Assembly: GCF_002162315.1 (NCBI RefSeq)
Contig: NZ_CP021416.1
Location: 2,368,207 to 2,432,206, forward strand
DNA: 64,000 nucleotides
DNA from: Sulfurospirillum diekertiae
GTDB lineage: Bacteria; Campylobacterota; Campylobacteria; Campylobacterales; Sulfurospirillaceae
Reading direction: 5' to 3'
The notes under the pieces were generated by a model. The model worked only from the letters and a program-made list of their open reading frames with translations, was not told the origin of the DNA and ran no database searches. The first letter of the stretch is position 1, and every line of letters begins with the position of its first letter. A program made the position numbers and the translations under genes. Shown here one piece after another: positions 1 to 64,000 of the stretch.

Positions 1-562
1 CACGTGGAAGTAATGTTTGAAAGTATGAGATAAGTTTTGCTCCCTCAGAAGAGCCCAAAAGTAAGAGTAATAGCTCTTGCAATTTTAAGATCAAAATCGT
101 GTCAACAAATGCTGGTTTTTGTTCGATAAAAGGCAAAAGGGAAAGCGCTGTACTTTTCATGATTGGAGTCAATTCTATCTTGCAAAAAGGCTCAGAAGTA
201 TGCTTGAGCATCTTTACATGTAAAGGTATTTTTTCTAAAATAGGCGATAACCAATTCCCAATGATCTTCTCATCAAAAAAGATGAGCAAACAGGTATAGT
301 TTCCACCTTCACATACTTCGCTCATCACATATTCACCCCTCGAGAGGAAAAATGCCTCACCCGCTTTGACCTCAACATCACCTTTTTTCGTATGAAGCAT
401 TTTTTTGCCTTCCAAAATAATATTAAGAAGATTTTGCTCCATATACGCTTCGGCTCTGTAATGATCTTCTACCACAAAATAACGCGCTATTACCACGCCA
501 TTGGCTTCGATCGCATGCTCTTTATAATTTTTTTTAATGTATTCAAGTACGTGGATAGACAT
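1..562 (-). CDS. AraC-family transcriptional regulator, N-terminal part (runs off window start)
   Basis: This gene reads leftward from an ATG at 562 and stays open to base 1, so the C-terminal helix-turn-helix half lies outside the window. The visible 187 residues begin MSIHVLEYIKKNYKEHAIEA and include a cupin-like stretch (EGKKMLHTKKGDVEVKAGEA, residues about 55-75) and a late LKLQELLLLL segment. That is the typical linker of ExsA-like AraC regulators just before the DNA-binding domain. It is divergent from tagI, 68 bp away, so it may control that run of genes; this is inference from position only. It carries one copy of the TTACATGTAA palindrome (214-223). The family assignment rests on the N-terminal domain alone. 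Confidence 0.72.
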   Translation of the reverse strand, partial: MSIHVLEYIKKNYKEHAIEANGVVIARYFVVEDHYRAEAYMEQNLLNIILEGKKMLHTKKGDVEVKAGEAFFLSRGEYVMSEVCEGGNYTCLLIFFDEKIIGNWLSPILEKIPLHVKMLKHTSEPFCKIELTPIMKSTALSLLPFIEQKPAFVDTILILKLQELLLLLLGSSEGAKLISYFQTLLPR

Positions 563-630
563 TGGCATTTCCTGTTCGTTAACTCTATTGCGTTACAATT
601 TTAGCACATACCTCTTTGAGGAGAAGAAAA

Positions 631-1194
631 ATGACACAAAACATTTCACGTTGTGGCTGGGTAAAACTGAGTGATGCTACTTACGTGGCATACCACGATG
701 AAGAGTGGGGAAAACCTCTGCATGATGATCGAGCCCTCTTTGAACTTTTTTGCTTAGAAACTCAATCAGCTGGGCTTAGCTGGCTTACAATTTTAAAAAA
801 ACGTGATGGCTACCGCAATGCTTTTGCTAGTTTTGTTCTTGAGAAAGTGGCTCATATGGGGGAGATGGATGTTGAACGCATTTTAAGTGAAGGCGAAGTC
901 ATCAAAAGTCGCCCTAAAATCGAAGCCATCCTTCATAATGCCAAACTTTTTCAAGCCATTGCTCAAGAATTCGGTTCACTGGATACCTACTTTTGGAATT
1001 ATGTAGGTGGCAAAACAATTGTCAACGATGTGAGCGATTACAAAACTGCCGCATGCACTTCGACCATTTCCGATACTTTAACCAAAGATCTTAAAAAACG
1101 AGGCTTCAAATTTGTCGGATCCACCACGATTTATGCGTTTATGCAAGCGTGTGGTATGGTAAATGACCATGAAAACAGTTGTAGGTGCAAATAA
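631..1194 (+). CDS. tagI: DNA-3-methyladenine glycosylase I
   Basis: A 187-residue base-excision repair enzyme that removes 3-methyladenine from alkylated DNA. Family hallmarks are all present: N-terminal CGWVKLSD with the zinc-ligand Cys8, YHDEEWG (21-27), an SAGLSWLTILKKR block that forms the HhH fold and base pocket, and the C-terminal GFKFVGSTTIYAFMQACGMV followed by NDH and Cys, which complete the zinc site. I chose the ATG at 631, preceded by GAGGAG at 619-624, over an upstream TTG at 616. It is the first gene of a compact rightward run; the next start codon lies one base past its stop codon. Confidence 0.95.
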   Translation: MTQNISRCGWVKLSDATYVAYHDEEWGKPLHDDRALFELFCLETQSAGLSWLTILKKRDGYRNAFASFVLEKVAHMGEMDVERILSEGEVIKSRPKIEAILHNAKLFQAIAQEFGSLDTYFWNYVGGKTIVNDVSDYKTAACTSTISDTLTKDLKKRGFKFVGSTTIYAFMQACGMVNDHENSCRCK

Positions 1195-1195
1195 A

Positions 1196-1552
1196 ATGAC
1201 GTTTGAAATCCTCAATAACTACTGCCTCAGCCACATAGGTGCAATCAAAGAGTACCCCTTCGATAACACAACTGCCGTTTATAAAGTCGGCGATAAGATT
1301 TTTGCATTAATTGATGAAGCGAGCAATACTCCACGCATCAATCTCAAATGTGACCCATACTATGCAAGAGAACTCAGGGAAATGTACGAAAACGTCATTG
1401 CAGGCTATCATATGAACAAAAGACATTGGAATACAGTCATTTGTGAAGACGAAATAGACGAGACTTTAATTTTTGAGTGGATCGACGACTCATATGACCT
1501 TGTCTTTAATTCATTGCCTAAAAAATTACAAATTTTTATCCGCAATTCTTAA
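1196..1552 (+). CDS. MmcQ/YjbR family protein
   Basis: A 118-residue protein beginning MTFEILNNYCLSHIGAIKEY, the usual opening of the MmcQ/YjbR fold (CyaY-like DNA-binding superfamily). Further family features are a VYKVGDKIFALI strand pair, the KCDPYYARELREMY helix, and YHMNKRHWNTV. Molecular role is not established for most members. The frame is open upstream, but the ATG at 1196 gives the normal N-terminus and begins immediately after the tagI stop, which implies translational coupling; the Shine-Dalgarno is weak. Position between tagI and a yciI-like gene suggests co-transcription, not a shared pathway. Confidence 0.85.
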   Translation: MTFEILNNYCLSHIGAIKEYPFDNTTAVYKVGDKIFALIDEASNTPRINLKCDPYYARELREMYENVIAGYHMNKRHWNTVICEDEIDETLIFEWIDDSYDLVFNSLPKKLQIFIRNS

Positions 1553-1563
1553 CAGGAGTTTTC

Positions 1564-1854
1564 ATGTTTATTATCGCTTTAACCTATCACAAATCCCTTG
1601 AAGAGGTCGATGCTCACTTAAGCGCTCACGTAGCATTTCTCAAAGAGCACTACGCGAAAGGCATCTTCTTAGCCTCAGGACGTAAAAATCCTCGCAATGG
1701 CGGTATTATCTTAGCCCTTGCACCCTCTAAAGCTGAAATTGAAGCGGTCATCGCGCTTGATCCTTTTTACATTCACGATGTTGCAACTTATGAGATCACC
1801 GAATTCACACCCTCGATGACTTCTCCTGAACTGGCTTTTTTAGCCAATCGCTAA
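1564..1854 (+). CDS. YciI-related (YCII domain) protein
   Basis: A 96-residue single-domain YCII protein, the ferredoxin-like fold that often acts as a small dehydrochlorinase-like or unknown enzyme. Visible family features are the N-terminal FIIALTYHKSLEEVDAHL strand-helix, a HVAFLKEHYAKGIFLASG block with the conserved His near residue 22, and DPFYIHDVATYEITEF near the C-terminus. The start has a good Shine-Dalgarno (CAGGAG, 1553-1558). It is separated by 9 bp from the next gene, so tagI, the MmcQ-like gene, this gene and the transglutaminase-like gene probably form one transcript. Confidence 0.88.
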   Translation: MFIIALTYHKSLEEVDAHLSAHVAFLKEHYAKGIFLASGRKNPRNGGIILALAPSKAEIEAVIALDPFYIHDVATYEITEFTPSMTSPELAFLANR

Positions 1855-1863
1855 AGGAATTTC

Positions 1864-2463
1864 ATGACAGAGACACTGAACGCTTACCTTCAAAGCTCCT
1901 TCGTCATTGATTTTGAACACCCTTCGATTTTAGAGAAAGCAAAAGAATTAAGAGGAGATACCCAGAAGGATGTTGACATTGCCAAAAACTGTTTTACCTT
2001 TGTGCGCGATCATATTCGTCATACGGGAGATCATAGAGATGCCATCATTACATGTAAAGCCAGTGATGTCTTAGCCTTGCAAACAGGATGGTGCTATGCC
2101 AAAAGCCACCTCTTGGCAGCTTTGTGTCGTGCCAATAGCATTCCTACAGGCTTTTGTTACCAACGACTCAGCCTTTTGGGCAATGGTGACGAACCTTATA
2201 CACTACATGGACTCAATGCCATTTATCTGAAAGACTTTGGCTGGTACCGCGTGGATGCCAGAGGCAATAAAGAAGGGGTCAATGCAGAGTTTTCTCCACC
2301 GCTCGAACAACTTGCCTTTAAAGTTAAGGCGTCGCATGAAATCGACTTTCAAGAGATCCTGAGTGAGCCTTTAAGCATCGTCATCACCGCCTTGCAAACG
2401 TATACAAGCTTTGAAGAGTCTTTGAAGCATTTACCCGATTGCACAGAAATAACGCGACTTTAG
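1864..2463 (+). CDS. Transglutaminase-like domain protein
   Basis: A 199-residue cytoplasmic protein (no signal peptide seen) with the papain-like transglutaminase-core triad: Cys in TGWCYAKSHLLAALCRA (about residue 77), His in TLHGLNAIYL (about 119) and Asp in RVDARGN (about 135). Families of this kind hydrolyse or crosslink peptide amides, but the substrate here is unknown. The start is preceded by AAAGGAATTTC. It is the last gene of the tagI run. A TTACATGTAA copy lies inside the gene (2048-2057, encoding ITCK) and another 3 bp beyond the stop codon (2467-2476). Confidence 0.85.
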   Translation: MTETLNAYLQSSFVIDFEHPSILEKAKELRGDTQKDVDIAKNCFTFVRDHIRHTGDHRDAIITCKASDVLALQTGWCYAKSHLLAALCRANSIPTGFCYQRLSLLGNGDEPYTLHGLNAIYLKDFGWYRVDARGNKEGVNAEFSPPLEQLAFKVKASHEIDFQEILSEPLSIVITALQTYTSFEESLKHLPDCTEITRL

Positions 2464-2520
2464 CCGTTACATGTAAAGATTTTGTGCAGGATTAGGCAAG
2501 AATTCTACGAAAATGTTCTA

Positions 2521-2548
2521 TTGCATTTTCTCTCTTTCGCTCTATAAT
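2521..2548 (+). promoter_or_regulatory. Sigma-70-type promoter for the alcohol dehydrogenase gene
   Basis: TTGCAT at 2521-2526 and TATAAT at 2543-2548 are separated by 16 bp. The predicted start site falls about 20 bp before the ATG at 2575, with AAAGGA between them. The perfect -10 and acceptable -35 make this a good candidate. Confidence 0.6.
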
Positions 2549-2574
2549 AAATACTACAAATCAAAGGAAAACAC

Positions 2575-3718
2575 ATGGTTAATTTTACCTATCAAAACCC
2601 CACAAAAATCGAATTTGGAAAAGGCAAAGAAGAACTCATCGGTACAGCTATCGCGGAAGACAACATCACAAAAGTGCTACTTTGCTACGGTAGTGAGCGC
2701 ATTAAAAGTGATGGACTCTACGAAAAAGTGACTACCCGTTTAAAAGAAAAAGGCATCGCTTGGGTGGAACTCTCTGGCATCATCAGCAACCCCATTCTTT
2801 CCAAAGTACACGAAGGCATCACCATCGCCAAAGCAGAAAAGGTTGAAGCCGTCCTTGCCATTGGGGGTGGTTCTGTTTTGGACAGTGCTAAGAGTATCGC
2901 AGCAGGTGCTTTATACCATAGCGATGTTTGGGACTTTTTTATTGGCAAATCCGTCATTGAAAAAGCGCTGCCTGTTTATGCCATCATGACCTTAGCGGCA
3001 ACGGGAAGTGAGATGAACGGTTTTGCTGTGATCACGAACGATACGATACAGCAAAAATACAATATCGCCTCCCTTCATGTCTATCCAAGGCTCTCGATTC
3101 TCAATCCTGAACTCACAAAAAGCGTGCCTAAAAATTACCTCGCCTACTCCGCGGTTGACATCATCGCGCATGTGATTGAGGGCTACTTAACGGCAAATGT
3201 TCAACCTCATTTTCAATCACGCATGGTGGAAGGCATCATTCAAACTGTCATGGAAACCACCGAAATTTTGCTTCAAAATCCTGAGGATTACAATGCAAGG
3301 GCTGAGTTTACTTGGGCAGCAACTCAAGCACTTAACGGTGTGACAACAGCGGGCACAAACCCATCTGTTTCCAAATCACATGATCGAACACTCACTCTCA
3401 GCACTGTTCAACATTGCTCACGGTGCGGGTTTAGCGATTGTGATTCCTGCGTGGATGACATGGTTTCATACTCAAAATCCCGCACAATTTAAACGTTTTG
3501 CAGAGAAGATTTTTGGGAAAAGCAGTGCGGAAGAAGGTATTGAAGCGCTTAAAAGTTGGTTTGCCAAAATTGGCGCACCGGTGAGTTTAAAAGAAGCGGG
3601 TATCGGTGCCGATTCTATTCCTGATATTGCAGCCAATGTGTTCTTAGCCGCTGAGAGACAAGGCGTACAGAAAGTTTACACTCCAAAAGTCATCGAAACG
3701 ATTTTACATAACGCATAA
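2575..3718 (+). pseudogene. Iron-containing alcohol dehydrogenase, frameshifted as read
   Basis: The two halves together make one group III iron-dependent alcohol dehydrogenase (BDH/YqhD-like, about 380 residues). It would interconvert aldehydes and alcohols with NAD(P)H. The first frame gives the NAD-binding GGGSVLDSAK motif (about residue 97) and the first metal ligands in SAVDIIAHVIEGY. Frame 2 supplies the remaining ligands in NHMIEHSLSALF and FNIAHGAG. The switch lies at 3356-3362 (AAACCC); removing one base restores GTTHLFPNHMIEHS, which fits the family. Read literally, the first frame ends at 3492 without half of the metal site. It is either a true pseudogene or a homopolymer sequencing error; I favour error because the rest is uncorrupted. 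Confidence 0.8.
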
Positions 3719-3727
3719 TCACCAAAA

Positions 3728-3752
3728 GCAAAAAGGGATTTACCCTTTTTGC
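3728..3752. terminator. Bidirectional terminator between convergent genes
   Basis: A perfect 10-bp inverted repeat GCAAAAAGGG / CCCTTTTTGC with loop ATTTA. It provides a U-rich 3' arm for transcripts in both directions. It overlaps the last codons and stop of the DUF523 gene and lies just after the alcohol dehydrogenase stop. Confidence 0.75.
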
Positions 3753-4219
3753 CTCCAAAACGCTTCGGCTAAAGCCAATTCTTCTTCACTAAATACTGCA
3801 ATGCCATTTTCTCGCAACAGTTTACATGTAATGCCAGAATCATTTACGCGTGTGCTTGTAAAGGTGCCATCGTAGATAACGTCTTTGCCGCATGAGGGGC
3901 TTCTGGCTTTTAAAATCGCCATGCACACGCCCTCTTCTTGAGCTATTTTCAAACTCTCACGTGCTCCTTTAGCAAATGCCTCACTAACATCTTCACCGCT
4001 CTTGCACACAACTGTATTTGTTCCTTCGAGCACTTCACACGGAGGTCTAGGAACACTGAGCCCTCCAAGCACTTCAGGGCACAACGGAACCAAAACACCC
4101 TGCTCTTTCCACGCTTCGAGCATCTTTACATGTAAAGCATTATTGCCACCATCATATTTGACATTTTCACCCATCAAACACGCACTGATGAGGATTTTTC
4201 GTTCTCTATTCAAAATCAT
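3740..4219 (-). CDS. DUF523 family protein
   Basis: About 159 residues matching the whole length of DUF523, a small cytoplasmic family of unknown function. Typical elements are ILISACLMGENVKYDG at the N-terminus, CPEVLGGLSVPRPPCEV, and the ARSPSCGKD motif near residue 104, with conserved cysteines that suggest a metal or redox role (inference). The best start is the ATG at 4219 or the TTG at 4213, both inside the end of the ClC gene and close to AAAGGATG. The two genes therefore overlap and are probably co-expressed. Two TTACATGTAA copies (3822, 4127) lie in the gene, encoding ITCK and LHVK. Confidence 0.85.
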   Translation of the reverse strand: MILNRERKILISACLMGENVKYDGGNNALHVKMLEAWKEQGVLVPLCPEVLGGLSVPRPPCEVLEGTNTVVCKSGEDVSEAFAKGARESLKIAQEEGVCMAILKARSPSCGKDVIYDGTFTSTRVNDSGITCKLLRENGIAVFSEEELALAEAFWRQKG

Positions 4220-5603
4220 CCTTTGCATTTTTAACTTGCCAGCGCAACCGTTTATAACGCAGGCGATTTCGAAGGCGTTTGACTTTATCAATATCTCGCA
4301 TGTCAATGCTAATGGAGGTATCTTCAAGATCATTACCCTTTCCAATCGTGATATTATCCGCCTTTTTAAGAGCAAGTTTTTGTGACTGAAAGACGCTACG
4401 ATGCCCTGTAATCAAAAAAGCAATGACGACACTGAGTGCCGCATAGTTTGCCATATGTACACCAAAAAGCTCCACCGCCATAATAATGGACGCTATGGGC
4501 GAGTTCGTTGTACCTGCCAAAACACTGACAAACCCAAGTGCAGCAAAAAGAGCTATATGTCCCCCTGTAATATGTCCAAAGACAACACCACTGGTCGCAC
4601 CCACGTAAAAAACAGGCGTAATAATACCCCCACTTCCCCCTGAGCCTAATGTCATCGCCGTAAAAATGGTTTTTAAAATAAAATCGTACCAATGTACATT
4701 ATTTGAAATTAACGCATTAGGGCTGAGTGCATCACGAATCGTTGCAAGCCCAAGCCCAAGGTAACTCTCAGAGAGAAAATAAGAGATCACGACCATGACT
4801 AAACCCGCGACAAACGCTTTTAAATAGCGATTGTAAGGAACCCTTTTAATCGCTGTTTCTATTTTATTGACTGCGGTAATAAAAAGGTCTGAGACAATTC
4901 CAAAAAAGACACCAGCGACAACGACTTGTCCAATCAGTCCCAGATCAAGGCTAAATGCACGATACATATTGATGTCATAATATTGATACGTCACACCCAA
5001 AAATTGCGCGGTGGTAAACGCGGCAAATCCTGCAATAAACGAAGGTAGCAGAACATCGTACATAATCACACCAATAATAAGCACTTCAATTCCAAAAATA
5101 GCACCCGCAATCGGTGTTCCAAACACCGAAGCAAAGCCTGCGCTAATACCGCAGATGACCAGTTTTTTACGATCAGACTTTGAAAATTTGAGTAATGTTG
5201 CCACAAAGGATGCCGCTCCTGCACCAATTTGTGCACCAGGACCTTCTTTACCCACAGAGCCACCTGAAAAGATTGTTAGTACTGTGGCAACGAGTTTGAC
5301 AGGAATGACTTTAGCATTGATGTAACCGTCGCGTTTATGCACCGCTTCAATAACTTTTTCCGTCCCATGTCCTGTGGCATTTTGGTCAAACGTTCGTACG
5401 ATCCATGTCGTCAGCATCAAAGCAAATGGAAGGGTGAAATAAAAGGGAAAAGGAAGAAGGCTTCTCGTCTGCTCAGCAGTTGTGAGAATTTTAATAAAGA
5501 CGGACATCAGTCCGCCTATCATAATACCAACGGCTGAGGAGAGGAAGAGCCATTTGGAAACGCTAAAGAAAATCACCGTCTGTTCAACAACATGTTTATT
5601 CAT
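4206..5603 (-). CDS. ClC-family chloride channel or H+/Cl- antiporter
   Basis: A 465-residue polytopic membrane protein. Selectivity and gating motifs are visible: GSVGKEGPGAQIG (about 116-128, with the gating Glu of GKEGP intact), GTPIAGAIFGIEVL (about 160-173, the Glu equivalent to the internal proton glutamate of antiporters), and GSGGSGGIITPVFYVGA (about 322-338). Retention of both glutamates favours proton-coupled exchange over a passive channel (family knowledge). There is no CBS domain; the C-terminus is a short charged tail. It starts at an ATG preceded by AAAGAGA and overlaps the downstream DUF523 gene by a few bases. Confidence 0.9.
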   Translation of the reverse strand: MNKHVVEQTVIFFSVSKWLFLSSAVGIMIGGLMSVFIKILTTAEQTRSLLPFPFYFTLPFALMLTTWIVRTFDQNATGHGTEKVIEAVHKRDGYINAKVIPVKLVATVLTIFSGGSVGKEGPGAQIGAGAASFVATLLKFSKSDRKKLVICGISAGFASVFGTPIAGAIFGIEVLIIGVIMYDVLLPSFIAGFAAFTTAQFLGVTYQYYDINMYRAFSLDLGLIGQVVVAGVFFGIVSDLFITAVNKIETAIKRVPYNRYLKAFVAGLVMVVISYFLSESYLGLGLATIRDALSPNALISNNVHWYDFILKTIFTAMTLGSGGSGGIITPVFYVGATSGVVFGHITGGHIALFAALGFVSVLAGTTNSPIASIIMAVELFGVHMANYAALSVVIAFLITGHRSVFQSQKLALKKADNITIGKGNDLEDTSISIDMRDIDKVKRLRNRLRYKRLRWQVKNAKDDFE

Positions 5604-5694
5604 AAAATCTCTTTAAGTTTGGGCTTATTTCATTATAGCCCGCTTTTATAAATTTTTTATAAATATTTATTTTAAAATTATTTTAGAGGTGAAA

Positions 5695-6855
5695 TTAACC
5701 AACGATCGACGCAATAATCTCCTTAGCGCGCTTCTTTGCTGCTTCCACTTCATCCAAGACCAATGCAACAGCCATACGACGACCCACATGGCTCACGGGT
5801 TTACCAAAAATGCGCACATAGGAATTTTTAGAAAAAGCCGTTTCAGGAATCGTGAGTGTTGGCACATGCTCTTCATTTGAGCTTTTAAACGCGCCACTCG
5901 CACCCGAACCGTAAAAGGTAAAATCAAGCGGTAAGCCAAGAACCGCTCTTACATGTAACGCAAATTCGCTCTGAGATTGCGTGATCATCGTGACCATTCC
6001 CGTATCGTGTGGACGGGGGCTCAGTTCACTAAAATAGACCTCATCGTCTTTGACAAAAAATTCTACGCCAAAAAGACCACGACCACCCAAGCCATCGGTC
6101 ACTGCTTTGGCCATCACTTGCGCTTTGGCTAAGACTTCGGGTTTCATCGGCACAGGCTGCCAACTAAGCACATAGTCACCGTTTTCTTGGATATGCCCGA
6201 TCGGTTCACAAAAGACGGTTTCTTTGCCATTACGAACGGTTAAAAGCGTGATCTCATAGTCAAATGGCACAAACGCTTCAACGATGAGTTCACTCGCATC
6301 ACCGCGTGCCTCTTTGGCGATCTCCCACGCTTTTTGGATGTCCGCCTCACTTTTGATGACGCTTTGTCCATGCCCTGAGGAGCTCATAACAGGTTTAACC
6401 ACGCAAGGAATCCCAAGCTTTTGAGTCGCTTCTTGCAATGCTTCAAGTGTTTTTACAAAGACATAACCGCTGGTTTTAAGTCCTAATGTTTCTGCGGCAA
6501 ACTCACGAATGTTTTTGCGGTTCATCGTCTTTTTGACCGCATCCGCGTTAGGAATGACGCAAAAGCCCTCTTTCTCTGCCTCTATCAGCGCTTCGATGCT
6601 CAAAGCTTCGACTTCGGGCAAGATGAACGTTGGCTTTTCACGACGAATAACCTCTAAAAGTTCCTCTTTGTTTTTCATATTGATGACATAACTTCGATTG
6701 GCGACCAAGTGCGCAGGTGCTTGTGGGTACGAATCCACCGCAACGGTTTCAATGCCCAAGCGAGAGGCTTCGATAACGACCTCTTTGCCCAGTTCACCGC
6801 TTCCGATCAACATAATTTTCGTGCTATTGCTTTTAAGGGGAGTTGTAAAGTGCAT
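5695..6855 (-). CDS. purT: Formate-dependent phosphoribosylglycinamide formyltransferase (GAR transformylase 2)
   Basis: A 386-residue ATP-grasp enzyme that uses formate and ATP to formylate GAR in purine synthesis. The N-terminal [17 protein letters not shown] (14-30) is the pre-ATP-grasp domain. [13 protein letters not shown] (about 155) is the ATP-binding loop, and [25 protein letters not shown] carries metal and ATP ligands. It would act with purA, also in the window. A diverged 32-codon relic of this gene's residues 41-72 sits 1.3 kb away at 8036-8131. One TTACATGTAA copy (5949) encodes LHV. Confidence 0.96.
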
Positions 6856-6908
6856 GATGTCCTCTTTGTGTTAGTTTCAATGATTTTACACAAAAACGGT
6901 TTAAGAAA

Positions 6909-7820
6909 TCATGGTTGATGCATATTTTTCTTGCCAAGCAACCAAATACTAAGCAGCAACAAACCACCTCCTAGCCATTGCAATGCGCTTAAGCGTTCCT
7001 CTAACAATATCGCCGAGAGAACGACCGCAGTGAGCGGTTCAAGCAGCGTTGCGATGGTAAGTGCGGTGGGTTTAAGCCGTGCCGCACCCCAACTAAAGGC
7101 GAGCAAAGCAAGTGCGGCAGTGACCACGCCTAAGTACAAAAACCATACTTGTGGCGGTATAGCGCTAGGCCAAATCAAAGGCTGCGTAAACGCGAACAAA
7201 CCCATGACCAGTGCGGCGACGATGCTTAAATAAGCGGTGGAGACGCCCGCACCCAATGCAATGGAGAGGCGCCCGCTAATCATAGAAAATCCCGCATACA
7301 AAAATGCCGAACCAATAGAAAAAGCGATGCCCAATAGCGTATTATACGCATCGACATTTTTTGCACTCCCGCCATGACTCGTAATGATCAAAACCGATCC
7401 AACAATAGCGCCAAAAAGCACCCAAAGAAGAGAGGCATTTGCTTTTTCATGCCCCCGAACAATCGCAACTATGGTCACGATCACAGGCGGCAAACACAGC
7501 GCAATCAACGTCGGAATGGAAGCGCCTATTTTTTCGATTCCGAAGAACCACAACAAGACATAACCTGCCATCGCGATGCCACTGAGCAAGACCGTTAACC
7601 ACAGAGCCTTTAACCTCTGCCACACCATACGACGACCAAACACGATAGTTAAGATCACCGCGCCGATGACAAAACGCCAAAAAGAGATATTTTCAGGGCG
7701 GAAGCCGTGTTCCACAACCAGCACATTTACAACAAGTGCGCCTGTTCCCCACAACATTCCTGCACCGCATGCCGCCAACAGTGCCAGTTTGGATGAGCGA
7801 TGGTGTGCTGATGTGTGCAT
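6909..7820 (-). CDS. EamA/DMT-family transporter
   Basis: About 303 residues with ten predicted hydrophobic segments arranged as two EamA repeats, the usual drug/metabolite transporter topology. The first repeat begins LALLAACGAGMLWGTGALVV; the second begins near NTLLGIAFSIGSAFLYAGF and ends with the ALQWLGGGLLLLSIWL helix. Substrate is unknown. The frame stays open to 7934, but the ATG at 7820 gives a normal N-terminus; no strong ribosome site is seen for either start. It is separated by 53 bp from purT on the same strand and may share its transcript. Confidence 0.82.
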   Translation of the reverse strand: MHTSAHHRSSKLALLAACGAGMLWGTGALVVNVLVVEHGFRPENISFWRFVIGAVILTIVFGRRMVWQRLKALWLTVLLSGIAMAGYVLLWFFGIEKIGASIPTLIALCLPPVIVTIVAIVRGHEKANASLLWVLFGAIVGSVLIITSHGGSAKNVDAYNTLLGIAFSIGSAFLYAGFSMISGRLSIALGAGVSTAYLSIVAALVMGLFAFTQPLIWPSAIPPQVWFLYLGVVTAALALLAFSWGAARLKPTALTIATLLEPLTAVVLSAILLEERLSALQWLGGGLLLLSIWLLGKKNMHQP

Positions 7821-8035
7821 CAAATGACTCGTATGGGAGGAGTTAAACGTGTTAGAAGTACCATAAAAACGCTCCAAGCTGATTTTAACCGTCATTCTAC
7901 ACAAAAGTGCTCGAAAAAGTCTAACGCTTGTCATTCATGATTGGTATACGGAAAATTCATTTTACATGTAAAGGTGCGTGATGGATTTTTTGGCTTAAAC
8001 CACGCACAAAACAAAAGCCAAGCCCTCAAAAAAAA

Positions 8036-8131
8036 ACGGCGAATCACCTCAAGCAAATCAACTTTGTTTTTCATTTTGATGACATAGCTTTTATTGGCAA
8101 CCAAGTACGCAGGCGCTTTGGTTTAAGAGTC
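8036..8131 (-). pseudogene. purT relic (32 codons, with in-frame stop)
   Basis: Reverse-strand translation gives 32 codons collinear, without gaps, with residues 41-72 of the intact purT at 5695-6855. I count 24 identities of 32, including APA.LVAN.SYVI.MKNK..LLEVIRR. The third codon is TAA where purT has a Tyr codon. The match ends in an A9 tract on one side and at the stop codon of the methyltransferase gene on the other. It is the decayed remainder of a second purT-like copy, not a functional gene. Confidence 0.85.
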
Positions 8132-8133
8132 CA

Positions 8134-8778
8134 TCACATCTTTTTCAATGTCACGCAAAAAAGCTTGCGAGGCAATCCGCCCTCTTCAAATTTTTCCACG
8201 TGAATCAATTCAAAGCCTTTGGTGAGGGATTGTACTTTTTCGGAAGAGAAAAAATGAACGATAAAACCACCCATTTCATACATCTCTTCGCCTCGGTGAA
8301 TGCCTTGTTTGTAGTGAGAATCCTCCATATGGCGCACCGTGTAGATGTTATAGCCGCCCGGTTTCAAAATGCGACAGATCTCGCCATTGAGAAACTCCAA
8401 ATCGGCCGTTGATAAAGGCATACAGTAGAGCATATGCGAAAAGCAGGCATCAAAGCTCGCATCTTCAAACGGAAGGGGTTTTCGTACATCGTGTTGGCAC
8501 AACGAGAGAGAAAGGTTCAGATTTTTAGCCCTGTTTGCAATGGCATCTAGCCCTTTTTGTGTGTAATCAAGCGCGCTTACATGTAAACCATTATGCGCGA
8601 AAAAAAGCGTGTCGCGCCCTTGCCCAGCGCCCAACTCAAGAAGTGAGGAAACACCTTTTTCGTGAAACAAAGCCGTTGCGTAATATGCAGGATAACTAGC
8701 TTCTAAGCCAAACATTTCACTATTTTTACCAAACATCGTTTCCCAGTGATTTTGCTGGGCATCTAATACTGATTGCAT
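8134..8778 (-). CDS. Class I SAM-dependent methyltransferase
   Basis: A 214-residue Rossmann methyltransferase. Motif I is LLELGAGQGRDTLFF (about 44-58), followed by the acidic LDYTQKG loop, CQHDVRKPLPF with motif IV-like DASFDACFSHMLYCMP, and the post-motif RILKPGG. The overall form resembles the Methyltransf_11/TehB-like group; the substrate cannot be read from sequence. The ATG at 8778 follows GGGAGTTTGAG and is preferred to an upstream in-frame start at 8793. The stop codon abuts the purT relic, so this gene probably came to sit where a second purT copy decayed. Confidence 0.85.
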   Translation of the reverse strand: MQSVLDAQQNHWETMFGKNSEMFGLEASYPAYYATALFHEKGVSSLLELGAGQGRDTLFFAHNGLHVSALDYTQKGLDAIANRAKNLNLSLSLCQHDVRKPLPFEDASFDACFSHMLYCMPLSTADLEFLNGEICRILKPGGYNIYTVRHMEDSHYKQGIHRGEEMYEMGGFIVHFFSSEKVQSLTKGFELIHVEKFEEGGLPRKLFCVTLKKM

Positions 8779-8939
8779 CTCAAACTCCCTCAATATAGTG
8801 GTAACATTATAGAAGAAGAGAGATTAATCGTCCATTTAGCCCCGCAAATATCGCTCTAAGCCAAACGGAGATAAAATCTTCAACATAAATTATTTTAGAT
8901 TCCAGTACAGCTGACTCTTTTTACATGTAAAGGTTTTTT

Positions 8940-9225
8940 GTGGAAAATTTTTTGAGCATTATCGCTATCATCATACTTCTTGGCTTACTATTTTTTGTAC
9001 TCAGCCCCAAAAAACAGGCAAAAACAAAAAGCACAAAAACAAGAGGAAATACGAGAATTCTACCGACAGAAATTGAAAACAGAACTATCACACATTGAAA
9101 ATGCCGATACACGCCAAAAGCAAAAACTGGTTTTACTTAAAGCCTTTGCGAAAGAGTTGGAGTTTAACCTTTTCTTTGATAAAGACGAAGTTAAAGTGTT
9201 GATTCAAGAATTGGCGAGTTATTAA
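8940..9225 (+). CDS. Small single-pass membrane protein with charged coiled-coil tail, frameshifted as read
   Basis: No family recognised. From a GTG at 8940 the first frame encodes MENFLSIIAIIILLGLLFFVLS, a single N-terminal membrane segment, then runs into C4A6 (9005-9014). Removing one base there joins it to PKNRQKQKAQKQEEIREFY and continues to KVLIQELASY, giving about 94 residues: one membrane anchor plus a highly charged cytoplasmic helix. Only this fusion explains both halves. The AAAGG of a TTACATGTAA copy (8921-8930) serves as its ribosome site. It ends four bases inside the convergent cutA gene. Confidence 0.6.
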
Positions 9226-9545
9226 CGAAGTGCCGTTTCGTCTGCAATCCAATTTAAGTACGCCTCAAATCCTTGTTCTATGGGAATTTGAATCAATTGT
9301 GGTGTTGTGTAGGGATGATGCTTTAAAATTAACGCTTCGATCGTTTTAAACAATGAACTCCTCGTCTTAATCAGAAGTAATTGTTCATTTGATTCACATA
9401 GTTTGCCTTCCCAACGATAAAAACTCTGAACGGGCATCATCTGAACGCATGCGGCAAGTTTTTGCTCTAGCAAAAGATGAATGATGGTTTTTGCACTTTG
9501 TTCATCAGGGTATGTTGTGGTTATTAGGCAAAAAGTGTTCATCAT
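9222..9545 (-). CDS. cutA: Divalent-cation tolerance protein CutA
   Basis: About 107 residues forming the trimeric ferredoxin-like CutA1 fold. Signature pieces are FCLITTTYPDEQSAKTI at the N-terminus, LAACVQMMPVQSFYRWEGKL (the conserved Cys and RWEGK) and the C-terminal HPYTTPQLIQIPIEQG...YLNWI. Linked in E. coli to copper tolerance and otherwise of unclear role. The start may be the second Met at 9542. It is monocistronic, convergent with the small membrane protein, with a 4-bp overlap at the stops. Confidence 0.94.
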   Translation of the reverse strand: MMNTFCLITTTYPDEQSAKTIIHLLLEQKLAACVQMMPVQSFYRWEGKLCESNEQLLLIKTRSSLFKTIEALILKHHPYTTPQLIQIPIEQGFEAYLNWIADETALR

Positions 9546-9611
9546 TTTACTCCTAATGTAACGAAAGAAGTATTATAACGATTTTAAGTGAGGAAGTTTT
9601 AAAGAGGAGAA

Positions 9612-9727
9612 ATGCAAGGGAAAATCCCTTGCATAAAGTACAAAAGTCTGAGCGACTTTTGCAAAGAAATCATTAACGTTTTCAAGGAAACGTTGAATGA
9701 TTCCCTGAAGGAAATCATTAACGTTTT
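9612..9727. repeat. Stem-loop cluster downstream of rpsI, with a triplicated 17-bp segment
   Basis: A perfect hairpin ATGCAAGGGA / TCCCTTGCAT (9612-9634) and a second, CAAAAGTC / GACTTTTG (9641-9661), lie in the cutA-rpsI gap. GAAATCATTAACGTTTT occurs at 9666-9682 and again at 9711-9727, where it spans the rpsI stop codon; a degenerate inverted copy lies between them (9686-9705). The array can fold into several stems and probably ends or protects the rplM-rpsI transcript. Confidence 0.65.
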
Positions 9728-10110
9728 GAGAATTGTGGGCTACGACGTGCTTTTTTGCGACCGTATTTTTTACGCTCAACGATTCTTGAGTCACGAGTCA
9801 ATAAACCATATGGTTTAAGGATTGCTCTAAAGTCAGCGTCCATTGCTGCAAGTGCTTTAGAGATACCATGACGAACGGCATCCGCTTGAGCTGAATAACC
9901 GCCACCTTGCGTAGAAGCTACGATATCAAAACTTGCTTCTTGTTTGGTAAGAGCAAGAGGTTGACGAACACGTTTTTTAATGGTCTCATGACCACCAAGC
10001 CACGCTTCAAAATCAACGCCATTAACTGTAATCGTACCTTTACCCGGTGCGCTTACCCATACTTTAGCGATAGCTGTTTTTCTTTTACCAGTTGCGTATA
10101 CTTTTGCCAT
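9718..10110 (-). CDS. rpsI: 30S ribosomal protein S9
   Basis: A full-length 130-residue uS9. It begins [18 protein letters not shown], contains the central [20 protein letters not shown] block and ends with the basic [18 protein letters not shown] tail that reaches toward the P-site tRNA. It follows rplM by one base, the universal L13-S9 pairing. The last four codons and stop are duplicated downstream (see repeat). Confidence 0.98.
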
Positions 10111-10111
10111 A

Positions 10112-10540
10112 TTACTTTACCTCTGCTTTAACTTGCGCTGTATGTGGATGCTCACTACCGGCATATACTTTTAGCTTTTTGATCATCTCTTTAGCAAGAT
10201 TTGTTTTAGGTAACATGCCTCTTACCGCAAGTCTGTACAATTTCGCTGGGTTGTTGTTCAAAAGATCACCCAATTTTTCAGTTTTAACGCCACCGAAATA
10301 GCCTGTGTGTCTGTGATACAATTTTGTGTCTAATTTTGTTCCACTAAACTCTACTTTTTCCGCATTGATGATGATAACGAAATCGCCACAATCAACATTT
10401 GGAGTAAAATAAGGTTTATGTTTGCCTCTGAGCAGTGTTGCTACTTCTGTAAGGACTTTACCAAATCTCTTACCAGCAGCATCCACTACGATCCAGTCGC
10501 GTTTGACTTCGCTTGGCTTAATCGCTTGTGTAGCTTTCAT
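10112..10540 (-). CDS. rplM: 50S ribosomal protein L13
   Basis: A full-length 142-residue uL13, with [20 protein letters not shown] at the N-terminus, the conserved [15 protein letters not shown] strand and [21 protein letters not shown]. First gene of the rplM-rpsI pair. About 80 bp of AT-rich sequence separate it from addA and should hold its promoter, but I see no clear -35/-10 pair there. Confidence 0.98.
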
Positions 10541-10621
10541 CTGTCATAACCTTTGACGTATTTATTTAACGAAGTGCAAGTGTAATCAAAATATACTTAT
10601 ATACAGCTTAAATTAAGTGTA

Positions 10622-13345
10622 CTATAAGCTTTTGACAAGTTCAACGCCATCGTTTTGCAAATAGCAAATATACGCCTCCACCGGCAAATTATAAATCGTA
10701 GAAAGTGCATCTTGATAGAGCTTCACTTGTGTTTGGTGTTTGTCACTCTGCTTTTTCGAGCTTTTATAATCAATGACAACAATGCGATCGGGAAATTCTA
10801 GCAAAAGATCGATCTGCTTGCGCTCTTTTTGATAAATAAGCGGTTGTTCTTTATAGACTTTTGCCCCCTCTATCAACTCCAAGAAAGCTTTACATGTAAT
10901 CAATTTTTCGCCCCGTTGATAGATCGCTTGCAAGGTTGGCTCATCCAAAAGCGGTGCAAAACGGTTTTGCAGTGCGATGTAAGCCCTCTTGAGCGAAGAT
11001 GCATCAAAACTGTCTAACATCTCCAACAGATAGTGCTGTGCAATTCCAAAGGTTATGGAGGCAATCTCTGCACTCTCGCTCTCAACGTCTGGTGTATTTG
11101 CTACCTCTTGCGCACCATAGCGTTTAGGCTGATGGACATGCATCGTGCTTGGAATAAGCGGTGTCTCTTTGGTTGAAACACCAATCATACCTCGCTCTGT
11201 GGTGCTCAGTTCCAGCATCTCAAACGCACTGTTTTGTGCTTTAGCGCAGACAAACAGTGAACGCTTCGCTCGGGTAAATGCCACGTAAAGCGCATTGAGC
11301 CGATCTTCGTACATCAAGACACTCTCTTGCTCTTTGGCTTTGGCATAGATGACATCGACCGATTCTCTGCCACCCATAGTGAGGTAAAGCCCTTTGATGT
11401 CCACTTCATCGTAGCTAAATAAAATCGTATCGCTTCGATTGTTATCGCGGCTCAAACGATCACACACAATGACATGCTCAAACTCCAAGCCTTTGGATTT
11501 ATGCACAGTTAAGACACGCAGGCCATCTACATCTTCGCTTTTGGCTTCATCGCTCAGCTCATCCAACGCAAATAAAAAGCTCTCGATCTCTTCGTAACGA
11601 CTCACAACCTCTAAGAAACTGAGCAGATCCACACTGCCATCAAACAGACCGTAATTTTTGATGATCTTTTCAACCAAAACGAGTGGCGTCGCATCTAAAT
11701 CCCAACCTTGTTTGGAAAGCGGTGTATCCCACGTCTTGCCGCACTGTGCAAGAAACGTTGCTTTGTAGAGCTCATCGCCAAAATAGAGGTATTTAAGCAA
11801 AGCAATAATGGCTTTGATAGAACGCACTTCAATGAGTTTCAAGGTCGCCTCAAGTCTTACATGTAAAGAGGGAAACTGTTCTTGCACCAGCGCTTTAAAG
11901 ACTTTGGCATCTTTGTTCGTATGCACCAAAAGGGCAATGTCTTTGGGCTTAACACCCTCTTTAAGAAGCAAAGAAATCGCCTCTAAAACAGAAGGCTCAA
12001 TCATCTCTTCAATGCGCACATTGATGTACCCCTCACCCGTGGCTTTGGCAACCTTTTGTGGCTCATACCCTTTGATTTTACATGTAAAGATTTCATTGAC
12101 AAAATTCACGACCTGCTCGGTGCTTCGATAGTTGGTATCAAGCGCATTCACGTTTAAATGCAAACTCTTTTTAGCATACCCAAACAGCTCTTTAGCCCCA
12201 CCGCGAAATCGGTAGATCGACTGCTTCACATCGCCCACGAAAAAGAGTGTTTTAAAATCTTTCACACCCTGCCCTGCACGTATTTCTTCAATAAGTGGCA
12301 GAAGAATCTGGTACTGCACGATGCTCGTGTCCTGAAACTCATCGATCAGCAGATGCTCTATCACCCCATCAAGGCGAAAATAGAGAAAATCTTTGCTGAT
12401 CTCTTGGCGCAAAAGGGTATAAAGCAGATTGGTAACGTCATCAAAACGAAGTTCACCATACTCACCCATCAAAGCTCTGAGGCTCTCATCGTAAATGGCA
12501 AACAGTTTGCCCAGTTGCCCTAAAAAGTACGCCTCTTTGGCATTGACATGTTCGTTTAGCGCCTGTTTGAGCTCACGCAAAAGCGCATCCACTGTCTCAT
12601 TGGCATACTTTTTATAGTCCCAATACCCAAAGTCTTCTCGCTCCAAATACTTCTTGGAAAGCAGATCGCTAAGTGTGTCCGCTTTGAGTGTTGCCAGTCC
12701 ACGCGCGGAGAGTCCGCTTTGCTCAAAGTAGTCTCTAATGCGCTCTAAAATATCCAAGCACGGTTTTAAGGATGGGTAATGTCCTTCATCTAAGGTGCTA
12801 ATGTCAAGCTCTGATTTTTTCTGGTACAGCATATCCAGCAGGCTAAAAAGATCATTTAGCTTCTTATCTTCGTTGATGCTAAAAGCTATCAGAGCATTGT
12901 AAAGATTTTTGCTTTTGCATCCTTTGATGAAACGCTCCACCAACTCCTCATCGAGCCCATTTTGTCCCACTTTAAAGTCGGGTTGTAAGCCTACATGTAA
13001 TGCAAAATGGCGCAAAATCAAAGAGAAAAAAGAGTCCAGCGTCGAGATCTTGATATCGGCTTGTAGCAAGGTTTGCATGACACGCTCTTTCTCAAGGAGT
13101 AACGTCTCTTTTGACTTGCCCGTTTGCACGCAAATCGCTTCTAACTCGTCTTTCTCTTCTAAATGTTTCAGCGTCTCAAAGATGCGCGTTTTCATCTCTG
13201 CCGCAGACTTGTTGGTAAAGGTGAGTGCTACGATCTTTTGTGGATTCGCACCCATAAAGAGAAGTGAGAGGTAACGCACACTCAGCGCAAAGGTTTTTCC
13301 ACTTCCAGCACTGGCTTCGAGTGCTAAATAAGGACTTAGATTCAT
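10622..13345 (-). CDS. addA: ATP-dependent helicase/nuclease subunit A (RecB-like)
   Basis: A 907-residue UvrD-type helicase with a C-terminal nuclease, one half of the AddAB double-strand-break resection enzyme. Motifs in order are Walker A ASAGSGKT (about 10-17), LLIDEFQDTSIVQY (motif II), GDVKQSIYRFRGG (motif III), VLTVHKSKGLEFEHV (motif V), LYVAFTRAKRSL (motif VI) and a PD-(D/E)XK core with RIVVIDYKSSKKQ. The ATG at 13345 follows GGAGGAGCAGAT and overlaps the addB stop (ATGA). An upstream start at 13411 would put unrelated residues before the P-loop. It holds three exact TTACATGTAA copies and one near-match. Confidence 0.94.
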   Translation of the reverse strand: MNLSPYLALEASAGSGKTFALSVRYLSLLFMGANPQKIVALTFTNKSAAEMKTRIFETLKHLEEKDELEAICVQTGKSKETLLLEKERVMQTLLQADIKISTLDSFFSLILRHFALHVGLQPDFKVGQNGLDEELVERFIKGCKSKNLYNALIAFSINEDKKLNDLFSLLDMLYQKKSELDISTLDEGHYPSLKPCLDILERIRDYFEQSGLSARGLATLKADTLSDLLSKKYLEREDFGYWDYKKYANETVDALLRELKQALNEHVNAKEAYFLGQLGKLFAIYDESLRALMGEYGELRFDDVTNLLYTLLRQEISKDFLYFRLDGVIEHLLIDEFQDTSIVQYQILLPLIEEIRAGQGVKDFKTLFFVGDVKQSIYRFRGGAKELFGYAKKSLHLNVNALDTNYRSTEQVVNFVNEIFTCKIKGYEPQKVAKATGEGYINVRIEEMIEPSVLEAISLLLKEGVKPKDIALLVHTNKDAKVFKALVQEQFPSLHVRLEATLKLIEVRSIKAIIALLKYLYFGDELYKATFLAQCGKTWDTPLSKQGWDLDATPLVLVEKIIKNYGLFDGSVDLLSFLEVVSRYEEIESFLFALDELSDEAKSEDVDGLRVLTVHKSKGLEFEHVIVCDRLSRDNNRSDTILFSYDEVDIKGLYLTMGGRESVDVIYAKAKEQESVLMYEDRLNALYVAFTRAKRSLFVCAKAQNSAFEMLELSTTERGMIGVSTKETPLIPSTMHVHQPKRYGAQEVANTPDVESESAEIASITFGIAQHYLLEMLDSFDASSLKRAYIALQNRFAPLLDEPTLQAIYQRGEKLITCKAFLELIEGAKVYKEQPLIYQKERKQIDLLLEFPDRIVVIDYKSSKKQSDKHQTQVKLYQDALSTIYNLPVEAYICYLQNDGVELVKSL

Positions 13346-15690
13346 ATCTGCTCCTCCCGTCCGCAAAACTGCACGTAAGGACAAAGCCTGCAATGTTTGA
13401 TCTCCTCGCATAACTCGTAGCCATTGATCGGTTTGGATAGCTCTTGTAGTTTTACATGTAAAAGGGCTTTCTTCTCTTCGAGGAAGTTTTCAGGGACTAA
13501 AACGCCCTCTTTGAGATCGTAATAATAAACGCCTCCAACAGTACCAAGTGAGCTTGCAATGTACGCGTAAAAGACCAGCTGAAAATCGGTAGTACTTTCT
13601 AGTGTTCGCTCACTCGTCGTTGGCACTTTGCCACTTTTATAGTCGATGACAAACAGCTCATCATCTTTTTGGTCTATGCGGTCAATCTGCCCTTCTAATA
13701 TAAAACCCGCATACGGCACGGCATGCACAAACTCTTTTTTGAAAACGCGAAAGCCCTCATCAAAGCGACGGATCTCATTGTGCATAAACGGGCGAAGTTT
13801 TTGAAGCCACACATCGACAAAGTAACCCCAAACTTCATGGTGGTTGTTCTCTTTTAAAAGCGTTTCAAGTTTGGCATAAAGGCTCTTTTCATCCAATAAT
13901 ACTTCATTGCATATCGCATCTTCAAGCACTTTATGAAGTGTCAAGCCGATCACTTGCTCGTCTATTTTAGTGCTCGGCATTTTCGCCTCTTTGAGCCTTG
14001 CGATGTAACGAAAGTAAAACTGACGTTTACATGTAAGCAGTGTTTTGAGCTTTGTTGCCGAAAGGGGAAACGCTTTAAGATCGTAAGGTGCATCGATAAA
14101 CGGCTGATCGTAAAGCGTTTTAGAAGCATTGAGCTCAAAGAGAAGCGGCTGAAGGGCTTTTTCATCCGCCATAACGGTTGTATTAAAGCCAAGCTCATCC
14201 AAAAAGCGTGAAGGCATACTTGTCTCATTTTTCACATAAGCTATGGCAATTTTCTGCGCACGCGAGAAAAGCTGATGGTAGTAATAGCGTTGTAAATTCT
14301 CACGATCTCTCTTAGTGGGAAGCCCTGCATGTGCTCTTACAGCCGAGGAGAGAAAAAGGTCTTTTTGACTGCGTTTGGGCACAAATTCATCGTTAAAATC
14401 AAGAACAATAACGCCTTTATAGGAGACACCTCTGGTTTCAAGGACACCGAGTACGGTGACCTTTCCACCTCTAACATCATCTTGCGTAAGGACGGCAAGG
14501 CGGTTTAACAGCAGTTTGGTGACTTGCTCAAAACGAAGAGCAGGTGCATGTTTTAAAAAGTGGGTAAAGGCAAAAAAAGCTTCTTGAAACAGAGGATGTT
14601 GATGCTCTTTGAGATCAAAGGCGAGGAGCTTTTCAAAGAAGTTCATTGCCGTCTCAGGAGAGACTTTTTGGTGCCAAATCTCTTTACATGTAACCATGAT
14701 TTCGGGTTCTATTTTTAATCGCGCAATGCGGAGATGATCTTCGATCTCATCATTGCGCATTGCTTTTTCAATGGCGCTCAGTTTTTGATAAAACGAACTC
14801 TGCTTCAAGCTTATGCCCATTGCAAAGTTGAGATTGTGCCATGTATCAAAGGGGCGCAGCACTTCAGCGAAACGCTCATCGGGTAAAATGACCACAATCT
14901 CTTCGGGGTTTAAACCCTCTTCCACAAACTGAGCTATGGCACTTTGAACATAGCCCATTTGTGCAAGACGCGATGAAAAGCCATAAACGTGTGTATCTTG
15001 TTTGAAAGGGTTTTGCGGCTTTACATGTAAAATCTCTTTCGTGGAGAGATTGATCTCATAGGTGTTGTTTTGTTCTAAAATGATGCCAAGTTCGGCAAAA
15101 AGTGAAACCATTTTTTGATTGTAAGCACTGATGGTAACGTTTACATGTAAAGGAATCAGCACTGCTATTTGGGTAAGAAGTTCCACTTCAAAACGGCTCA
15201 AAAAACCCTCTAAATGAACACGTACAGCCCCTAAAGAGCGAATGTACGAGATATTAAGCTCATAGCATTCAGGAAGTGTGATGCGGTCATACAAGGCTTG
15301 TTTAGACAAAAGCGCTTTATAGTGTTTAAGAAGCGTTTGCAATACTTCTAAATGCTCTGCGTAATGCTCATACGTATCTGCACTCAACAACGCGTCAAGT
15401 GCCACCTTTTCATGACTAAGCTCTTCAAAAAACGAAACAGATAGGTGGAGTTTTTCAAAAAAGGTAAAAAACTCACGCTCAATATAGAGAAGTTCAAATT
15501 TGGTAAAGCGAGAGGCTTCTTGCATGAGAAGCACACGCATATCGTCATCAACCAAAGCGTGATGTGGCACAAGAACGGCTTTTTGCTCTAATTCAGCAAT
15601 CGTGATGGCTTTGGGAAGAAGGGTGTTCGCATCCAAAAATGTGTCATAAAAAGAGCGTACCGCACGACTTGTTGCAAAAACTTCTAACAT
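13342..15690 (-). CDS. addB: ATP-dependent nuclease subunit B
   Basis: A 782-residue partner of AddA. The N-terminal part is a degenerate helicase; the C-terminal part is a PD-(D/E)XK nuclease with ELFVIDYKSGKVPT. Four cysteines are placed as in AddB iron-sulfur nucleases: the first in LLTCKRQFYFRYI and three in CRLCPYVQFCG (C-X2-C-X5-C). This supports AddB rather than RecC. Stop overlaps the addA start, so the pair is translationally coupled. Five exact TTACATGTAA copies lie inside; the one at 14027 encodes the first cluster cysteine. It starts at an ATG behind GAGGGAAG. Confidence 0.92.
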   Translation of the reverse strand: MLEVFATSRAVRSFYDTFLDANTLLPKAITIAELEQKAVLVPHHALVDDDMRVLLMQEASRFTKFELLYIEREFFTFFEKLHLSVSFFEELSHEKVALDALLSADTYEHYAEHLEVLQTLLKHYKALLSKQALYDRITLPECYELNISYIRSLGAVRVHLEGFLSRFEVELLTQIAVLIPLHVNVTISAYNQKMVSLFAELGIILEQNNTYEINLSTKEILHVKPQNPFKQDTHVYGFSSRLAQMGYVQSAIAQFVEEGLNPEEIVVILPDERFAEVLRPFDTWHNLNFAMGISLKQSSFYQKLSAIEKAMRNDEIEDHLRIARLKIEPEIMVTCKEIWHQKVSPETAMNFFEKLLAFDLKEHQHPLFQEAFFAFTHFLKHAPALRFEQVTKLLLNRLAVLTQDDVRGGKVTVLGVLETRGVSYKGVIVLDFNDEFVPKRSQKDLFLSSAVRAHAGLPTKRDRENLQRYYYHQLFSRAQKIAIAYVKNETSMPSRFLDELGFNTTVMADEKALQPLLFELNASKTLYDQPFIDAPYDLKAFPLSATKLKTLLTCKRQFYFRYIARLKEAKMPSTKIDEQVIGLTLHKVLEDAICNEVLLDEKSLYAKLETLLKENNHHEVWGYFVDVWLQKLRPFMHNEIRRFDEGFRVFKKEFVHAVPYAGFILEGQIDRIDQKDDELFVIDYKSGKVPTTSERTLESTTDFQLVFYAYIASSLGTVGGVYYYDLKEGVLVPENFLEEKKALLHVKLQELSKPINGYELCEEIKHCRLCPYVQFCGREEQI

Positions 15691-15769
15691 CTTCCCTCAC
15701 TTTAATGTAATGGTCTATTATAACAAAGCAAAGATTTAAGATGGATTTTTATGTCAAAATGAAAGGAAA

Positions 15770-15797
15770 CGGTAAGATCACACAACCGATCTTACCG
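15770..15797 (-). terminator. Stem-loop ending the cbb3 oxidase cluster
   Basis: A perfect 10-bp stem CGGTAAGATC / GATCTTACCG with an 8-base loop lies 27 bp after the fixH stop. On the minus strand it is followed by a T-rich stretch, not a long T run, so termination may be partial. Confidence 0.55.
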
Positions 15798-15823
15798 CAG
15801 GTTATTAAGGGAGAAAGGGGAAA

Positions 15824-16318
15824 CTACTGTGCTGCATAGGCCTCATTTTTATGATAGCCTTTAAATTCGCCTACGTTTATTTTACTCAAAATCTGCCATC
15901 GTCCTGGCTTGTTGATTTCAAAAGGGCCAAAGGTATAATTGCCATTTTCTACCTTAGACGGTAATAACTGCTTATTATCCTTATTGCTATCTGGACGAGA
16001 GAGCATCATGGTGATATTTGCATTATTCACAGCCACTCCACTTTTATCGGTGAGCTTTAGCGTAATGCTATTTTGTCCCATTTCAAATTTTTCTGTGGAA
16101 TATGCAAGGTTGAATTGAGTATCAAATTTTCCCTGTAATTCTATAATTTCATTAATATTATTTTCAACTTTTTGATACTTTTCCATATAAAATGTATCCA
16201 TCTCAACAGGATGGTCCATAGCAATTTTAACGGTAATAGCACATGCAATCACACATCCAATAATCATACCAACAACTACATGAGGATAGTAGGTACGCTC
16301 ACTTTTCACTTTGTCCAC
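15824..16318 (-). CDS. fixH: FixH/CcoH-family protein
   Basis: A 164-residue protein with one N-terminal membrane helix (VVVGMIIGCVIACAITVKIAM, about residues 14-34) and a periplasmic Ig-like domain. That domain includes YSTEKFEMGQNSITLKLTDKSG, NANITMMLSRPDS and YTFGPFEINKPGRWQI, the usual FixH pattern. FixH/CcoH supports assembly or stability of cytochrome cbb3 oxidase. It is the last gene of the ccoNOQP cluster, overlapping the previous gene by 20 bp. Confidence 0.85.
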   Translation of the reverse strand: MDKVKSERTYYPHVVVGMIIGCVIACAITVKIAMDHPVEMDTFYMEKYQKVENNINEIIELQGKFDTQFNLAYSTEKFEMGQNSITLKLTDKSGVAVNNANITMMLSRPDSNKDNKQLLPSKVENGNYTFGPFEINKPGRWQILSKINVGEFKGYHKNEAYAAQ

Positions 16319-16919
16319 GGCTTTTTATCCTTTTATAAATGATGAGTATTACAACAATCGCCATAAATCCATAAATCAGAAGTCTCACAATATTGATAGT
16401 GACTTTATTGGCACTGCCAATGGCACTCTCTAACTCTATTTTACGGTATGCTGCAATCTCTTCAACCAATTCTGCATAACCATTGAGCAATGCAGGTCCA
16501 ACACTCACTTCATTTTTTTTAGAAGTTAAGAGTGGAATAATCGTACCATTCCATGGCAAAGGTGAGAGGAGTGCTTCACGATCAAACTCTTTCTCAAGCC
16601 CTGCTGATTGGTACACATCTACTTTTTTTTCTGCTTGAAAGAGCGTTAAAAGAACATACGGTGTGGTTAAATTTTTGGCAAAGTTTTGCTCATATGCGAG
16701 AATATTCTCTCCCTCGCCACTTTTTTTAGCAATCAAAATAACTTTTATACCACTTTTTGCGAAAAGTTCACTGCCCATCTCTTCAATTTTCTGAGCGGTT
16801 CTCTCTTCTAAGCTATCATCATAAATGACAAATTCCTTGGCAAAAATCAACACTGGGAAAAAGGCAAGAAAGCAAAGAAGCCATAGCTTCTTTGCCTTTA
16901 CATGTAATAAATTCTTCAT
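16299..16919 (-). CDS. Membrane-anchored periplasmic protein of the cbb3 oxidase cluster (TPM-like)
   Basis: 206 residues: an N-terminal hydrophobic signal or anchor (LWLLCFLAFFPVLIFAKEF), an exported domain resembling the TPM/Psb32 alpha-beta fold (LEERTAQKIEEMGSELFAKSGIKVILI and DVYQSAGLEKEFD), then a C-terminal membrane segment (LLIYGFMAIVVILIIYKRIKS). Function unknown; a role in oxidase assembly is suggested by position only. I chose the ATG at 16919, which overlaps the stop of the tiny upstream gene (TAATG), not the in-frame start at 16958. A TTACATGTAA copy (16898) encodes LHVK at residues 5-8. Confidence 0.72.
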   Translation of the reverse strand: MKNLLHVKAKKLWLLCFLAFFPVLIFAKEFVIYDDSLEERTAQKIEEMGSELFAKSGIKVILIAKKSGEGENILAYEQNFAKNLTTPYVLLTLFQAEKKVDVYQSAGLEKEFDREALLSPLPWNGTIIPLLTSKKNEVSVGPALLNGYAELVEEIAAYRKIELESAIGSANKVTINIVRLLIYGFMAIVVILIIYKRIKSRGQSEK

Positions 16920-17020
16920 TAACCGATGAATAAATGGTGTGGTGTTAATACAGCCCATACCGACACTGCTGCTAGTATAACTAAACCTAAAACAATCACT
17001 TTATCCATAATTTCAGCCAT
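16919..17020 (-). CDS. 33-residue single-span membrane protein in the cco cluster
   Basis: Too short for most gene finders but well supported: an AAGGAG sits 6 bp before the ATG at 17020, and it encodes MAEIMDKVIVLGLVILAAVS followed by VWAVLTPHHLFIG, a single transmembrane helix. Its stop codon overlaps the next start (TAATG), which is tight operon packing. No family recognised; it recalls CcoS/CcoQ-like tiny oxidase helpers in size and topology, but I infer no specific role. The two adjacent His at the periplasmic or cytoplasmic edge are worth noting. Confidence 0.7.
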   Translation of the reverse strand: MAEIMDKVIVLGLVILAAVSVWAVLTPHHLFIG

Positions 17021-17030
17021 GTTATACTCC

Positions 17031-17243
17031 TTATTTTGCTATAACTTTTTGATTTGCATTCGCAGCATCTCTCATTTGAAGTGCTTGCGGATCCGTAATC
17101 TTATAAGGTTTATCAGCAACTGCTTGTTGTGCCTTTAATCCAAAGAATGTTAATACCCCAAGAATGGAGAGCAACAATACTGTTGCTATCAACATTCCTG
17201 TAATACCATTAAGTCCAAAGACGTTTCGATTTGTATTTTCCAT
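17031..17243 (-). CDS. DUF4006 family membrane protein
   Basis: A 70-residue single-span protein of the DUF4006 family, found in Campylobacterota directly after ccoP. It begins MENTNRNVFGLNGITGMLIA, has one membrane helix (about 14-36) and a C-terminal soluble helix that ends ANANQKVIAK. The ATG follows AAGGACTCATCA. Role unknown; conserved linkage to cbb3 oxidase suggests an accessory or assembly function. Confidence 0.85.
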   Translation of the reverse strand: MENTNRNVFGLNGITGMLIATVLLLSILGVLTFFGLKAQQAVADKPYKITDPQALQMRDAANANQKVIAK

Positions 17244-17253
17244 TGATGAGTCC

Positions 17254-18102
17254 TTATTTTGCTAAAGAGCTGACATAAGTGCCAACCGCTGTTTTTTGAA
17301 CATTGGTTAAGCGTCCATCATTGAACTGTGGCATATTACCAATCGTTCCTTTTTTACCCAAACCAAGGACATTGACAACAAATTTAGCACTACCATATAC
17401 ACTAAGATCTGGCGCACTTCCAGCCATTCCCTTACCATCATCACCGTGACATGCCGCACATGTTGCCCAAAGTGCTTTGCCACTCTCAACCAGTGCTGGA
17501 TTGCTGCTTTTTTTAACGACTGAAACTTCTTGCATCACGTACGCTGCAACCGCTTTGGCACTTTCAGCATCCAAAAGTCCTGCTGGCATCTCGCCAAGAG
17601 GATAATTTGAACCTTTAGCACCGCCAAGAATAGTTGCAACAATCGCTGCTTCATTTCCAAATTTGGTCAAGTTCATTGCTTTTCCATTCATGCCATCACC
17701 CGTTACACCATGGCATGGCGCGCATTGTACCAAAAAAACGCCTTCGCCCATTCCCATCAATGTTGCATTGTCAGGATTTGCGAATTTACTTTCAAAATGA
17801 GTGTTGTAGCTTTTTACTTCTTCGTTATATTCACCTATTTGTGAATAACTTGCAAGGGGGTATCCAGCAAGGAAATACCACAATCCCCATACAATAACTC
17901 CTACAAAGGAGAGTGCCCAACCAATAGGAGGTACATTTTTGTATTCTCCAATACCATCCCAATTCTCTTTTGCTAATTCTCCGCTACTTTTATCGGTTTT
18001 CATCTGTCTTATATATTTACCAACAACAAAAATAGTGAGAATTAAAATTGCTGCTGCACCAAGCAATGATAATACGTTTACATTGTCATTCAGCCAATTC
18101 AT
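17254..18102 (-). CDS. ccoP: cbb3-type cytochrome c oxidase subunit III (diheme)
   Basis: A 282-residue subunit that passes electrons to CcoO/CcoN. It has two N-terminal membrane segments (LSLLGAAAILILTIFVVGK and GWALSFVGVIVWGLWYFLAG) and a periplasmic part with two c-type heme sites, CAPCH (about 127-131) and CAACH (about 213-217). Met ligands are plausible in GEMPAGL and IGNMPQF. The ATG at 18102 follows GAGGAGCAATAA. One operon with ccoN, ccoO and ccoQ. Confidence 0.97.
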   Translation of the reverse strand: MNWLNDNVNVLSLLGAAAILILTIFVVGKYIRQMKTDKSSGELAKENWDGIGEYKNVPPIGWALSFVGVIVWGLWYFLAGYPLASYSQIGEYNEEVKSYNTHFESKFANPDNATLMGMGEGVFLVQCAPCHGVTGDGMNGKAMNLTKFGNEAAIVATILGGAKGSNYPLGEMPAGLLDAESAKAVAAYVMQEVSVVKKSSNPALVESGKALWATCAACHGDDGKGMAGSAPDLSVYGSAKFVVNVLGLGKKGTIGNMPQFNDGRLTNVQKTAVGTYVSSLAK

Positions 18103-18115
18103 TTATTGCTCCTCT

Positions 18116-18327
18116 TTATTCTTTCTCTTTGTTTGATGGAGTACGGGTTTCAATTGGAGTATCATCAATATTGTCATGCAATGCGAGATCGCCATATTGC
18201 TCATAATTTCGTGTACCTTTTTTTTTTCAGCCTTGTAAAGGTGATACAAATAACTATACATCATTACGACCAAAAAAACTGTAGCTACAACGTAAGCATA
18301 TGCTTGAATTTCTCTAATTGTTTCCAT
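18116..18327 (-). CDS. ccoQ: cbb3 oxidase subunit IV (CcoQ), frame interrupted at an A10 tract
   Basis: Residues METIREIQAYAYVVATVFLV plus the MMYSYLYHLYKAEKK segment are the single-span CcoQ helix and its cytoplasmic flank. After ten A (minus strand, 18218-18227) the literal frame yields an unlike, Met-rich tail that ends at 18103. The alternate frame gives GTRNYEQYGDLALHDN and IDDTPIETR, which is the usual acidic CcoQ tail, and stops at 18116. A tract of 8 or 11 A would restore the expected protein. This is either a sequence error, or slippage or phase variation making two CcoQ forms. An upstream GTG at 18333 is an alternative start. Confidence 0.8.
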
Positions 18328-18343
18328 ACTCACTGTGAACACC

Positions 18344-19009
18344 TTATTTTAAGCTATTGAGATAGGCAATGAGGGCCACAATCTCTTTGATCTCACCGCG
18401 TTTAAATGCCTCTTTAACCTCTTGGCTTTTCATATCTGCAACAATCAGTGCAGCTTCTTCCATGACAGCTTTTTTAGCCTCTTCATGGGTACCAAGTTTA
18501 GGCATATCAGGTTGATCGTAAGGTGTGTTGAAAACTTTTTTTACGGTCAATGCTTCTGCGTATGCGGTATCAATATCAGCACTGTTTTTAAACATATGTC
18601 TGTACGCTGGCATAATAGAACCTGGCACTACGCTGATAGGATCAGACATATGATACTCATGCCAGTCGCTTGTTCGATAGTTTCCAACCCTCATCAAATC
18701 TGGTCCAGTTCTTTTTGAACCCCATAAGAATGGTCTATCATAGGCATACTCACCACTAAGTGAGTACATACCATAACGGTCTGTCTCTGATTTAAATGGA
18801 CGAACGAGTTGTGAATGACAAGCATTACAGTCATCTTTAATGTAGACTTGACGGCCTGCTAATTGAAGTACCGTGTAAGGTTTTGTACCTACCACAGGAC
18901 GAGCTGTTTCCATAAAGTCAGGTAAAATTGTTACAACACCTGCATATGCAATCACCAAAAATACACCTACCGCAAAAAAGAATGGGTTTCTTTCTAACCA
19001 ATGAAACAT
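18344..19009 (-). CDS. ccoO: cbb3-type cytochrome c oxidase subunit II (monoheme)
   Basis: 221 residues with a single N-terminal membrane anchor (FFFAVGVFLVIAYAGVVTIL) and one c-type heme site in DDCNACHSQLVRPFKSE (about residue 58). PGSIMPAYRHMF supplies the probable Met heme ligand. Transfers electrons from CcoP to the CcoN active site. It lies 15 bp after ccoN with AGGAGG-type ribosome site. Confidence 0.97.
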   Translation of the reverse strand: MFHWLERNPFFFAVGVFLVIAYAGVVTILPDFMETARPVVGTKPYTVLQLAGRQVYIKDDCNACHSQLVRPFKSETDRYGMYSLSGEYAYDRPFLWGSKRTGPDLMRVGNYRTSDWHEYHMSDPISVVPGSIMPAYRHMFKNSADIDTAYAEALTVKKVFNTPYDQPDMPKLGTHEEAKKAVMEEAALIVADMKSQEVKEAFKRGEIKEIVALIAYLNSLK

Positions 19010-19024
19010 AATCCTATCCTCCTT

Positions 19025-20491
19025 TTACGCTGCCATAGGTGAAGCATTTTGAGGTTCAGCCTCAATTGCTTTACTTACAGTCATTGTTTTATACATATTG
19101 TAAGTGAATATGAAGAAACCGATAAGGTATAGTAAACCACCTGTTGCACGAATAGCATAGTAAGGAATAAGTACCGTTACTGTATCGATAAATGAATACG
19201 CAAGGTTACCGAATTGGTCTGTTGCTCTCCACATCATACCTTGAGTAATACCTGCAATCCACATACTTGAGAAGTACAAGACGATACCGGTTGTTTGAAT
19301 CCAAAATTGTGCCTCGATCAATTTTTTACTGAAAATTTCACGTTGAAACATACGAGGAGCCATATGATACAGTGCTGCCATGATCATAAAACCAACCCAG
19401 CCCAATGTACCATCATGAACGTGTCCAGGAATCCAGTCTGTAAAGTGCGCAAGGGCATTAACAGATTTAATTGCTAAGATTGGACCTTCAAGTGTACTAA
19501 ACATATAGAATGTTGAAGCAAAAATCATCAATTTAACCAATGGATTCTCTTTGAGTTGACCCCATTGTCCTTTCATCGTAAGGAGAATATTAATCGCACT
19601 ACCCCAAGATGGAAGAATCAAAATAATTGAAAAAATTGAACCCATGGTTTGTACCCAATCTGGAACAGTTGAGTATAGTAAGTGGTGTCCACCTGCCCAA
19701 AGGTATACGAACATCAATCCCCAAAAAGAAAGAAGTGATAGTTTATAAGAGAAAACAGGTTGTCCAGACTCTTTTGGTAAGAAATAGTAGATCATTGCAA
19801 TAATTGGCACGGTGAAAATAAATGCTACCGCATTGTGACCATACCACCATTGAACCATTGCATCATTTGAGCCTGCATACATTGAAACAGAGTGATACCA
19901 TTTTCCTGTACCTGCAACAAAATAGGTTGGAACTTCCATGTTATTGAAAAGATACAACATTGCAACACCAAGAAATGTTGCGATAAAATACCACATAGAA
20001 ATATAAAGCGTCTTTTCACGCCTAATACCAATAAGACCAAAAATATTTAATCCCCAGAGTACCCATACCACGACAACAAGAATATCCAATGGCCATTCAA
20101 GTTCTGCATACTCTTTAGAAGTAGAAATACCCATAAAAAGGGAAATAACAGCACATACCATTAAGATCATATAAAGCCAAAAATGAAGCTTTGATATGAA
20201 CATCAAAAATTTTGATTCTGCAATCGAAACCTTGAGTACTCTTTGCCCAATGTAGTACCACGCTGCAAAGATTCCGCTTAGTAAGAATCCAAAAATTACT
20301 CCTGACGTATGTAATGGTCTTAAACGACTGAAAGTACCATATTCACCGGCCAAGTAATTCAACTCAGGGAAAGCCATTTGATAAGCGATAACCACGCCTA
20401 TTAACATACCAACGATTCCAAAAAGGATCGCTGCGTAGGTAAAACATTTGGCTACTGAATAGTCATAGTTCAATGCATCTCTAGCCTGCAT
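19025..20491 (-). CDS. ccoN: cbb3-type cytochrome c oxidase subunit I
   Basis: A 488-residue catalytic heme-copper subunit with about 12 membrane helices that reduces oxygen to water at low oxygen tension. Heme and copper ligands are visible in RLRPLHTSGVIFGF (low-spin heme His), WYGHNAVAF, AGGHHLLYS (Cu_B His pair) and WIPGHVHDGTLGW. The ATG at 20491 sits 7 bp behind AGGAGGA; a TTG one codon earlier is unlikely. First gene of the cluster, with its own -10 element at 20544-20549. Confidence 0.97.
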   Translation of the reverse strand: MQARDALNYDYSVAKCFTYAAILFGIVGMLIGVVIAYQMAFPELNYLAGEYGTFSRLRPLHTSGVIFGFLLSGIFAAWYYIGQRVLKVSIAESKFLMFISKLHFWLYMILMVCAVISLFMGISTSKEYAELEWPLDILVVVVWVLWGLNIFGLIGIRREKTLYISMWYFIATFLGVAMLYLFNNMEVPTYFVAGTGKWYHSVSMYAGSNDAMVQWWYGHNAVAFIFTVPIIAMIYYFLPKESGQPVFSYKLSLLSFWGLMFVYLWAGGHHLLYSTVPDWVQTMGSIFSIILILPSWGSAINILLTMKGQWGQLKENPLVKLMIFASTFYMFSTLEGPILAIKSVNALAHFTDWIPGHVHDGTLGWVGFMIMAALYHMAPRMFQREIFSKKLIEAQFWIQTTGIVLYFSSMWIAGITQGMMWRATDQFGNLAYSFIDTVTVLIPYYAIRATGGLLYLIGFFIFTYNMYKTMTVSKAIEAEPQNASPMAA

Positions 20492-20504
20492 CAATTCCTC
20501 CTAC

Positions 20505-20523
20505 TTGTGTTTTTATGTCACAA
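20505..20523. promoter_or_regulatory. CRP/FNR-like inverted repeat in the ccoN leader
   Basis: TTGTG-N9-CACAA is a perfect 5-bp inverted repeat between the ccoN -10 element and its ribosome site, about 14-32 bases downstream of the predicted start site. Spacing resembles CRP/FNR-family boxes, but a downstream position would suit repression or an RNA hairpin. Confidence 0.35.
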
Positions 20524-20543
20524 AAATATCACATAATGTAGGA

Positions 20544-20549
20544 ATTATA
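20544..20549 (-). promoter_or_regulatory. -10 element for the ccoNOQP operon
   Basis: A perfect TATAAT on the minus strand, 53 bp before the ccoN ATG. No good -35 at 16-18 bp is visible, a common finding in Campylobacterota promoters. Confidence 0.5.
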
Positions 20550-20633
20550 GTGCACCAAATCTACAACGAAGCTTAAGAAGATTAAATTTGTGTTAAATAA
20601 AAAAAGTTAAGAAAAAATTTATAATTAGCAGTA

Positions 20634-20659
20634 CAAGAACGATGGAATTATCGTTCTTG
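20634..20659 (-). terminator. Terminator after the response regulator gene
   Basis: A perfect 10-bp stem CAAGAACGAT / ATCGTTCTTG with a 6-base loop spans the response regulator stop codon and is followed on the minus strand by an AT-rich run ending in T6. It separates this operon from ccoN. Confidence 0.65.
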
Positions 20660-21328
20660 CGTATTGATTTTGTAGCCAAGCCCGGGGATATTCTTGATAA
20701 ACTCTTTGTCTGTTTTTTCACGAACACGCTTAATAAAGGTACGTATGGCTGAATCTGTTACTTTTTTGTTTGTCCAAACATACTTCTTAATCTCCTCATG
20801 AAGAACAAATACACCTAAATTTTTGACGAGGACTGAGATAAAAAGTAACTCTTTTTTAGTTAAGAAAATTGTTTTACCCTCTTTGACTAAAACGCGCCTA
20901 CTTTTATCAAATTGATAGCCAAACCCAAGTTCAACAATATCACTTTGATCTAGCATCTCTTTAGAAACAAATTTGAGCGTTGTTAAGAGCTCATCTGGAT
21001 CAATCGGTTTAATTAAATACTTGTCAATACCAACGTCTATCGCTTCTAGAAGTCGCTCTTTTTCACTAAATGCACTTAAAATAATGATGGGGGTTTGTTT
21101 TGATATATGTTTAATCTCTTTTGCCATCATTAAACCGTCCATAACAGGCATCATAATATCTGTGACAACAATGTCAGGTTTATACTTTTTGAACTTTTTT
21201 AACCCATCGTCACCATCGCGTGCGACAATAAACTTAGCAAACTCATCCCCAATTGCACTCTCTAAGGCATTTCTGAGATCTTCTTCATCCTCAACAAACA
21301 AAACCGTCAATTTTGACAATCCACTCAT
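20648..21328 (-). CDS. Two-component response regulator, OmpR-like
   Basis: 226 residues: an N-terminal receiver with the acidic pair VEDEED, phospho-Asp in VVTDIMMPVMDG (about residue 57) and Lys in KYLIKPIDPDEL, followed by a winged-helix Trans_reg_C domain (LTKKELLFISVLVKNLG, DSAIRTFIKRVREK and NIPGLGYKI). It lies 12 bp after a histidine kinase gene. In C. jejuni the pair in this place, next to ccoN, is from memory the butyrate-responsive BumSR system. That identity is suggested by synteny, not proven. Confidence 0.9.
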   Translation of the reverse strand: MSGLSKLTVLFVEDEEDLRNALESAIGDEFAKFIVARDGDDGLKKFKKYKPDIVVTDIMMPVMDGLMMAKEIKHISKQTPIIILSAFSEKERLLEAIDVGIDKYLIKPIDPDELLTTLKFVSKEMLDQSDIVELGFGYQFDKSRRVLVKEGKTIFLTKKELLFISVLVKNLGVFVLHEEIKKYVWTNKKVTDSAIRTFIKRVREKTDKEFIKNIPGLGYKINTQER

Positions 21329-21340
21329 AGCTCTTCCTTT

Positions 21341-22564
21341 TTACTCTTTGACTGAAGGAATAGTGATAGTGAAACAGACTCCATCATTGCAATTCTCTGC
21401 AACGATAAATCCTTGCATACTATTATTGATAATCATCTTACTCATATAAAGCCCCAAACCAGTGCCAGCACTCGCATGTTTTGTTGTAAAATAAGGCTCG
21501 AAAATCTTATCTAAAATAGTTGACTCAATCCCACCAGCATTATCGCAGACTTTAATTATAGCATCTCCAAGCCCTAATGTGTCAATTTCAATATAAATTA
21601 ATCTATTTTTTATTTTGTTGTTGCAAAATGCGTCAATCGTATTATTGATTAAATTAATTAAGACCTGAGAAAATTCATTAAAATAACCTCTGATATTGGC
21701 ATCTTTTTTTATATTAAGCTCGATTGTAACTTCATTTTTTTCTAAAGTACCTCGCATAATATCTATTGCTTCGTTAGCTACATGACTTAGCGCAAAAACT
21801 TCACTTTGACGATCAGGACTGAAAAAATGACGGAAATCTTCAAATCGTTTCGGACATTTTGGAGACAATCTTTTTGGCATGCGCGTAGCTGTCTTCAAAC
21901 TCTATCCCTTTACCTTCATTTTGAAGTCGGTAGAGCTTATTCATTTTATAAAGCGTGATATTAAGCTCAGAAAGGGGTTGTCTCCATTGGTGTGCAATAT
22001 TGGCGATCATTTCACCCATCGAAGCAAGACGTGATTGCTGAAATAAAATACGATCTTTTTCACGATTCTTTTCAACTTCTTCCCGCACACGTTCTTCTAA
22101 CGTTTGATTGAGGATTGTTAAGGCTTTCGTCTGCTCTTTAACTCTCTCTTCAAGGGTCGTATTGAGTTCTTCAAGCTCTTCATCTTTGGCTATCAACGCC
22201 TCGCTTAAGCGAACACTTTCTGTCACATCATAACGAATAGCAATAAACTCTTCAATATCACCATTTTCATCGAGGATAGGAAAAACCGTTGTATTAACAT
22301 AAAATGTACTGCCATCTTTGGCTAAATTTTTAACCGTTGATTTATACGTTTTTTTTGAAGTATGGTTTGCCAAAGTTGCTTAAACGTCGAGGCAGGGACA
22401 TCAGGATGTCTTACGATATTATGGTTTTTCCCTACTAGCTCTTCTTTAGTATAACCCGAGATTTTGCAAAACTCATCATTAACAAAGGTGATAATACCGA
22501 AAATATCGGTTTTTGAGATAATATTACTGCTTTCGATAGCACTCTGATATTGTTCTAATTTCAT
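21341..22564 (-). pseudogene. PAS-domain sensor histidine kinase, two frameshifts as read
   Basis: Three overlapping frames assemble into one cytoplasmic kinase of about 407 residues. Order: a PAS domain (GIITFVNDEFCKISGYTKEEL), its second half (KDGSTFYVNTTVFPILDENG), a coiled-coil with two near-repeats (LNTTLEERVKEQTKAL and LNQTLEERVREEVEKN), the His box ANIAHQWRQPLSELN, then N- and G-boxes (INLINNTIDAF, GTGLGLYMSKMI). Shift 1 is at T8, 22349-22356; one more base gives ILQKKTYKST. Shift 2 is at 21842-21844; one base fewer gives SETIEDFRHFF. No membrane segment is seen. Its start overlaps the TauE stop (ATGA). Confidence 0.82.
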
Positions 22565-23244
22565 AGAATTGCTGCACTGTAACCAAGATATGCCATATAA
22601 ATTCCATATCCAATAATAATAAATGAAGCTATTTTAATCATAACTTCTCTAAATTCACTCCCTTTAAAATCCCACAATAAACCCAAGCCCTAACATTGCA
22701 GGCATAGTCGAAAGTCTAAAAATGGCCATCGTAAAGCCACCTAAAAGAAAAGAACCCGAAGTTGTTGCGGCAGCTAAAAAGAAATAGACCAAACCACAGG
22801 GCAAGAAACCATTTAAAAGACCTAGCCCATAAAAGCTTCCCATAGATTTCGAGTGAATAAGGTGTGAAAAAAGTGTTTTAATCAAAGGATTAAAAGCGAT
22901 AGTCGCCTCTAATGAAGTTAAGAATTTTATTTTTCCCATCATCGATAATCCCATTAAAACCATAAGAATACCGATGACAAAATAGAAATAACCATTTATT
23001 TGGGCAGAAAAGGTAAAAATACTTCCCAATGCACCAAAAAACATACCAAGAAACGTATAGGCACTAATCCGTCCTAAATTATAAGTAAGATGTGCGAGAA
23101 ATTGTCTTAACGAAGAAGTGGAAGAATCAATCTTAGCACTACTATATGCCATGACAAATCCTCCACACATACCGATGCAATGCCCTAAACTTCCTAGAAA
23201 CGCAACACTAATGATTGCTGTAATATCGATGACGTTAATGGCAT
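22561..23244 (-). pseudogene. TauE/SafE-like (heavy-metal-associated) membrane protein, two frameshifts as read
   Basis: An approximately 226-residue six-span membrane protein of the sulfite exporter TauE/SafE family, the branch often found beside cbb3 oxidase assembly genes. Signature pieces are FLGSLGHCIGMCGGFVMAYS (cysteine-rich first helix) and GLLNGFLPCGLVYFFLAAA. The N-terminus reads in a different frame after an ATG at 23244 (shift between 23230 and 23244). The C-terminus reads out of frame at 22666-22669 (T4 on the minus strand), where one base fewer gives IVGFKGSEFREVMIKIA. Without correction the protein lacks its last helix. It lies between carA and the kinase with coupled starts. 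Confidence 0.72.
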
Positions 23245-23255
23245 TGCTCCGTTAT

Positions 23256-24386
23256 TTAAAGTCTATTGGCAAACTCTTGGAAAATGTATCGGCTCTCTTG
23301 CGGACCTGCACTCGCTTCAGGATGATGCTGTACAGAAAAAATGGGCGATTCATTGTATTCAAGCCCCTCAATCGTATTATCAAAAAGGTTCACATGCGTA
23401 ATGCGAGCAACCTTACAAATATCATCAGGAACGTTGTAATTATGGTTTTGCGTTGTAATCTCGACAATATTACTTTTTATATTTTTGACAGGGTGATTAC
23501 CACCATGTTGCCCAAATTTCAACTTATAGGTTGGATATCCATGGGCAATGGAAAGCAATTGATGTCCTAAACAGATAGCAAACATAGGTACTTTTGCTTC
23601 AATTAATTTTTGAATTTGTACCGCTTCATCTTTCAAAATGAGTGGGTCACCTGGTCCATTGGATAAAAAGAGTCCGTGGATTTCACCTTTTTTGTAGCGA
23701 GCGATGACATCATCGGCACTAAAATTATGAGGAATAACCTCAACATCGAGTCCAACTTCACAAAGTTCATTTAAGATATTGCGTTTAATACCTAAATCTA
23801 CGGCAAGAATTTTCTTACCTAAACGTTTAGGTGTAGCATTGTACGCTTGAGCTTCCGCGTCCCAAACACCGTTGACATGGACATACGATTGAGGTGTGCT
23901 TACTTTTTCAATATAATTGACATCTTCAATGCGAGGGCTTGCTTCTAACATCGATTTGAGTTTTGCGGGATCGCTCACCTCTGTTGAAGCGATCATCATT
24001 TTAGGACCCGAATCTCGAATCATTTTGGTGAGATAGCGTGTATCAATGTCACAAATACCCATACTCTCATATTTTTTCAAAAACTCGGGTAAACTTTCCG
24101 TCGATCTAAAATTGGAAGGTGTCTCATTGAGACTGCGTACAAACATACCGCTCGCATAAATCGTAGAACTTTCCATATCATTCTCATTGCATCCCACAAT
24201 ACCAATTTCAGGCATTGTAAATACAACGAATTGTCCTGCATAGCTCGGATCACTCATGATTTCTTGGTAGCCACTCATAGAGGTATTAAAAACAATCTCT
24301 CCAGTTTTTGAACCATCAAAACCAAAACTTTTTGCTTCTAAAAAAACACCATTTTCAAGATAAATCCATACAGGTTTTAACATCAT
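23256..24386 (-). CDS. carA: Carbamoyl-phosphate synthase small subunit (glutaminase)
   Basis: A 376-residue class I glutamine amidotransferase subunit that feeds ammonia to CarB for arginine and pyrimidine synthesis. The N-terminal domain has GEIVFNTSMSGYQEIMSDPSY; the catalytic triad is Cys in FAICLGHQLL (about 265) and His/Glu in VQHHPEASAGP (about 350). Start overlaps the preceding DUF507 gene by ATGA. carB is not in this window. Confidence 0.97.
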   Translation of the reverse strand: MMLKPVWIYLENGVFLEAKSFGFDGSKTGEIVFNTSMSGYQEIMSDPSYAGQFVVFTMPEIGIVGCNENDMESSTIYASGMFVRSLNETPSNFRSTESLPEFLKKYESMGICDIDTRYLTKMIRDSGPKMMIASTEVSDPAKLKSMLEASPRIEDVNYIEKVSTPQSYVHVNGVWDAEAQAYNATPKRLGKKILAVDLGIKRNILNELCEVGLDVEVIPHNFSADDVIARYKKGEIHGLFLSNGPGDPLILKDEAVQIQKLIEAKVPMFAICLGHQLLSIAHGYPTYKLKFGQHGGNHPVKNIKSNIVEITTQNHNYNVPDDICKVARITHVNLFDNTIEGLEYNESPIFSVQHHPEASAGPQESRYIFQEFANRL

Positions 24387-24937
24387 ACTAACATTCCTCT
24401 TTTTCTAAGCTCTTCTTCATAGAGCTTTTCAAAAATCAAATCATACTCTTCAGAACCAGGAACTAAGGTTCGCTTGTAATTCGAAATTTTTTCAGCAACA
24501 TCATCTTCAATCGCTTGAAAATTTGCAATATAGGTTTCAATCGCTGTATAAACAACATTCTTGACACGATTTTCTGTGACATTATAGTCAATCAAACCAC
24601 TTTTCCAACAGATCTCTAATATTTGGTGTGCAATATCGTTATACCTATCTTCATAGGACAGAGTAACACCAAATTCGCGTGCAAGTTTTTTCTTAATTAA
24701 CCAAAACATACTTCTTCGGTCAACTCGCTGAAACTCCATCTCATCTTCATTTTGATCCAAAATCTCTGTAACCCGCTCTTCAAGCGCCGTCTCTTGTTTA
24801 ATATCCGCAACAATCAAATCCTCAGCGACTTTTACAATAGGCTCTAAGCCCTTAAGCATGGTAACAAATCCACAATTTAAAATATCGATCGCTATTTTAT
24901 TGGCAATATAAGGGGCATGAGGCAATCTGATTTTCAT
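24383..24937 (-). CDS. DUF507 family protein
   Basis: 184 residues covering the whole DUF507 family, unknown function, common in Campylobacterota and immediately upstream of carA. Features: MKIRLPHAPYIANKIAIDIL at the N-terminus, an acidic stretch (EILDQNEDEMEFQRVDRRSM) and a C-terminal VPGSEEYDLIFEKLYEEELRKRG. No membrane segments. Translationally coupled to carA. Confidence 0.88.
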   Translation of the reverse strand: MKIRLPHAPYIANKIAIDILNCGFVTMLKGLEPIVKVAEDLIVADIKQETALEERVTEILDQNEDEMEFQRVDRRSMFWLIKKKLAREFGVTLSYEDRYNDIAHQILEICWKSGLIDYNVTENRVKNVVYTAIETYIANFQAIEDDVAEKISNYKRTLVPGSEEYDLIFEKLYEEELRKRGMLV

Positions 24938-25020
24938 CCATAAACCTTACTTCTGAATTTTCCACATTCTATCAAAAGTAAGGTAAATATCTGTTTAGAG
25001 AAAGAAAGAGGAAGGTTTCG

Positions 25021-25548
25021 TCACTCTTTTGTTTGATTATCTTCTACAAAAGGAGGACCTTTTTTAAGGCGTTGTGTAATATCAGAAGCAATTTGAGGAT
25101 TCATCTTTGCTAAGATTTGCGATATTTTTTTAGGCGGCAATCCGAAAATAATAGCTGCACCCTCATGAATAGGGAGCTTTTCAACAATAGCTGCCGCTGC
25201 CGCATCTTTCATTTTAATATAGGTCTCATCTAGCTTATCATTTTTCTTCGATTCCACTTGCTCTAAAAGCTTTTTATTTTCAGCCAGCATTGCAGCAATC
25301 TGTTGCTCTTTGGCTTCGATCTCAGCTTTAGTTTTAGCCAGTGCATTTTCTTTCTCTTTAAGTGCATTTTTTTGTTTTTCAAAAAGTGCATTCGTTGCCG
25401 CTTGCAAAGCTTCAAAGGATTGTCGCGCTTCATCGATTTTTTCAACTTCATGCAAAAGTTCCCCTTTGCGCGTTTCAAAGACTTGCGTACAATCAATCGT
25501 TTCTGCATACACTAAAGAGCTTATCAATAAGATCCAAATACACTTCAT
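25021..25548 (-). CDS. motE: MotE-family periplasmic coiled-coil protein
   Basis: 175 residues: a signal peptide (MKCIWILLISSLVYAET), a long charged coiled-coil (about 30-105), and a C-terminal MgtE_N-like domain (DEGAA type: IHEGAAIIFGLPPKKISQIL and NPQIASDITQRL). In Campylobacterota this family (MotE) is a periplasmic chaperone or partner of the MotB flagellar stator. Its start overlaps the fliJ-like stop (ATGA). Typical gene order after purA supports the call. Confidence 0.78.
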   Translation of the reverse strand: MKCIWILLISSLVYAETIDCTQVFETRKGELLHEVEKIDEARQSFEALQAATNALFEKQKNALKEKENALAKTKAEIEAKEQQIAAMLAENKKLLEQVESKKNDKLDETYIKMKDAAAAAIVEKLPIHEGAAIIFGLPPKKISQILAKMNPQIASDITQRLKKGPPFVEDNQTKE

Positions 25549-25979
25549 TCTCGACCTTTTTTACTTATTTCACCCGCGAACAACATTGTTGATATTTCGT
25601 CCAAATAGAGCTGTTCTTCACGTTTGATCTTCTCCATCATCGTTTGAAGCTCTTGTTCTTCAAGATACTTAAATTTTTCATATTCAATATGTGCTTTTTT
25701 ATACTCTGATTGTAGCTGTTTTGTATTCCGCTGAACAGCAATAAGTTCTTGCTCACAACGTTTTTTATCACGACTTAAGATGCTTTTTTGCTCACCAACC
25801 ATGAGAAGGAGTGAAATCATACCCTCTTTAGGTATTTGAACCGCCGAAATTTCATCGTAAAGAGCCGCTATTTTATGGTTTAACATCCGCTCTTTATTTT
25901 GGCTTTTTAATAGTTCACGCTCGATTGCATCACGTTTTTGTTTTCGAATTTTAGCAATCTTGGAGAACTGGCTTTTCAT
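25545..25979 (-). CDS. fliJ: FliJ-like flagellar export coiled-coil protein
   Basis: 144 residues, nearly all predicted as two long helices rich in Lys, Glu and Gln (KIAKIRKQKRDAIERELLK; RNTKQLQSEYKKAHIEYEKF). This is the antiparallel coiled-coil design of FliJ, the stalk of the flagellar export ATPase. Sequence conservation in FliJ is low, so the call rests on architecture and on neighbour motE. A TTACATGTAA copy lies 10 bp upstream (25989-25998). Confidence 0.62.
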   Translation of the reverse strand: MKSQFSKIAKIRKQKRDAIERELLKSQNKERMLNHKIAALYDEISAVQIPKEGMISLLLMVGEQKSILSRDKKRCEQELIAVQRNTKQLQSEYKKAHIEYEKFKYLEEQELQTMMEKIKREEQLYLDEISTMLFAGEISKKGRE

Positions 25980-26022
25980 AAATTACCTTTACATGTAAAG
26001 ATGAAAGATCTTCTTGCAAAAC

Positions 26023-26088
26023 GGCAAAATATTTTGCCCCGAAGAGGGAAACTATAGCATTCATCGCCTATATCAATGAACACTATAG
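26023..26088. repeat. Two inverted repeats between purA and fliJ
   Basis: GGCAAAATATTTTGCC (26023-26038) is a perfect 16-bp palindrome. A second imperfect 13-bp inverted repeat with ends CTATAG (26052-26088) follows within 15 bp. Either could end the purA transcript or process the downstream mRNA; neither has a long T tail. Confidence 0.5.
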
Positions 26089-26095
26089 CTTTGTC

Positions 26096-28199
<2,104 letters not shown>

Positions 28200-28201
28200 T
28201 A

Positions 28202-29311
28202 TTAACCTTGGTAAAATTCTTGGGTAAAGACCCTATTGGCAGTACCATCGTATGCTCGCTTGCCTAGTTCGGAAAGGGCAAGCTCGACAGCATTGAGTGT
28301 CCACGCAGTCTCATACACATTGACAAGACCCATGTGATTGATTCTAAACAGTGTCTCTTTAATGTGATCTTGTCCACCTGCCATATTGACACCATATTTA
28401 CTTTTCAAAATTTTACGGATTTTGCTCGCATCGTCATGTAAAACGGCACTCATCGCTTTAGCAGGTACTTTTGGATAGATGTGCAATCCCAATGCTTGTA
28501 AAGCTTTATTGGTTGCAAGGGCTCTTTTTGCCGTATCAGCATAAAGTGCATCCAAACCGCCCTTAGAGTCTATGAGTTCAAACATAGCGACAAGCCCAAT
28601 AACCAGTGTCGTTGCTGCTGTCCATGCCGTTGTGTTTTTTCGTTGATTTTTAAGTTCCGTTTTGAGGTTGAAATAATAACCCACGCCGCCATTTTCAATG
28701 ATCTCTAACGCTTTAGCATTTAAACCAATAAACGCAAGCCCTGGAGGAAGCATCAATGCTTTTTGACTACCAGAAATAAGCGCATCAATGTTCGTTGTAT
28801 CGACTTTTTCAACACCCACAGCCGTAATGCCATCGGCAATCACCATGATGTTAGGGCGAATCGCTTTCACTGCTTTGGCTACTGCTTCAACAGGATGACG
28901 AAGGCCACCTGCACTTTCACACACTTGCATACAGACAGCATCAATACTTTCATCATTTTTAACAAGCTCAACAATGGCATCCACACTCACAGAAGTATCC
29001 CATTCATTTTTAATTTCGACAAATGGCTTGTTGTAGGCGGCACAAATCTTGCCAAAACGCTCGCCAAATTTGCCCGAATTGACGACAATCGCTTTACTTT
29101 GGCACAAATGAAGCACACACGCTTCCATGGCGCCAGTTCCACTGCTTGCAAGCATCAAAACTTCTTCCATATCAAACAGTTGTTTTAAATAGCCTCTTGC
29201 TTTTTCAAAAATAGCCTCAAATTCAGGTGTTCTATGGTGAATGGTAGGTGTACCCATCGCCATACGAACCGCTTCAGGAACAGGAGTTGGTCCTGGTGTC
29301 AAAAGTAACAT
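28202..29311 (-). CDS. Class V aminotransferase (alanine-glyoxylate/serine-pyruvate family)
   Basis: A 369-residue PLP enzyme of fold type I. It opens with LLLTPGPTPVPEAVRMAM, has an SSGTGAMEACVLHL phosphate-binding loop, VIADGITAVGVEKV (Asp holding the pyridine nitrogen) and ISGSQKALMLPPGLAF with the Schiff-base Lys at about residue 190. The family includes alanine-glyoxylate, serine-glyoxylate and serine-pyruvate aminotransferases and is also annotated as 'soluble hydrogenase 42 kDa subunit'. Substrate cannot be told from sequence; a serine-biosynthesis role is possible. Confidence 0.87.
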   Translation of the reverse strand: MLLLTPGPTPVPEAVRMAMGTPTIHHRTPEFEAIFEKARGYLKQLFDMEEVLMLASSGTGAMEACVLHLCQSKAIVVNSGKFGERFGKICAAYNKPFVEIKNEWDTSVSVDAIVELVKNDESIDAVCMQVCESAGGLRHPVEAVAKAVKAIRPNIMVIADGITAVGVEKVDTTNIDALISGSQKALMLPPGLAFIGLNAKALEIIENGGVGYYFNLKTELKNQRKNTTAWTAATTLVIGLVAMFELIDSKGGLDALYADTAKRALATNKALQALGLHIYPKVPAKAMSAVLHDDASKIRKILKSKYGVNMAGGQDHIKETLFRINHMGLVNVYETAWTLNAVELALSELGKRAYDGTANRVFTQEFYQG

Positions 29312-29446
29312 AAGAGATCCTCATCGTGTAGTTTTAGAAGCGATTGTAACAAAATATTGCTTGTTGTTTCTTTAGCACCTCCCATATTTACTAGCTTTAC
29401 CTTTACATGTAAAAAGTCTTTTACGAATCGCTTTTCTATTTTAAAC

Positions 29447-29463
29447 TTACATAATTAATGTAA
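29447..29463. promoter_or_regulatory. Split palindrome TTACAT-N5-ATGTAA upstream of the chemoreceptor
   Basis: A perfect 6-bp inverted repeat with a 5-bp spacer whose half-sites equal those of the window-wide TTACATGTAA motif, 71 bp before the chemoreceptor ribosome site and 35 bp after a complete copy. Could be an operator; function unproven. Confidence 0.35.
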
Positions 29464-29533
29464 TTATGAAGAATTTTAGTGTCTCATTCGTACGTTTTAC
29501 CATTTGTATAAAAATACCCCAAGGAGTAGAGTC

Positions 29534-31399
29534 ATGTCATTTAAAGCCAAAATCATCCTGACAATTTCTGCGTTAATGTTTTTAAGCCTCAGTATCTTTT
29601 GTGCCATAAGCTATATTGATACGAAGAAAAATAGCGTTGTTCAAGTTGAATCAAGCCTAAAAATGGCATCACGTGCCTTAACAGACTACATTGATCTTTG
29701 GGTTGAATCGAAGAAAAAAGGCGTTGCGGGTTATGCAAGATCTTTAAGTAACAGTGCTACGATGGATGAAGTAGAACTTCAAGCAAAACTAAAAGACATG
29801 GCAAAAACATTTGATGCATTAGATGCATATGCAGGATTTGAAGATGGTCGAATGTTTTACGGTAGTGGAAAGAAAAAAGCAGAAGGATACGATCCCAAAG
29901 CAAGAGGCTGGTATAAGCAGGCAAAAGCAGAAGGTAAAGAAGGTATTACGGATGCTTATGTCGGTGCTACGGCGAAAGTATTGATGGTAACGGTGATGTC
30001 ACCGATTGTGAAAAACAATACGATCATTGGTGTTTTTGGTATAGATCTTCCTTTGGAAACACTCACGAAAGCGGTTGGAGATGTTAATTTTAATGGCGGA
30101 TATGGGATGCTTTTAGATACAAAAAAGATGATTCTAGCCCATCCTAAAAAAGAACTCCTTGGAACCGAGTCAACATTGAGCCAAGAGTTTAAAGATAAAA
30201 AAGAGGGATTTATTGAGTATACCTTTAATGGTGAAAACAAGATATTTGCTTTTAAAATTTCAGAACAAACAGGCTGGACTCCTGGAATTACATTTGATAA
30301 AGAGACTGCGTATGCCTTTTTAAAGGTGCAAGTTCAAAGCCTGATGATGGCAGGTTTTGTGATGTTAGTCCTCTCCATAGGCATCATGATTATACTCATT
30401 AAAACACTGCTTCGTCCACTTGATCATCTTAATGATGTTGTACAAGAACTCTCAAGCAGTGAGGGCGATCTTAGGCAAAGACTTGAATCATCTGCCAATG
30501 ATGAATTTGCACATGTATCACAAAACATCAATAAATTTATTGAAAAACTGCATGAGATCGTGAAAAAATCTAAAACAATTAGTAATGAAAATGCTTCTAT
30601 CTCAGAAGAGCTTTCACGTACTGCATCCGAAGTGGTACGCAATGTCGATACCGAATCTAAAATAGTTGAAAACACCAAAGAAGAAGGGATCGCTTTAGTT
30701 AAAAGCATTGAAAGTTCTGTTCTTAAAGCAAAAAATTCTCAACAAGCCCTCTCTAATACGCAAAAAGATATTTCAGATGTAAAAACCAAAGTCGAACAGC
30801 TCGAATATACGATGCAGGCCACAGCAGCCAAAGAACAAAACTTGGCAGAACGCCTTAATACCGTTAGTCAAAATGCCAATGAAGTGAAAGATGTTCTTGG
30901 TATTATTCGTGATATTGCCGATCAAACGAACCTTTTAGCCCTCAATGCTGCCATTGAAGCGGCACGTGCAGGAGAACATGGGCGTGGGTTTGCCGTAGTT
31001 GCCGATGAAGTGAGGAAGCTGGCTGAACGTACGCAAAAGAGCCTTGTTGAAATTGATGCAACAATCAATGTGGTCGTTCAATCTATCATGGATGCCAACA
31101 CCGATATTGCTCAAAATGCCGGTGAGGTAAATGCTCTTGCTTCTATCTCAATCGAATTGCAAAATGGTATGCATAGCATCGATGCAACCATTCAGAAAAC
31201 TATCGAAGGTGCACATGAAACTGTTAATAATTTTGTAAATACCGCAACGCAGATCAAAGGAATGGTTGAAGAGATTGAAAAGATTAATGTCATCTCTAAA
31301 GAGAATGTCACGAGCATCGACAATGTTTCACAAGCCTCTGAGCATCTTCATGCGATGACCGAAAATCTTAACAATGAATTAGGGAAATTTAAATCCTAA
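29534..31399 (+). CDS. Methyl-accepting chemotaxis protein (dCache sensor)
   Basis: A 621-residue chemoreceptor. N-terminal membrane helix ([20 protein letters not shown]), a periplasmic dCache-type domain (about 30-270) with the [12 protein letters not shown] and [11 protein letters not shown] signatures, a second helix ([20 protein letters not shown]), HAMP-like linker and a signalling hairpin. The tip [20 protein letters not shown] and [20 protein letters not shown] are canonical. Ligand unknown. ATG at 29534 follows AAGGAG (29521). It stands alone between leftward genes, so it has its own promoter. Confidence 0.93.
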
Positions 31400-31402
31400 G
31401 GA

Positions 31403-32059
31403 TTAAACCTCAGCGAGCAGTTTAATCACCTCGCTGGGTGTTTTGGCTAAATATTTTGCCCCATGCTCTTTGAGTTCATTTTCTTCTCGAAATCCCCACA
31501 ATGCCCCTATGGCTATCATGCCAGCACTATTGGCTGTTTGCATATCAATCATCGTATCACCAAGATAATAACAGTCGTTTGGCTTTACATGTAAAAGCTC
31601 GCTTATCTCTAAAGCTCCTCTTGGATGGGGCTTTCTAGGGACTCCTTCACGTACACCATACACCACATCAAACTTCCATTGGCGCAAATATTTCATAGCA
31701 CACATTTTGGTAAAGGAATCTGGTTTATTGGAGAGGATTGCCATTTTAAAATTTCGTTTTTGAAGGAAACTAAGCATTTTACTCACACCCTCATACAGCT
31801 TGGTATTTTGGTTAAACTGCTTTGTATAATGTGTTTCAAAAAGAGTAACAGCTTGTTGGATAAGCTCAGGAGTTTGAACATTAGAGGCGAAAATGTTTTC
31901 AAATAGTTTGAAAACACCCTCCCCTACAAAATAGCGGTATTTTGCACTCTCTTGCGGTTGAAATCCAAGTGAAACAAGTGCAAAATTAGCACTAATGGCA
32001 ATATCTTCTAATGTATCAAGAAGCGTGCCATCAAGATCAAATACAATGTTTTTTTTCAT
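31403..32059 (-). CDS. gph: HAD-family phosphatase, phosphoglycolate phosphatase-like
   Basis: 218 residues of the HAD superfamily, subfamily IA. Motif I is FDLDGTLLDTLEDI (8-21), motif II AILSNKPDS, motif III Lys in PRKPHPRGAL, and motif IV GDTMIDMQTANSAG. This pattern suits Gph (2-phosphoglycolate hydrolysis). The start overlaps the end of tkt by 23 bp, with likely translational coupling; one TTACATGTAA copy (31585) encodes LHVK. Confidence 0.85.
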   Translation of the reverse strand: MKKNIVFDLDGTLLDTLEDIAISANFALVSLGFQPQESAKYRYFVGEGVFKLFENIFASNVQTPELIQQAVTLFETHYTKQFNQNTKLYEGVSKMLSFLQKRNFKMAILSNKPDSFTKMCAMKYLRQWKFDVVYGVREGVPRKPHPRGALEISELLHVKPNDCYYLGDTMIDMQTANSAGMIAIGALWGFREENELKEHGAKYLAKTPSEVIKLLAEV

Positions 32060-34031
32060 TATCTCGTTCTAACTCTGCCTTTAGTGCATCGTAATCAAGA
32101 CCTAAAAACTCACAGGCACTCTTGGTAGCTTTATGGGCAGTAAAGCCAAATTTGTCAAATAAAAGCTCTGCTGGACCACTTGCACCAAAACGCTCCATCG
32201 AAATTACTTTATCGGCATAACGATACCATTCCATCCCTGCACCTGCTTCGATGGCAATGACTTTGGTTTGTGGCTCAATAATCGTTTGAATATAGGTTTC
32301 ATCTTGCTCGTTTAAAAGATCAAAACACGGAACGCTGACCATGTTGCTTGGGATTCCAAACATGGAAAGGTAACACGCTACTTCCAATGCCAGATAAACT
32401 TCACTGCCACTTGCCATGAGCGTGACTTGTGCATTTTCGCGTCTTTTTAGAAGGTAACCGCCATTTTCAACATCGCCGTATGCTCGATCGTCTTTGAGCG
32501 CTCGAAGTTTTTGACGAGAACAAACAAAGGCCGCAGGGGCTTGCATACTGAGAGCCTTCTTCCACGCTTTAACATTTTCTCTGCCATCGCATGGGCGATA
32601 CACATAGAAGTTTGGAAGTGCTCTAAATTGGCTGAGTTGTTCAATCGGTTGATGCGTTGGACCATCTTCGCCTACACCAATGCTATCGTGTGTCCAGATG
32701 TAAAAATTTTTCAGTTTCATGAGTGCTGCTAAACGTACCGTTGGTTTCATGTAGTCACTAAAGATAAAAAACGTTGCACCAAAAGGAATAAACAGGCCAT
32801 ACAAAGCAAACGCGTTGATAATTGCACCCATTGCATGTTCACGAATACCAAAGTGAATGTTGCGGCCTAGTGGAAAATCGCCCATATCTTTCAATTCGCT
32901 TTTATTGGAAGGACTGAGATCTGCACTTCCCCCTAGAAAACCAGGAATTGCCTGTGCAATAGCATTCAAAATTTTACCGTTGCTATCACGCGTTGCCACA
33001 TCGCTATCAAAATTTGGCCATTCAATTTTTGAAAAATCAGGCGTAAGCAATGCTTCTAAAAGGGCCTTTTTCTCACTACTTAACTCATTTTTAACCAGCG
33101 CATTCCACTTCGCTTCGGCAAGATCGCCTTTTTCAAGTGCACAGTTAAAACGTGCATAAACATCATCATCTACACTAAAGTTTTTCTCTGGATCAAATCC
33201 TGCTTTGATTTTAGAATTTTTAATCTCTTCACACCCCAAAGGTGCTCCATGAGCATGATGGCTTCCTTCCATCTCGCAAGCGCCTTTTGCAATCGTTGTA
33301 TCAGCAATAATTAAATACGGTTTAGTTTGCTCTTTGGATTGCTCTAAAACATCATTAATTTCTTCATAGTCGTGACCATCAATCCGTGAAACTTCCCAAC
33401 CTTGAGCTTCAAAACGATGTTTAACATCTTCACTCCAAGCAATTGACGTATCACCTTCAATGGTAATAGCATTGCAATCGTAAATAACCACTAAATTATC
33501 TAAACACAAATGCCCTGCTAAGGAACATGCTTCGTAACTGATACCTTCTTGAAGATCGCCATCACCACACAAACAGTATACTTTATGAGTAATCACTTCT
33601 GTTTTTGGCGTATTTAAAAGGGTAGCTGCATACTTAGCCGCCATTGCAAAACCAACGGCATTTGAAATACCTTGACCTAATGGACCTGTCGTCACTTCAA
33701 CGCCTGGAACATCACCATATTCAGGATGGCCTGGCGTTTTACTGCCCAATTGCCTAAAATTTTTAAGATCCTCTAAACTAATGTCGTATCCGCTTAAATG
33801 TAAAAAAGAGTAAACCAATGCTGAAGCATGCCCACCACTAAACACTAAACGATCACGATTGAGCCACTTTGTATTTTTGGGATTATGCGTAATATGTCGT
33901 GCTAAAATTGTAACGATATCGGCAAGTCCCATAGGAGCACCAGGATGTCCACTGTTAGCACGTTGTACCATATCTGCCGCTAAAAATCGGATTGTATCAG
34001 CTTGTTTTTTTAACATTTTTTCATTTTCCAT
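32037..34031 (-). CDS. tkt: Transketolase
   Basis: 664 residues, thiamine-diphosphate enzyme of the pentose phosphate pathway. Order: ANSGHPGAPMGLADI (substrate His), GGHASALVYS, GPLGQGISNAVG, the ThDP/Mg motif GDGDLQEGISYEACSLAG, NGKILNAIAQ and the pyrimidine-domain GIREHAMGAI. I chose the ATG at 34031, 10 bp after AAAGGA, over a start at 34058; the gap to ispA is 7 bp. Syntenic with the tkt-ispA pair of other Campylobacterota. Confidence 0.97.
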   Translation of the reverse strand: MENEKMLKKQADTIRFLAADMVQRANSGHPGAPMGLADIVTILARHITHNPKNTKWLNRDRLVFSGGHASALVYSFLHLSGYDISLEDLKNFRQLGSKTPGHPEYGDVPGVEVTTGPLGQGISNAVGFAMAAKYAATLLNTPKTEVITHKVYCLCGDGDLQEGISYEACSLAGHLCLDNLVVIYDCNAITIEGDTSIAWSEDVKHRFEAQGWEVSRIDGHDYEEINDVLEQSKEQTKPYLIIADTTIAKGACEMEGSHHAHGAPLGCEEIKNSKIKAGFDPEKNFSVDDDVYARFNCALEKGDLAEAKWNALVKNELSSEKKALLEALLTPDFSKIEWPNFDSDVATRDSNGKILNAIAQAIPGFLGGSADLSPSNKSELKDMGDFPLGRNIHFGIREHAMGAIINAFALYGLFIPFGATFFIFSDYMKPTVRLAALMKLKNFYIWTHDSIGVGEDGPTHQPIEQLSQFRALPNFYVYRPCDGRENVKAWKKALSMQAPAAFVCSRQKLRALKDDRAYGDVENGGYLLKRRENAQVTLMASGSEVYLALEVACYLSMFGIPSNMVSVPCFDLLNEQDETYIQTIIEPQTKVIAIEAGAGMEWYRYADKVISMERFGASGPAELLFDKFGFTAHKATKSACEFLGLDYDALKAELERDNEKKHCI

Positions 34032-34038
34032 TGGGTCA

Positions 34039-34900
34039 CTATCCTTTAAAATATTCATCTACAATGCTCTTTAGCCTTTTTGACAAAGCAGCATCAAGCT
34101 TACCTAGTTCAACATCTAATTCTCTTAACAGTTTGTGCTTCTCCTCTTTTGCGCCCTTTAATCCCAATAGGTTCACAAAAGAGTTCTTATGCCCATCATT
34201 CTGAGTGGGTTTCCCCGCCTCTTCGCTGGTCAGTGTTGCATCGATAATGTCATCTTGGACTTGAAATAAAAGTCCAAGTTTCAATCCAAACTGATAAAGT
34301 GCTTCTTGTGTCGCTTTATCCAACTCACAAATCACAGCCCCCATCAAGAGTGAAGCTGCGATCAATTTAGCTGTTTTGTGCAAATGTAAAAAAGTGAGTT
34401 CGTCCACATTTAAATGCTTATCTTCAAAAAAACAATCAATTGCTTGACCAAGCACCATACCATAAATGCCTGCATCACTTGAAAGAATGGAAACCAGTTT
34501 AATTTTAATCTCTGCACTTAAAGGAGCATTCGCTAACAGATAAAAAGCATGGGTATTTAAAGCATCTCCAACAAGCACAGCAGTCGTCTCATCATAACTT
34601 ACATGTAAAGTGGGATGTCCTCGTCTAAGCGCTGCATTATCCATGCAGGGTAAATCATCATGGATGAGCGAATAGGTATGCATCATCTCCAATCCAAGCG
34701 CTACATGTAAAGCATTTTCAACCAAAAGCGGACGTGAACAGTGGACAACACTGAGCAATAAAAGCGGGCGAAATCGCTTCCCTCCTACATCAACCATTTC
34801 GCCAAAAGCATGACTAAAATGAGGATGAAAACTTTCTATGACGGGAAGCTTCTCTTTCAAAAAAAACTTCAAATTTTGATACTAACTCTTTAGAACTCAA
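34039..34900 (-). CDS. ispA: Short-chain polyprenyl diphosphate synthase (farnesyl/geranyl), N-terminal frameshift as read
   Basis: The open frame from a TTG at 34872 gives 277 residues with GGKRFRPLLLLSV, the first aspartate-rich motif LIHDDLPCMDN (FARM) and the second VQDDIID (SARM), typical of IspA. The real start seems to be TTG at 34900 behind GAAAGG, encoding MSSKELVSKFEVF; that frame meets the rest only if the T8 tract (34859-34866) has one base fewer, giving EVFLKEKLPVIESF. Makes isoprenoid precursors. TTACATGTAA at 34599, plus a CTACATGTAA near-match at 34701. Confidence 0.9.
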
Positions 34901-34910
34901 AACAAACCTT

Positions 34911-35988
34911 TCAGCGTGGTAATGTTACAAAAAATTGGAAGTCATCACGATCAAATAATAGACTGACATCACGATTATGTATCTTTGCCAAATAAGCATC
35001 TGCATTTTGGATCTGTGAAACAGGAACCCCATCTACTTGCATTAAACGGTCTCCCACTTTTAAACCACTTTGCTCAGCAAAAGAACCATGCTTTACATAT
35101 CCAATCTTAAGATTATTATCGAACGTAAATCCTTTGCTGTGTAAAACAGCCTCTTTTTTTGCTTCAGGGAGTGGCACTTTTTTTAGGATCGACTTTTTTA
35201 CTGGCTGGTTTTGATGTTACAATAGTCTCGTCTATCCATGCATTATTACGTTGAATGTGAGCAATCATTTTGGCAGAATCTTTACCTGCTTTGAGAGCGT
35301 CAGCAAATTCGGCTATAGTGCTTACTTTTTTACCATTAAGCGATGTAATACTATCGCCAGCTTTTAGCTTTGCATCTTTAAAATTAGGATCCATAAAATC
35401 AACGATAACACTCTCATTGCCATCTATAATCCGAGCACCCAATTCTGGGAAAAAGGCTGATTTACCTGCTATAAAACGTTCTAACTCTTCTGAACTAATA
35501 AAAAACTTATCTCCAATTCCAAGTCCATACATTTCACAACATAATCCACCAACAAGACTATTGATTTCACCGATACCGCCAAATTCAAACAACTCATTAC
35601 CACTTTTACCTATTTTGGAAGCATTAACCGCCACCAAAGAGTTATCGGTCATGCTGACAAGCCATTCGCCTAGCTTTAGCTCAGCGGTGGGTTTAAGTTT
35701 GACAGGAATCAGTGGTTTTGGAGAATCAAATAAATAGAGGTGAGAGAATGCATCGTATCTCGCAAAAGGTACACTTGGCTTTTCTTTAGAAAACGCAATT
35801 GCTTGTTTTTCACTAATGGCAATTGCACGCGTTTTACCAAAATAAACAACCGATTGCTTATTTTTTTCAAAACACTGTGAAAAATCAGGGTAGACGAACT
35901 CTGCTTTGCTAGCAGGAGCAGGGATAGGAATATCCGCCGCGAAAAGAGCTTGGAGTATTAAAAGAAGAGAAAGTCCTAGACGTTTCAC
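34911..35988 (-). pseudogene. Exported PDZ-domain protein, frameshifted as read
   Basis: Two reading frames form one periplasmic protein of about 358 residues. It has a signal peptide (MKRLGLSLLLILQALFAADI), a trypsin-like but apparently non-catalytic domain, and two PDZ modules: VIVDFMDPNFKDAKLKAGDSI, and KIGYVKHGSFAEQSGLKVGD near the C-terminus. The frames meet at A7 (35178-35184 on the plus strand as T7); one base fewer reads PKKVPLPEAKKEAV through. As read, the second PDZ is lost. This gene precedes ispA in C. jejuni too (from memory), supporting a single protein. Confidence 0.72.
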
Positions 35989-35997
35989 ATACGCTCC

Positions 35998-36315
35998 TTA
36001 ATTTTTTGCGCCAAATCCACCAATGCCTGAGAGCATCTGAGATGTTGCTAGTTTTTTATTATCTTCTACCATTTTGGAAACATCATTAATGGCACTCATG
36101 AGTAAAATCTGTAACGATTCTTTATCACTTAAAAGCGAATCATCAAGCGTAACATCGACGACTTCGCCATTACCGTCCATGCTCACACTGACCATGCCAC
36201 CACCGCTTTTAGCAGTAAATTGCTTATTTCTTGCGTCTTCTTGCATTTTTTGGGCTTGCTTTTGCGCTTCTTCAAGCATTGCACCCACTTTTGATAAATC
36301 AAAATTTTCAAACAT
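35998..36315 (-). CDS. YbaB/EbfC-family nucleoid-associated protein
   Basis: 105 residues, a small homodimeric DNA-binding protein. [20 protein letters not shown], the sticky QKMQEDARNKQFTAKSGGGMV helix-strand and VDVTLDDSLLSDKESL are family features. Often near recombination genes in other bacteria, here between panD and the PDZ gene. Its start overlaps the panD stop by one base. Confidence 0.9.
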   Translation of the reverse strand: MFENFDLSKVGAMLEEAQKQAQKMQEDARNKQFTAKSGGGMVSVSMDGNGEVVDVTLDDSLLSDKESLQILLMSAINDVSKMVEDNKKLATSQMLSGIGGFGAKN

Positions 36316-36680
36316 TAGATGTAATCTCGTACTTCTACCAACGCGTTGGTTTCATCAACTAAAACAACCGTAGGTTTGAAAACTTCCATTTCAGCTCTCG
36401 TCATATGCGCATAAGCTATGATAATAATCTTATCACCAATATGTGCTTTTCGTGCAGCTGCGCCATTAAGACAAATATCTTTCCCACCTGCCTTACCTTC
36501 AATGACATAAGTTGTAAAACGCTCACCATTGTTAATATTCACCACTTCTACTTTTTGTCCCACGCTAAGATTAGAAGCCATTATTAACTCTTTATCGATT
36601 GTAATAGAACCAACATAGTTTAAATTGGCATCTGTAACAGTAGCTCTGTGAATTTTGCTATATAACATCTCAAGCGTCAT
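36315..36680 (-). CDS. panD: Aspartate 1-decarboxylase proenzyme
   Basis: 121 residues, pyruvoyl enzyme making beta-alanine for pantothenate. Self-cleavage occurs at the Gly-Ser of NYVGSITID (about residues 24-25), with conserved [10 protein letters not shown] before it and [24 protein letters not shown] after it. Adjacent to murE, as in related genomes. Confidence 0.96.
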
Positions 36681-36724
36681 CGCTTTTATACCTCTTTTAG
36701 ATTAAGAAATTTGTTTATTTTATC

Positions 36725-38038
36725 CTATTTTTGCTTAGCCCATTGAGCGATAAGCTCCCTAACTACTTCTCTATCATCAAAAGGATATTTTTGACCTTGA
36801 ATCTCTTGGTAAGTTTCATCCCCTTTACCAAGTATTAGAAGCACTTCGTTTTTACCTTGTAATTTCAGTGCTTTTTCAATCGCTTTGTGGCGATCTACTT
36901 CTACATGTAAATGCTCACGAGGATGCATTCCTGTTAAAATTTCAGTGATAATACTTTGTGGATCTTCCGAACGTGGGTTATCGCTGGTCACCACAATCTT
37001 TTTAGCATAGCGCTCAGCCATCGCTCCCATTTTGGGGCGCTTCGTTCGATCTCTGTCTCCTCCAGCACCAAAAACAACCACAAGATCGCGCTCTTTCATA
37101 CTATCAAGCACTTTTTCCATACCATCAGGAGTGTGCGCAAAATCAACGATCACTAGAGGATCATTGCTCACTACCTCCATACGACCTTCCACGCCACCAA
37201 AATGCTCTACCGCTTCACAAATAGCCTCCATTGGTGCAACACCTAACATATCAACCGCACTAATCGCTGCAAGTATATTGTAAAGGTTAAAAAAGCCATG
37301 TAAAGGTGATTCAAAGTCATAAACTTTATCGATTTTAGCTACAGCGGCACTAATACCTTCTTTGAGTGAATAAGCTAAAATTTTATAGGTTGCGGGATGC
37401 TCAATGCCATAACTCATTGCATTGGTGCGATTAAAGCGAATTTTACTCTCATCTTTGTTGATGAGCTTCAAACTTTCATCTTCAAAAAAACGGCTTTTAA
37501 CAGCAATATATTCATCAATCGTTTTATGAAAATCCAAATGATCTTGGGTGATATTTGTTAAAATCTTTAAAGCAAAAGGAAGCCCATCGATGCGATTTTG
37601 AACAATAGCATGAGAACTCACTTCCATGACAAAATACTCGCACCCTGCTTCTACTGCCAATTTGAGATTATGGATAGTCTGTAAAATGGGTGGCGTTGTA
37701 AGACTTTTATCTTCAATGCGATGATCGTTAATAAAACAGCCACGAGTCCCTTGTAATCCTGCTTTTTTACCCAAATCTAAGAGGATAGAGTAGATAGCTG
37801 CTGCTGTCGTTGTCTTACCATTGGTACCCGTTATGCCAATAATTTTGATCGCATTGGTAATAGCGAGAACATCTAAACACTCTTTGGATGAAATAATTTT
37901 AGTACATCCATGATCTCTTGCGCTCTGCTCATAAGTGGCATTGAGCTTTGTTGAAACAAAGATGCTTGAAGCATCACATTCATTTGAATTATCCGTTACA
38001 TGTAAAAACGGCGCATGGTTTTTCAAATCTATTTTCAA
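36725..38038 (-). CDS. murE: UDP-N-acetylmuramoyl-tripeptide synthetase (meso-DAP ligase)
   Basis: 437 residues of the Mur ligase family. ATP site GITGTNGKTTTAAA (about 68-81), central ITQDHLDFHKTIDEYIAVKSRFF with the carbamate Lys, VDFAHTPDGMEK, and a C-terminal SDNPRSEDP whose DNPR motif is diagnostic of meso-diaminopimelate addition. Compact compared with about 495 residues in E. coli, a typical epsilon form with a shortened N-terminal domain. TTACATGTAA at 37996; CTACATGTAA at 36901. Confidence 0.96.
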   Translation of the reverse strand: MKIDLKNHAPFLHVTDNSNECDASSIFVSTKLNATYEQSARDHGCTKIISSKECLDVLAITNAIKIIGITGTNGKTTTAAAIYSILLDLGKKAGLQGTRGCFINDHRIEDKSLTTPPILQTIHNLKLAVEAGCEYFVMEVSSHAIVQNRIDGLPFALKILTNITQDHLDFHKTIDEYIAVKSRFFEDESLKLINKDESKIRFNRTNAMSYGIEHPATYKILAYSLKEGISAAVAKIDKVYDFESPLHGFFNLYNILAAISAVDMLGVAPMEAICEAVEHFGGVEGRMEVVSNDPLVIVDFAHTPDGMEKVLDSMKERDLVVVFGAGGDRDRTKRPKMGAMAERYAKKIVVTSDNPRSEDPQSIITEILTGMHPREHLHVEVDRHKAIEKALKLQGKNEVLLILGKGDETYQEIQGQKYPFDDREVVRELIAQWAKQK

Positions 38039-38047
38039 GGTAACTCT

Positions 38048-38611
38048 CTATTTTTGTGCTTTTTTAATGAGCGATAATAGCTGCTCATCATTTGGGAAAA
38101 GAGTGATAGCACTCTCAAGGTAATTAAGAGACATTTCGATAAATCCATTATCAATCAATTTAGATAAAAAATCAACAAAATCTTCTTTTTTTGAGATAAT
38201 GACTTTGGTAGAGAACATAATATCTTCAAAAGCCTCTTTAAAACTACCACGAGATTTGATTAAACTCATAAAGTCTTCATACTTGATACCATTTTCTGCA
38301 TTTATGCGTGCTTCAAGATCATTCTCTGTAAATAAATGGGCAATTTTTTCGCTATGTTCTTCCACGGAATTAATAATTTCTTCCATTACATCTTCACAAT
38401 CTTCAGCACCATTCTCTTTGGTTAAAATATAGTACTCAAAAAGAGCCATTGCTTGTTCTTCATTTTGAGCTGCCATATCACATAAAATAGCTCCAATTCG
38501 AGCTTCTTTAGATTTTGGGTCTTCACTCAAAGCCAATGCAAACTGTAGCATTGCCTCAGCAAAGTTCTTTGCGTAAAATTTTTCAATACCTTTTTTTATG
38601 TAAGCGTTCAT
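38048..38611 (-). CDS. Conserved hypothetical protein with TPR-like N-terminus
   Basis: 187 residues, no membrane segments. MNAYIKKGIEKFYAKNFAEA and MLQFALALSEDPKSKEARIG look like one and a half TPR repeats; the rest is acidic and helical (ENGAEDCEDVMEEIINSVEE). Function unknown. The C. jejuni counterpart in the same place, between murE and the nifU-like gene, is also uncharacterised (from memory). Start overlaps the nifU stop (ATGA). Confidence 0.75.
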   Translation of the reverse strand: MNAYIKKGIEKFYAKNFAEAMLQFALALSEDPKSKEARIGAILCDMAAQNEEQAMALFEYYILTKENGAEDCEDVMEEIINSVEEHSEKIAHLFTENDLEARINAENGIKYEDFMSLIKSRGSFKEAFEDIMFSTKVIISKKEDFVDFLSKLIDNGFIEMSLNYLESAITLFPNDEQLLSLIKKAQK

Positions 38612-38892
38612 TGCTCTCCTAATACTTCAAACTCATTCTCCGTGCCTGGTAAAATATTTACAACTTCTATTTCAGGGTGAATATCAATTCTAAGTTGGCG
38701 TTCAACGCCATATTTAAGTGTTTGCCCACTGGACGCACATCCTTGGCACGCACCTTGTAATTGAACAAAAACACGCCCACCTTTAATGCCAAGTAACGTT
38801 AGTCCGCCACCGTCTAATGCCAACATTGGCTTAATTTTTTCAAGTGATTTTTCAACAACTGGAAGTAACTCTTCGTCACTAAATGGTATCAT
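38608..38892 (-). CDS. NifU C-terminal domain (Nfu-type) iron-sulfur carrier
   Basis: 94 residues of the Nfu fold. The scaffold cysteines are in LQGACQGCASSGQTLKYGVE (C-X2-C), with LDGGGLTLLGIKGGRVFVQL upstream. Likely a late Fe-S carrier donating clusters to apoproteins. First gene of the leftward murE run; divergent space on its right separates it from the ribosomal operon end. Confidence 0.93.
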   Translation of the reverse strand: MIPFSDEELLPVVEKSLEKIKPMLALDGGGLTLLGIKGGRVFVQLQGACQGCASSGQTLKYGVERQLRIDIHPEIEVVNILPGTENEFEVLGEQ

Positions 38893-39002
38893 AGATTCTC
38901 CTATAGCAAAAGTATCTAATTTAACAATAGTTTGAGTTAAAAGTGACTTAATTTTTTAGTGGAGGAGAAGTGTTTTGGGTTAAAAAAATTTAACGAAGAT
39001 AT

Positions 39003-39029
39003 GCCTTGAGAGTAAACGACTCCCAAGGC
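39003..39029. other. Hairpin downstream of rplQ
   Basis: GCCTTGAGAGT (39003-39013) and ACTCCCAAGGC (39019-39029) pair over 11 bp with one mismatch and loop AAACG. It sits 14 bp after the rplQ stop at the end of the ribosomal superoperon. The T-run normally expected after the stem on the minus strand is missing, so this may be a processing or protection element, not a canonical terminator. Confidence 0.5.
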
Positions 39030-39042
39030 AAAAAAGTGAGAT

Positions 39043-39393
39043 TTAAACGAGTTCTAAAAACGCCATAGGCGCTGCATCGCCTTTTCTAATACGTGTTTTT
39101 ACAATACGGGTGTAACCACCATTTCTCTCAACATATTTAGGTGCGATCTCATTAACTAATTTTTTTGTACACTCTTTATCTTGAAGTGCAGCAAAAACTG
39201 TTTTGTGAGCATGATCGCCACCAACTCCAGCTTTCGTAATCAATTTTTCAACATATCCTCTAAGCTCTTTTGCTTTTGGAAGTGTTGTCTCGATTTTTTC
39301 ATATTTAATGACAGCTATAGCCAAGTTCATCAACAATGCCGCTCTGTGTGATGAAGTACGACCAAGCTTTCTGTATCCGTGCTTATGTCTCAT
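39043..39393 (-). CDS. rplQ: 50S ribosomal protein L17
   Basis: 116 residues, bL17: [39 protein letters not shown] and [21 protein letters not shown]. Last gene of the superoperon, 3 bp after rpoA, the normal rpoA-rplQ ending. Confidence 0.98.
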
Positions 39394-39396
39394 AAA

Positions 39397-40410
39397 TTAA
39401 CCCTCGTTGGCTTCAGATTTTAAATCTTCAATTTTTTTCTTGAGCAAACTTGCCGTATCGTCAGAGAAATTATATCCGACAGGATAACCACTCTCTTCCA
39501 TAACTTGTCTGATCTCTTCTAACGATTTTTTACCTAGATTTTTAAGGTTTTTGAGTTCTAACTCACTCATCAGAGTAAGCTCACCAATATATTTAACCTC
39601 TGCTCTATCTAAGCAGTTGAAGCTACGAGCACTCAGATTTAACTCTTCAATACTCTGTAATAGCTTTCCGAGCTCTACACTCTCATTAGAACTCTCACTC
39701 TTTGGAGCCACTGCAATATCTAAAATGCCATTAAATACTGACATCTGTGCATACATCGCTTCAAGTGAATTTTTAAAAGCTTCGATTGGAGAAACAAGTC
39801 CATCTGTTTCGATTGTGAAAACAATTTTTTCGTAATTAGGATTGTCTTCAACCAAAACATTCTCAATATCGTAAACTGCTCTTTTTACGGGTGTAAAGAA
39901 AGCATCAAGTGCGATATAATCTTCTCCGACTAAACCTCTAATGTTCTCACTTGGAACATAGCCGATTCCTTTTTCGAGAATCAAAGAAAAGTTAAATTCT
40001 GCATCTTCATTAATTGTTGCCAAATATGCGTCTGGCGTAACAATCTCAATTTGTGCATTTGCTAAGTCACTTCCTTTAATCTCTTTTGGTCCAGTAAATG
40101 AGTAGTTAACCTCTACACGTTTCTCATCACCTTTGATTTTGAAACGAATATTTTTAAGATTAATGATGAAAAGAGCAACATCTTCAAGCATACCACGCAT
40201 GCTATCGAATTCATGGGTTACGCCTTCAATCTTTACAGCCGTTGGTGCAGATCCTACTGTGCTACTTAAAAGCAATCTACGTAAAGGATGTGCTAATGTT
40301 ACCGCAAAACCAGATTCAAATGGGTATGCACTAATTTGAACCTTATTTGCAGCAATATTTTCTACCTCAATTTCAGTTGGCATGTAAGCTGATGTATTGA
40401 TTTTTTTCAT
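39397..40410 (-). CDS. rpoA: DNA-directed RNA polymerase alpha subunit
   Basis: 337 residues, full length. N-terminal dimer domain ([40 protein letters not shown]) and C-terminal domain [20 protein letters not shown] that contacts UP elements, followed by [20 protein letters not shown]. Lies between rpsD and rplQ as in most bacteria. Confidence 0.98.
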
Positions 40411-40425
40411 ATACTACCTACTTTA

Positions 40426-41052
40426 TTATTTAGAGTATAGCTCAACGATTAATCTTTCTTCAACCGGAATAACTACTTCTTCTCTCTCTGGAATACGTGT
40501 AAAAATACCCATTGCTTTTTCTCTCTCAACATCAACCCATGGCGCAATACCAGTTTGTTGTGTTAGTTCAAGAGCTCTTTTCACTTGTGGGTTATTTTTA
40601 GATTTCTCACAAACTTCTACTTTGTCACCTGCACGTACTACAAATGAAGGAATGTCAACTCTGCTGCCATTTACCAAAATATGTCCATGTGTGACTAATT
40701 GACGTGCAAATCTTCTTGTTGTTGCAAAACCCATACGGTAAACAACGTTATCAAGTCTTCTTTCAATAAGGAGTACAAGGTTAATACCTGTATTTCCTTC
40801 TCTTCTTGCTGCTTCGTCAAAAATACGTCTGAATTGTTTTTCAGAAACTCCATACATAAATTTAGCTTTTTGTTTCTCTCTTAATTGGAGTCCATACTCA
40901 CTAATTTTTGATCTTCTTTGTCCATGCTGACCTGGTGCATATGGTCGCTTATCTAATGCGCTTTTACCAGCAAGTCTGCGCTCACCTTTAAGGGCTAAGC
41001 TAACACCGAGTCTTCTCTCGAGCTTTTCGACTGGTCCTCTATATCTCGCCAT
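40426..41052 (-). CDS. rpsD: 30S ribosomal protein S4
   Basis: 208 residues, uS4: [24 protein letters not shown]-type [19 protein letters not shown], and the S4 RNA-binding domain [20 protein letters not shown]. The zinc-type Cys cluster is absent, the usual C- form. About 78 bp separate it from rpsK. Confidence 0.98.
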
Positions 41053-41130
41053 TTTTTCTCCTAATCTATTGCGTAAACGAAAAAATTATTTTGTTTCTCT
41101 ATAAAGAAGTTATATTCTAAAGATTAGAAA

Positions 41131-41523
41131 TTAAACTCTTCTTCTTTTTGGAGGTCTACAGCCATTGTGTGGAAGAGGCGTAATATCTTTTAGGAAAGAC
41201 ACTTTAATACCTTCTGTTGTACCAGCACTTTTTACCGCTGTCTCGCGACCACTTCCAGGTCCTTGAACTTTAATACCGATTTCTTTGAGTCCATGCTCTT
41301 TTGCTTTAGTCAATGCATCTTCTACGGCTTGTTGTGCTGCATAAGGAGTAGATTTTTTACTACCCTTAAAGCCCAAGCTACCGGCACTGCTCCAAGCAAT
41401 AACATTCCCCATCTCATCAGTTACAGTTACGACAGTGTTATTAAATGTTGCAGAGATATAAATAATACCTTTAGCAATATTTTTCTTAACAACTTTTTTA
41501 CGTACTACTTTTCTTTTTGCCAT
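41131..41523 (-). CDS. rpsK: 30S ribosomal protein S11
   Basis: 130 residues, uS11: [40 protein letters not shown] and the basic [13 protein letters not shown] tail that lies on the platform of 16S rRNA. rpsM ends 21 bp upstream. Confidence 0.98.
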
Positions 41524-41544
41524 CTGTTTCCCTTTGAGACTTCG

Positions 41545-41913
41545 TTATTTAGCTTTTGCGCCAACGGTACGTTTTTTACCTTTTCGGGTACGCGCATTCG
41601 TTTTTGTTTTCTGACCACGAACTGGTAAGCCTTTTCTGTGTCTAAGACCTCTATAGCTTCCCATATCCATTAAAGCTTTAATATCCATAGCCACTTTTTT
41701 ACGAAGGTCACCTTCTACTTGGAAATCTGCTTGGATCTCTTTACGAATGGCAGCAACTTCATCTTCACTTAGCTCATGTACTCTTTTATCAAACGAAATC
41801 CCAGTAGCTGTTAAAATAGCTCTAGAACTTGTCAAACCTATACCGTAGATGTATGTTAAACCATACTCTACTCTCTTTTTCATTGGAAGGTCTACACCTG
41901 CAATCCTTGCCAT
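41545..41913 (-). CDS. rpsM: 30S ribosomal protein S13
   Basis: 122 residues, uS13: [31 protein letters not shown] and [20 protein letters not shown]. The ATG at 41913 follows AAGGATAAGC and gives the universal N-terminus; a longer in-frame start at 41952 would only add linker residues. rpmJ ends 2 bp before. Confidence 0.97.
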
Positions 41914-41915
41914 GC

Positions 41916-42029
41916 TTATCCTTGTCTCTGTTTGTGTTTTGGATTTACGCAAATGACTCTAACGATACCTTTTCGTTTAATCACTTTGCACTTATCGCAC
42001 ATCTTCTTTACAGAAGGTCGTACTTTCAT
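41916..42029 (-). CDS. rpmJ: 50S ribosomal protein L36
   Basis: 37 residues, bL36: [20 protein letters not shown] then [15 protein letters not shown]. The zinc ligands C-X2-C, Cys and His are intact, so this is the Zn-binding (C+) form. The ATG at 42029 with GGAGTCACGA upstream is chosen; a longer reading of the frame to 42146 has no support. Confidence 0.96.
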
Positions 42030-42080
42030 TCGTGACTCCTGAACTTTATTTCCACTGGAATTTTGAGTTAAACTGTCACA

Positions 42081-42137
42081 GGTTTGATGATGTATCTCAA
42101 ACCAACAATCGAAAAAACAGTGGTTTCTTTTTCGATT
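42081..42137 (-). repeat. Two stem-loops in the infA-rpmJ gap
   Basis: AATCGAAAAA / TTTTTCGATT (42107-42137) and GGTTTGA / TCAAACC (42081-42103) are two adjacent perfect stems in the only long gap (163 bp) of the superoperon. They may attenuate or process the mRNA between the secY-map-infA and rpmJ-rpsM parts. Confidence 0.5.
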
Positions 42138-42192
42138 ATTCTTCACACAGCTTTACAAAAGGGGTAAATTATACATAAATTAAGCTAATAAT

Positions 42193-42411
42193 TTACTTAT
42201 ACCTGTAGGTTATACGCCCTTTATCTAAACTATACGGTGTTAACTCAACCTTGACGGTATCTCCTGGCATTATTTTAATATAATGCATTCTCATCTTTCC
42301 TGCAATATGACATAAAATCACATGGCTATTTTGTACTTCAACTTTAAAGGTTGCATTGGGAAGTGCTTCGATCACTTTACCGTCTATTTCAATCACATCA
42401 TCTTTTGCCAT
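42193..42411 (-). CDS. infA: Translation initiation factor IF-1
   Basis: 72 residues, full-length OB-fold: [40 protein letters not shown], and [20 protein letters not shown]. Binds the ribosomal A site during initiation. Follows map by 16 bp; on its 3' side are the two stem-loops before rpmJ. Confidence 0.98.
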
Positions 42412-42427
42412 TTTACCTCCTATAATC

Positions 42428-43186
42428 TCAAGATAGAGACAAAATTTCTACTTTACCATCTACGATAGCAACCGTGTGCTCATAGTGGCTTCCTCTTAAC
42501 CCATCGGCAGAAACTACGCCCCATTTATCTTCTAAAATCTTTGGTGTACCATCTTTATAGCAGATCATTGGCTCAATACAGAATACCATACCATTTTTGA
42601 TTTTAGGGCCACTCTTAGGATTAATCCCTTCTAAATAATTAGGAAGTTCTGGCTCTTCATGCGCTTTTCTACCAATACCATGTCCACAAAATCCACGCAA
42701 AGGAACATATCCTTTTTGTAGAATAAATTGCTCAATAGCATAGCTCAACTCTTTAAAGCGCATTTCCGGCTCAATAATATCAATGGCATAGTAAAGCGCA
42801 TCTTTAGCACATGCGATTAAAGATTCATCACTCTTTGAAATTTCACCGACTCCTACTGTTACAGCAGAATCTCCATACCAGCCATCAATTTCAGTGCCAA
42901 TATCAAGACCGATGATATCCCCTTCCTGAAGACGATACTCTGTCGGAATTCCATGAATAATTACTTCATTAACAGACGTGCAGACCCCCGCAGGAAATCC
43001 ATAAAGGCCTTTAAAGGCAGCACGAGCTCCCATACTTTTAATGTAAGACTCACCCATGGCATTCAGTTCTTTCAAACTGATTCCTGGATGAATATTACAT
43101 GTAAGATAGTCTAATGTTTTTGCAACAATTTGGTTTGCAACCGAGAGCTTTTTGATCTCTTGCGGTTTTTTAATAGTAATTGCCAT
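42428..43186 (-). CDS. map: Methionine aminopeptidase, type I
   Basis: 252 residues; removes N-terminal Met from nascent proteins. Metal ligands are Asp in [15 protein letters not shown] (two Asp), His in [13 protein letters not shown], and Glu in MVFCIEP and the C-terminal YEHTVAI region. 5 bp after secY, in the common secY-map-infA order. It contains the only TTACATGTAA (43095) between 38.1 and 53.3 kb. Confidence 0.97.
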
Positions 43187-43191
43187 ACTCG

Positions 43192-44454
43192 TTAAAGTCC
43201 TACTGCACTCAATGTTTCATATTTATTCATGTACATTTGTGCCTCAATTTTACGCATTGTATCAAGTGCTACTTGCACAACAATCAAAACTGCTGTTCCA
43301 CCAAAATAAAAAGGAACACCCATGAATTTTACTAAGACCCAAGGAAGTGTTGAAATTAGACCTAAATAAATAGAGCCCCAAAAAGTTAGCCTACTTGCTA
43401 CCTCATTTAAGAAAAGTGCCGTACTCTCACCTGGACGAACACCTGGGATAAAGCCACCTTGCTTTTTAAGATTTTCTGAGATATCTTTTGCATTAAAAAC
43501 AATGGATGCATAAAAATAAGCAAAGAAAATAATAAATAAGAATGTTAATACATTAAATACATAACTATTTGGATTCAAAAAATCATGGATCGATTGAATA
43601 ATAGGATTTGTACTTGCTTGCATAATTGTTGATGGAAACATCAAAATTGCACTCGCAAAAATAGGAGGAATAACACCACTTAGGTTCATTTTAATAGGAA
43701 CATAATTCATAATACGTTTATGTTGATTTTGAAGCACTACTTTGCGTGAATATGATATAGGAACACGTCGTTCACCCATTTCAACATAAATAATTGAGCC
43801 AACTGTCGCTAAAATAACGGCTAAAATTCCAATAACAACAAGAAAATTCAATTCACCTGTATTTACAAGGTTAATGGTTCCTCCAATTGCATGAGGGATA
43901 CCTGAAACGATACCTGCAAAAATAATCAAACTGATACCATTACCAATACCACGTTGCGTAATCTGTTCACCAATCCACATGAGTAGCATGGTTCCAGTAA
44001 GCATACTTGCAGCCGCAATGGCTGTAAAGGTAGTCATATCGATCATAATAGCACTCTCGCCCGCTCGACCACTAAGCCCTCCAAGACCAACGGAAACACC
44101 AATGGCTTGTACAACCGTAATAACAATCGATGCATATCGAATGATCTGCATATATTTGACCATACCATCGCGTTCTTTTTTCATTTTACCAAGTGTTGGA
44201 AAAGTTGCTGCAAGAAGTTCCATAATAATGGATGCGGTGATATAAGGCATAATACCTAGCGATATAATACTAAGGCGTTGCGCAGCGTTACCGCTGAACA
44301 TATTAAACATTCCAAGTGCGTTGGAACTATTGGAGTCGAAGAATTCTTTAATTACTTCTAGGTTAACACCAGGCACTGGCACATATGCCAGTATCCTGTA
44401 TGCTAATATAAAACCTAATGTAACTAAGATCTTCTTCGTAAGATCTTGGCTCAT
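43192..44454 (-). CDS. secY: Protein translocase subunit SecY
   Basis: 420 residues, ten membrane helices of the Sec channel. Features are an N-terminal [15 protein letters not shown], the plug-proximal [20 protein letters not shown], and cytoplasmic loops [13 protein letters not shown] and [20 protein letters not shown] that contact SecA and the ribosome. Start overlaps the rplO stop (ATGA). Confidence 0.98.
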
Positions 44455-44855
44455 TTACTCATTCCAGTAAAAATGACATTTTCGTCTTTGATTTTAGCAG
44501 CAAGTTCTTTTGCATTCGCTCCAATCAATTTTACTTTCACAACTGTACTAGCAATTTTATGTACTGTACGAATTGCATCAACAGTAATTTCAGCAAGTTC
44601 TGCAACTGCTTTAATTCTATCGATATTAATAACATAAGGTTTTTCAATTTTAGAAGTAAAACCAACTTTTGGTAATCTTCTTTGAAGTGGTTGCTGACCA
44701 CCTTCAAAACCTCTTTTACGTTTATAACCCGTACGAGATTTTTGACCGTTATTACCACGGCTCGCAGTTTTACCCATACCACTACCTTGACCACGACCTA
44801 CGCGTTTGATCTCTTTGGTAGAGTTTTCTGCTGGTGTAAGATTATCTAATGCCAT
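44451..44855 (-). CDS. rplO: 50S ribosomal protein L15
   Basis: 134 residues, uL15: [40 protein letters not shown] and [18 protein letters not shown]. Basic N-terminal extension and globular C-terminal domain both intact. Confidence 0.98.
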
Positions 44856-44872
44856 TTTGAATCCTTCTCCAC

Positions 44873-45316
44873 TTAGCTTTTAATCATACTAAGAGCTTTA
44901 ATTGTCGCTCTTACCACGTTAGAAGCATTGTTTGAACCTAATGACTTTGTCAAAATATCTTTAATACCTGCAAGCTCAACAACAGGGCGAGTTGCACCAC
45001 CAGCGATTACGCCGGTACCGTCACTTGCTGGTTTAAGAATAATACGACTTGCATTAAATTTAACTTCAACATCATGAGCGATTGTTGAACCTTTGATATT
45101 CACTTTGACAATGTTTTTAAATGCATCATCAACTGCTTTTCTAATAGCATCAGGAACCTCTTTAGCTTTACCAAAACCAAAGCCAACAAGACCTTTTTTA
45201 TTTCCAACAACAACGAGTGCTGTAAATCTAAAACGTCTACCGCCTTTAACAACTTTTGTTACGCGGCCAATGTTAACGATGACTTCTTCAAACTCTTCTC
45301 TGTTGTATTTTTCCAT
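44873..45316 (-). CDS. rpsE: 30S ribosomal protein S5
   Basis: 147 residues, uS5: [39 protein letters not shown] and [20 protein letters not shown]. These are the double-stranded RNA-binding and C-terminal domains. Confidence 0.98.
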
Positions 45317-45340
45317 TGAATAGTTTTCCTCTTCTTTTTC

Positions 45341-45697
45341 TTATAGCACTATGCCGTTTGCTCTAAGGCCATCTGCAAAAGCAGCAACTACACCATGATA
45401 CAAATAACCATTTCTATCATAGACAACTTTAGTCAAATTCTTAGCCTTGAGCGTCTCTGCAAAAGCTTTTGCAACTTCTGTTGCACTTGCTTTGCTAGCA
45501 TTGAAACCTAATTTTTTGCCATCTACACTTGCCAAAGTAACACCACTTATATCATCAATCGCTTGCGCATAGATAAATCTGTTTGATTTAAAGAAAGAGA
45601 TTCTTGGTCTCTCAGCTGTGCCAGAAATATCTGCTCTTACTCTTTTTTTACGCTTAACTCTTAATGCAAGCTTTCGTTTTAAAATATTTGCTCTCAT
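45341..45697 (-). CDS. rplR: 50S ribosomal protein L18
   Basis: 118 residues, uL18: [39 protein letters not shown] and [20 protein letters not shown]. Binds 5S rRNA. Confidence 0.98.
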
Positions 45698-45706
45698 CTC
45701 TTACCC

Positions 45707-46243
45707 TTACTTCTTGGAAGTTTTTCCGGCTTTACGGATAATAGTTTCATCAGAATATTTAACACCTTTACCTTTGTAAGGCTCTGGAGCTCTAAAACTT
45801 CTAATTTCGGCAGCAATCTGACCAACTACTTGCTTGTCATCACCTTGAATAGTTACCACGTTTTTTTCAACTACAATGTGAATATCTTTTGGAAATTCAT
45901 AATTGATTGGATGAGAAAATCCAAGTTGAAGTTCAAGAACATTACCACTAACGGCAGCTCTATAACCAACGCCGTTAATCTCAAGTTGCTTTTTAAAACC
46001 TTCAGTTAAACCTGTGACAATATTTTGACCAAGGGCACGGTATGTTCCCCAAAAAGCGCTACTCTGACGATCAGCACCTTTTGAAATAAATACAAGCTCA
46101 CCATCTTGAACATTTACGTCAACATTTCCTTTAGTATCCAATACTTTTTGAACACTACCTTTTTTAAACTCAACGAGATTACCATTCACTGACACATCAA
46201 TGCCAGCAGGTATCTTGACAGGTTTTTTACCAATACGAGACAT
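45707..46243 (-). CDS. rplF: 50S ribosomal protein L6
   Basis: 178 residues, uL6: [40 protein letters not shown] and the C-terminal [16 protein letters not shown] signature. Followed by a 75-bp gap before rpsH, the second longest gap in the operon. Confidence 0.98.
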
Positions 46244-46318
46244 TTTATTTCCTTTTACTTGTCTACGATAAGCTTACAATCTTAGAATGGATATCGAATA
46301 CCATAAAAGAACAGCTAA

Positions 46319-46714
46319 TTACCAAATACTACAGATAACTTCGCCACCAAGACCTGCTTTGTGAGCGTCATCATTACTGAGAACACCTTTTGATGTACTA
46401 ACGACAATCGTACCATAACCATTTTTGAAGCGTTTAATCTCATCGCGACCTTTATAGACTCTACGTCCAGGTTTTGAGATTTTTTTCACTTCGTTAATAA
46501 CTTGGGTGCCTCTTGCGTCATACTTCAAAACAACATTGATAAATTTTTTAGGACCTTCTTCAACAACGTTAAAACTTTCGATATAACCTTTGTTTTGGAA
46601 AATAACTAAAATCGCTTCAACCAGTTTTGAATGCATTAACTTTGTGACATCAAGTTTTCTCATTGATGCATTTCTGATTCTTGTTAAAGAATCTGCTACT
46701 AGATCATTAATCAT
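46319..46714 (-). CDS. rpsH: 30S ribosomal protein S8
   Basis: 131 residues, uS8: [20 protein letters not shown] and the C-terminal [20 protein letters not shown]. In many bacteria S8 or S4 represses the spc operon; nothing of that target site is evident here. Confidence 0.98.
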
Positions 46715-46725
46715 AGTCTATTTCC

Positions 46726-46911
46726 TTACCAGCTTGCTTTTTTGAGGCCTGGAATAAGACCCTCATTTGCCATTTTACGAAGACAAATTCTGCAGATACC
46801 AAAATCTCTGTAAACAGAGTGTGGACGTCCACAAATTTGACATCGTGTGTATGCTCTTACTTGAAACTTAGGCTTTCTCGCAGCCTTTGCAATCATCGAT
46901 TTTTTAGCCAT
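46726..46911 (-). CDS. rpsN: 30S ribosomal protein S14, type Z
   Basis: 61 residues, the short zinc-binding form: CQIC and CRIC pairs are intact within [19 protein letters not shown] and [20 protein letters not shown]. The ATG at 46911 sits immediately after the rplE stop; the reading frame is open further but without a start of merit. Confidence 0.97.
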
Positions 46912-46912
46912 A

Positions 46913-47458
46913 TTATTTACCTTTTGCGAACGGCAAACCAATGAGTTCAAGAAGTTTAAATGCCTCTTTATCATTGCTAGCAGTTGTTACGACTGTAATA
47001 TTCATTCCGTGAGTTTTCATGATGTTATCATACTCAACTTCAGGGAACATCAATTGTTCATTAAGACCAAAGTTATAGTTTGCACGTCCGTCAAACCCTA
47101 CTCTTGGAAGACCTCTAAAATCTTTTACTCTAGGAAGTGCTACAGAGATAAGTTTGTCCAAAAATACATACATATTCTCTTTACGAAGTGTTACTTTAAC
47201 ACCAACTGGATAACCAGCACGTACTTTAAAACCAGCAACTGATTTTTTAGCATTCGCAACAACCGCTTTTTGTCCAGCGATTAAAGAGATAGTATCAACG
47301 ATATTTTGCAATAACTTCGTATCTTTACCTTCTTCACCAGCACCAACGCTAATAACGATTTTTTCGATTTTAGGTGACAACATAGGATTAGCAATGTTAA
47401 ACTCTTTAACTAATGCTGGTTGAACTTCAGCATTAAATTTCTCTTGCAATCTGTTCAT
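46913..47458 (-). CDS. rplE: 50S ribosomal protein L5
   Basis: 181 residues, uL5: [40 protein letters not shown] and [18 protein letters not shown]. Overlaps the rplX stop by one base (start at 47458). Confidence 0.98.
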
Positions 47459-47694
47459 TATTTACCCTCTACTTTAGCTACGTTAGAGACATGAATTGGT
47501 TTCTCAATATTTGAAAAACCACCCTTAGGATTGCTCTCACTTGGCTTAATGGCTTTTTTTACTACTTTGCAACCTTCAACAACGACTTGTGAAGTTTTTG
47601 GCAATACTTGAACAACTTTTGCCTCTTTACCTTTATCGTCGCCTGCGATTACTTTTACAGTATCGCCTTTTTTAATTTTCATCTTAGTTGCCAT
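47458..47694 (-). CDS. rplX: 50S ribosomal protein L24
   Basis: 78 residues with the KOW motif: [20 protein letters not shown] and [20 protein letters not shown]. Short but full length for Campylobacterota; starts on the rplN stop base. Confidence 0.97.
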
Positions 47695-48062
47695 TATAGT
47701 ACCTCCGGTGCCAAAGATACGATTTTCATAAAGTTAGCATAACGAACTTCACGACCAACTGGTCCGAAAATCCTTGTACCGATTGGCTCTCTTTTATTAT
47801 CAAGAATAACAGCAGCATTTTCATCAAAACGAATCAATGAACCATTTTCTCTTTGAATCTCTTTTTTTGTTCTTACGATAACCGCTTTGACAACTTGTCC
47901 TTTTTTCACTTTACCGCTTGGTAAAGCTTTTTTGACAGAAGCGATGATAACATCACCTACCGTTGCATAACGACGTTTACTACCACCAAGAACTTTAATA
48001 CACATGATTTCTTTAGCACCACTGTTATCAGCAACAGCTAATCTTGTAAAACTTTGTATCAT
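47694..48062 (-). CDS. rplN: 50S ribosomal protein L14
   Basis: 122 residues, uL14: [40 protein letters not shown] and [20 protein letters not shown]. Confidence 0.98.
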
Positions 48063-48313
48063 TATTCAACTCCCACTTTAACAACTGCGCTTAGTCTAAA
48101 AGACTTTCTTTTTGAAAGTGGTCTGCACTCGATAGCGCTTACTGTGTCGCCGATTTTTACTTGGTTGCTCTCGTCATGGACTAGGTATTTTTTGAAACGT
48201 TTAACGAACTTGCGATATCTTGGGTGCATTACACGTCTCTCTACCAAAACGGTGATAGTTTTATCACCAGTTTTCTGAACAACTACGCCTTGAATCTCTC
48301 GTTTTAAAGCCAT
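48062..48313 (-). CDS. rpsQ: 30S ribosomal protein S17
   Basis: 83 residues, uS17 OB-fold: [40 protein letters not shown] and [17 protein letters not shown]. Confidence 0.98.
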
Positions 48314-48322
48314 TAGTTACCC

Positions 48323-48511
48323 CTACTTGTTTTGAGCAGAAATTGCCGTATTAATACGCGCGATATCTCTTCTAACTTCTTTAATCTCATTTGGATTAGT
48401 AAGTTGCATTGTTTTTAACTTTTGTCTTAATGTAAACAAAAGAACCTTTTTCTCTTTTAACAACTCTAAAAGCTCTGACGCGCTTTTGCCGTTTAAATCA
48501 ATATACTTCAT
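48323..48511 (-). CDS. rpmC: 50S ribosomal protein L29
   Basis: 62 residues, two helices: [20 protein letters not shown] then the [14 protein letters not shown] signature. The start lies inside the rplP end (14-bp overlap). Confidence 0.97.
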
Positions 48512-48923
48512 TTTCGCTCTCTCGAGTTACAATCTTGGTTTTAAAAGGCAATTTGTGCATTGCAAGAGTTAATGCTTCACGCGCCAACTCTTCAGGTACA
48601 CCTGCCATTTCAAAAATAATTCTACCAGGCTTAACATTCATAACCCACTTATCAACAGAACCTTTACCTTTACCCATACGTGTTTCAATCGGTTTAGCGG
48701 TTAATGGTTTGTCTGGGAATACACGAATCCAAGTCTTTGCTTGACGTTTAACATGTCTTGTATACGCAATCCTCGCAGCCTCAATTTGGCGTGAATCAAT
48801 ACGTCCAGCTTCAACAGCTTTGAGACCGATTTCACCAAAAGAGATTGAAGCACCACTATGGGCTTCACCGCGATTGCGGCCTTTCATCTGCTTTTTATAT
48901 TTCGTTCTTTTAGGCATTAACAT
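48498..48923 (-). CDS. rplP: 50S ribosomal protein L16
   Basis: 141 residues, uL16: [40 protein letters not shown] and [20 protein letters not shown]. The ATG overlaps the rpsC stop (TAATG). Confidence 0.98.
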
Positions 48924-49636
48924 TAGTTTTTACCTCTCTCTTTACGCGCTCTTGGCTTGCGTGAATTCTCTTTTTCAGATGCTTCTTCTTTTTCTGGAAC
49001 GATACCTTTAACAAGTACCTCGCCTTTGAAGATCCATACTTTAACACCAATCACACCGTATGTTGTGTGTGCTTCAGCAAAACCGTAATCGATTTTTGCA
49101 CGAAGGGTATGAAGTGGAACGCGTCCTTCAAGATACCATTCAGTTCTTGCCATCTCAGCACCACCAAGACGTCCAGAAACAGAAATTTTAATACCTTTAG
49201 CACCTGATTTTTGTGCACCTTGAATTACTTTTTTCATTGCTCTTCTAAAGGCTACACGACGCTCAAGTTGCATTGCAACATTTTCTGCACAAAGTTGTGC
49301 TGAAGCTTGAGGACGTCTCTCTTCTTTAATGTTGACATTAACGTCTTTATCAATCAATTTAGTAAGTTTTACTCTTAATTTTTCAATATCAGAGCCTTTT
49401 TTACCAATAATGATACCAGGACGTGCAGCAACAACTGTAACTCTAAGCTTTTTAGCAGTACGTTCGATCAAAATTTGACTGACACCTGCATAGTAAAGCT
49501 CTTTTTTCAAAAATGTTCTAATTTTGTAATCTTCACCAATGCTTGTCGCTAAGGTTTGCTTACCTGGAAACCAACGTGAATCCCAGTTTCTATTAATACC
49601 AAGTCTTAAACCAATCGGATTTACTTTTTGACCCAT
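48923..49636 (-). CDS. rpsC: 30S ribosomal protein S3
   Basis: 237 residues, uS3: [22 protein letters not shown] domain [20 protein letters not shown], and the C-terminal [20 protein letters not shown]. Tail ends in a basic Arg-Lys-rich extension. Confidence 0.98.
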
Positions 49637-49637
49637 C

Positions 49638-49970
49638 TTAGTCTTCCTTCTTTGCAGCTTTTGCTACTTCAACAAATACATGAGAAGTTGGTTTTCTAAT
49701 GCCACTCGCACTACCTCTTGCTCTTGGCAGAAAACGTTTAAGTACCGGACCTGCGTCAACACGGCAAGAAGCGACAATGACTTCTTGTGGTTCAAATCCG
49801 CCATTAGAAACAGCAGAAGCGATCACTTTAGAGATGATTTTTGCGCCTTTGTTTGGCATAAACTCTAAACTTGCCATAGCAAGCTCAGCATTCATTCCTT
49901 GAACTTCACGCGCAATTAACCTTGCTTTTGTAGGAGATAATCTGATAAATTTTAATATTGCTTTACTCAT
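49638..49970 (-). CDS. rplV: 50S ribosomal protein L22
   Basis: 110 residues, uL22: [20 protein letters not shown] and the exit-tunnel loop [20 protein letters not shown], the macrolide-interacting region, which looks unaltered. Confidence 0.98.
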
Positions 49971-49977
49971 AGTCTAC

Positions 49978-50259
49978 CTACTTACCAATTTTTTTCTGAA
50001 CAGAGCCTTTATGACCCTTGAACGTACGAGTTGGTGCGAATTCACCCATCTTATAACCGATATGGTTCTCTGTAACATATACTGGAACAAAGTTTCTACC
50101 GTTATGGACGTTAAATGTCAAACCGATCATATCAGGAATAATAGTACTTCTACGAGACCATGTCTTAATCGGCTTGTTTGATTTTGTCTCTTTTGCTTCA
50201 ACCGTTTTTTTCAACAAATGAGCATCAACAAAAGGACCTTTTTTTAGCGATCTAGCCAT
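49978..50259 (-). CDS. rpsS: 30S ribosomal protein S19
   Basis: 93 residues, uS19: [40 protein letters not shown] and [20 protein letters not shown]. Confidence 0.98.
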
Positions 50260-51090
50260 CTATTTTCCTTTTCTTCTAGAAATAATCAGTTTGTCGCTCG
50301 CTTTTTTCTTACGAGTTTTTCTACCTTTAGTTGGTTGTCCCCATGGAGTTACTGGATGACGTCCTGAGTTGGTTTTACCCTCACCACCACCATGTGGGTG
50401 ATCTACTGGGTTCATTGCAGAACCACGAGTTTGAGGTCTAATACCACGGTGTCTATTACGACCCGCTTTACCGATAACAACGTTTGCCCAATCTTCATTT
50501 CCGACAACACCAACCGTAGCCATACACTCAGCCAAGATTTGTCTCATCTCACCACTTGGAAGTCTTACCATAACATATTGAGTCTCTTTACCCATAAGTT
50601 GAGCGTAACCACCAGCACTACGTGCCATTTGTCCGCCTTTACCTGGTTTGAGTTCAAGGTTATGTAAGATCGTACCAACAGGGATACTTTTTAGCTTCAT
50701 TGCGTTACCTGGTTTAATATCCAGTCCGCTTTCAGCTGCTTGAATTTTGTCACCTACTTTTAATCCTGATGGTTGAAGAATATAAGCTTTTTCACCATCA
50801 ATATAATTAATAAGTGCAATTCTACAATTTCTGTTTGGATCATATTCAATAGCAGCAACTGTACCTTCGATACCAAATTTTCTACGTTTGAAATCAATAA
50901 TTCTGTAAAGTTTTTTTGCACCAGCTTCTTTATGACGAGAAGTGATTCTACCATTGTTATTTCTACCTGCAGTTGCAGCGATTTTCACGAGAAGTGAAGG
51001 AACACTAGCTTTAGCAGTAATGTCACCAGAATCAAGACTTGTTAAAAATCTACGACTTGGAGTATAGGGTTTAAATGATTTTATTGCCAT
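50260..51090 (-). CDS. rplB: 50S ribosomal protein L2
   Basis: 276 residues, uL2: [20 protein letters not shown] and the peptidyl-transferase-proximal [20 protein letters not shown], with the conserved His intact. Confidence 0.98.
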
Positions 51091-51092
51091 GA

Positions 51093-51374
51093 TTACGCCT
51101 CCACATTCTCTAGTTTAGCGCCCTCTGGCAACTGAACATAAAACTTTTTAAAATCATTACGTTTGCCTTCAATGCCTTTAAACTTTTTAACTTTTCCCAT
51201 AACTCTAAGAGAATTGATCTTTAATGGAGTGAAACCAAAGTATTGTTTTAATACCTCTTTTAAACCATTTTTTGTCATTCTTACTGAAGTTTGGATAACA
51301 ACTGTACCATTCTCTTGAAGGCTCAAGCTCTTTTCAGTATAAAGGATTGCCTTAATATCAGTAATATCAGCCAT
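51093..51374 (-). CDS. rplW: 50S ribosomal protein L23
   Basis: 93 residues, uL23: [40 protein letters not shown] and a basic loop [20 protein letters not shown] at the tunnel exit. Confidence 0.98.
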
Positions 51375-51376
51375 TC

Positions 51377-51991
51377 TTAGCCCTCTTTTGTGATTGTTTC
51401 AAGCACTGATTTTTCTATGATTACCGCATAGAACGCAGTTGCTAAATACGCATTAAGCTCATTCGCTTCAACAAGGTAGCAGTTTTGAAGATTTCTAAAC
51501 GCTAACAATGTTTTCTCATCAACCAATTCTTTAACGATTAATGCGTCTCTTGTGCCAAGTGTTTTAACGATTTTTGATGCATCTTTGGTTTTACCAGATT
51601 CAACGCTCAAAGAATCAACAACAAAAAGTGCGTTATTGACTGCTTTTTCATTCAATGCGAATTCAAGCGCCAATTTTTTCTGTTTTTTGTTGACTTTTAA
51701 ATCATAATTTTTGTTAGCTTTAGGGCCAAATGCAGCACCACCACCAACCCATACTGGACTTCTTCTACTACCAGCACGTGCACCACCTCGACCTTTTTGA
51801 GCCCAAGGTTTTTTACCACCACCGCTTACTTCACCTTTTGTTTTGGTGTTCGCAGTGTTTGAACGAAGTGCAGCTTGGTATGATTTGACATAAAGATATA
51901 GGTTATGTGAATGGACTTCTTCAAAACTTGCAGGAAGAGCCAATGCACCAACATTTTCTAATTTTTCATTTAATACGATTGCACTACTCAT
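51377..51991 (-). CDS. rplD: 50S ribosomal protein L4
   Basis: 204 residues, uL4: tunnel loop [20 protein letters not shown] and C-terminal [18 protein letters not shown]. Its start overlaps the rplC stop (ATGA). No S10-leader-type L4 autoregulatory stem was evident upstream of rpsJ. Confidence 0.98.
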
Positions 51992-52566
51992 TTAACAATC
52001 CTTGCTTTACCTAATGATCCATTTGCACCTGGAACTGAGCCTTTAACAGCTAGAATACCATTTTGCGCGTCAAATGAAACGATCTCATTTTTTACTGTAA
52101 CTTGAGTGTTACCATAGTGACCAGGCATTTTCTTGCCTTTTTGAACACGACCAGGCCATTCACAGTTACCAATTGAACCAGGAGCTCTGTGAAAACGACT
52201 ACCATGTCCACCAGGACCACCTTGGAAATTGTGGCGTTTAATAACACCTGCAAAACCTCTACCTTTTGTATTCAAAGACACTTTAAGTGTTTTTGCTTCG
52301 CCCAAAGGTGCTGTATCTAAGTCGCCAGCTTCTGCATTAGCAACATCAAGTGTCACAAAACGATTGAATGCAGCAGAAAGGTTATACTTTTTTTGCTGAC
52401 CGGCAATAGCTTTGTTCATTTTTTTGCCACTAACATACGAAACTAAAGCGCGTTTGTCAGCGTTAACTTCACATACTTTCGCTTCTAAAACTCTGAGTAA
52501 AGTGACCGGAACGCTTGGTACTGCAATTGTTCGGCTCATGCCGATTTTTTCAATAATATATTCCAT
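51988..52566 (-). CDS. rplC: 50S ribosomal protein L3
   Basis: 192 residues, uL3: [40 protein letters not shown] with the conserved Gln, and [19 protein letters not shown]. The second of two adjacent ATGs (52566) was chosen. Confidence 0.97.
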
Positions 52567-52575
52567 CATTACCCC

Positions 52576-52887
52576 TTATTTACCCATAGCTCTAACTTCA
52601 ACGTTGACTTCAGGTGCCAAGTCAAGTTTCATGAGTGAATCAACTGTATCAGTCGTCGCAGACACGATGTCAATCATACGTGCATGGATTCTCATCTCAA
52701 ATTGCTCTCTTGAAGTTTTGTTTACGTGCGGAGATCTAAGCACTGTATAGCGCTTGATTTTTGTAGGCATAGGAATTGGTCCGACAATTTCGGCTCCAGT
52801 TCGTTTGACAGCTTCAACGATAGCTGCAACAGATCTGTCTAAAACTCTATGGTCATACGCCTTGAGTTTAAGTCTAATTTTTTCCAT
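52576..52887 (-). CDS. rpsJ: 30S ribosomal protein S10
   Basis: 103 residues, uS10: [40 protein letters not shown] and a [11 protein letters not shown] strand. First gene of the superoperon, with a strong promoter 56-84 bp upstream. Confidence 0.98.
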
Positions 52888-52942
52888 TTGTACCCCTGTA
52901 AAGAACTTGCCACCTTGAAGATGACCTAATTAAAGGACTGTG

Positions 52943-52971
52943 ATTTTACAACAATAGATACTAAAAGTCAA
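52943..52971 (-). promoter_or_regulatory. Promoter of the rpsJ-rplQ superoperon
   Basis: On the minus strand, TTGACT (52966-52971) and TAAAAT (52943-52948) are 17 bp apart, a near-consensus sigma-70 promoter. The transcript would start about 50 bp before rpsJ. Confidence 0.7.
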
Positions 52972-53055
52972 TAAATATAGGGGTTTTTGTAGATTTAATA
53001 CTTATTTTATTTCCTTTTAATAAGGAAAATAATAGACTTTTTGAAAGGAAAAATC

Positions 53056-54129
53056 GTGCAAACACTTCAATCATTTTATGAAATGAATTTCAAAAATACA
53101 CTCTTTTTTGATCGTAAAATTTCTATTACTCATAAAAAAACTATTCTTTATGGACCAAGGAAGAGTGGAAAAAGTCATCTCATAATTGATCATTTAAGTC
53201 ATTATGAAAAAGGAAGTTATCTTTACATTGATTTTTCTGATGACCGCGTCGAGCCTCATTTGGTCGCTGAAAATCTGGCCATTTTTGTGCAAAAAAATCG
53301 TATCAAACTATTGATAATAGAGCATTTTGACTTCTCTTTTGAACTTCCAAATATCGATGAAATTTTACTCACAACTATCTTTACATGTAAAACACTTAAG
53401 GGGTACGATTCACTCATACTTTATCCACTAGATTTTGAAGAATTTATCTCCTTTGATAAAAAACATTCCAATATCGAACATCTTTTTAACTTCTATACCA
53501 ACAGCGGAACATTTCCACAAATCGTACAAAATAGTGAACAAAGTTCTCAAAAACAGATGCAAGAGATGCTTCACCTAATTTTAAAAGATGCCACAACGTT
53601 TCTCATCTACAAACGTTTATGTGAAATGCAAGGCTCAAAAATTTCACTTTTCCAGATTTACAACCATCTAAAAGTCTTCACAAAAATTTCTAAAGATAAG
53701 CTCTATGCCATAACCTCTGACCTCATCGATCAGAATCTTCTTTTTTTGGTAGAAAAATACAATCAACCCAGCGCCTCCAAAAAAGTCTACCCTATTGACT
53801 TCGCGCTCAAAGATGCTCTGACTTTCAAAAAAGACTTTTTGAAGCGCTTTGAAAATATGGTTTTTTTAGAACTCATCAAACGAGGCAAAAAGGTCTTTTA
53901 TGAAGAAGGCATTGACTTTTATCTACCCGATGAATCTCTTGCTATTTTATGTGTGGGCTTTGCCACCACAGAGGCGATTGAGATAAAACTTCAAAAGCTT
54001 TTACCTACGTTTTGGGCTTTACATGTAAAGCGTATTGAAGTGGTTACACTGAGCAGTGAAAGTGCCAAAGACATTGAAGGCTTTAGCTTTTCCATTGCTC
54101 CTTTTTGGGAATGGGCATTACAACTCTAA
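53056..54129 (+). CDS. P-loop ATPase of unknown function
   Basis: 357 residues from a GTG at 53056, six bases after AAAGGA; an in-frame TTG at 53041 is less likely. A clear Walker A, GPRKSGKS (33-40), is followed by a Walker B-like LLIIEHFDFS. Later IDFALKDALTFKKDFLKRFE, FENMVFLELIKRGKKVFYEE and a VGFATTEAIEIKLQKLLPTF tail resemble the DUF4143/PD-(D/E)XK-like ends of AAA-type ATPases linked to mobile or toxin systems. I do not recognise a named member. It is the first gene after the ribosomal promoter, divergent from rpsJ, and overlaps the next leftward gene by 12 bp at their stops. Two TTACATGTAA copies. Confidence 0.75.
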   Translation: MQTLQSFYEMNFKNTLFFDRKISITHKKTILYGPRKSGKSHLIIDHLSHYEKGSYLYIDFSDDRVEPHLVAENLAIFVQKNRIKLLIIEHFDFSFELPNIDEILLTTIFTCKTLKGYDSLILYPLDFEEFISFDKKHSNIEHLFNFYTNSGTFPQIVQNSEQSSQKQMQEMLHLILKDATTFLIYKRLCEMQGSKISLFQIYNHLKVFTKISKDKLYAITSDLIDQNLLFLVEKYNQPSASKKVYPIDFALKDALTFKKDFLKRFENMVFLELIKRGKKVFYEEGIDFYLPDESLAILCVGFATTEAIEIKLQKLLPTFWALHVKRIEVVTLSSESAKDIEGFSFSIAPFWEWALQL

Positions 54130-55373
54130 AAAAGGTGTGATGAATTTTTGAATCGTAATGGCATTGCCTTTTTTATTAAAATAGAAATGATCTAAAAGCT
54201 TTCGAATAATCACAAACCCCCTACCATTGAACTTTTCAGCATTAATGACAATGTTTTTCAACACCATCGTATCAAACCCTTCTCCTTGATCACTAATCGT
54301 TGCCTCAAAAAGTTGGCGTTTTCCGCTTGGAAGAATTCCATAGGTTATTTTAATTTTTTTATGTTGATGTAGTTTTTCCAGTCGTGCCATTTCATCATCA
54401 AAGAGATTATGCTCTATCAAATAATTTTTATGCGCTTTATCAACACCAAAGCTGCCGTGCTCCAAAGCATTGAGTAACAACTCTGAAAGCGTTAGCATAA
54501 TCTGGCTCAACGTTTTACTGTCCACATCATGCTCTTTTAAATATTGTGAAATGGTTGTTAAGGATTCATCAATAGCTTCATAGGTGCTTGCAATACGTAA
54601 TGTTTCAAATTCTTTGGATATGGCAAGTTTTTGAATGTAAACGTATGTCAAATCGTCATCACCTTTGCCAATACGTGCGCTCACTTTATCGCGAAAGTCT
54701 TTCACACAAATCGAATCAATAAAATCCTCCTTTAAGTAGGAAGCATATAACTTACCATCGGAGGTACTACTCTCACTCAATCCATCACTGTAACAGAGCA
54801 TTTTGGCAATAGGAACAGAAGGCAAACTCATCGTCCGTACACTTTCGGTAAATATACTCAACGGTGGATTATTACTGCGAATCGCTTGAAATTCATTGGA
54901 CTCACTTAAAATAAAAAAACGTCGGCATACCACATGATGCATACTTAATGATGGATTCTTGAATGTCATACTCTACGAGCACAATACTCATAATCTCTTC
55001 ATCAAACAGATTTTTTTTGTAAAAAATTTGAGCGTTTTGGTGATCCACACATCAAAAACAAAACCCTCTTCTTCTTCGAGCTCATCAAAAAAAATAGTTT
55101 AAAAAATCGCGTGATTGCCATCGCACTCATCGCCGCTGAAAGCCCTTTACCCATCGCATCCGCAATAAAACCAACCAACCTTCCATCCTTGGTCTTACGT
55201 AAAGAGTAGGTATCGCCGCTAAGCGTACTGTGCGGTCTATAGGAGATGTCCACGCGTAAAAGCTCTTTTTTACCATTTTTAGTAAGATCAATCTGCTGAT
55301 AATAGAGATCGTTTTTGATGACAAAAAGCTCTTTGTTAAATGCTTTGTCAAGATCTTCTTTTTCGTGGAACAT
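54118..55373 (-). pseudogene. PP2C-type phosphatase with anti-sigma-factor-kinase-like ATPase domain, three frameshifts as read
   Basis: Three frames rebuild one protein of about 418 residues. N-terminal part is a SpoIIE/RsbU PP2C phosphatase (VDISYRPHSTLSGDTYSLRK, FIADAMGKGLSAAMSAMAIT with the metal Asp; MLCYSDGLSE further on). The C-terminal part is a GHKL ATPase of the RsbW type (LSELLLNALEHGSFGV, ATISDQGEGFD, GRGFVIIRKLLD). Shifts are at 55098-55106, at T8 55011-55018 (needs one more) and at A7 54913-54919 (one fewer). It would dephosphorylate or phosphorylate an anti-sigma antagonist. RBS AAGGAG before 55373. Confidence 0.75.
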
Positions 55374-55439
55374 ACTTAACTCCTTTGGGACATTTTAGCA
55401 AATCTACACTAAACTTCGTTTACATGTAAAGGAGTTTGA

Positions 55440-55988
55440 ATGCTATGTGGAATTGATGAAGCAGGACGTGGCTGTTTAGCAGGACCTTTGGTTGTCGCAG
55501 GAGCCATTTTAAAAGAGCCTGTCGCAGGACTTAACGATTCCAAGCAACTGAGCGAAAAGCAGCGTGAAGCTTTTTTTGAGATATTACAAAGTAAAGCAGA
55601 ATTCAAAATTGTCTTTTGCGATAACCTTATGGTCGATACTAAGGGGTTGAGTGCGTGTCTTCGCTACGCCATAAAAACAATCAAAGCGCATTTTGAAGGG
55701 CATGATATTTTGATGGATGGTAACTGCAATTTTGGTGTACAAGGCATTACCACCATGATCAAAGCCGATGCCAAAGTGCCTGAAGTCAGTGCGGCAAGTA
55801 TTTTAGCCAAAGTGAGTCGTGACCGCTATATGTATGAAATTGCCTCTACCTATCCTCAGTATGAATTTGAAAAACACAAAGGCTATGGAAGTGCTTTACA
55901 TGTCGAAAAAATTAAAGCCTTTGGATACTGCGAACTACACCGAAAATCCTTCAAAATCAAATCGCTTCTACAACCAACACTTTTTTAG
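55440..55988 (+). CDS. rnhB: Ribonuclease HII
   Basis: 182 residues, cleaves RNA of RNA-DNA hybrids and misincorporated ribonucleotides. GIDEAGRGCLAGPLVVAG carries the catalytic Asp-Glu pair (about residues 5-6), LNDSKQLS follows, ILMDGNCNF and SILAKVSRDRYM complete the site. Its Shine-Dalgarno (AAAGGAG) is fused to a TTACATGTAA copy (55420-55429). A near-match TTTACATGTCG at 55895 lies inside. Confidence 0.96.
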   Translation: MLCGIDEAGRGCLAGPLVVAGAILKEPVAGLNDSKQLSEKQREAFFEILQSKAEFKIVFCDNLMVDTKGLSACLRYAIKTIKAHFEGHDILMDGNCNFGVQGITTMIKADAKVPEVSAASILAKVSRDRYMYEIASTYPQYEFEKHKGYGSALHVEKIKAFGYCELHRKSFKIKSLLQPTLF

Positions 55989-56051
55989 CATCTCTTGTTA
56001 AGTTGATAACAGAAATCAAAATAAAGCAAAGTCAAAGTTTTATTTCTCTAT

Positions 56052-56074
56052 TATTTCAATAACAATTATCAAAA
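56052..56074. promoter_or_regulatory. Possible Fur box upstream of feoAB
   Basis: TTATTTCAATAACAATTATC and neighbouring ATCAAAA resemble the AT-rich repeats of a Fur site (several NAT trimer repeats), 55 bp upstream of feoA. Such a site would repress iron import when iron is replete, as is known for feo operons. The match is imperfect and was judged by eye. Confidence 0.3.
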
Positions 56075-56128
56075 CCTAAAAAGGCATTCCAGCGACCTTA
56101 GACTTTGATAAACAAAAGGAGATAATTT

Positions 56129-56356
56129 ATGATTGATTTATCGCACATTGCAAAAAATCAAAAAGCACATATTAAAAGTATTCATGCACAAAATACCCTC
56201 AAAAAGCGCCTTCTCTCACTTGGGTTTGGTATTGGCAAAGAGGTTGAAGTGGTCGAAACAAGCCTACAAAAAAATACCATCAAAGTTTCACTGGGTTATA
56301 GCTCTATTGCTCTGCGTTTTGATGAAGCCAAGCTTATCGAAGTAGAGGTTGCCTAA
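56129..56356 (+). CDS. feoA: Ferrous iron transport protein A
   Basis: 75 residues, an SH3-like domain: LKKRLLSLGFGIGKEVEVVE, and KVSLGYSSIALRFDEAKLIE. Modulates FeoB activity. Starts behind AAAGGAGATAATTT; the final base of its stop is the A of the feoB ATG, so the two are coupled. Confidence 0.93.
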   Translation: MIDLSHIAKNQKAHIKSIHAQNTLKKRLLSLGFGIGKEVEVVETSLQKNTIKVSLGYSSIALRFDEAKLIEVEVA

Positions 56357-58533
56357 TGAAAAAAATAGTCATAGCTCTTGTAGGTCAACCCAATGTGGGC
56401 AAAAGCCATCTTGCCAACGCGATGAGTGGATCAAACCTCAAAATTGGTAACTTTGCAGGTGTCACGGTTGAAAAAGCAACCGCTCGTTTAAAAACAGAAG
56501 ATTTTGCGATTGAGTTTATTGACCTTCCTGGTCTTTATTCACTTGAAGATTTTTCGGCTGATGAGAAAGTCACCAAAGACTTTTTACAAAAAGGGGAATA
56601 CGATCTTATATTAAATGTTGTCGATTCTACCAACTTGGAACGCAATCTCATGCTGACAACAGAGCTCATGGAACTTCAAAAAAAGATGGTGATTGCTCTG
56701 AATATGGACGATGAAGCCATTAAAGAAGGAATTGACATCGATGCGGAGGCTATGAGCAAAATTCTCTCAGTTCCTTGCGTGCGTGTCTCTTCAAAAATCA
56801 AAACGAACATTGAAATGTTGATTGATCAGGTTTTACATGTAACCAAAAATGAGTTCATTGCACCCAAATTGGTTTACAGCGATGAAGTCGAAGAACAACT
56901 CCAAACGATTGTACGTTTTTTAGAAGATAAACATTTTACAATGCCTCATTTTAGCAACCGTCAAATCGCAGTGGGACTTCTATGGCAAAAAAGAGAAATT
57001 TACGCGCTAATGCATGAACAACCTCTGTATGTTGAGCTACATCCTATTCTCAATAATGCCCTTGGACATGTTTACATGTACGCTCAAAGTGAAGATATCG
57101 AAGAGATCATCAACCGTCAACATGGAGCGTTTAGTGCAGGGCTGAGTGCCGAAGTGCTTCATGTCACCAAAGTAATACGCAAAAATCTCACACAGACGAT
57201 TGATGCGATTTTGATTCATAAACTTTTAGGGCTTCCAATCTTTATCTTTTTAATGTGGGGACTCTTTCAACTCACCTTCACGCTAGGGCGAATTCCAATG
57301 GACTGGATTGAGGCAAGTTTTGGCTGGCTAGCAGAGACTGTCGGAAATACCATTGATAATGAAGCGATGAAGTCACTGATTGCCGATGGTATTATCGCAG
57401 GTGTGGGCAGTGTTGTGATGTTTTTACCCAATATTATGATTCTCTTTTTAGGCATTGCACTGCTTGAAACCACTGGGTATATGTCTAGAGCGGCTTTCTT
57501 GCTTGATGGCTTCTTCCACAAATTTGGGCTTCACGGCAAAAGCTTTGTACCCCTCGTAACGGGCTTTGGATGTTCCGTTCCCGCCTATATGGCCGCACGT
57601 ACTTTGAAAAATAAAAAAGACCGTTTGCTAACGATGTTTATCATTGGGTTTATGAGTTGTGGCGCACGACTTCCTGTGTATGTTCTTTTTGCAGGCGCTT
57701 TTTTTGAAGAGAATATGGCCGGAAATGTCTTGTTTGGCATATACATCACAGGGGCACTTTTAGGGCTTATTGCCGCTAAAATTCTTCGTGTGAGTGCGTT
57801 CAAAGGCGAAGATGAACCTTTTGTTATGGAGATGCCAAAATATCGCTTACCGAGCCTAAAGCTTTTATGGTTTGTAGTCTATTCAAAATCCCTAATGTAT
57901 ATCAAAAAGGCGGGGACGTTTATTTTGATGGCTTCCATGCTTATCTGGTTTATCAGTTCATACCCCAAAAATAGTCTGATTGAAGAAGAGTATACGACCA
58001 AAATTGAAGCGTTACAACCAAGCGTGACTGAAGAACAGAGCAACAGTATTGAAGAGGTTACAAAAACCGTTGAGGAAGATAAAGGTACTTCTCTTGAAGA
58101 GGCAACCAAAGCCTTAGAAAATGAAAAACGTGAGAAATTGATGGAGCACACCTACCTTGGCATGATTGGTAGAACGATTGAGCCTGCTTTTGCACCACTG
58201 GGCTTTGACTGGAAAATGAGTGTCGCAACGTTCAGTGGACTAGCCGCAAAAGAGGTCATCGTCTCAACGCTAGGTGTTCTTTACTCATTAGGTGATGGTG
58301 TCAAAGAAGATGATGGTTCTCTTCGTGCGATCATTACCGCCAATATTAGCTTCCAATCGGCAATGGCATTTATCGTCTTTGTCATGGTGTACTTACCATG
58401 CCTTGCAGCAACCGCAGTCTTTGCAAAAGAGGCAGAAGAGACAAAATATACCGTCTATCTGGTCATCTTTACCTTTGCAACAGCGTGGGTGTTGGCCTTC
58501 ATCACCTACCAAGGATTAATGCTTCTTGCATAA
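56356..58533 (+). CDS. feoB: Ferrous iron transport protein B
   Basis: 725 residues. N-terminal G domain: G1 GQPNVGKS (8-15), G2 region GNFAGVTVEK, G3 DLPGLYS, and an atypical G4 in IALNMDDEA (N-x-D). Membrane domain has two Gate repeats (ETTGYMSRAAFLLDG, GCSVPAYMAARTL and a second GFMSCGARLPVYV with Cys). Imports Fe(II) in anaerobic or microaerobic growth. An unusual feature is a soluble, highly acidic stretch near residues 555-595, with two near-repeats (SIEEVTKTVEED and SLEEATKALENE). Two TTACATGTAA-type sites: 56833 exact and 57072 with a terminal C. Confidence 0.95.
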   Translation: MKKIVIALVGQPNVGKSHLANAMSGSNLKIGNFAGVTVEKATARLKTEDFAIEFIDLPGLYSLEDFSADEKVTKDFLQKGEYDLILNVVDSTNLERNLMLTTELMELQKKMVIALNMDDEAIKEGIDIDAEAMSKILSVPCVRVSSKIKTNIEMLIDQVLHVTKNEFIAPKLVYSDEVEEQLQTIVRFLEDKHFTMPHFSNRQIAVGLLWQKREIYALMHEQPLYVELHPILNNALGHVYMYAQSEDIEEIINRQHGAFSAGLSAEVLHVTKVIRKNLTQTIDAILIHKLLGLPIFIFLMWGLFQLTFTLGRIPMDWIEASFGWLAETVGNTIDNEAMKSLIADGIIAGVGSVVMFLPNIMILFLGIALLETTGYMSRAAFLLDGFFHKFGLHGKSFVPLVTGFGCSVPAYMAARTLKNKKDRLLTMFIIGFMSCGARLPVYVLFAGAFFEENMAGNVLFGIYITGALLGLIAAKILRVSAFKGEDEPFVMEMPKYRLPSLKLLWFVVYSKSLMYIKKAGTFILMASMLIWFISSYPKNSLIEEEYTTKIEALQPSVTEEQSNSIEEVTKTVEEDKGTSLEEATKALENEKREKLMEHTYLGMIGRTIEPAFAPLGFDWKMSVATFSGLAAKEVIVSTLGVLYSLGDGVKEDDGSLRAIITANISFQSAMAFIVFVMVYLPCLAATAVFAKEAEETKYTVYLVIFTFATAWVLAFITYQGLMLLA

Positions 58534-58540
58534 GTGACAC

Positions 58541-58570
58541 GAGGTGGCTTCCAACGTTGGTAGCCACCTC
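58541..58570. terminator. Terminator between convergent feoB and aroC
   Basis: GAGGTGGCT / AGCCACCTC, a perfect 9-bp stem around an inner CAAC/GTTG stem. The sequence following it on the plus strand is ATTATTTATC, moderately T-rich. aroC ends 6 bp further. Confidence 0.6.
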
Positions 58571-58575
58571 ATTAT

Positions 58576-59658
58576 TTATCGATTGTAAACGTGTTTAAGA
58601 TGCTCTATTTTAGCTCCAAGGTTCAAAAGAAGCAGATCAGCAATGACTAACGCTGCCATCGATTCAGCAACCACGCTTCCACGTACCGCGATGCACGGAT
58701 CATGCCTTCCTTTGAGATTACATGTAAGTGCGTTCCCTTCTGTGTCAATCGTCTCTTGCGCGATAAAAATAGAAGGAGTCGGTTTGAAATAAACTTTACA
58801 TGTAATGGTATCGCCATTGCTCATACCACCTAAAATTCCACCACTGTGATTGGTTACAAAACCCTCTTTGGTGATCGCATCATTATTTTCTGAACCTTTA
58901 AGCGAAGAGGCATGAAAACCCTCGCCAATTTCAACCCCTTTAACGCCATTAATACCCATCATCGCTTCAGCTAACAGAGCATCAAGTTTATAATAAATTG
59001 GTTCTCCCAGTCCAGCGGGCGCGCCTACAACATGCACCAAAGCCGCACCACCCACGGAATCATGCGCATTTTTAGCTTCTAAGATAGCCGCCTTTTGTGC
59101 CTCTTCAACGTTTTTATCGAGGGCATAAATCTCGCTCTTTGCTACACGCTCAAAATCATAGCTTTTTGCTTCAATATCCCCAATCGCGCAAATACCACTT
59201 TGAACCTTTACATGTAAAGTATTTAAAAGCAGTTTTGCAATCGCTCCAGCGGCTACACGCGCGGCAGTTTCCCTGGCACTACTGCGTCCGCCACCTCTAT
59301 AATCTCGAAGACCATACTTGGCAAAATAGGTAAAGTCTGCATGCCCCGGACGAAAAAGGTCTTTGACACTGTCATAATCTCCGCTTTTTTGGTTTTCGTT
59401 AAAAATAACCATGGCAATGGGAGTTCCCGTGCTTTTGCCTTCAAACACACCGCTTAAAATTTCGATGGTATCGCCTTCTTTGCGTGCGGTAGCAAATTTA
59501 TTTTGACCGGGCTTTCTTCTATCTAGCTCACGTTGGATAAATGCTTCATCAATTTCTAAACCCGCAGGTACACCATCGACGACACAACCGATTGCCTTTC
59601 CGTGCGACTCGCCGAAGGTTGTGAAGCTAAACTTTTTGCCAAATGTATTGCTACTCAT
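58576..59658 (-). CDS. aroC: Chorismate synthase
   Basis: 360 residues, FMN-dependent final step of the shikimate pathway. Signatures are [40 protein letters not shown] and the C-terminal [20 protein letters not shown]. Three TTACATGTAA copies in this gene (58718, 58796, 59208), the first two 78 bp apart. Overlaps rnc by ATGA. Confidence 0.97.
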
Positions 59659-60338
59659 CGGATCTCTTTTTTTAAAATTTCTAATGCCAACATTGCCGCT
59701 TTTTGTTGCGCCTCTTTTTTACTTTTGCCACTCGCAACGGAAAGATCACGACCGCGTACACTGACCGCTATCTCAAACTCTTTTTTATGATCGGGTCCAA
59801 AAGAGCGTACAAGTCGGTACTCTGGTGTCATCCCAAAATGCGCTTGAGTCAGTTCTTGCAAGGTGGTCTTGTGATCTCTGAAGATCGCATCCATATCAAT
59901 TTTAGGGTACGCCTCTTCCAAAAGAGCAATCGCCAAATTTTTGGCTTTTTCAAGTCCAGCTTCAAGGTAAAGCGCTCCAAGAATGGCTTCAAACGCATTG
60001 GAGAGTAAAGAGGGTTTTTCACGTCCATTGTTGTTCTCTTCAGCTAAAGAGATGTAGATGTATTCTCCTAAATGCAAAAGGCGCGCAAGTTTTTCAAAGC
60101 TTTTTTCATTCACCAAGGAAGCGCGAAGTTTGGAAAGTTCTCCCTCTGCGACCTGTGTAAACTCATGGTAAAGATACTCCCCAACGATAAGATCAAGCAC
60201 TGCGTCGCCCAAAAACTCTAGGCGCTCGTTGTTGTAAGGTTGTTTAGAACTTTTATGCGTAAGTGCCTCGATTATCAGGTTTTGATCTTTAAACTGATAA
60301 CCCAAACGCTTCTGTAACGCCTCTAATTTTTTTTGCAT
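59655..60338 (-). CDS. rnc: Ribonuclease III
   Basis: 227 residues. The catalytic signature [20 protein letters not shown] (acidic Glu and Asp) and a second [20 protein letters not shown] block with the metal Glu, followed by a C-terminal dsRNA-binding domain ([33 protein letters not shown]). Processes rRNA and mRNA. Coupled to aroC downstream. Confidence 0.96.
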
Positions 60339-60369
60339 TATCTTTCCTTTGTCATTTTTACAACGCTAT

Positions 60370-60430
60370 TTAGGCAAAGCCTAAAAGCTACGTTAGCCAC
60401 TAGGGCGCTAAAGCTAGCCTCTTGCGAGGC
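60370..60430. repeat. Three stem-loops in the rnhA-rnc gap
   Basis: TTAGGC-AAA-GCCTAA (60370-60384), TTAGC-N9-GCTAA (60393-60411) and GCCTC-TTGC-GAGGC (60417-60430) fill most of the 103-bp gap, with AAAAGCTAC directly repeated at its two ends. May be a terminator/processing site or a small dispersed element. Confidence 0.5.
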
Positions 60431-60441
60431 AGAAAAGCTAC

Positions 60442-60867
60442 TTAACCTATTTTGATTTTAGTTGCTTCTTCTTTAGCGATTCGATCGCACATCTCGTTCT
60501 CAGCATGCCCATCATGCCCTCTCACCCAAATGCCATGCACTTTATGAATTTTTGAAACCTCAACATAACGCTGCCACATTTCTGGGTTTTTCACCTTGGC
60601 AAAACCTTTGCGTTTCCAGCCTTCAAGCCATTCATTAATGCCTTTAATCACGTAACTCGAATCGCTAATGAGTGTTACATCGCATGGTTCTTTAAGGGCT
60701 GCTAAGCCTTCAATAACGGCAAGCAGTTCCATCTGATTATTGGTGGCATTTGCCATTCCACCACTGACCACACGCTCCACATCACCAAAACGTAAAATCG
60801 CACAATAGCCCCCAGCCCCAGGATTTCCTAAGGAAGAGCCATCACAGAAAAGAGATATTTTCTTCAT
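60442..60867 (-). CDS. rnhA: Ribonuclease HI
   Basis: 141 residues. Catalytic residues: Asp in LFCDGSSLGNPGAGGYCAIL, Glu in NNQMELLAVIEGL, Asp in ISDSSYVIKGINEWLEGWKR and the terminal Asp in ENEMCDRIAKEE. Removes RNA from R-loops and primers. Its start overlaps the TPR gene end by 26 bp. Confidence 0.95.
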   Translation of the reverse strand: MKKISLFCDGSSLGNPGAGGYCAILRFGDVERVVSGGMANATNNQMELLAVIEGLAALKEPCDVTLISDSSYVIKGINEWLEGWKRKGFAKVKNPEMWQRYVEVSKIHKVHGIWVRGHDGHAENEMCDRIAKEEATKIKIG

Positions 60868-61888
60868 CGTCTGCTTTGGTAAGTCTGGTGTGAATTGTTA
60901 CCGTATTGATGCTTTGGCAATGAGGGCATCTGTAAAAATGGATCGGAAAAACTTGCTTGCACTCAGCGCAAAGGTACTCAAAACCAAGACTTGCTTTGTG
61001 ATACCCAATACTTTGAAGTTTTCCTAAAACATCAATCGCAAAAGGTGCTTCGCTTTCTAACGCTGCATAAGGGCGAAGTCCCCGTGCCATCGCAATTTGC
61101 TGCACTAATGGATCTTTACATGTAAGAATGTCATACACCATCGGATCAACATACCATAAAAGATCAATCATATCCGAAGAAGAGAGTGTTTCAAAAAAAG
61201 AAGACTCGATTTTAATGCCATTTTCCTGCAAATATTCAAACAATCTTCGCTTTAAAAAAGGTGCTGTCTTGCAAAGTTCTAAAAGCTTCTCAACTTTTTG
61301 GCTCTCTTTAAGATGACTCTCTTTAATCGTTTCTAGTGCTTTAAGATACGTTCTTTGCACACTCACTTTTGCACCCAACTCTTCCAATGAGTCCAAAACC
61401 TCTTCGGCTTTAACATACTCTTGGAGCTGTTCATAGGCTACGGTTAAATATTTGAGGGATTCAGCATTTCGGGGATGTAAGCGCAATGACTCCAAAAAGA
61501 CTTCGGAACTTCGTCGCAAAAAGCCTGCTTTAAAATAAGTCTTTCCAAGGGTTGAAAGAAGGTACTGCTTTTCGTCTTTGCCTTTGACACGCTTTAACGT
61601 CACAAGATAGATATTGATCGCTTTTTCATAATCGCCACTTTTGGCATAAGCATGCGCTAGCAACGCTAAAGATTCCAAAGGAATGGAAGCATCTTCTAAA
61701 AGCTTTTTATACTCGTTTTCATCGGTGACAATTTCAAATTTTTTAACAAATTTATCGATGCTCTGCTTCTCTTCTTTGTTCTTAAAAACACCCCACCAAT
61801 AGTTGGAGAAAGAGATCACAAACACAATCGCAAACAAGATAATGACACCAAAAAGCGGATCACGATACGCTATAAAAAAATTATCCAA
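60842..61888 (-). CDS. TPR protein with C-terminal zinc-ribbon-like motif (LapB/YciM-like)
   Basis: 348 residues. N-terminal membrane anchor (PLFGVIILFAIVFVISFSNYWW), several TPR units (LALLAHAYAKSGDYEKAINI, SSEVFLESLRLHPRNAESL, KYLTVAYEQLQEYVKAEEVL), and a C-terminal CAEC...CPHC pair that could bind zinc or iron. This recalls LapB (YciM), which controls LPS synthesis; membership is inferred from architecture only. Divergent from dnaG by 67 bp. It contains TTACATGTAA at 61116. Confidence 0.72.
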   Translation of the reverse strand: MDNFFIAYRDPLFGVIILFAIVFVISFSNYWWGVFKNKEEKQSIDKFVKKFEIVTDENEYKKLLEDASIPLESLALLAHAYAKSGDYEKAINIYLVTLKRVKGKDEKQYLLSTLGKTYFKAGFLRRSSEVFLESLRLHPRNAESLKYLTVAYEQLQEYVKAEEVLDSLEELGAKVSVQRTYLKALETIKESHLKESQKVEKLLELCKTAPFLKRRLFEYLQENGIKIESSFFETLSSSDMIDLLWYVDPMVYDILTCKDPLVQQIAMARGLRPYAALESEAPFAIDVLGKLQSIGYHKASLGFEYLCAECKQVFPIHFYRCPHCQSINTVTIHTRLTKADDEENISFL

Positions 61889-61943
61889 GATGTAAACCTT
61901 CGCATGTGAAGTTTGAAACAGAATTCTATTATACCAAACTTGC

Positions 61944-61949
61944 TATAAT
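61944..61949 (+). promoter_or_regulatory. -10 element immediately before the dnaG start
   Basis: A perfect TATAAT ends 6 bp before the dnaG ATG. With standard spacing transcription would begin on or next to the A of the ATG. No Shine-Dalgarno is present, so the mRNA may be leaderless. Confidence 0.45.
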
Positions 61950-61955
61950 TTAACC

Positions 61956-63614
61956 ATGATAGATAAAACATCCATAGAGAATCTCAAACAACGTCTTGAT
62001 ATTGTCGACGTCGTAGGCTCCTACTTGGAGCTGAAGAAAAATGGTGCAAACTACAAGTGCGTCTGCCCCTTTCACAACGACACCAGCCCTAGCCTTGTCG
62101 TGAGTCCTTCAAAACAAATTTACCACTGTTTTGCCTGTGGCGCAGGAGGAGACAGCATCAAATTTGTGATGGAATACGAAAAGCTCTCCTACCCTGAAAC
62201 TATCGAAAAACTTGCCAACATGGTTAATTTTTCGCTCTCCTATACCACAACGGATGGAATCAAAAAAGAAGATCGCAAACTCATGGAGAACTTGAATCTT
62301 TTCTACGTCAAACAGCTAGATAAGACTCTTTTTGCCAAAGAGTATCTCATCAAGAGAGGCATTTCCGAAGCCTCTGTTGAAAAATTTGAAATCGGTTATG
62401 CACCCGCTTCTTTTGCTACGTTGGATTTTTTAAGTTCAAGAGGGTATGCCATGAGTGAAGGGATGGAATATGGTGTAGCAGGCATTGGAGAGAACAATCA
62501 GCCATATGCTCGTTTTATCGAGCGAATCACCTTTCCCATCTATTCACCCAGTAACAGACTTGTTGGTTTTGGAGGACGCACCCTTTCAAACCATCCCGCC
62601 AAATATGTAAATTCGCCCCAAACCAAACACTTTAATAAGTCACAACTGCTGTATGGCTATCAGCTCGCCAAAGAGAGCATTTACAAACAAAAAACCATCA
62701 TCATTACGGAAGGTTATCTGGATGTCATTATGTTGCATCAAGCAGGCTTTACCCATGCGGTTGCTACGCTTGGAACGGCACTTACAAACGAACATATTCC
62801 GCTTATTATGCGAGGTGATCCCGAAGTCATTGTGGCGTACGATGGTGATGATGCAGGGATTAACGCAGCACTCAAAGCCTCTTTTTTGCTAAGTGCCCAT
62901 GGTATCAAAGGTGGCGTTGTGCTCTTTGGCAATGGTATGGATCCTGCTGATATGGTACAAAATGGCCTAATGGATGCGCTCAACCATCTTTTCCGTACCC
63001 CTCAGCCCTTCATTGAATTTGCATTAGAACGTATGGTTAAAAAGTACAACCTCAAAGACCCTTTAGCCAAACAACAAGCATTAACCGAAGCGATGAGCTA
63101 TCTTAAAACGCTCCCACAAGCTGTTCAAGAGAGCTATACAGGGATGCTTTCTGAAAAATTGGGGCTTCATCACAATTTGGTGAAAATTCAAAGTCACAAG
63201 CCTCAAAGGCTTGATAAAAAAGAGCGTGCCTTTGAGGATATGTTAGAGCTTACCATCATCAAAACCATTTTGAGCGAACCTAGTCTCATTGACACGGTAC
63301 TGGATACCATCGATAGTTCTATGTTCAAAACCCACCATGAAGAGTTTTCACTACTTTTGGACAATCAATTTGAACATCCGAAACTAAGACGTATTATGTT
63401 GTGGGAAGACATCAAGGTGTACGATGAAAAATCTCTGATCGCTTCAATGGTCGCATTTTTGTATCACTACTACAACGAAAAATTCCAAGAAATCAGAATG
63501 GCGAAAGAACTCAGCTACGATAAAAAACAGTTTTTAATCCGTAAAATACAAGAAAAAATGATGAAATTAAAACAAGGTGAATTGGTTCCGTATGAAAGCA
63601 TTAGTACTCTATAG
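61956..63614 (+). CDS. dnaG: DNA primase
   Basis: 552 residues. The N-terminal CHC2 zinc site is CPFHNDTSPSLVVSPSKQ and HCFACGAGGDS (C, H, C, C). The Toprim core has IITEGYLDVIMLHQAG (catalytic Glu) and VAYDGDDAGINAA (DxD). The C-terminal part contacts DnaB helicase. Stop overlaps the next gene by 23 bp. No TTACATGTAA inside. Confidence 0.96.
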   Translation: MIDKTSIENLKQRLDIVDVVGSYLELKKNGANYKCVCPFHNDTSPSLVVSPSKQIYHCFACGAGGDSIKFVMEYEKLSYPETIEKLANMVNFSLSYTTTDGIKKEDRKLMENLNLFYVKQLDKTLFAKEYLIKRGISEASVEKFEIGYAPASFATLDFLSSRGYAMSEGMEYGVAGIGENNQPYARFIERITFPIYSPSNRLVGFGGRTLSNHPAKYVNSPQTKHFNKSQLLYGYQLAKESIYKQKTIIITEGYLDVIMLHQAGFTHAVATLGTALTNEHIPLIMRGDPEVIVAYDGDDAGINAALKASFLLSAHGIKGGVVLFGNGMDPADMVQNGLMDALNHLFRTPQPFIEFALERMVKKYNLKDPLAKQQALTEAMSYLKTLPQAVQESYTGMLSEKLGLHHNLVKIQSHKPQRLDKKERAFEDMLELTIIKTILSEPSLIDTVLDTIDSSMFKTHHEEFSLLLDNQFEHPKLRRIMLWEDIKVYDEKSLIASMVAFLYHYYNEKFQEIRMAKELSYDKKQFLIRKIQEKMMKLKQGELVPYESISTL

Positions 63615-64000
63615 CGGCGGGCTTGATAGCATGCTCGCAATGAAACTTTTAACAAATCAGGGCATTGAAGTGATTGCTCTGCATATCAACATTGGTTTTG
63701 GCGTCAAAGAAGACAACTACGATACACTTAAAAGACGTGCTAGCATCGCTGGTGCAACACTGGAAGTCATCGATGTACGCGATGAATACCTCCAAAAAAT
63801 TCTTTTTAGCCCGAAATACGGCTATGGTAAACAGTTCAACCCATGCATTGACTGTCATGGATTTATGTTTACAGTCGCCAAGGCACTCCTACCTCGTTAT
63901 GGGGCTTCGTTTATTGCCACAGGTGAAGTCGTTGGACAACGTCCCATGAGTCAAAATAAAGATGCACTAAGATTGGTCAAAAAAATTGCGAATGACCTTG
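63592..64000 (+). CDS. PP-loop ATPase (MnmA/ThiI-related), partial at window end
   Basis: The N-terminal 136 residues of a longer protein begin MKALVLYSGGLDSMLAMKLL, a pyrophosphatase PP-loop SGGxDS as in tRNA thiolation and amidotransferase enzymes. NPCIDCHGFMF has a C-X2-C pair and FIATGEVVGQRPMSQNKDAL is typical of the MnmA/TtuA-like group. The likely reaction is ATP-dependent activation in sulfur or nucleotide chemistry; substrate unknown. The ATG at 63592 overlaps dnaG. Confidence 0.75.
   Translation, partial: MKALVLYSGGLDSMLAMKLLTNQGIEVIALHINIGFGVKEDNYDTLKRRASIAGATLEVIDVRDEYLQKILFSPKYGYGKQFNPCIDCHGFMFTVAKALLPRYGASFIATGEVVGQRPMSQNKDALRLVKKIANDL

What the first reader, a model, noticed from the sequence alone, without database searches (positions are those of the whole stretch)
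214..61125. A highly iterated 10-12 bp palindrome, TTACATGTAA, occurs 33 times in 64 kb
Seen directly: 33 exact copies, 4 one-base variants. A given 10-mer of this base composition should appear well under once in 64 kb by a rough composition estimate. Palindromes found at this density and mostly inside unrelated genes behave like HIP1 of cyanobacteria or like chromosome-organising, uptake or modification signals. I do not know of a described system for this sequence in Campylobacterota. It could be the target of a nucleoid protein, a solitary methyltransferase, a recombination enzyme or a replication/segregation factor.
Basis: partly seen in the sequence, partly recalled or inferred. Interest (0 to 1): 0.9.

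Follow-up and report, generated by a model that had tools for sequence, protein, structure and literature searches.

The report
Genome-wide DNA palindrome tag in Sulfurospirillum
Sulfurospirillum and some related bacteria carry over a thousand copies of one short DNA palindrome that evolution actively preserves, and its loss in several species goes with absence of a stand-alone DNA-methylating enzyme, which suggests a chemical 'self' tag on the chromosome, perhaps used when the cells take up DNA.

Summary
Confirmed and much larger than reported. TTACATGTAA occurs 33 times in the window and 1245 times in the 2.88-Mb genome, against 5 for the reversed control. It is not a codon effect (136 in genes against 12.7 after synonymous shuffling). 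The shared core is TACATGTA, centred on CATG, with lineage-specific flanks. It is abundant in 20 of 22 sampled genomes of the Sulfurospirillum family, patchy in two other families, and mostly near background elsewhere (397 genomes sampled). Sites are held in place: 107 of 115 are intact in a relative whose flanks are 90% identical. A nested relative (G021) keeps none of 67 sites compared. A D12-class methyltransferase without an ICEA-type restriction enzyme fits this pattern; its family elsewhere adjoins NlaIII/IceA (CATG) enzymes. All 15 genus members with the orthologue have at least 869 sites; the nine without have 49-934. The link is imperfect: nine site-rich genomes lack the enzyme, and ten site-poor ones carry a relative of it. 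Best reading: a HIP-like, methyltransferase-linked self tag, most likely read in DNA uptake (0.4). No prior description was found in the searches made.

The parts
214..223 (.). TTACATGTAA site
2048..2057 (.). TTACATGTAA site (one mismatch in G015)
2467..2476 (.). TTACATGTAA site
3822..3831 (.). TTACATGTAA site
4126..4135 (.). TTACATGTAA site
5949..5958 (.). TTACATGTAA site
7962..7971 (.). TTACATGTAA site
8577..8586 (.). TTACATGTAA site
8921..8930 (.). TTACATGTAA site
10890..10899 (.). TTACATGTAA site (two mismatches in G015)
11857..11866 (.). TTACATGTAA site
12078..12087 (.). TTACATGTAA site
13452..13461 (.). TTACATGTAA site (one mismatch in G015)
14027..14036 (.). TTACATGTAA site
14684..14693 (.). 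TTACATGTAA site
15021..15030 (.). TTACATGTAA site
15141..15150 (.). TTACATGTAA site
16898..16907 (.). TTACATGTAA site
25989..25998 (.). TTACATGTAA site
27761..27770 (.). TTACATGTAA site
29403..29412 (.). TTACATGTAA site
31585..31594 (.). TTACATGTAA site
34599..34608 (.). TTACATGTAA site
37996..38005 (.). TTACATGTAA site
43095..43104 (.). TTACATGTAA site, the only one between 38.01 and 53.38 kb (a region with rpoA, secY, L14 and L2 genes)
53381..53390 (.). TTACATGTAA site (one mismatch in G015)
54019..54028 (.). TTACATGTAA site
55420..55429 (.). TTACATGTAA site
56833..56842 (.). TTACATGTAA site (one mismatch in G015)
58718..58727 (.). TTACATGTAA site
58796..58805 (.). TTACATGTAA site
59208..59217 (.). 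TTACATGTAA site
61116..61125 (.). TTACATGTAA site. The associated methyltransferase gene lies outside the window, at G000:C1:2607450-2608424, minus strand (L019:15447-16424 with its stop codon)

Best explanation
A genome-wide self tag of the HIP kind. The core TACATGTA (in this lineage CTTTACATGTAAAG, symmetric, with A/T-rich positions further out) is kept in the chromosome by a process linked to an adenine methyltransferase (MTase A) of the NlaIII/IceA-associated CATG family, in genomes that have no ICEA-type restriction enzyme. Most likely the enzyme methylates the central CATG in this extended context, and the cell's competence (type IV pilus/ComEC) machinery prefers DNA carrying the methylated palindrome, as C. 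jejuni does with CtsM-methylated RAATTY. Preferred uptake and recombination of site-bearing alleles then drives and maintains the sites; where the enzyme is lost they decay. Shown: overrepresentation, conservation, decay, family membership of the enzyme, absence of ICEA, and association of the enzyme with site number.
For: 1) Density: 1245 against 5; 136 in genes against 12.7 in the synonymous shuffle. 2) Maintained in place: 107 of 115 aligned sites intact G000->G015, core identity 0.990 against 0.903 in the flanks. 3) Decay in G021, nested in the clade: 0 of 67 aligned sites intact (61 ungapped, 6 with gaps), core identity 0.720 against 0.774. 4) MTase A (at least 61% identity) in 15 of 24 genus genomes, all with 869-1496 sites; the nine others have 49-934. 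Six of these nine (49, 168, 238, 412; and 411, 605, which have a homologue of about 55% elsewhere) have the two flanking genes with no such enzyme between them. Mann-Whitney 12 against 7 genomes of at least 90% completeness: p = 3e-4, not tree-corrected. 5) One-mismatch sites per perfect site: 0.19-0.52 in the 15, 0.22-5.6 in the nine, in the direction decay predicts, though dialect differences (G022) add to it. 6) Homologues adjoin an ICEA (PF05315) gene in 4 of 6 loci where I tested a neighbour (E <= 1e-100; the neighbours tested in L136 and L154 matched nothing), while 0 of 15 MTase A genomes has ICEA. 7) Over 94 tested genomes, a homologue of at least 38% identity is in 21 of 30 with 200 or more cores and in 10 of 64 with fewer; outside the family 6 of 10 and 9 of 62, Fisher p = 0.004. 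G361, of another family (1480 cores), has one, and no ICEA. 8) Dialects around one core recall Neisseria. 9) comEC in 67 of 70 genomes. 10) C. jejuni precedent (passages of PMC8468864, PMC10046745).
Against: No methylation data, and no evidence of competence in this genus (none in the listings; one search listed 8 of 472 papers). The enzyme family is not sufficient: conserved forms sit in genomes at background (G010 28 cores, G053 9, G058 25). Nor is it necessary at present: G024 (1201 cores), G035 (1124), G391 (782; a weak partial match only), G032 (671), G168 (611), G008 (379), G333 (368), G028 (342) and G346 (246) lack it. ComEC does not discriminate and is kept in G021. The two pilin-type genes beside priA, candidate readers, are only 42-43% identical between G000 and G015, which share the dialect; Neisseria species sharing a DUS have near-identical ComP (passage of PMC3868556). 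The association was found after trying three candidate families (ComEC, pilin N-terminus, D12), is not corrected for phylogeny, and the 94 genomes were chosen by me, not drawn at random. Only the ICEA family of restriction enzymes was searched, so another cognate nuclease is not excluded.
Confidence: 0.4

Rival explanations
1. HIP-type by-product or aid of a methylation-dependent cellular process other than uptake (strand-directed repair as Elhai proposed for HIP1, or an essential epigenetic mark). The methyltransferase and a methyl-reader protein create and protect the palindrome.
For: Same layout as HIP1: an extended palindrome around the tetramer of an orphan methyltransferase. In the G000 sample one-base deviations concentrate at the outermost position (24 of 47; 16 of the 24 are T to C), as Elhai reports for HIP1 (section 2.6). 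Elhai also notes some HIP1-rich genomes without the CGATCG methyltransferase (section 3.4, part 1), as here.
Against: No reader or repair protein was looked for or identified; which mismatch-repair genes these genomes have was not tested. Dialect flanks several bases beyond CATG look like recognition by a separate protein.
Confidence: 0.22
2. A classical DNA uptake sequence read by a pilin-type receptor without methylation; the association with MTase A is indirect.
For: Density of one per 2.3 kb; (O-E)/E is 164 at 0 mismatches, close to 183 for H. influenzae (PMC1939737 table 1); dialects; rich genomes without the methyltransferase.
Against: At one mismatch (O-E)/E is 0.34 here against 2.0 (H. 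influenzae) and 4.8 (N. gonorrhoeae), although the reversed control gives -0.385 here. It does not explain why sites decay where the methyltransferase is absent from its usual place. The priA-adjacent pilins do not track the dialect.
Confidence: 0.17
3. Binding site of a nucleoid or chromosome-organising protein (homodimer).
For: Palindrome, even spread, 4.3-fold intergenic enrichment and highest density between convergent genes (4.84 per kb, 17 sites in 3.5 kb).
Against: Patchy occurrence over three families and decay without replacement (the 360-kb G021 sample has no substitute palindrome) are odd for a core organiser. Spacing is near random (CV 0.91).
Confidence: 0.12
4. Restriction-modification effect: sites are a side effect of a CATG restriction system.
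For: The enzyme family is that of NlaIII/IceA systems.
Against: Restriction leads to avoidance, not enrichment (CATG is 0 against 62 expected in the 21-kb H. magdeburgensis locus L199). No ICEA in the MTase A genomes (0 of 15; other nuclease families not searched); CATG outside sites is similar in G000 and G021 (O/E 0.72 and 0.68).
Confidence: 0.03
5. Composition or codon artefact, or repeats spread by a mobile element.
For: None found.
Against: beyond the first two or three flanking bases the copies share only a loose A/T preference.
Confidence: 0.01

Closest known systems
HIP1 (GCGATCGC) of cyanobacteria and its orphan methyltransferases (PMC4390886: outline, passages, section 2.6 and part 1 of section 3.4 seen)
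   Same: Very frequent palindrome; centred on the tetramer of an orphan methyltransferase; enzyme presence goes with abundance, with exceptions; deviations mostly at the ends; lost in some lineages.
   Different: Another phylum, A/T-rich sequence, CATG not GATC at the centre, symmetric flank dialects. The terms 'Sulfuro' and 'ACATGT' do not occur in that text.
DUS/USS of Neisseriaceae and Pasteurellaceae (PMC1939737: outline and one results section seen; PMC3868556: passages)
   Same: Density, mismatch profile at load 0, dialects between related species, tolerance at outer positions.
   Different: Palindromic here (the known ones are not, from recall); no receptor, no competence data; far weaker excess of one-mismatch copies.
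CtsM / RAATTY methylation-dependent uptake in Campylobacter jejuni (PMC8468864, PMC10046745: passages)
   Same: Same class; orphan adenine methyltransferase marking self DNA for uptake; pilin-like competence gene beside priA.
   Different: RAATTY is short and ubiquitous (28,170 in the C. coli genome of PMC4687069), so no enrichment is needed. Homologues at 29-33% identity in open frames of 366-433 aa, possibly CtsM, occur in f3 genomes (identity with CtsM not tested).
NlaIII / IceA1-HpyIM (CATG) restriction-modification systems (passages of PMC2749054 and PMC4687069)
   Same: Methyltransferase family.
   Different: No ICEA gene in MTase A genomes; sites enriched, not avoided.

Membership tests
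Highly iterated palindrome (HIP) | Palindrome strongly overrepresented genome-wide | tested here: met
Highly iterated palindrome (HIP) | Centre is the target of a resident orphan methyltransferase | tested here: inconclusive
   Family and lack of ICEA shown; actual specificity and methylation unknown; other nuclease families not searched
Highly iterated palindrome (HIP) | Methyltransferase presence goes with abundance | tested here: met
   21 of 30 rich against 10 of 64 poor genomes, with nine rich exceptions; not tree-corrected
Highly iterated palindrome (HIP) | One-base deviations concentrate at the ends | tested here: met
   24 of 47 one-mismatch sites in the G000 sample are at position 1/10, where one fifth of the variant types lie
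Highly iterated palindrome (HIP) | GCGATCGC or a GC-rich alternate in a cyanobacterium | tested here: not met
   Different phylum and sequence; so 'works like', not a member of the HIP1 set
DNA uptake sequence (DUS/USS) | Overrepresented motif with near-miss excess | tested here: inconclusive
   Load 0 met, load 1 weak
DNA uptake sequence (DUS/USS) | Competence machinery present | tested here: met
   comEC in 67 of 70, pilin-type N-termini in 46 of 46 genomes; not discriminating, and other competence genes not searched
DNA uptake sequence (DUS/USS) | Dedicated receptor matching the dialect | tested here: inconclusive
   The two priA-adjacent pilins do not match; one further pilin-like protein is 63% identical between G000 and G015; the rest were not compared
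DNA uptake sequence (DUS/USS) | Enhances DNA uptake | not testable with these tools
   needs experiment
Type II restriction-modification (NlaIII/IceA) | Cognate ICEA-type restriction enzyme | tested here: not met
   0 of 15 MTase A genomes
Chi / KOPS / matS / parS | Strand polarity or regional clustering | tested here: not met
   Palindrome; 5-14 sites per 20 kb in twenty evenly spaced stretches

The most novel reading that the evidence does not exclude
A palindromic, methylation-read DNA uptake sequence with species dialects across Campylobacterota, written by a CATG-family methyltransferase that has parted from its restriction enzyme: a link between HIPs and uptake sequences.
Probability: 0.35. 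Interest if true: 0.92.

Novelty: new variant of a known kind. Interest (0 to 1): 0.78.

Why it matters
HIP1 was described in 1995 and Elhai (2015) still wrote that little is known about its significance (passage); that paper also treats uptake sequences and HIPs as separate classes. This system lies outside cyanobacteria, has natural losses at several points of one genus tree, one candidate writer gene with a recognisable place in the chromosome, and complete genomes on both sides. That makes 'what keeps an iterated palindrome in a genome' directly testable by deletion, long-read methylation calls and uptake assays.

Tried and rejected
ComEC as the discriminating gene: in 67 of 70 genomes, rich and poor alike. 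The pilins beside priA: variable and mosaic, not tracking the dialect. D12 methyltransferases as a whole: too broad; the subfamily is what tracks. Other methyltransferase families (PF01555, PF00145, PF02384) were not searched, so the rich genomes without MTase A may have another enzyme. A replacement palindrome in G021: none in the 360-kb sample. CATG avoidance as a way to assign specificity: only 10 of 69 named loci show CATG O/E below 0.2, while GGCC is below 0.2 in 20 and GATC in 13, so this is weak on its own; the ICEA neighbours carry the argument. Nearest solved structures of the methyltransferase by sequence: one hit, E 0.71, unrelated by name. A/T-rich positions +4 to +8 in the flanks of genic and intergenic sites: seen, not tested against a null. 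PMC4687349, which names Sulfurospirillum once, concerns GATC there (passages). Whether any single gene is present in all rich and absent from all poor genomes could not be searched.

Full report
OBSERVATION. The window holds 33 exact TTACATGTAA and 6 one-mismatch copies. The genome (2,876,536 bp, one contig) holds 1245 exact copies against 5 for the same letters read backwards. In a sample of 464 kb (20 evenly spaced 20-kb stretches, plus the window) it is by far the commonest palindromic 10-mer: 214, the next being 18. The sample grown to 483 kb (with L081) has 222 sites: 136 inside genes called by my own script (0.32 per kb) and 86 between genes (1.39 per kb). Within genes the reading frames split 81/52/3, the rare frame being the one with a stop codon, giving peptides such as LHVK (45) and FTCK (25). 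Synonymous-codon shuffling leaves 12.7 +- 3.0 of the 136. Density per 20-kb stretch is even (5-14) and spacing near random (CV 0.91). Intergenic density is highest between convergent genes (17 sites in 3.5 kb; 81 of the 86 intergenic sites could be classed). In the window, long gaps fall on 16.9-26.0 kb (of five proteins tested: ccoN, a ccoP-like protein below the family cut-off, a response regulator, carA, and a weak FlbB match) and 38.0-53.4 kb (one site; rpoA, secY, L14 and L2 among those tested).

THE MOTIF. Flanks are symmetric: A 77% at +1 and G 51% at +2 over both arms, the same in genic and intergenic sites, so not a coding effect. One-mismatch copies in the 464-kb sample number 47, 24 of them at the outermost base. 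In 397 genomes sampled from the class, the 8-mer TACATGTA counts 1201-1727 in 11 of 15 genomes of the window's genus and 109-671 in the other four (G021 109, G028 342, G022 657, G032 671). Elsewhere in the family: G010 28, G008 379, G037 443, G042 1019, G043 1110, G035 1124, G038 1297. In family f8 it is 221-848 in eight genomes (G156, G168, G221, G234, G333, G354, G381, G391). In family f3 it is 1480 in G361 and 246 in G346. The rest are mostly near the reversed control, with a few modest excesses (for example G366 113, G201 99, G263 91, G320 50 against 2). Flank preferences differ by lineage: G221 is relaxed at the outer base, G022 also shows ACATGTCA forms, G043 and G011 use A or G (samples of about 14-104 kb per genome). 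So the window's family is that of Sulfurospirillum and f8 includes Sulfurimonas. The window's own record was not shown by name.

EVOLUTION. Of 222 G000 sites, 115 could be aligned to fetched G015 DNA (107 dropped as unaligned; only part of G015 was fetched): 107 intact, 6 with one mismatch, 2 with more; core identity 0.990, flanks 0.903. In reverse 106 of 111 are intact (45 dropped). In G021, 67 could be aligned (155 dropped): 0 intact, 61 with 1-7 mismatches, 6 with gaps; core identity 0.720, below the flanks at 0.774. In the comEC region five of eight G000 sites are also intact in the more distant G014 but degraded in G021, so these were lost in G021 rather than never gained (tree).

THE METHYLTRANSFERASE. 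G000 has a 325-aa D12-class adenine methyltransferase (PF02086, E 2.5e-47) at C1:2607450-2608424. Its neighbours, named by eye from their sequences and not by a search, are a transglutaminase-like gene and a cheY-like gene; no restriction gene was recognised beside it. The cheY-like gene is beside it in 9 of the 15 genomes with it and the transglutaminase-like gene in 13, as far as the fetched flanks reach. Orthologues of at least 61% identity are in 15 of 24 genus genomes (G023 in two pieces), with 869-1496 sites. The nine without it have: G021 49, G033 168, G028 238, G022 411, G032 412, G025 605, G030 608 (77% complete), G029 840 (86% complete), G024 934; G022 and G025 have a homologue of about 55% elsewhere. 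In G021, G028, G022, G025, G032 and G033 both flanking genes are present without the enzyme between them; in G030 the contig ends there, and G024 and G029 show no transglutaminase-like orthologue. A four-protein tree puts G021 and G028 between lineages that have MTase A and the others in further lineages; the order of G021 and G028 has weak support (57). One-mismatch copies per perfect copy: 0.19-0.52 in the 15; G021 5.6, G033 2.2, G028 1.66, G022 1.64, G032 1.45, G025 0.80, G030 0.60, G024 0.38, G029 0.22 in the nine. Part of the G022 figure is dialect, not decay.

WHICH FAMILY. I tested neighbours in six loci, four of them chosen because they looked alike: in those four the neighbour is ICEA (PF05315; E 1e-100 to 2e-126); in L136 and L154 the neighbour tested matched no Pfam family. 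IceA1 resembles NlaIII and hpyIM is CATG-specific (passages of PMC2749054 and PMC4687069). So the family is CATG-type; the specificity of MTase A itself is not known. ICEA was found in 5 of 70 genomes (G033, G040, G054, G058, G242) and in none of the 15; no other nuclease family was searched. In the methyltransferase tree the genus enzymes form a long-branched clade; shorter-branched forms sit mostly in site-poor genomes (G043, with 446 TTACATGTAA, is an exception) and other diverged forms mostly in site-rich ones, though several forks are weakly supported. Of 94 genomes with both data, 21 of 30 rich (200 cores or more) and 10 of 64 poor carry a full-length homologue of at least 38% identity (thresholds mine, not tree-corrected, genomes not random).

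AGAINST. Nine rich genomes lack the enzyme and ten poor ones have a relative of it; see the Against line. Either the enzyme was lost recently or replaced in the former, or it is a companion and not the cause. G024 (ratio 0.38) could be a recent loss; this is inference.

MECHANISM. What is shown is a maintained signal whose maintenance has failed in several lineages without the enzyme. What reads it is unknown. I rate a methylation-dependent uptake tag highest because there is a precedent in the class (C. jejuni imports DNA methylated by CtsM at RAATTY; passages of PMC8468864 and PMC10046745), because dialects and patchy spread recall uptake sequences, and because two pilin-type genes sit beside priA (named by eye) as the competence gene cj0683 does. 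These pilins are mosaic: G000's second is 98% identical to that of G018, 73% to G016 and 43% to G015, a sign of exchange but not of a fixed receptor. The HIP1 repair model is the main rival. A 39.9-kb second contig of G016 carries 14 cores in its own dialect (4 as TTACATGTAA; reversed control 2) and its own diverged, probably truncated methyltransferase, an unexpected case of motif and enzyme together on what looks like a plasmid (ParA/ParB-like genes; read by eye, not searched).

LITERATURE. TTACATGTAA occurs in 18 held papers, none of them on this by title and abstract start; 'Sulfurospirillum' with 'uptake sequence' gives none; 'highly iterated palindrome' gives 10, on cyanobacteria or general by their listing; broader searches gave capped listings (12 of 933, 15 of 7133, 8 of 472, 10 of 12) with nothing on it. 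Only this open library was searched; REBASE was not available.

VERDICT. Real, maintained, lineage-wide and not seen described in the library searched; a new variant of the iterated-palindrome kind with a candidate enzyme and a testable function.

Noticed in passing
L283/L284 (G016:C2, 39,868 bp): Probable plasmid (ParA/ParB-like, insertion-sequence and two UmuC-like genes, all read by eye) with 14 TACATGTA cores in a dialect unlike its host chromosome, and its own diverged CATG-family methyltransferase whose C-terminus seems replaced next to IS21-like genes.
   Followed up: partly
L081:11453-12483 (G000:C1 about 1990452-1991482): Two pilin-type genes beside priA are mosaic: best matches in close relatives range from about 42% (G015) to 98% (G018), while the other genes of the stretch that matched are 89-100% identical between G000 and G015. 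Recalls cj0683 beside priA in Campylobacter.
   Followed up: partly
G011:C10:84230-84496, G043:C13:45325-45555, G070:C60:11410-11616: Short C-terminal stretches of the same methyltransferase family (40-56% identity), possible remnants of lost genes.
   Followed up: no
L093 and L124 (G010 sample, 32 kb): This genome, with a conserved-type enzyme and no TACATGTA excess, shows a mild excess of another CATG-centred 8-mer, ATCATGAT (14 against 5.7, both strands counted), perhaps a different dialect or chance.
   Followed up: no
window 16.9-26.0 kb and 38.0-53.4 kb: Site-poor stretches over ccoN and nearby genes and over a ribosomal protein/secY/rpoA region, as expected if strong codon constraint excludes sites.
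   Followed up: partly
G361 (family f3), L285:8025-8993: A genome of another family with 1480 cores in a dialect like the window's and a 39%-identical methyltransferase between an SDR-like and an MFS-like gene (named by eye); independent gain or transfer not resolved.
   Followed up: partly
G033:C17:1430-1981: G033, one of the genus genomes without MTase A and with few sites, has an ICEA-type gene (E 3.5e-36); whether it is active or has a partner was not examined.
   Followed up: no
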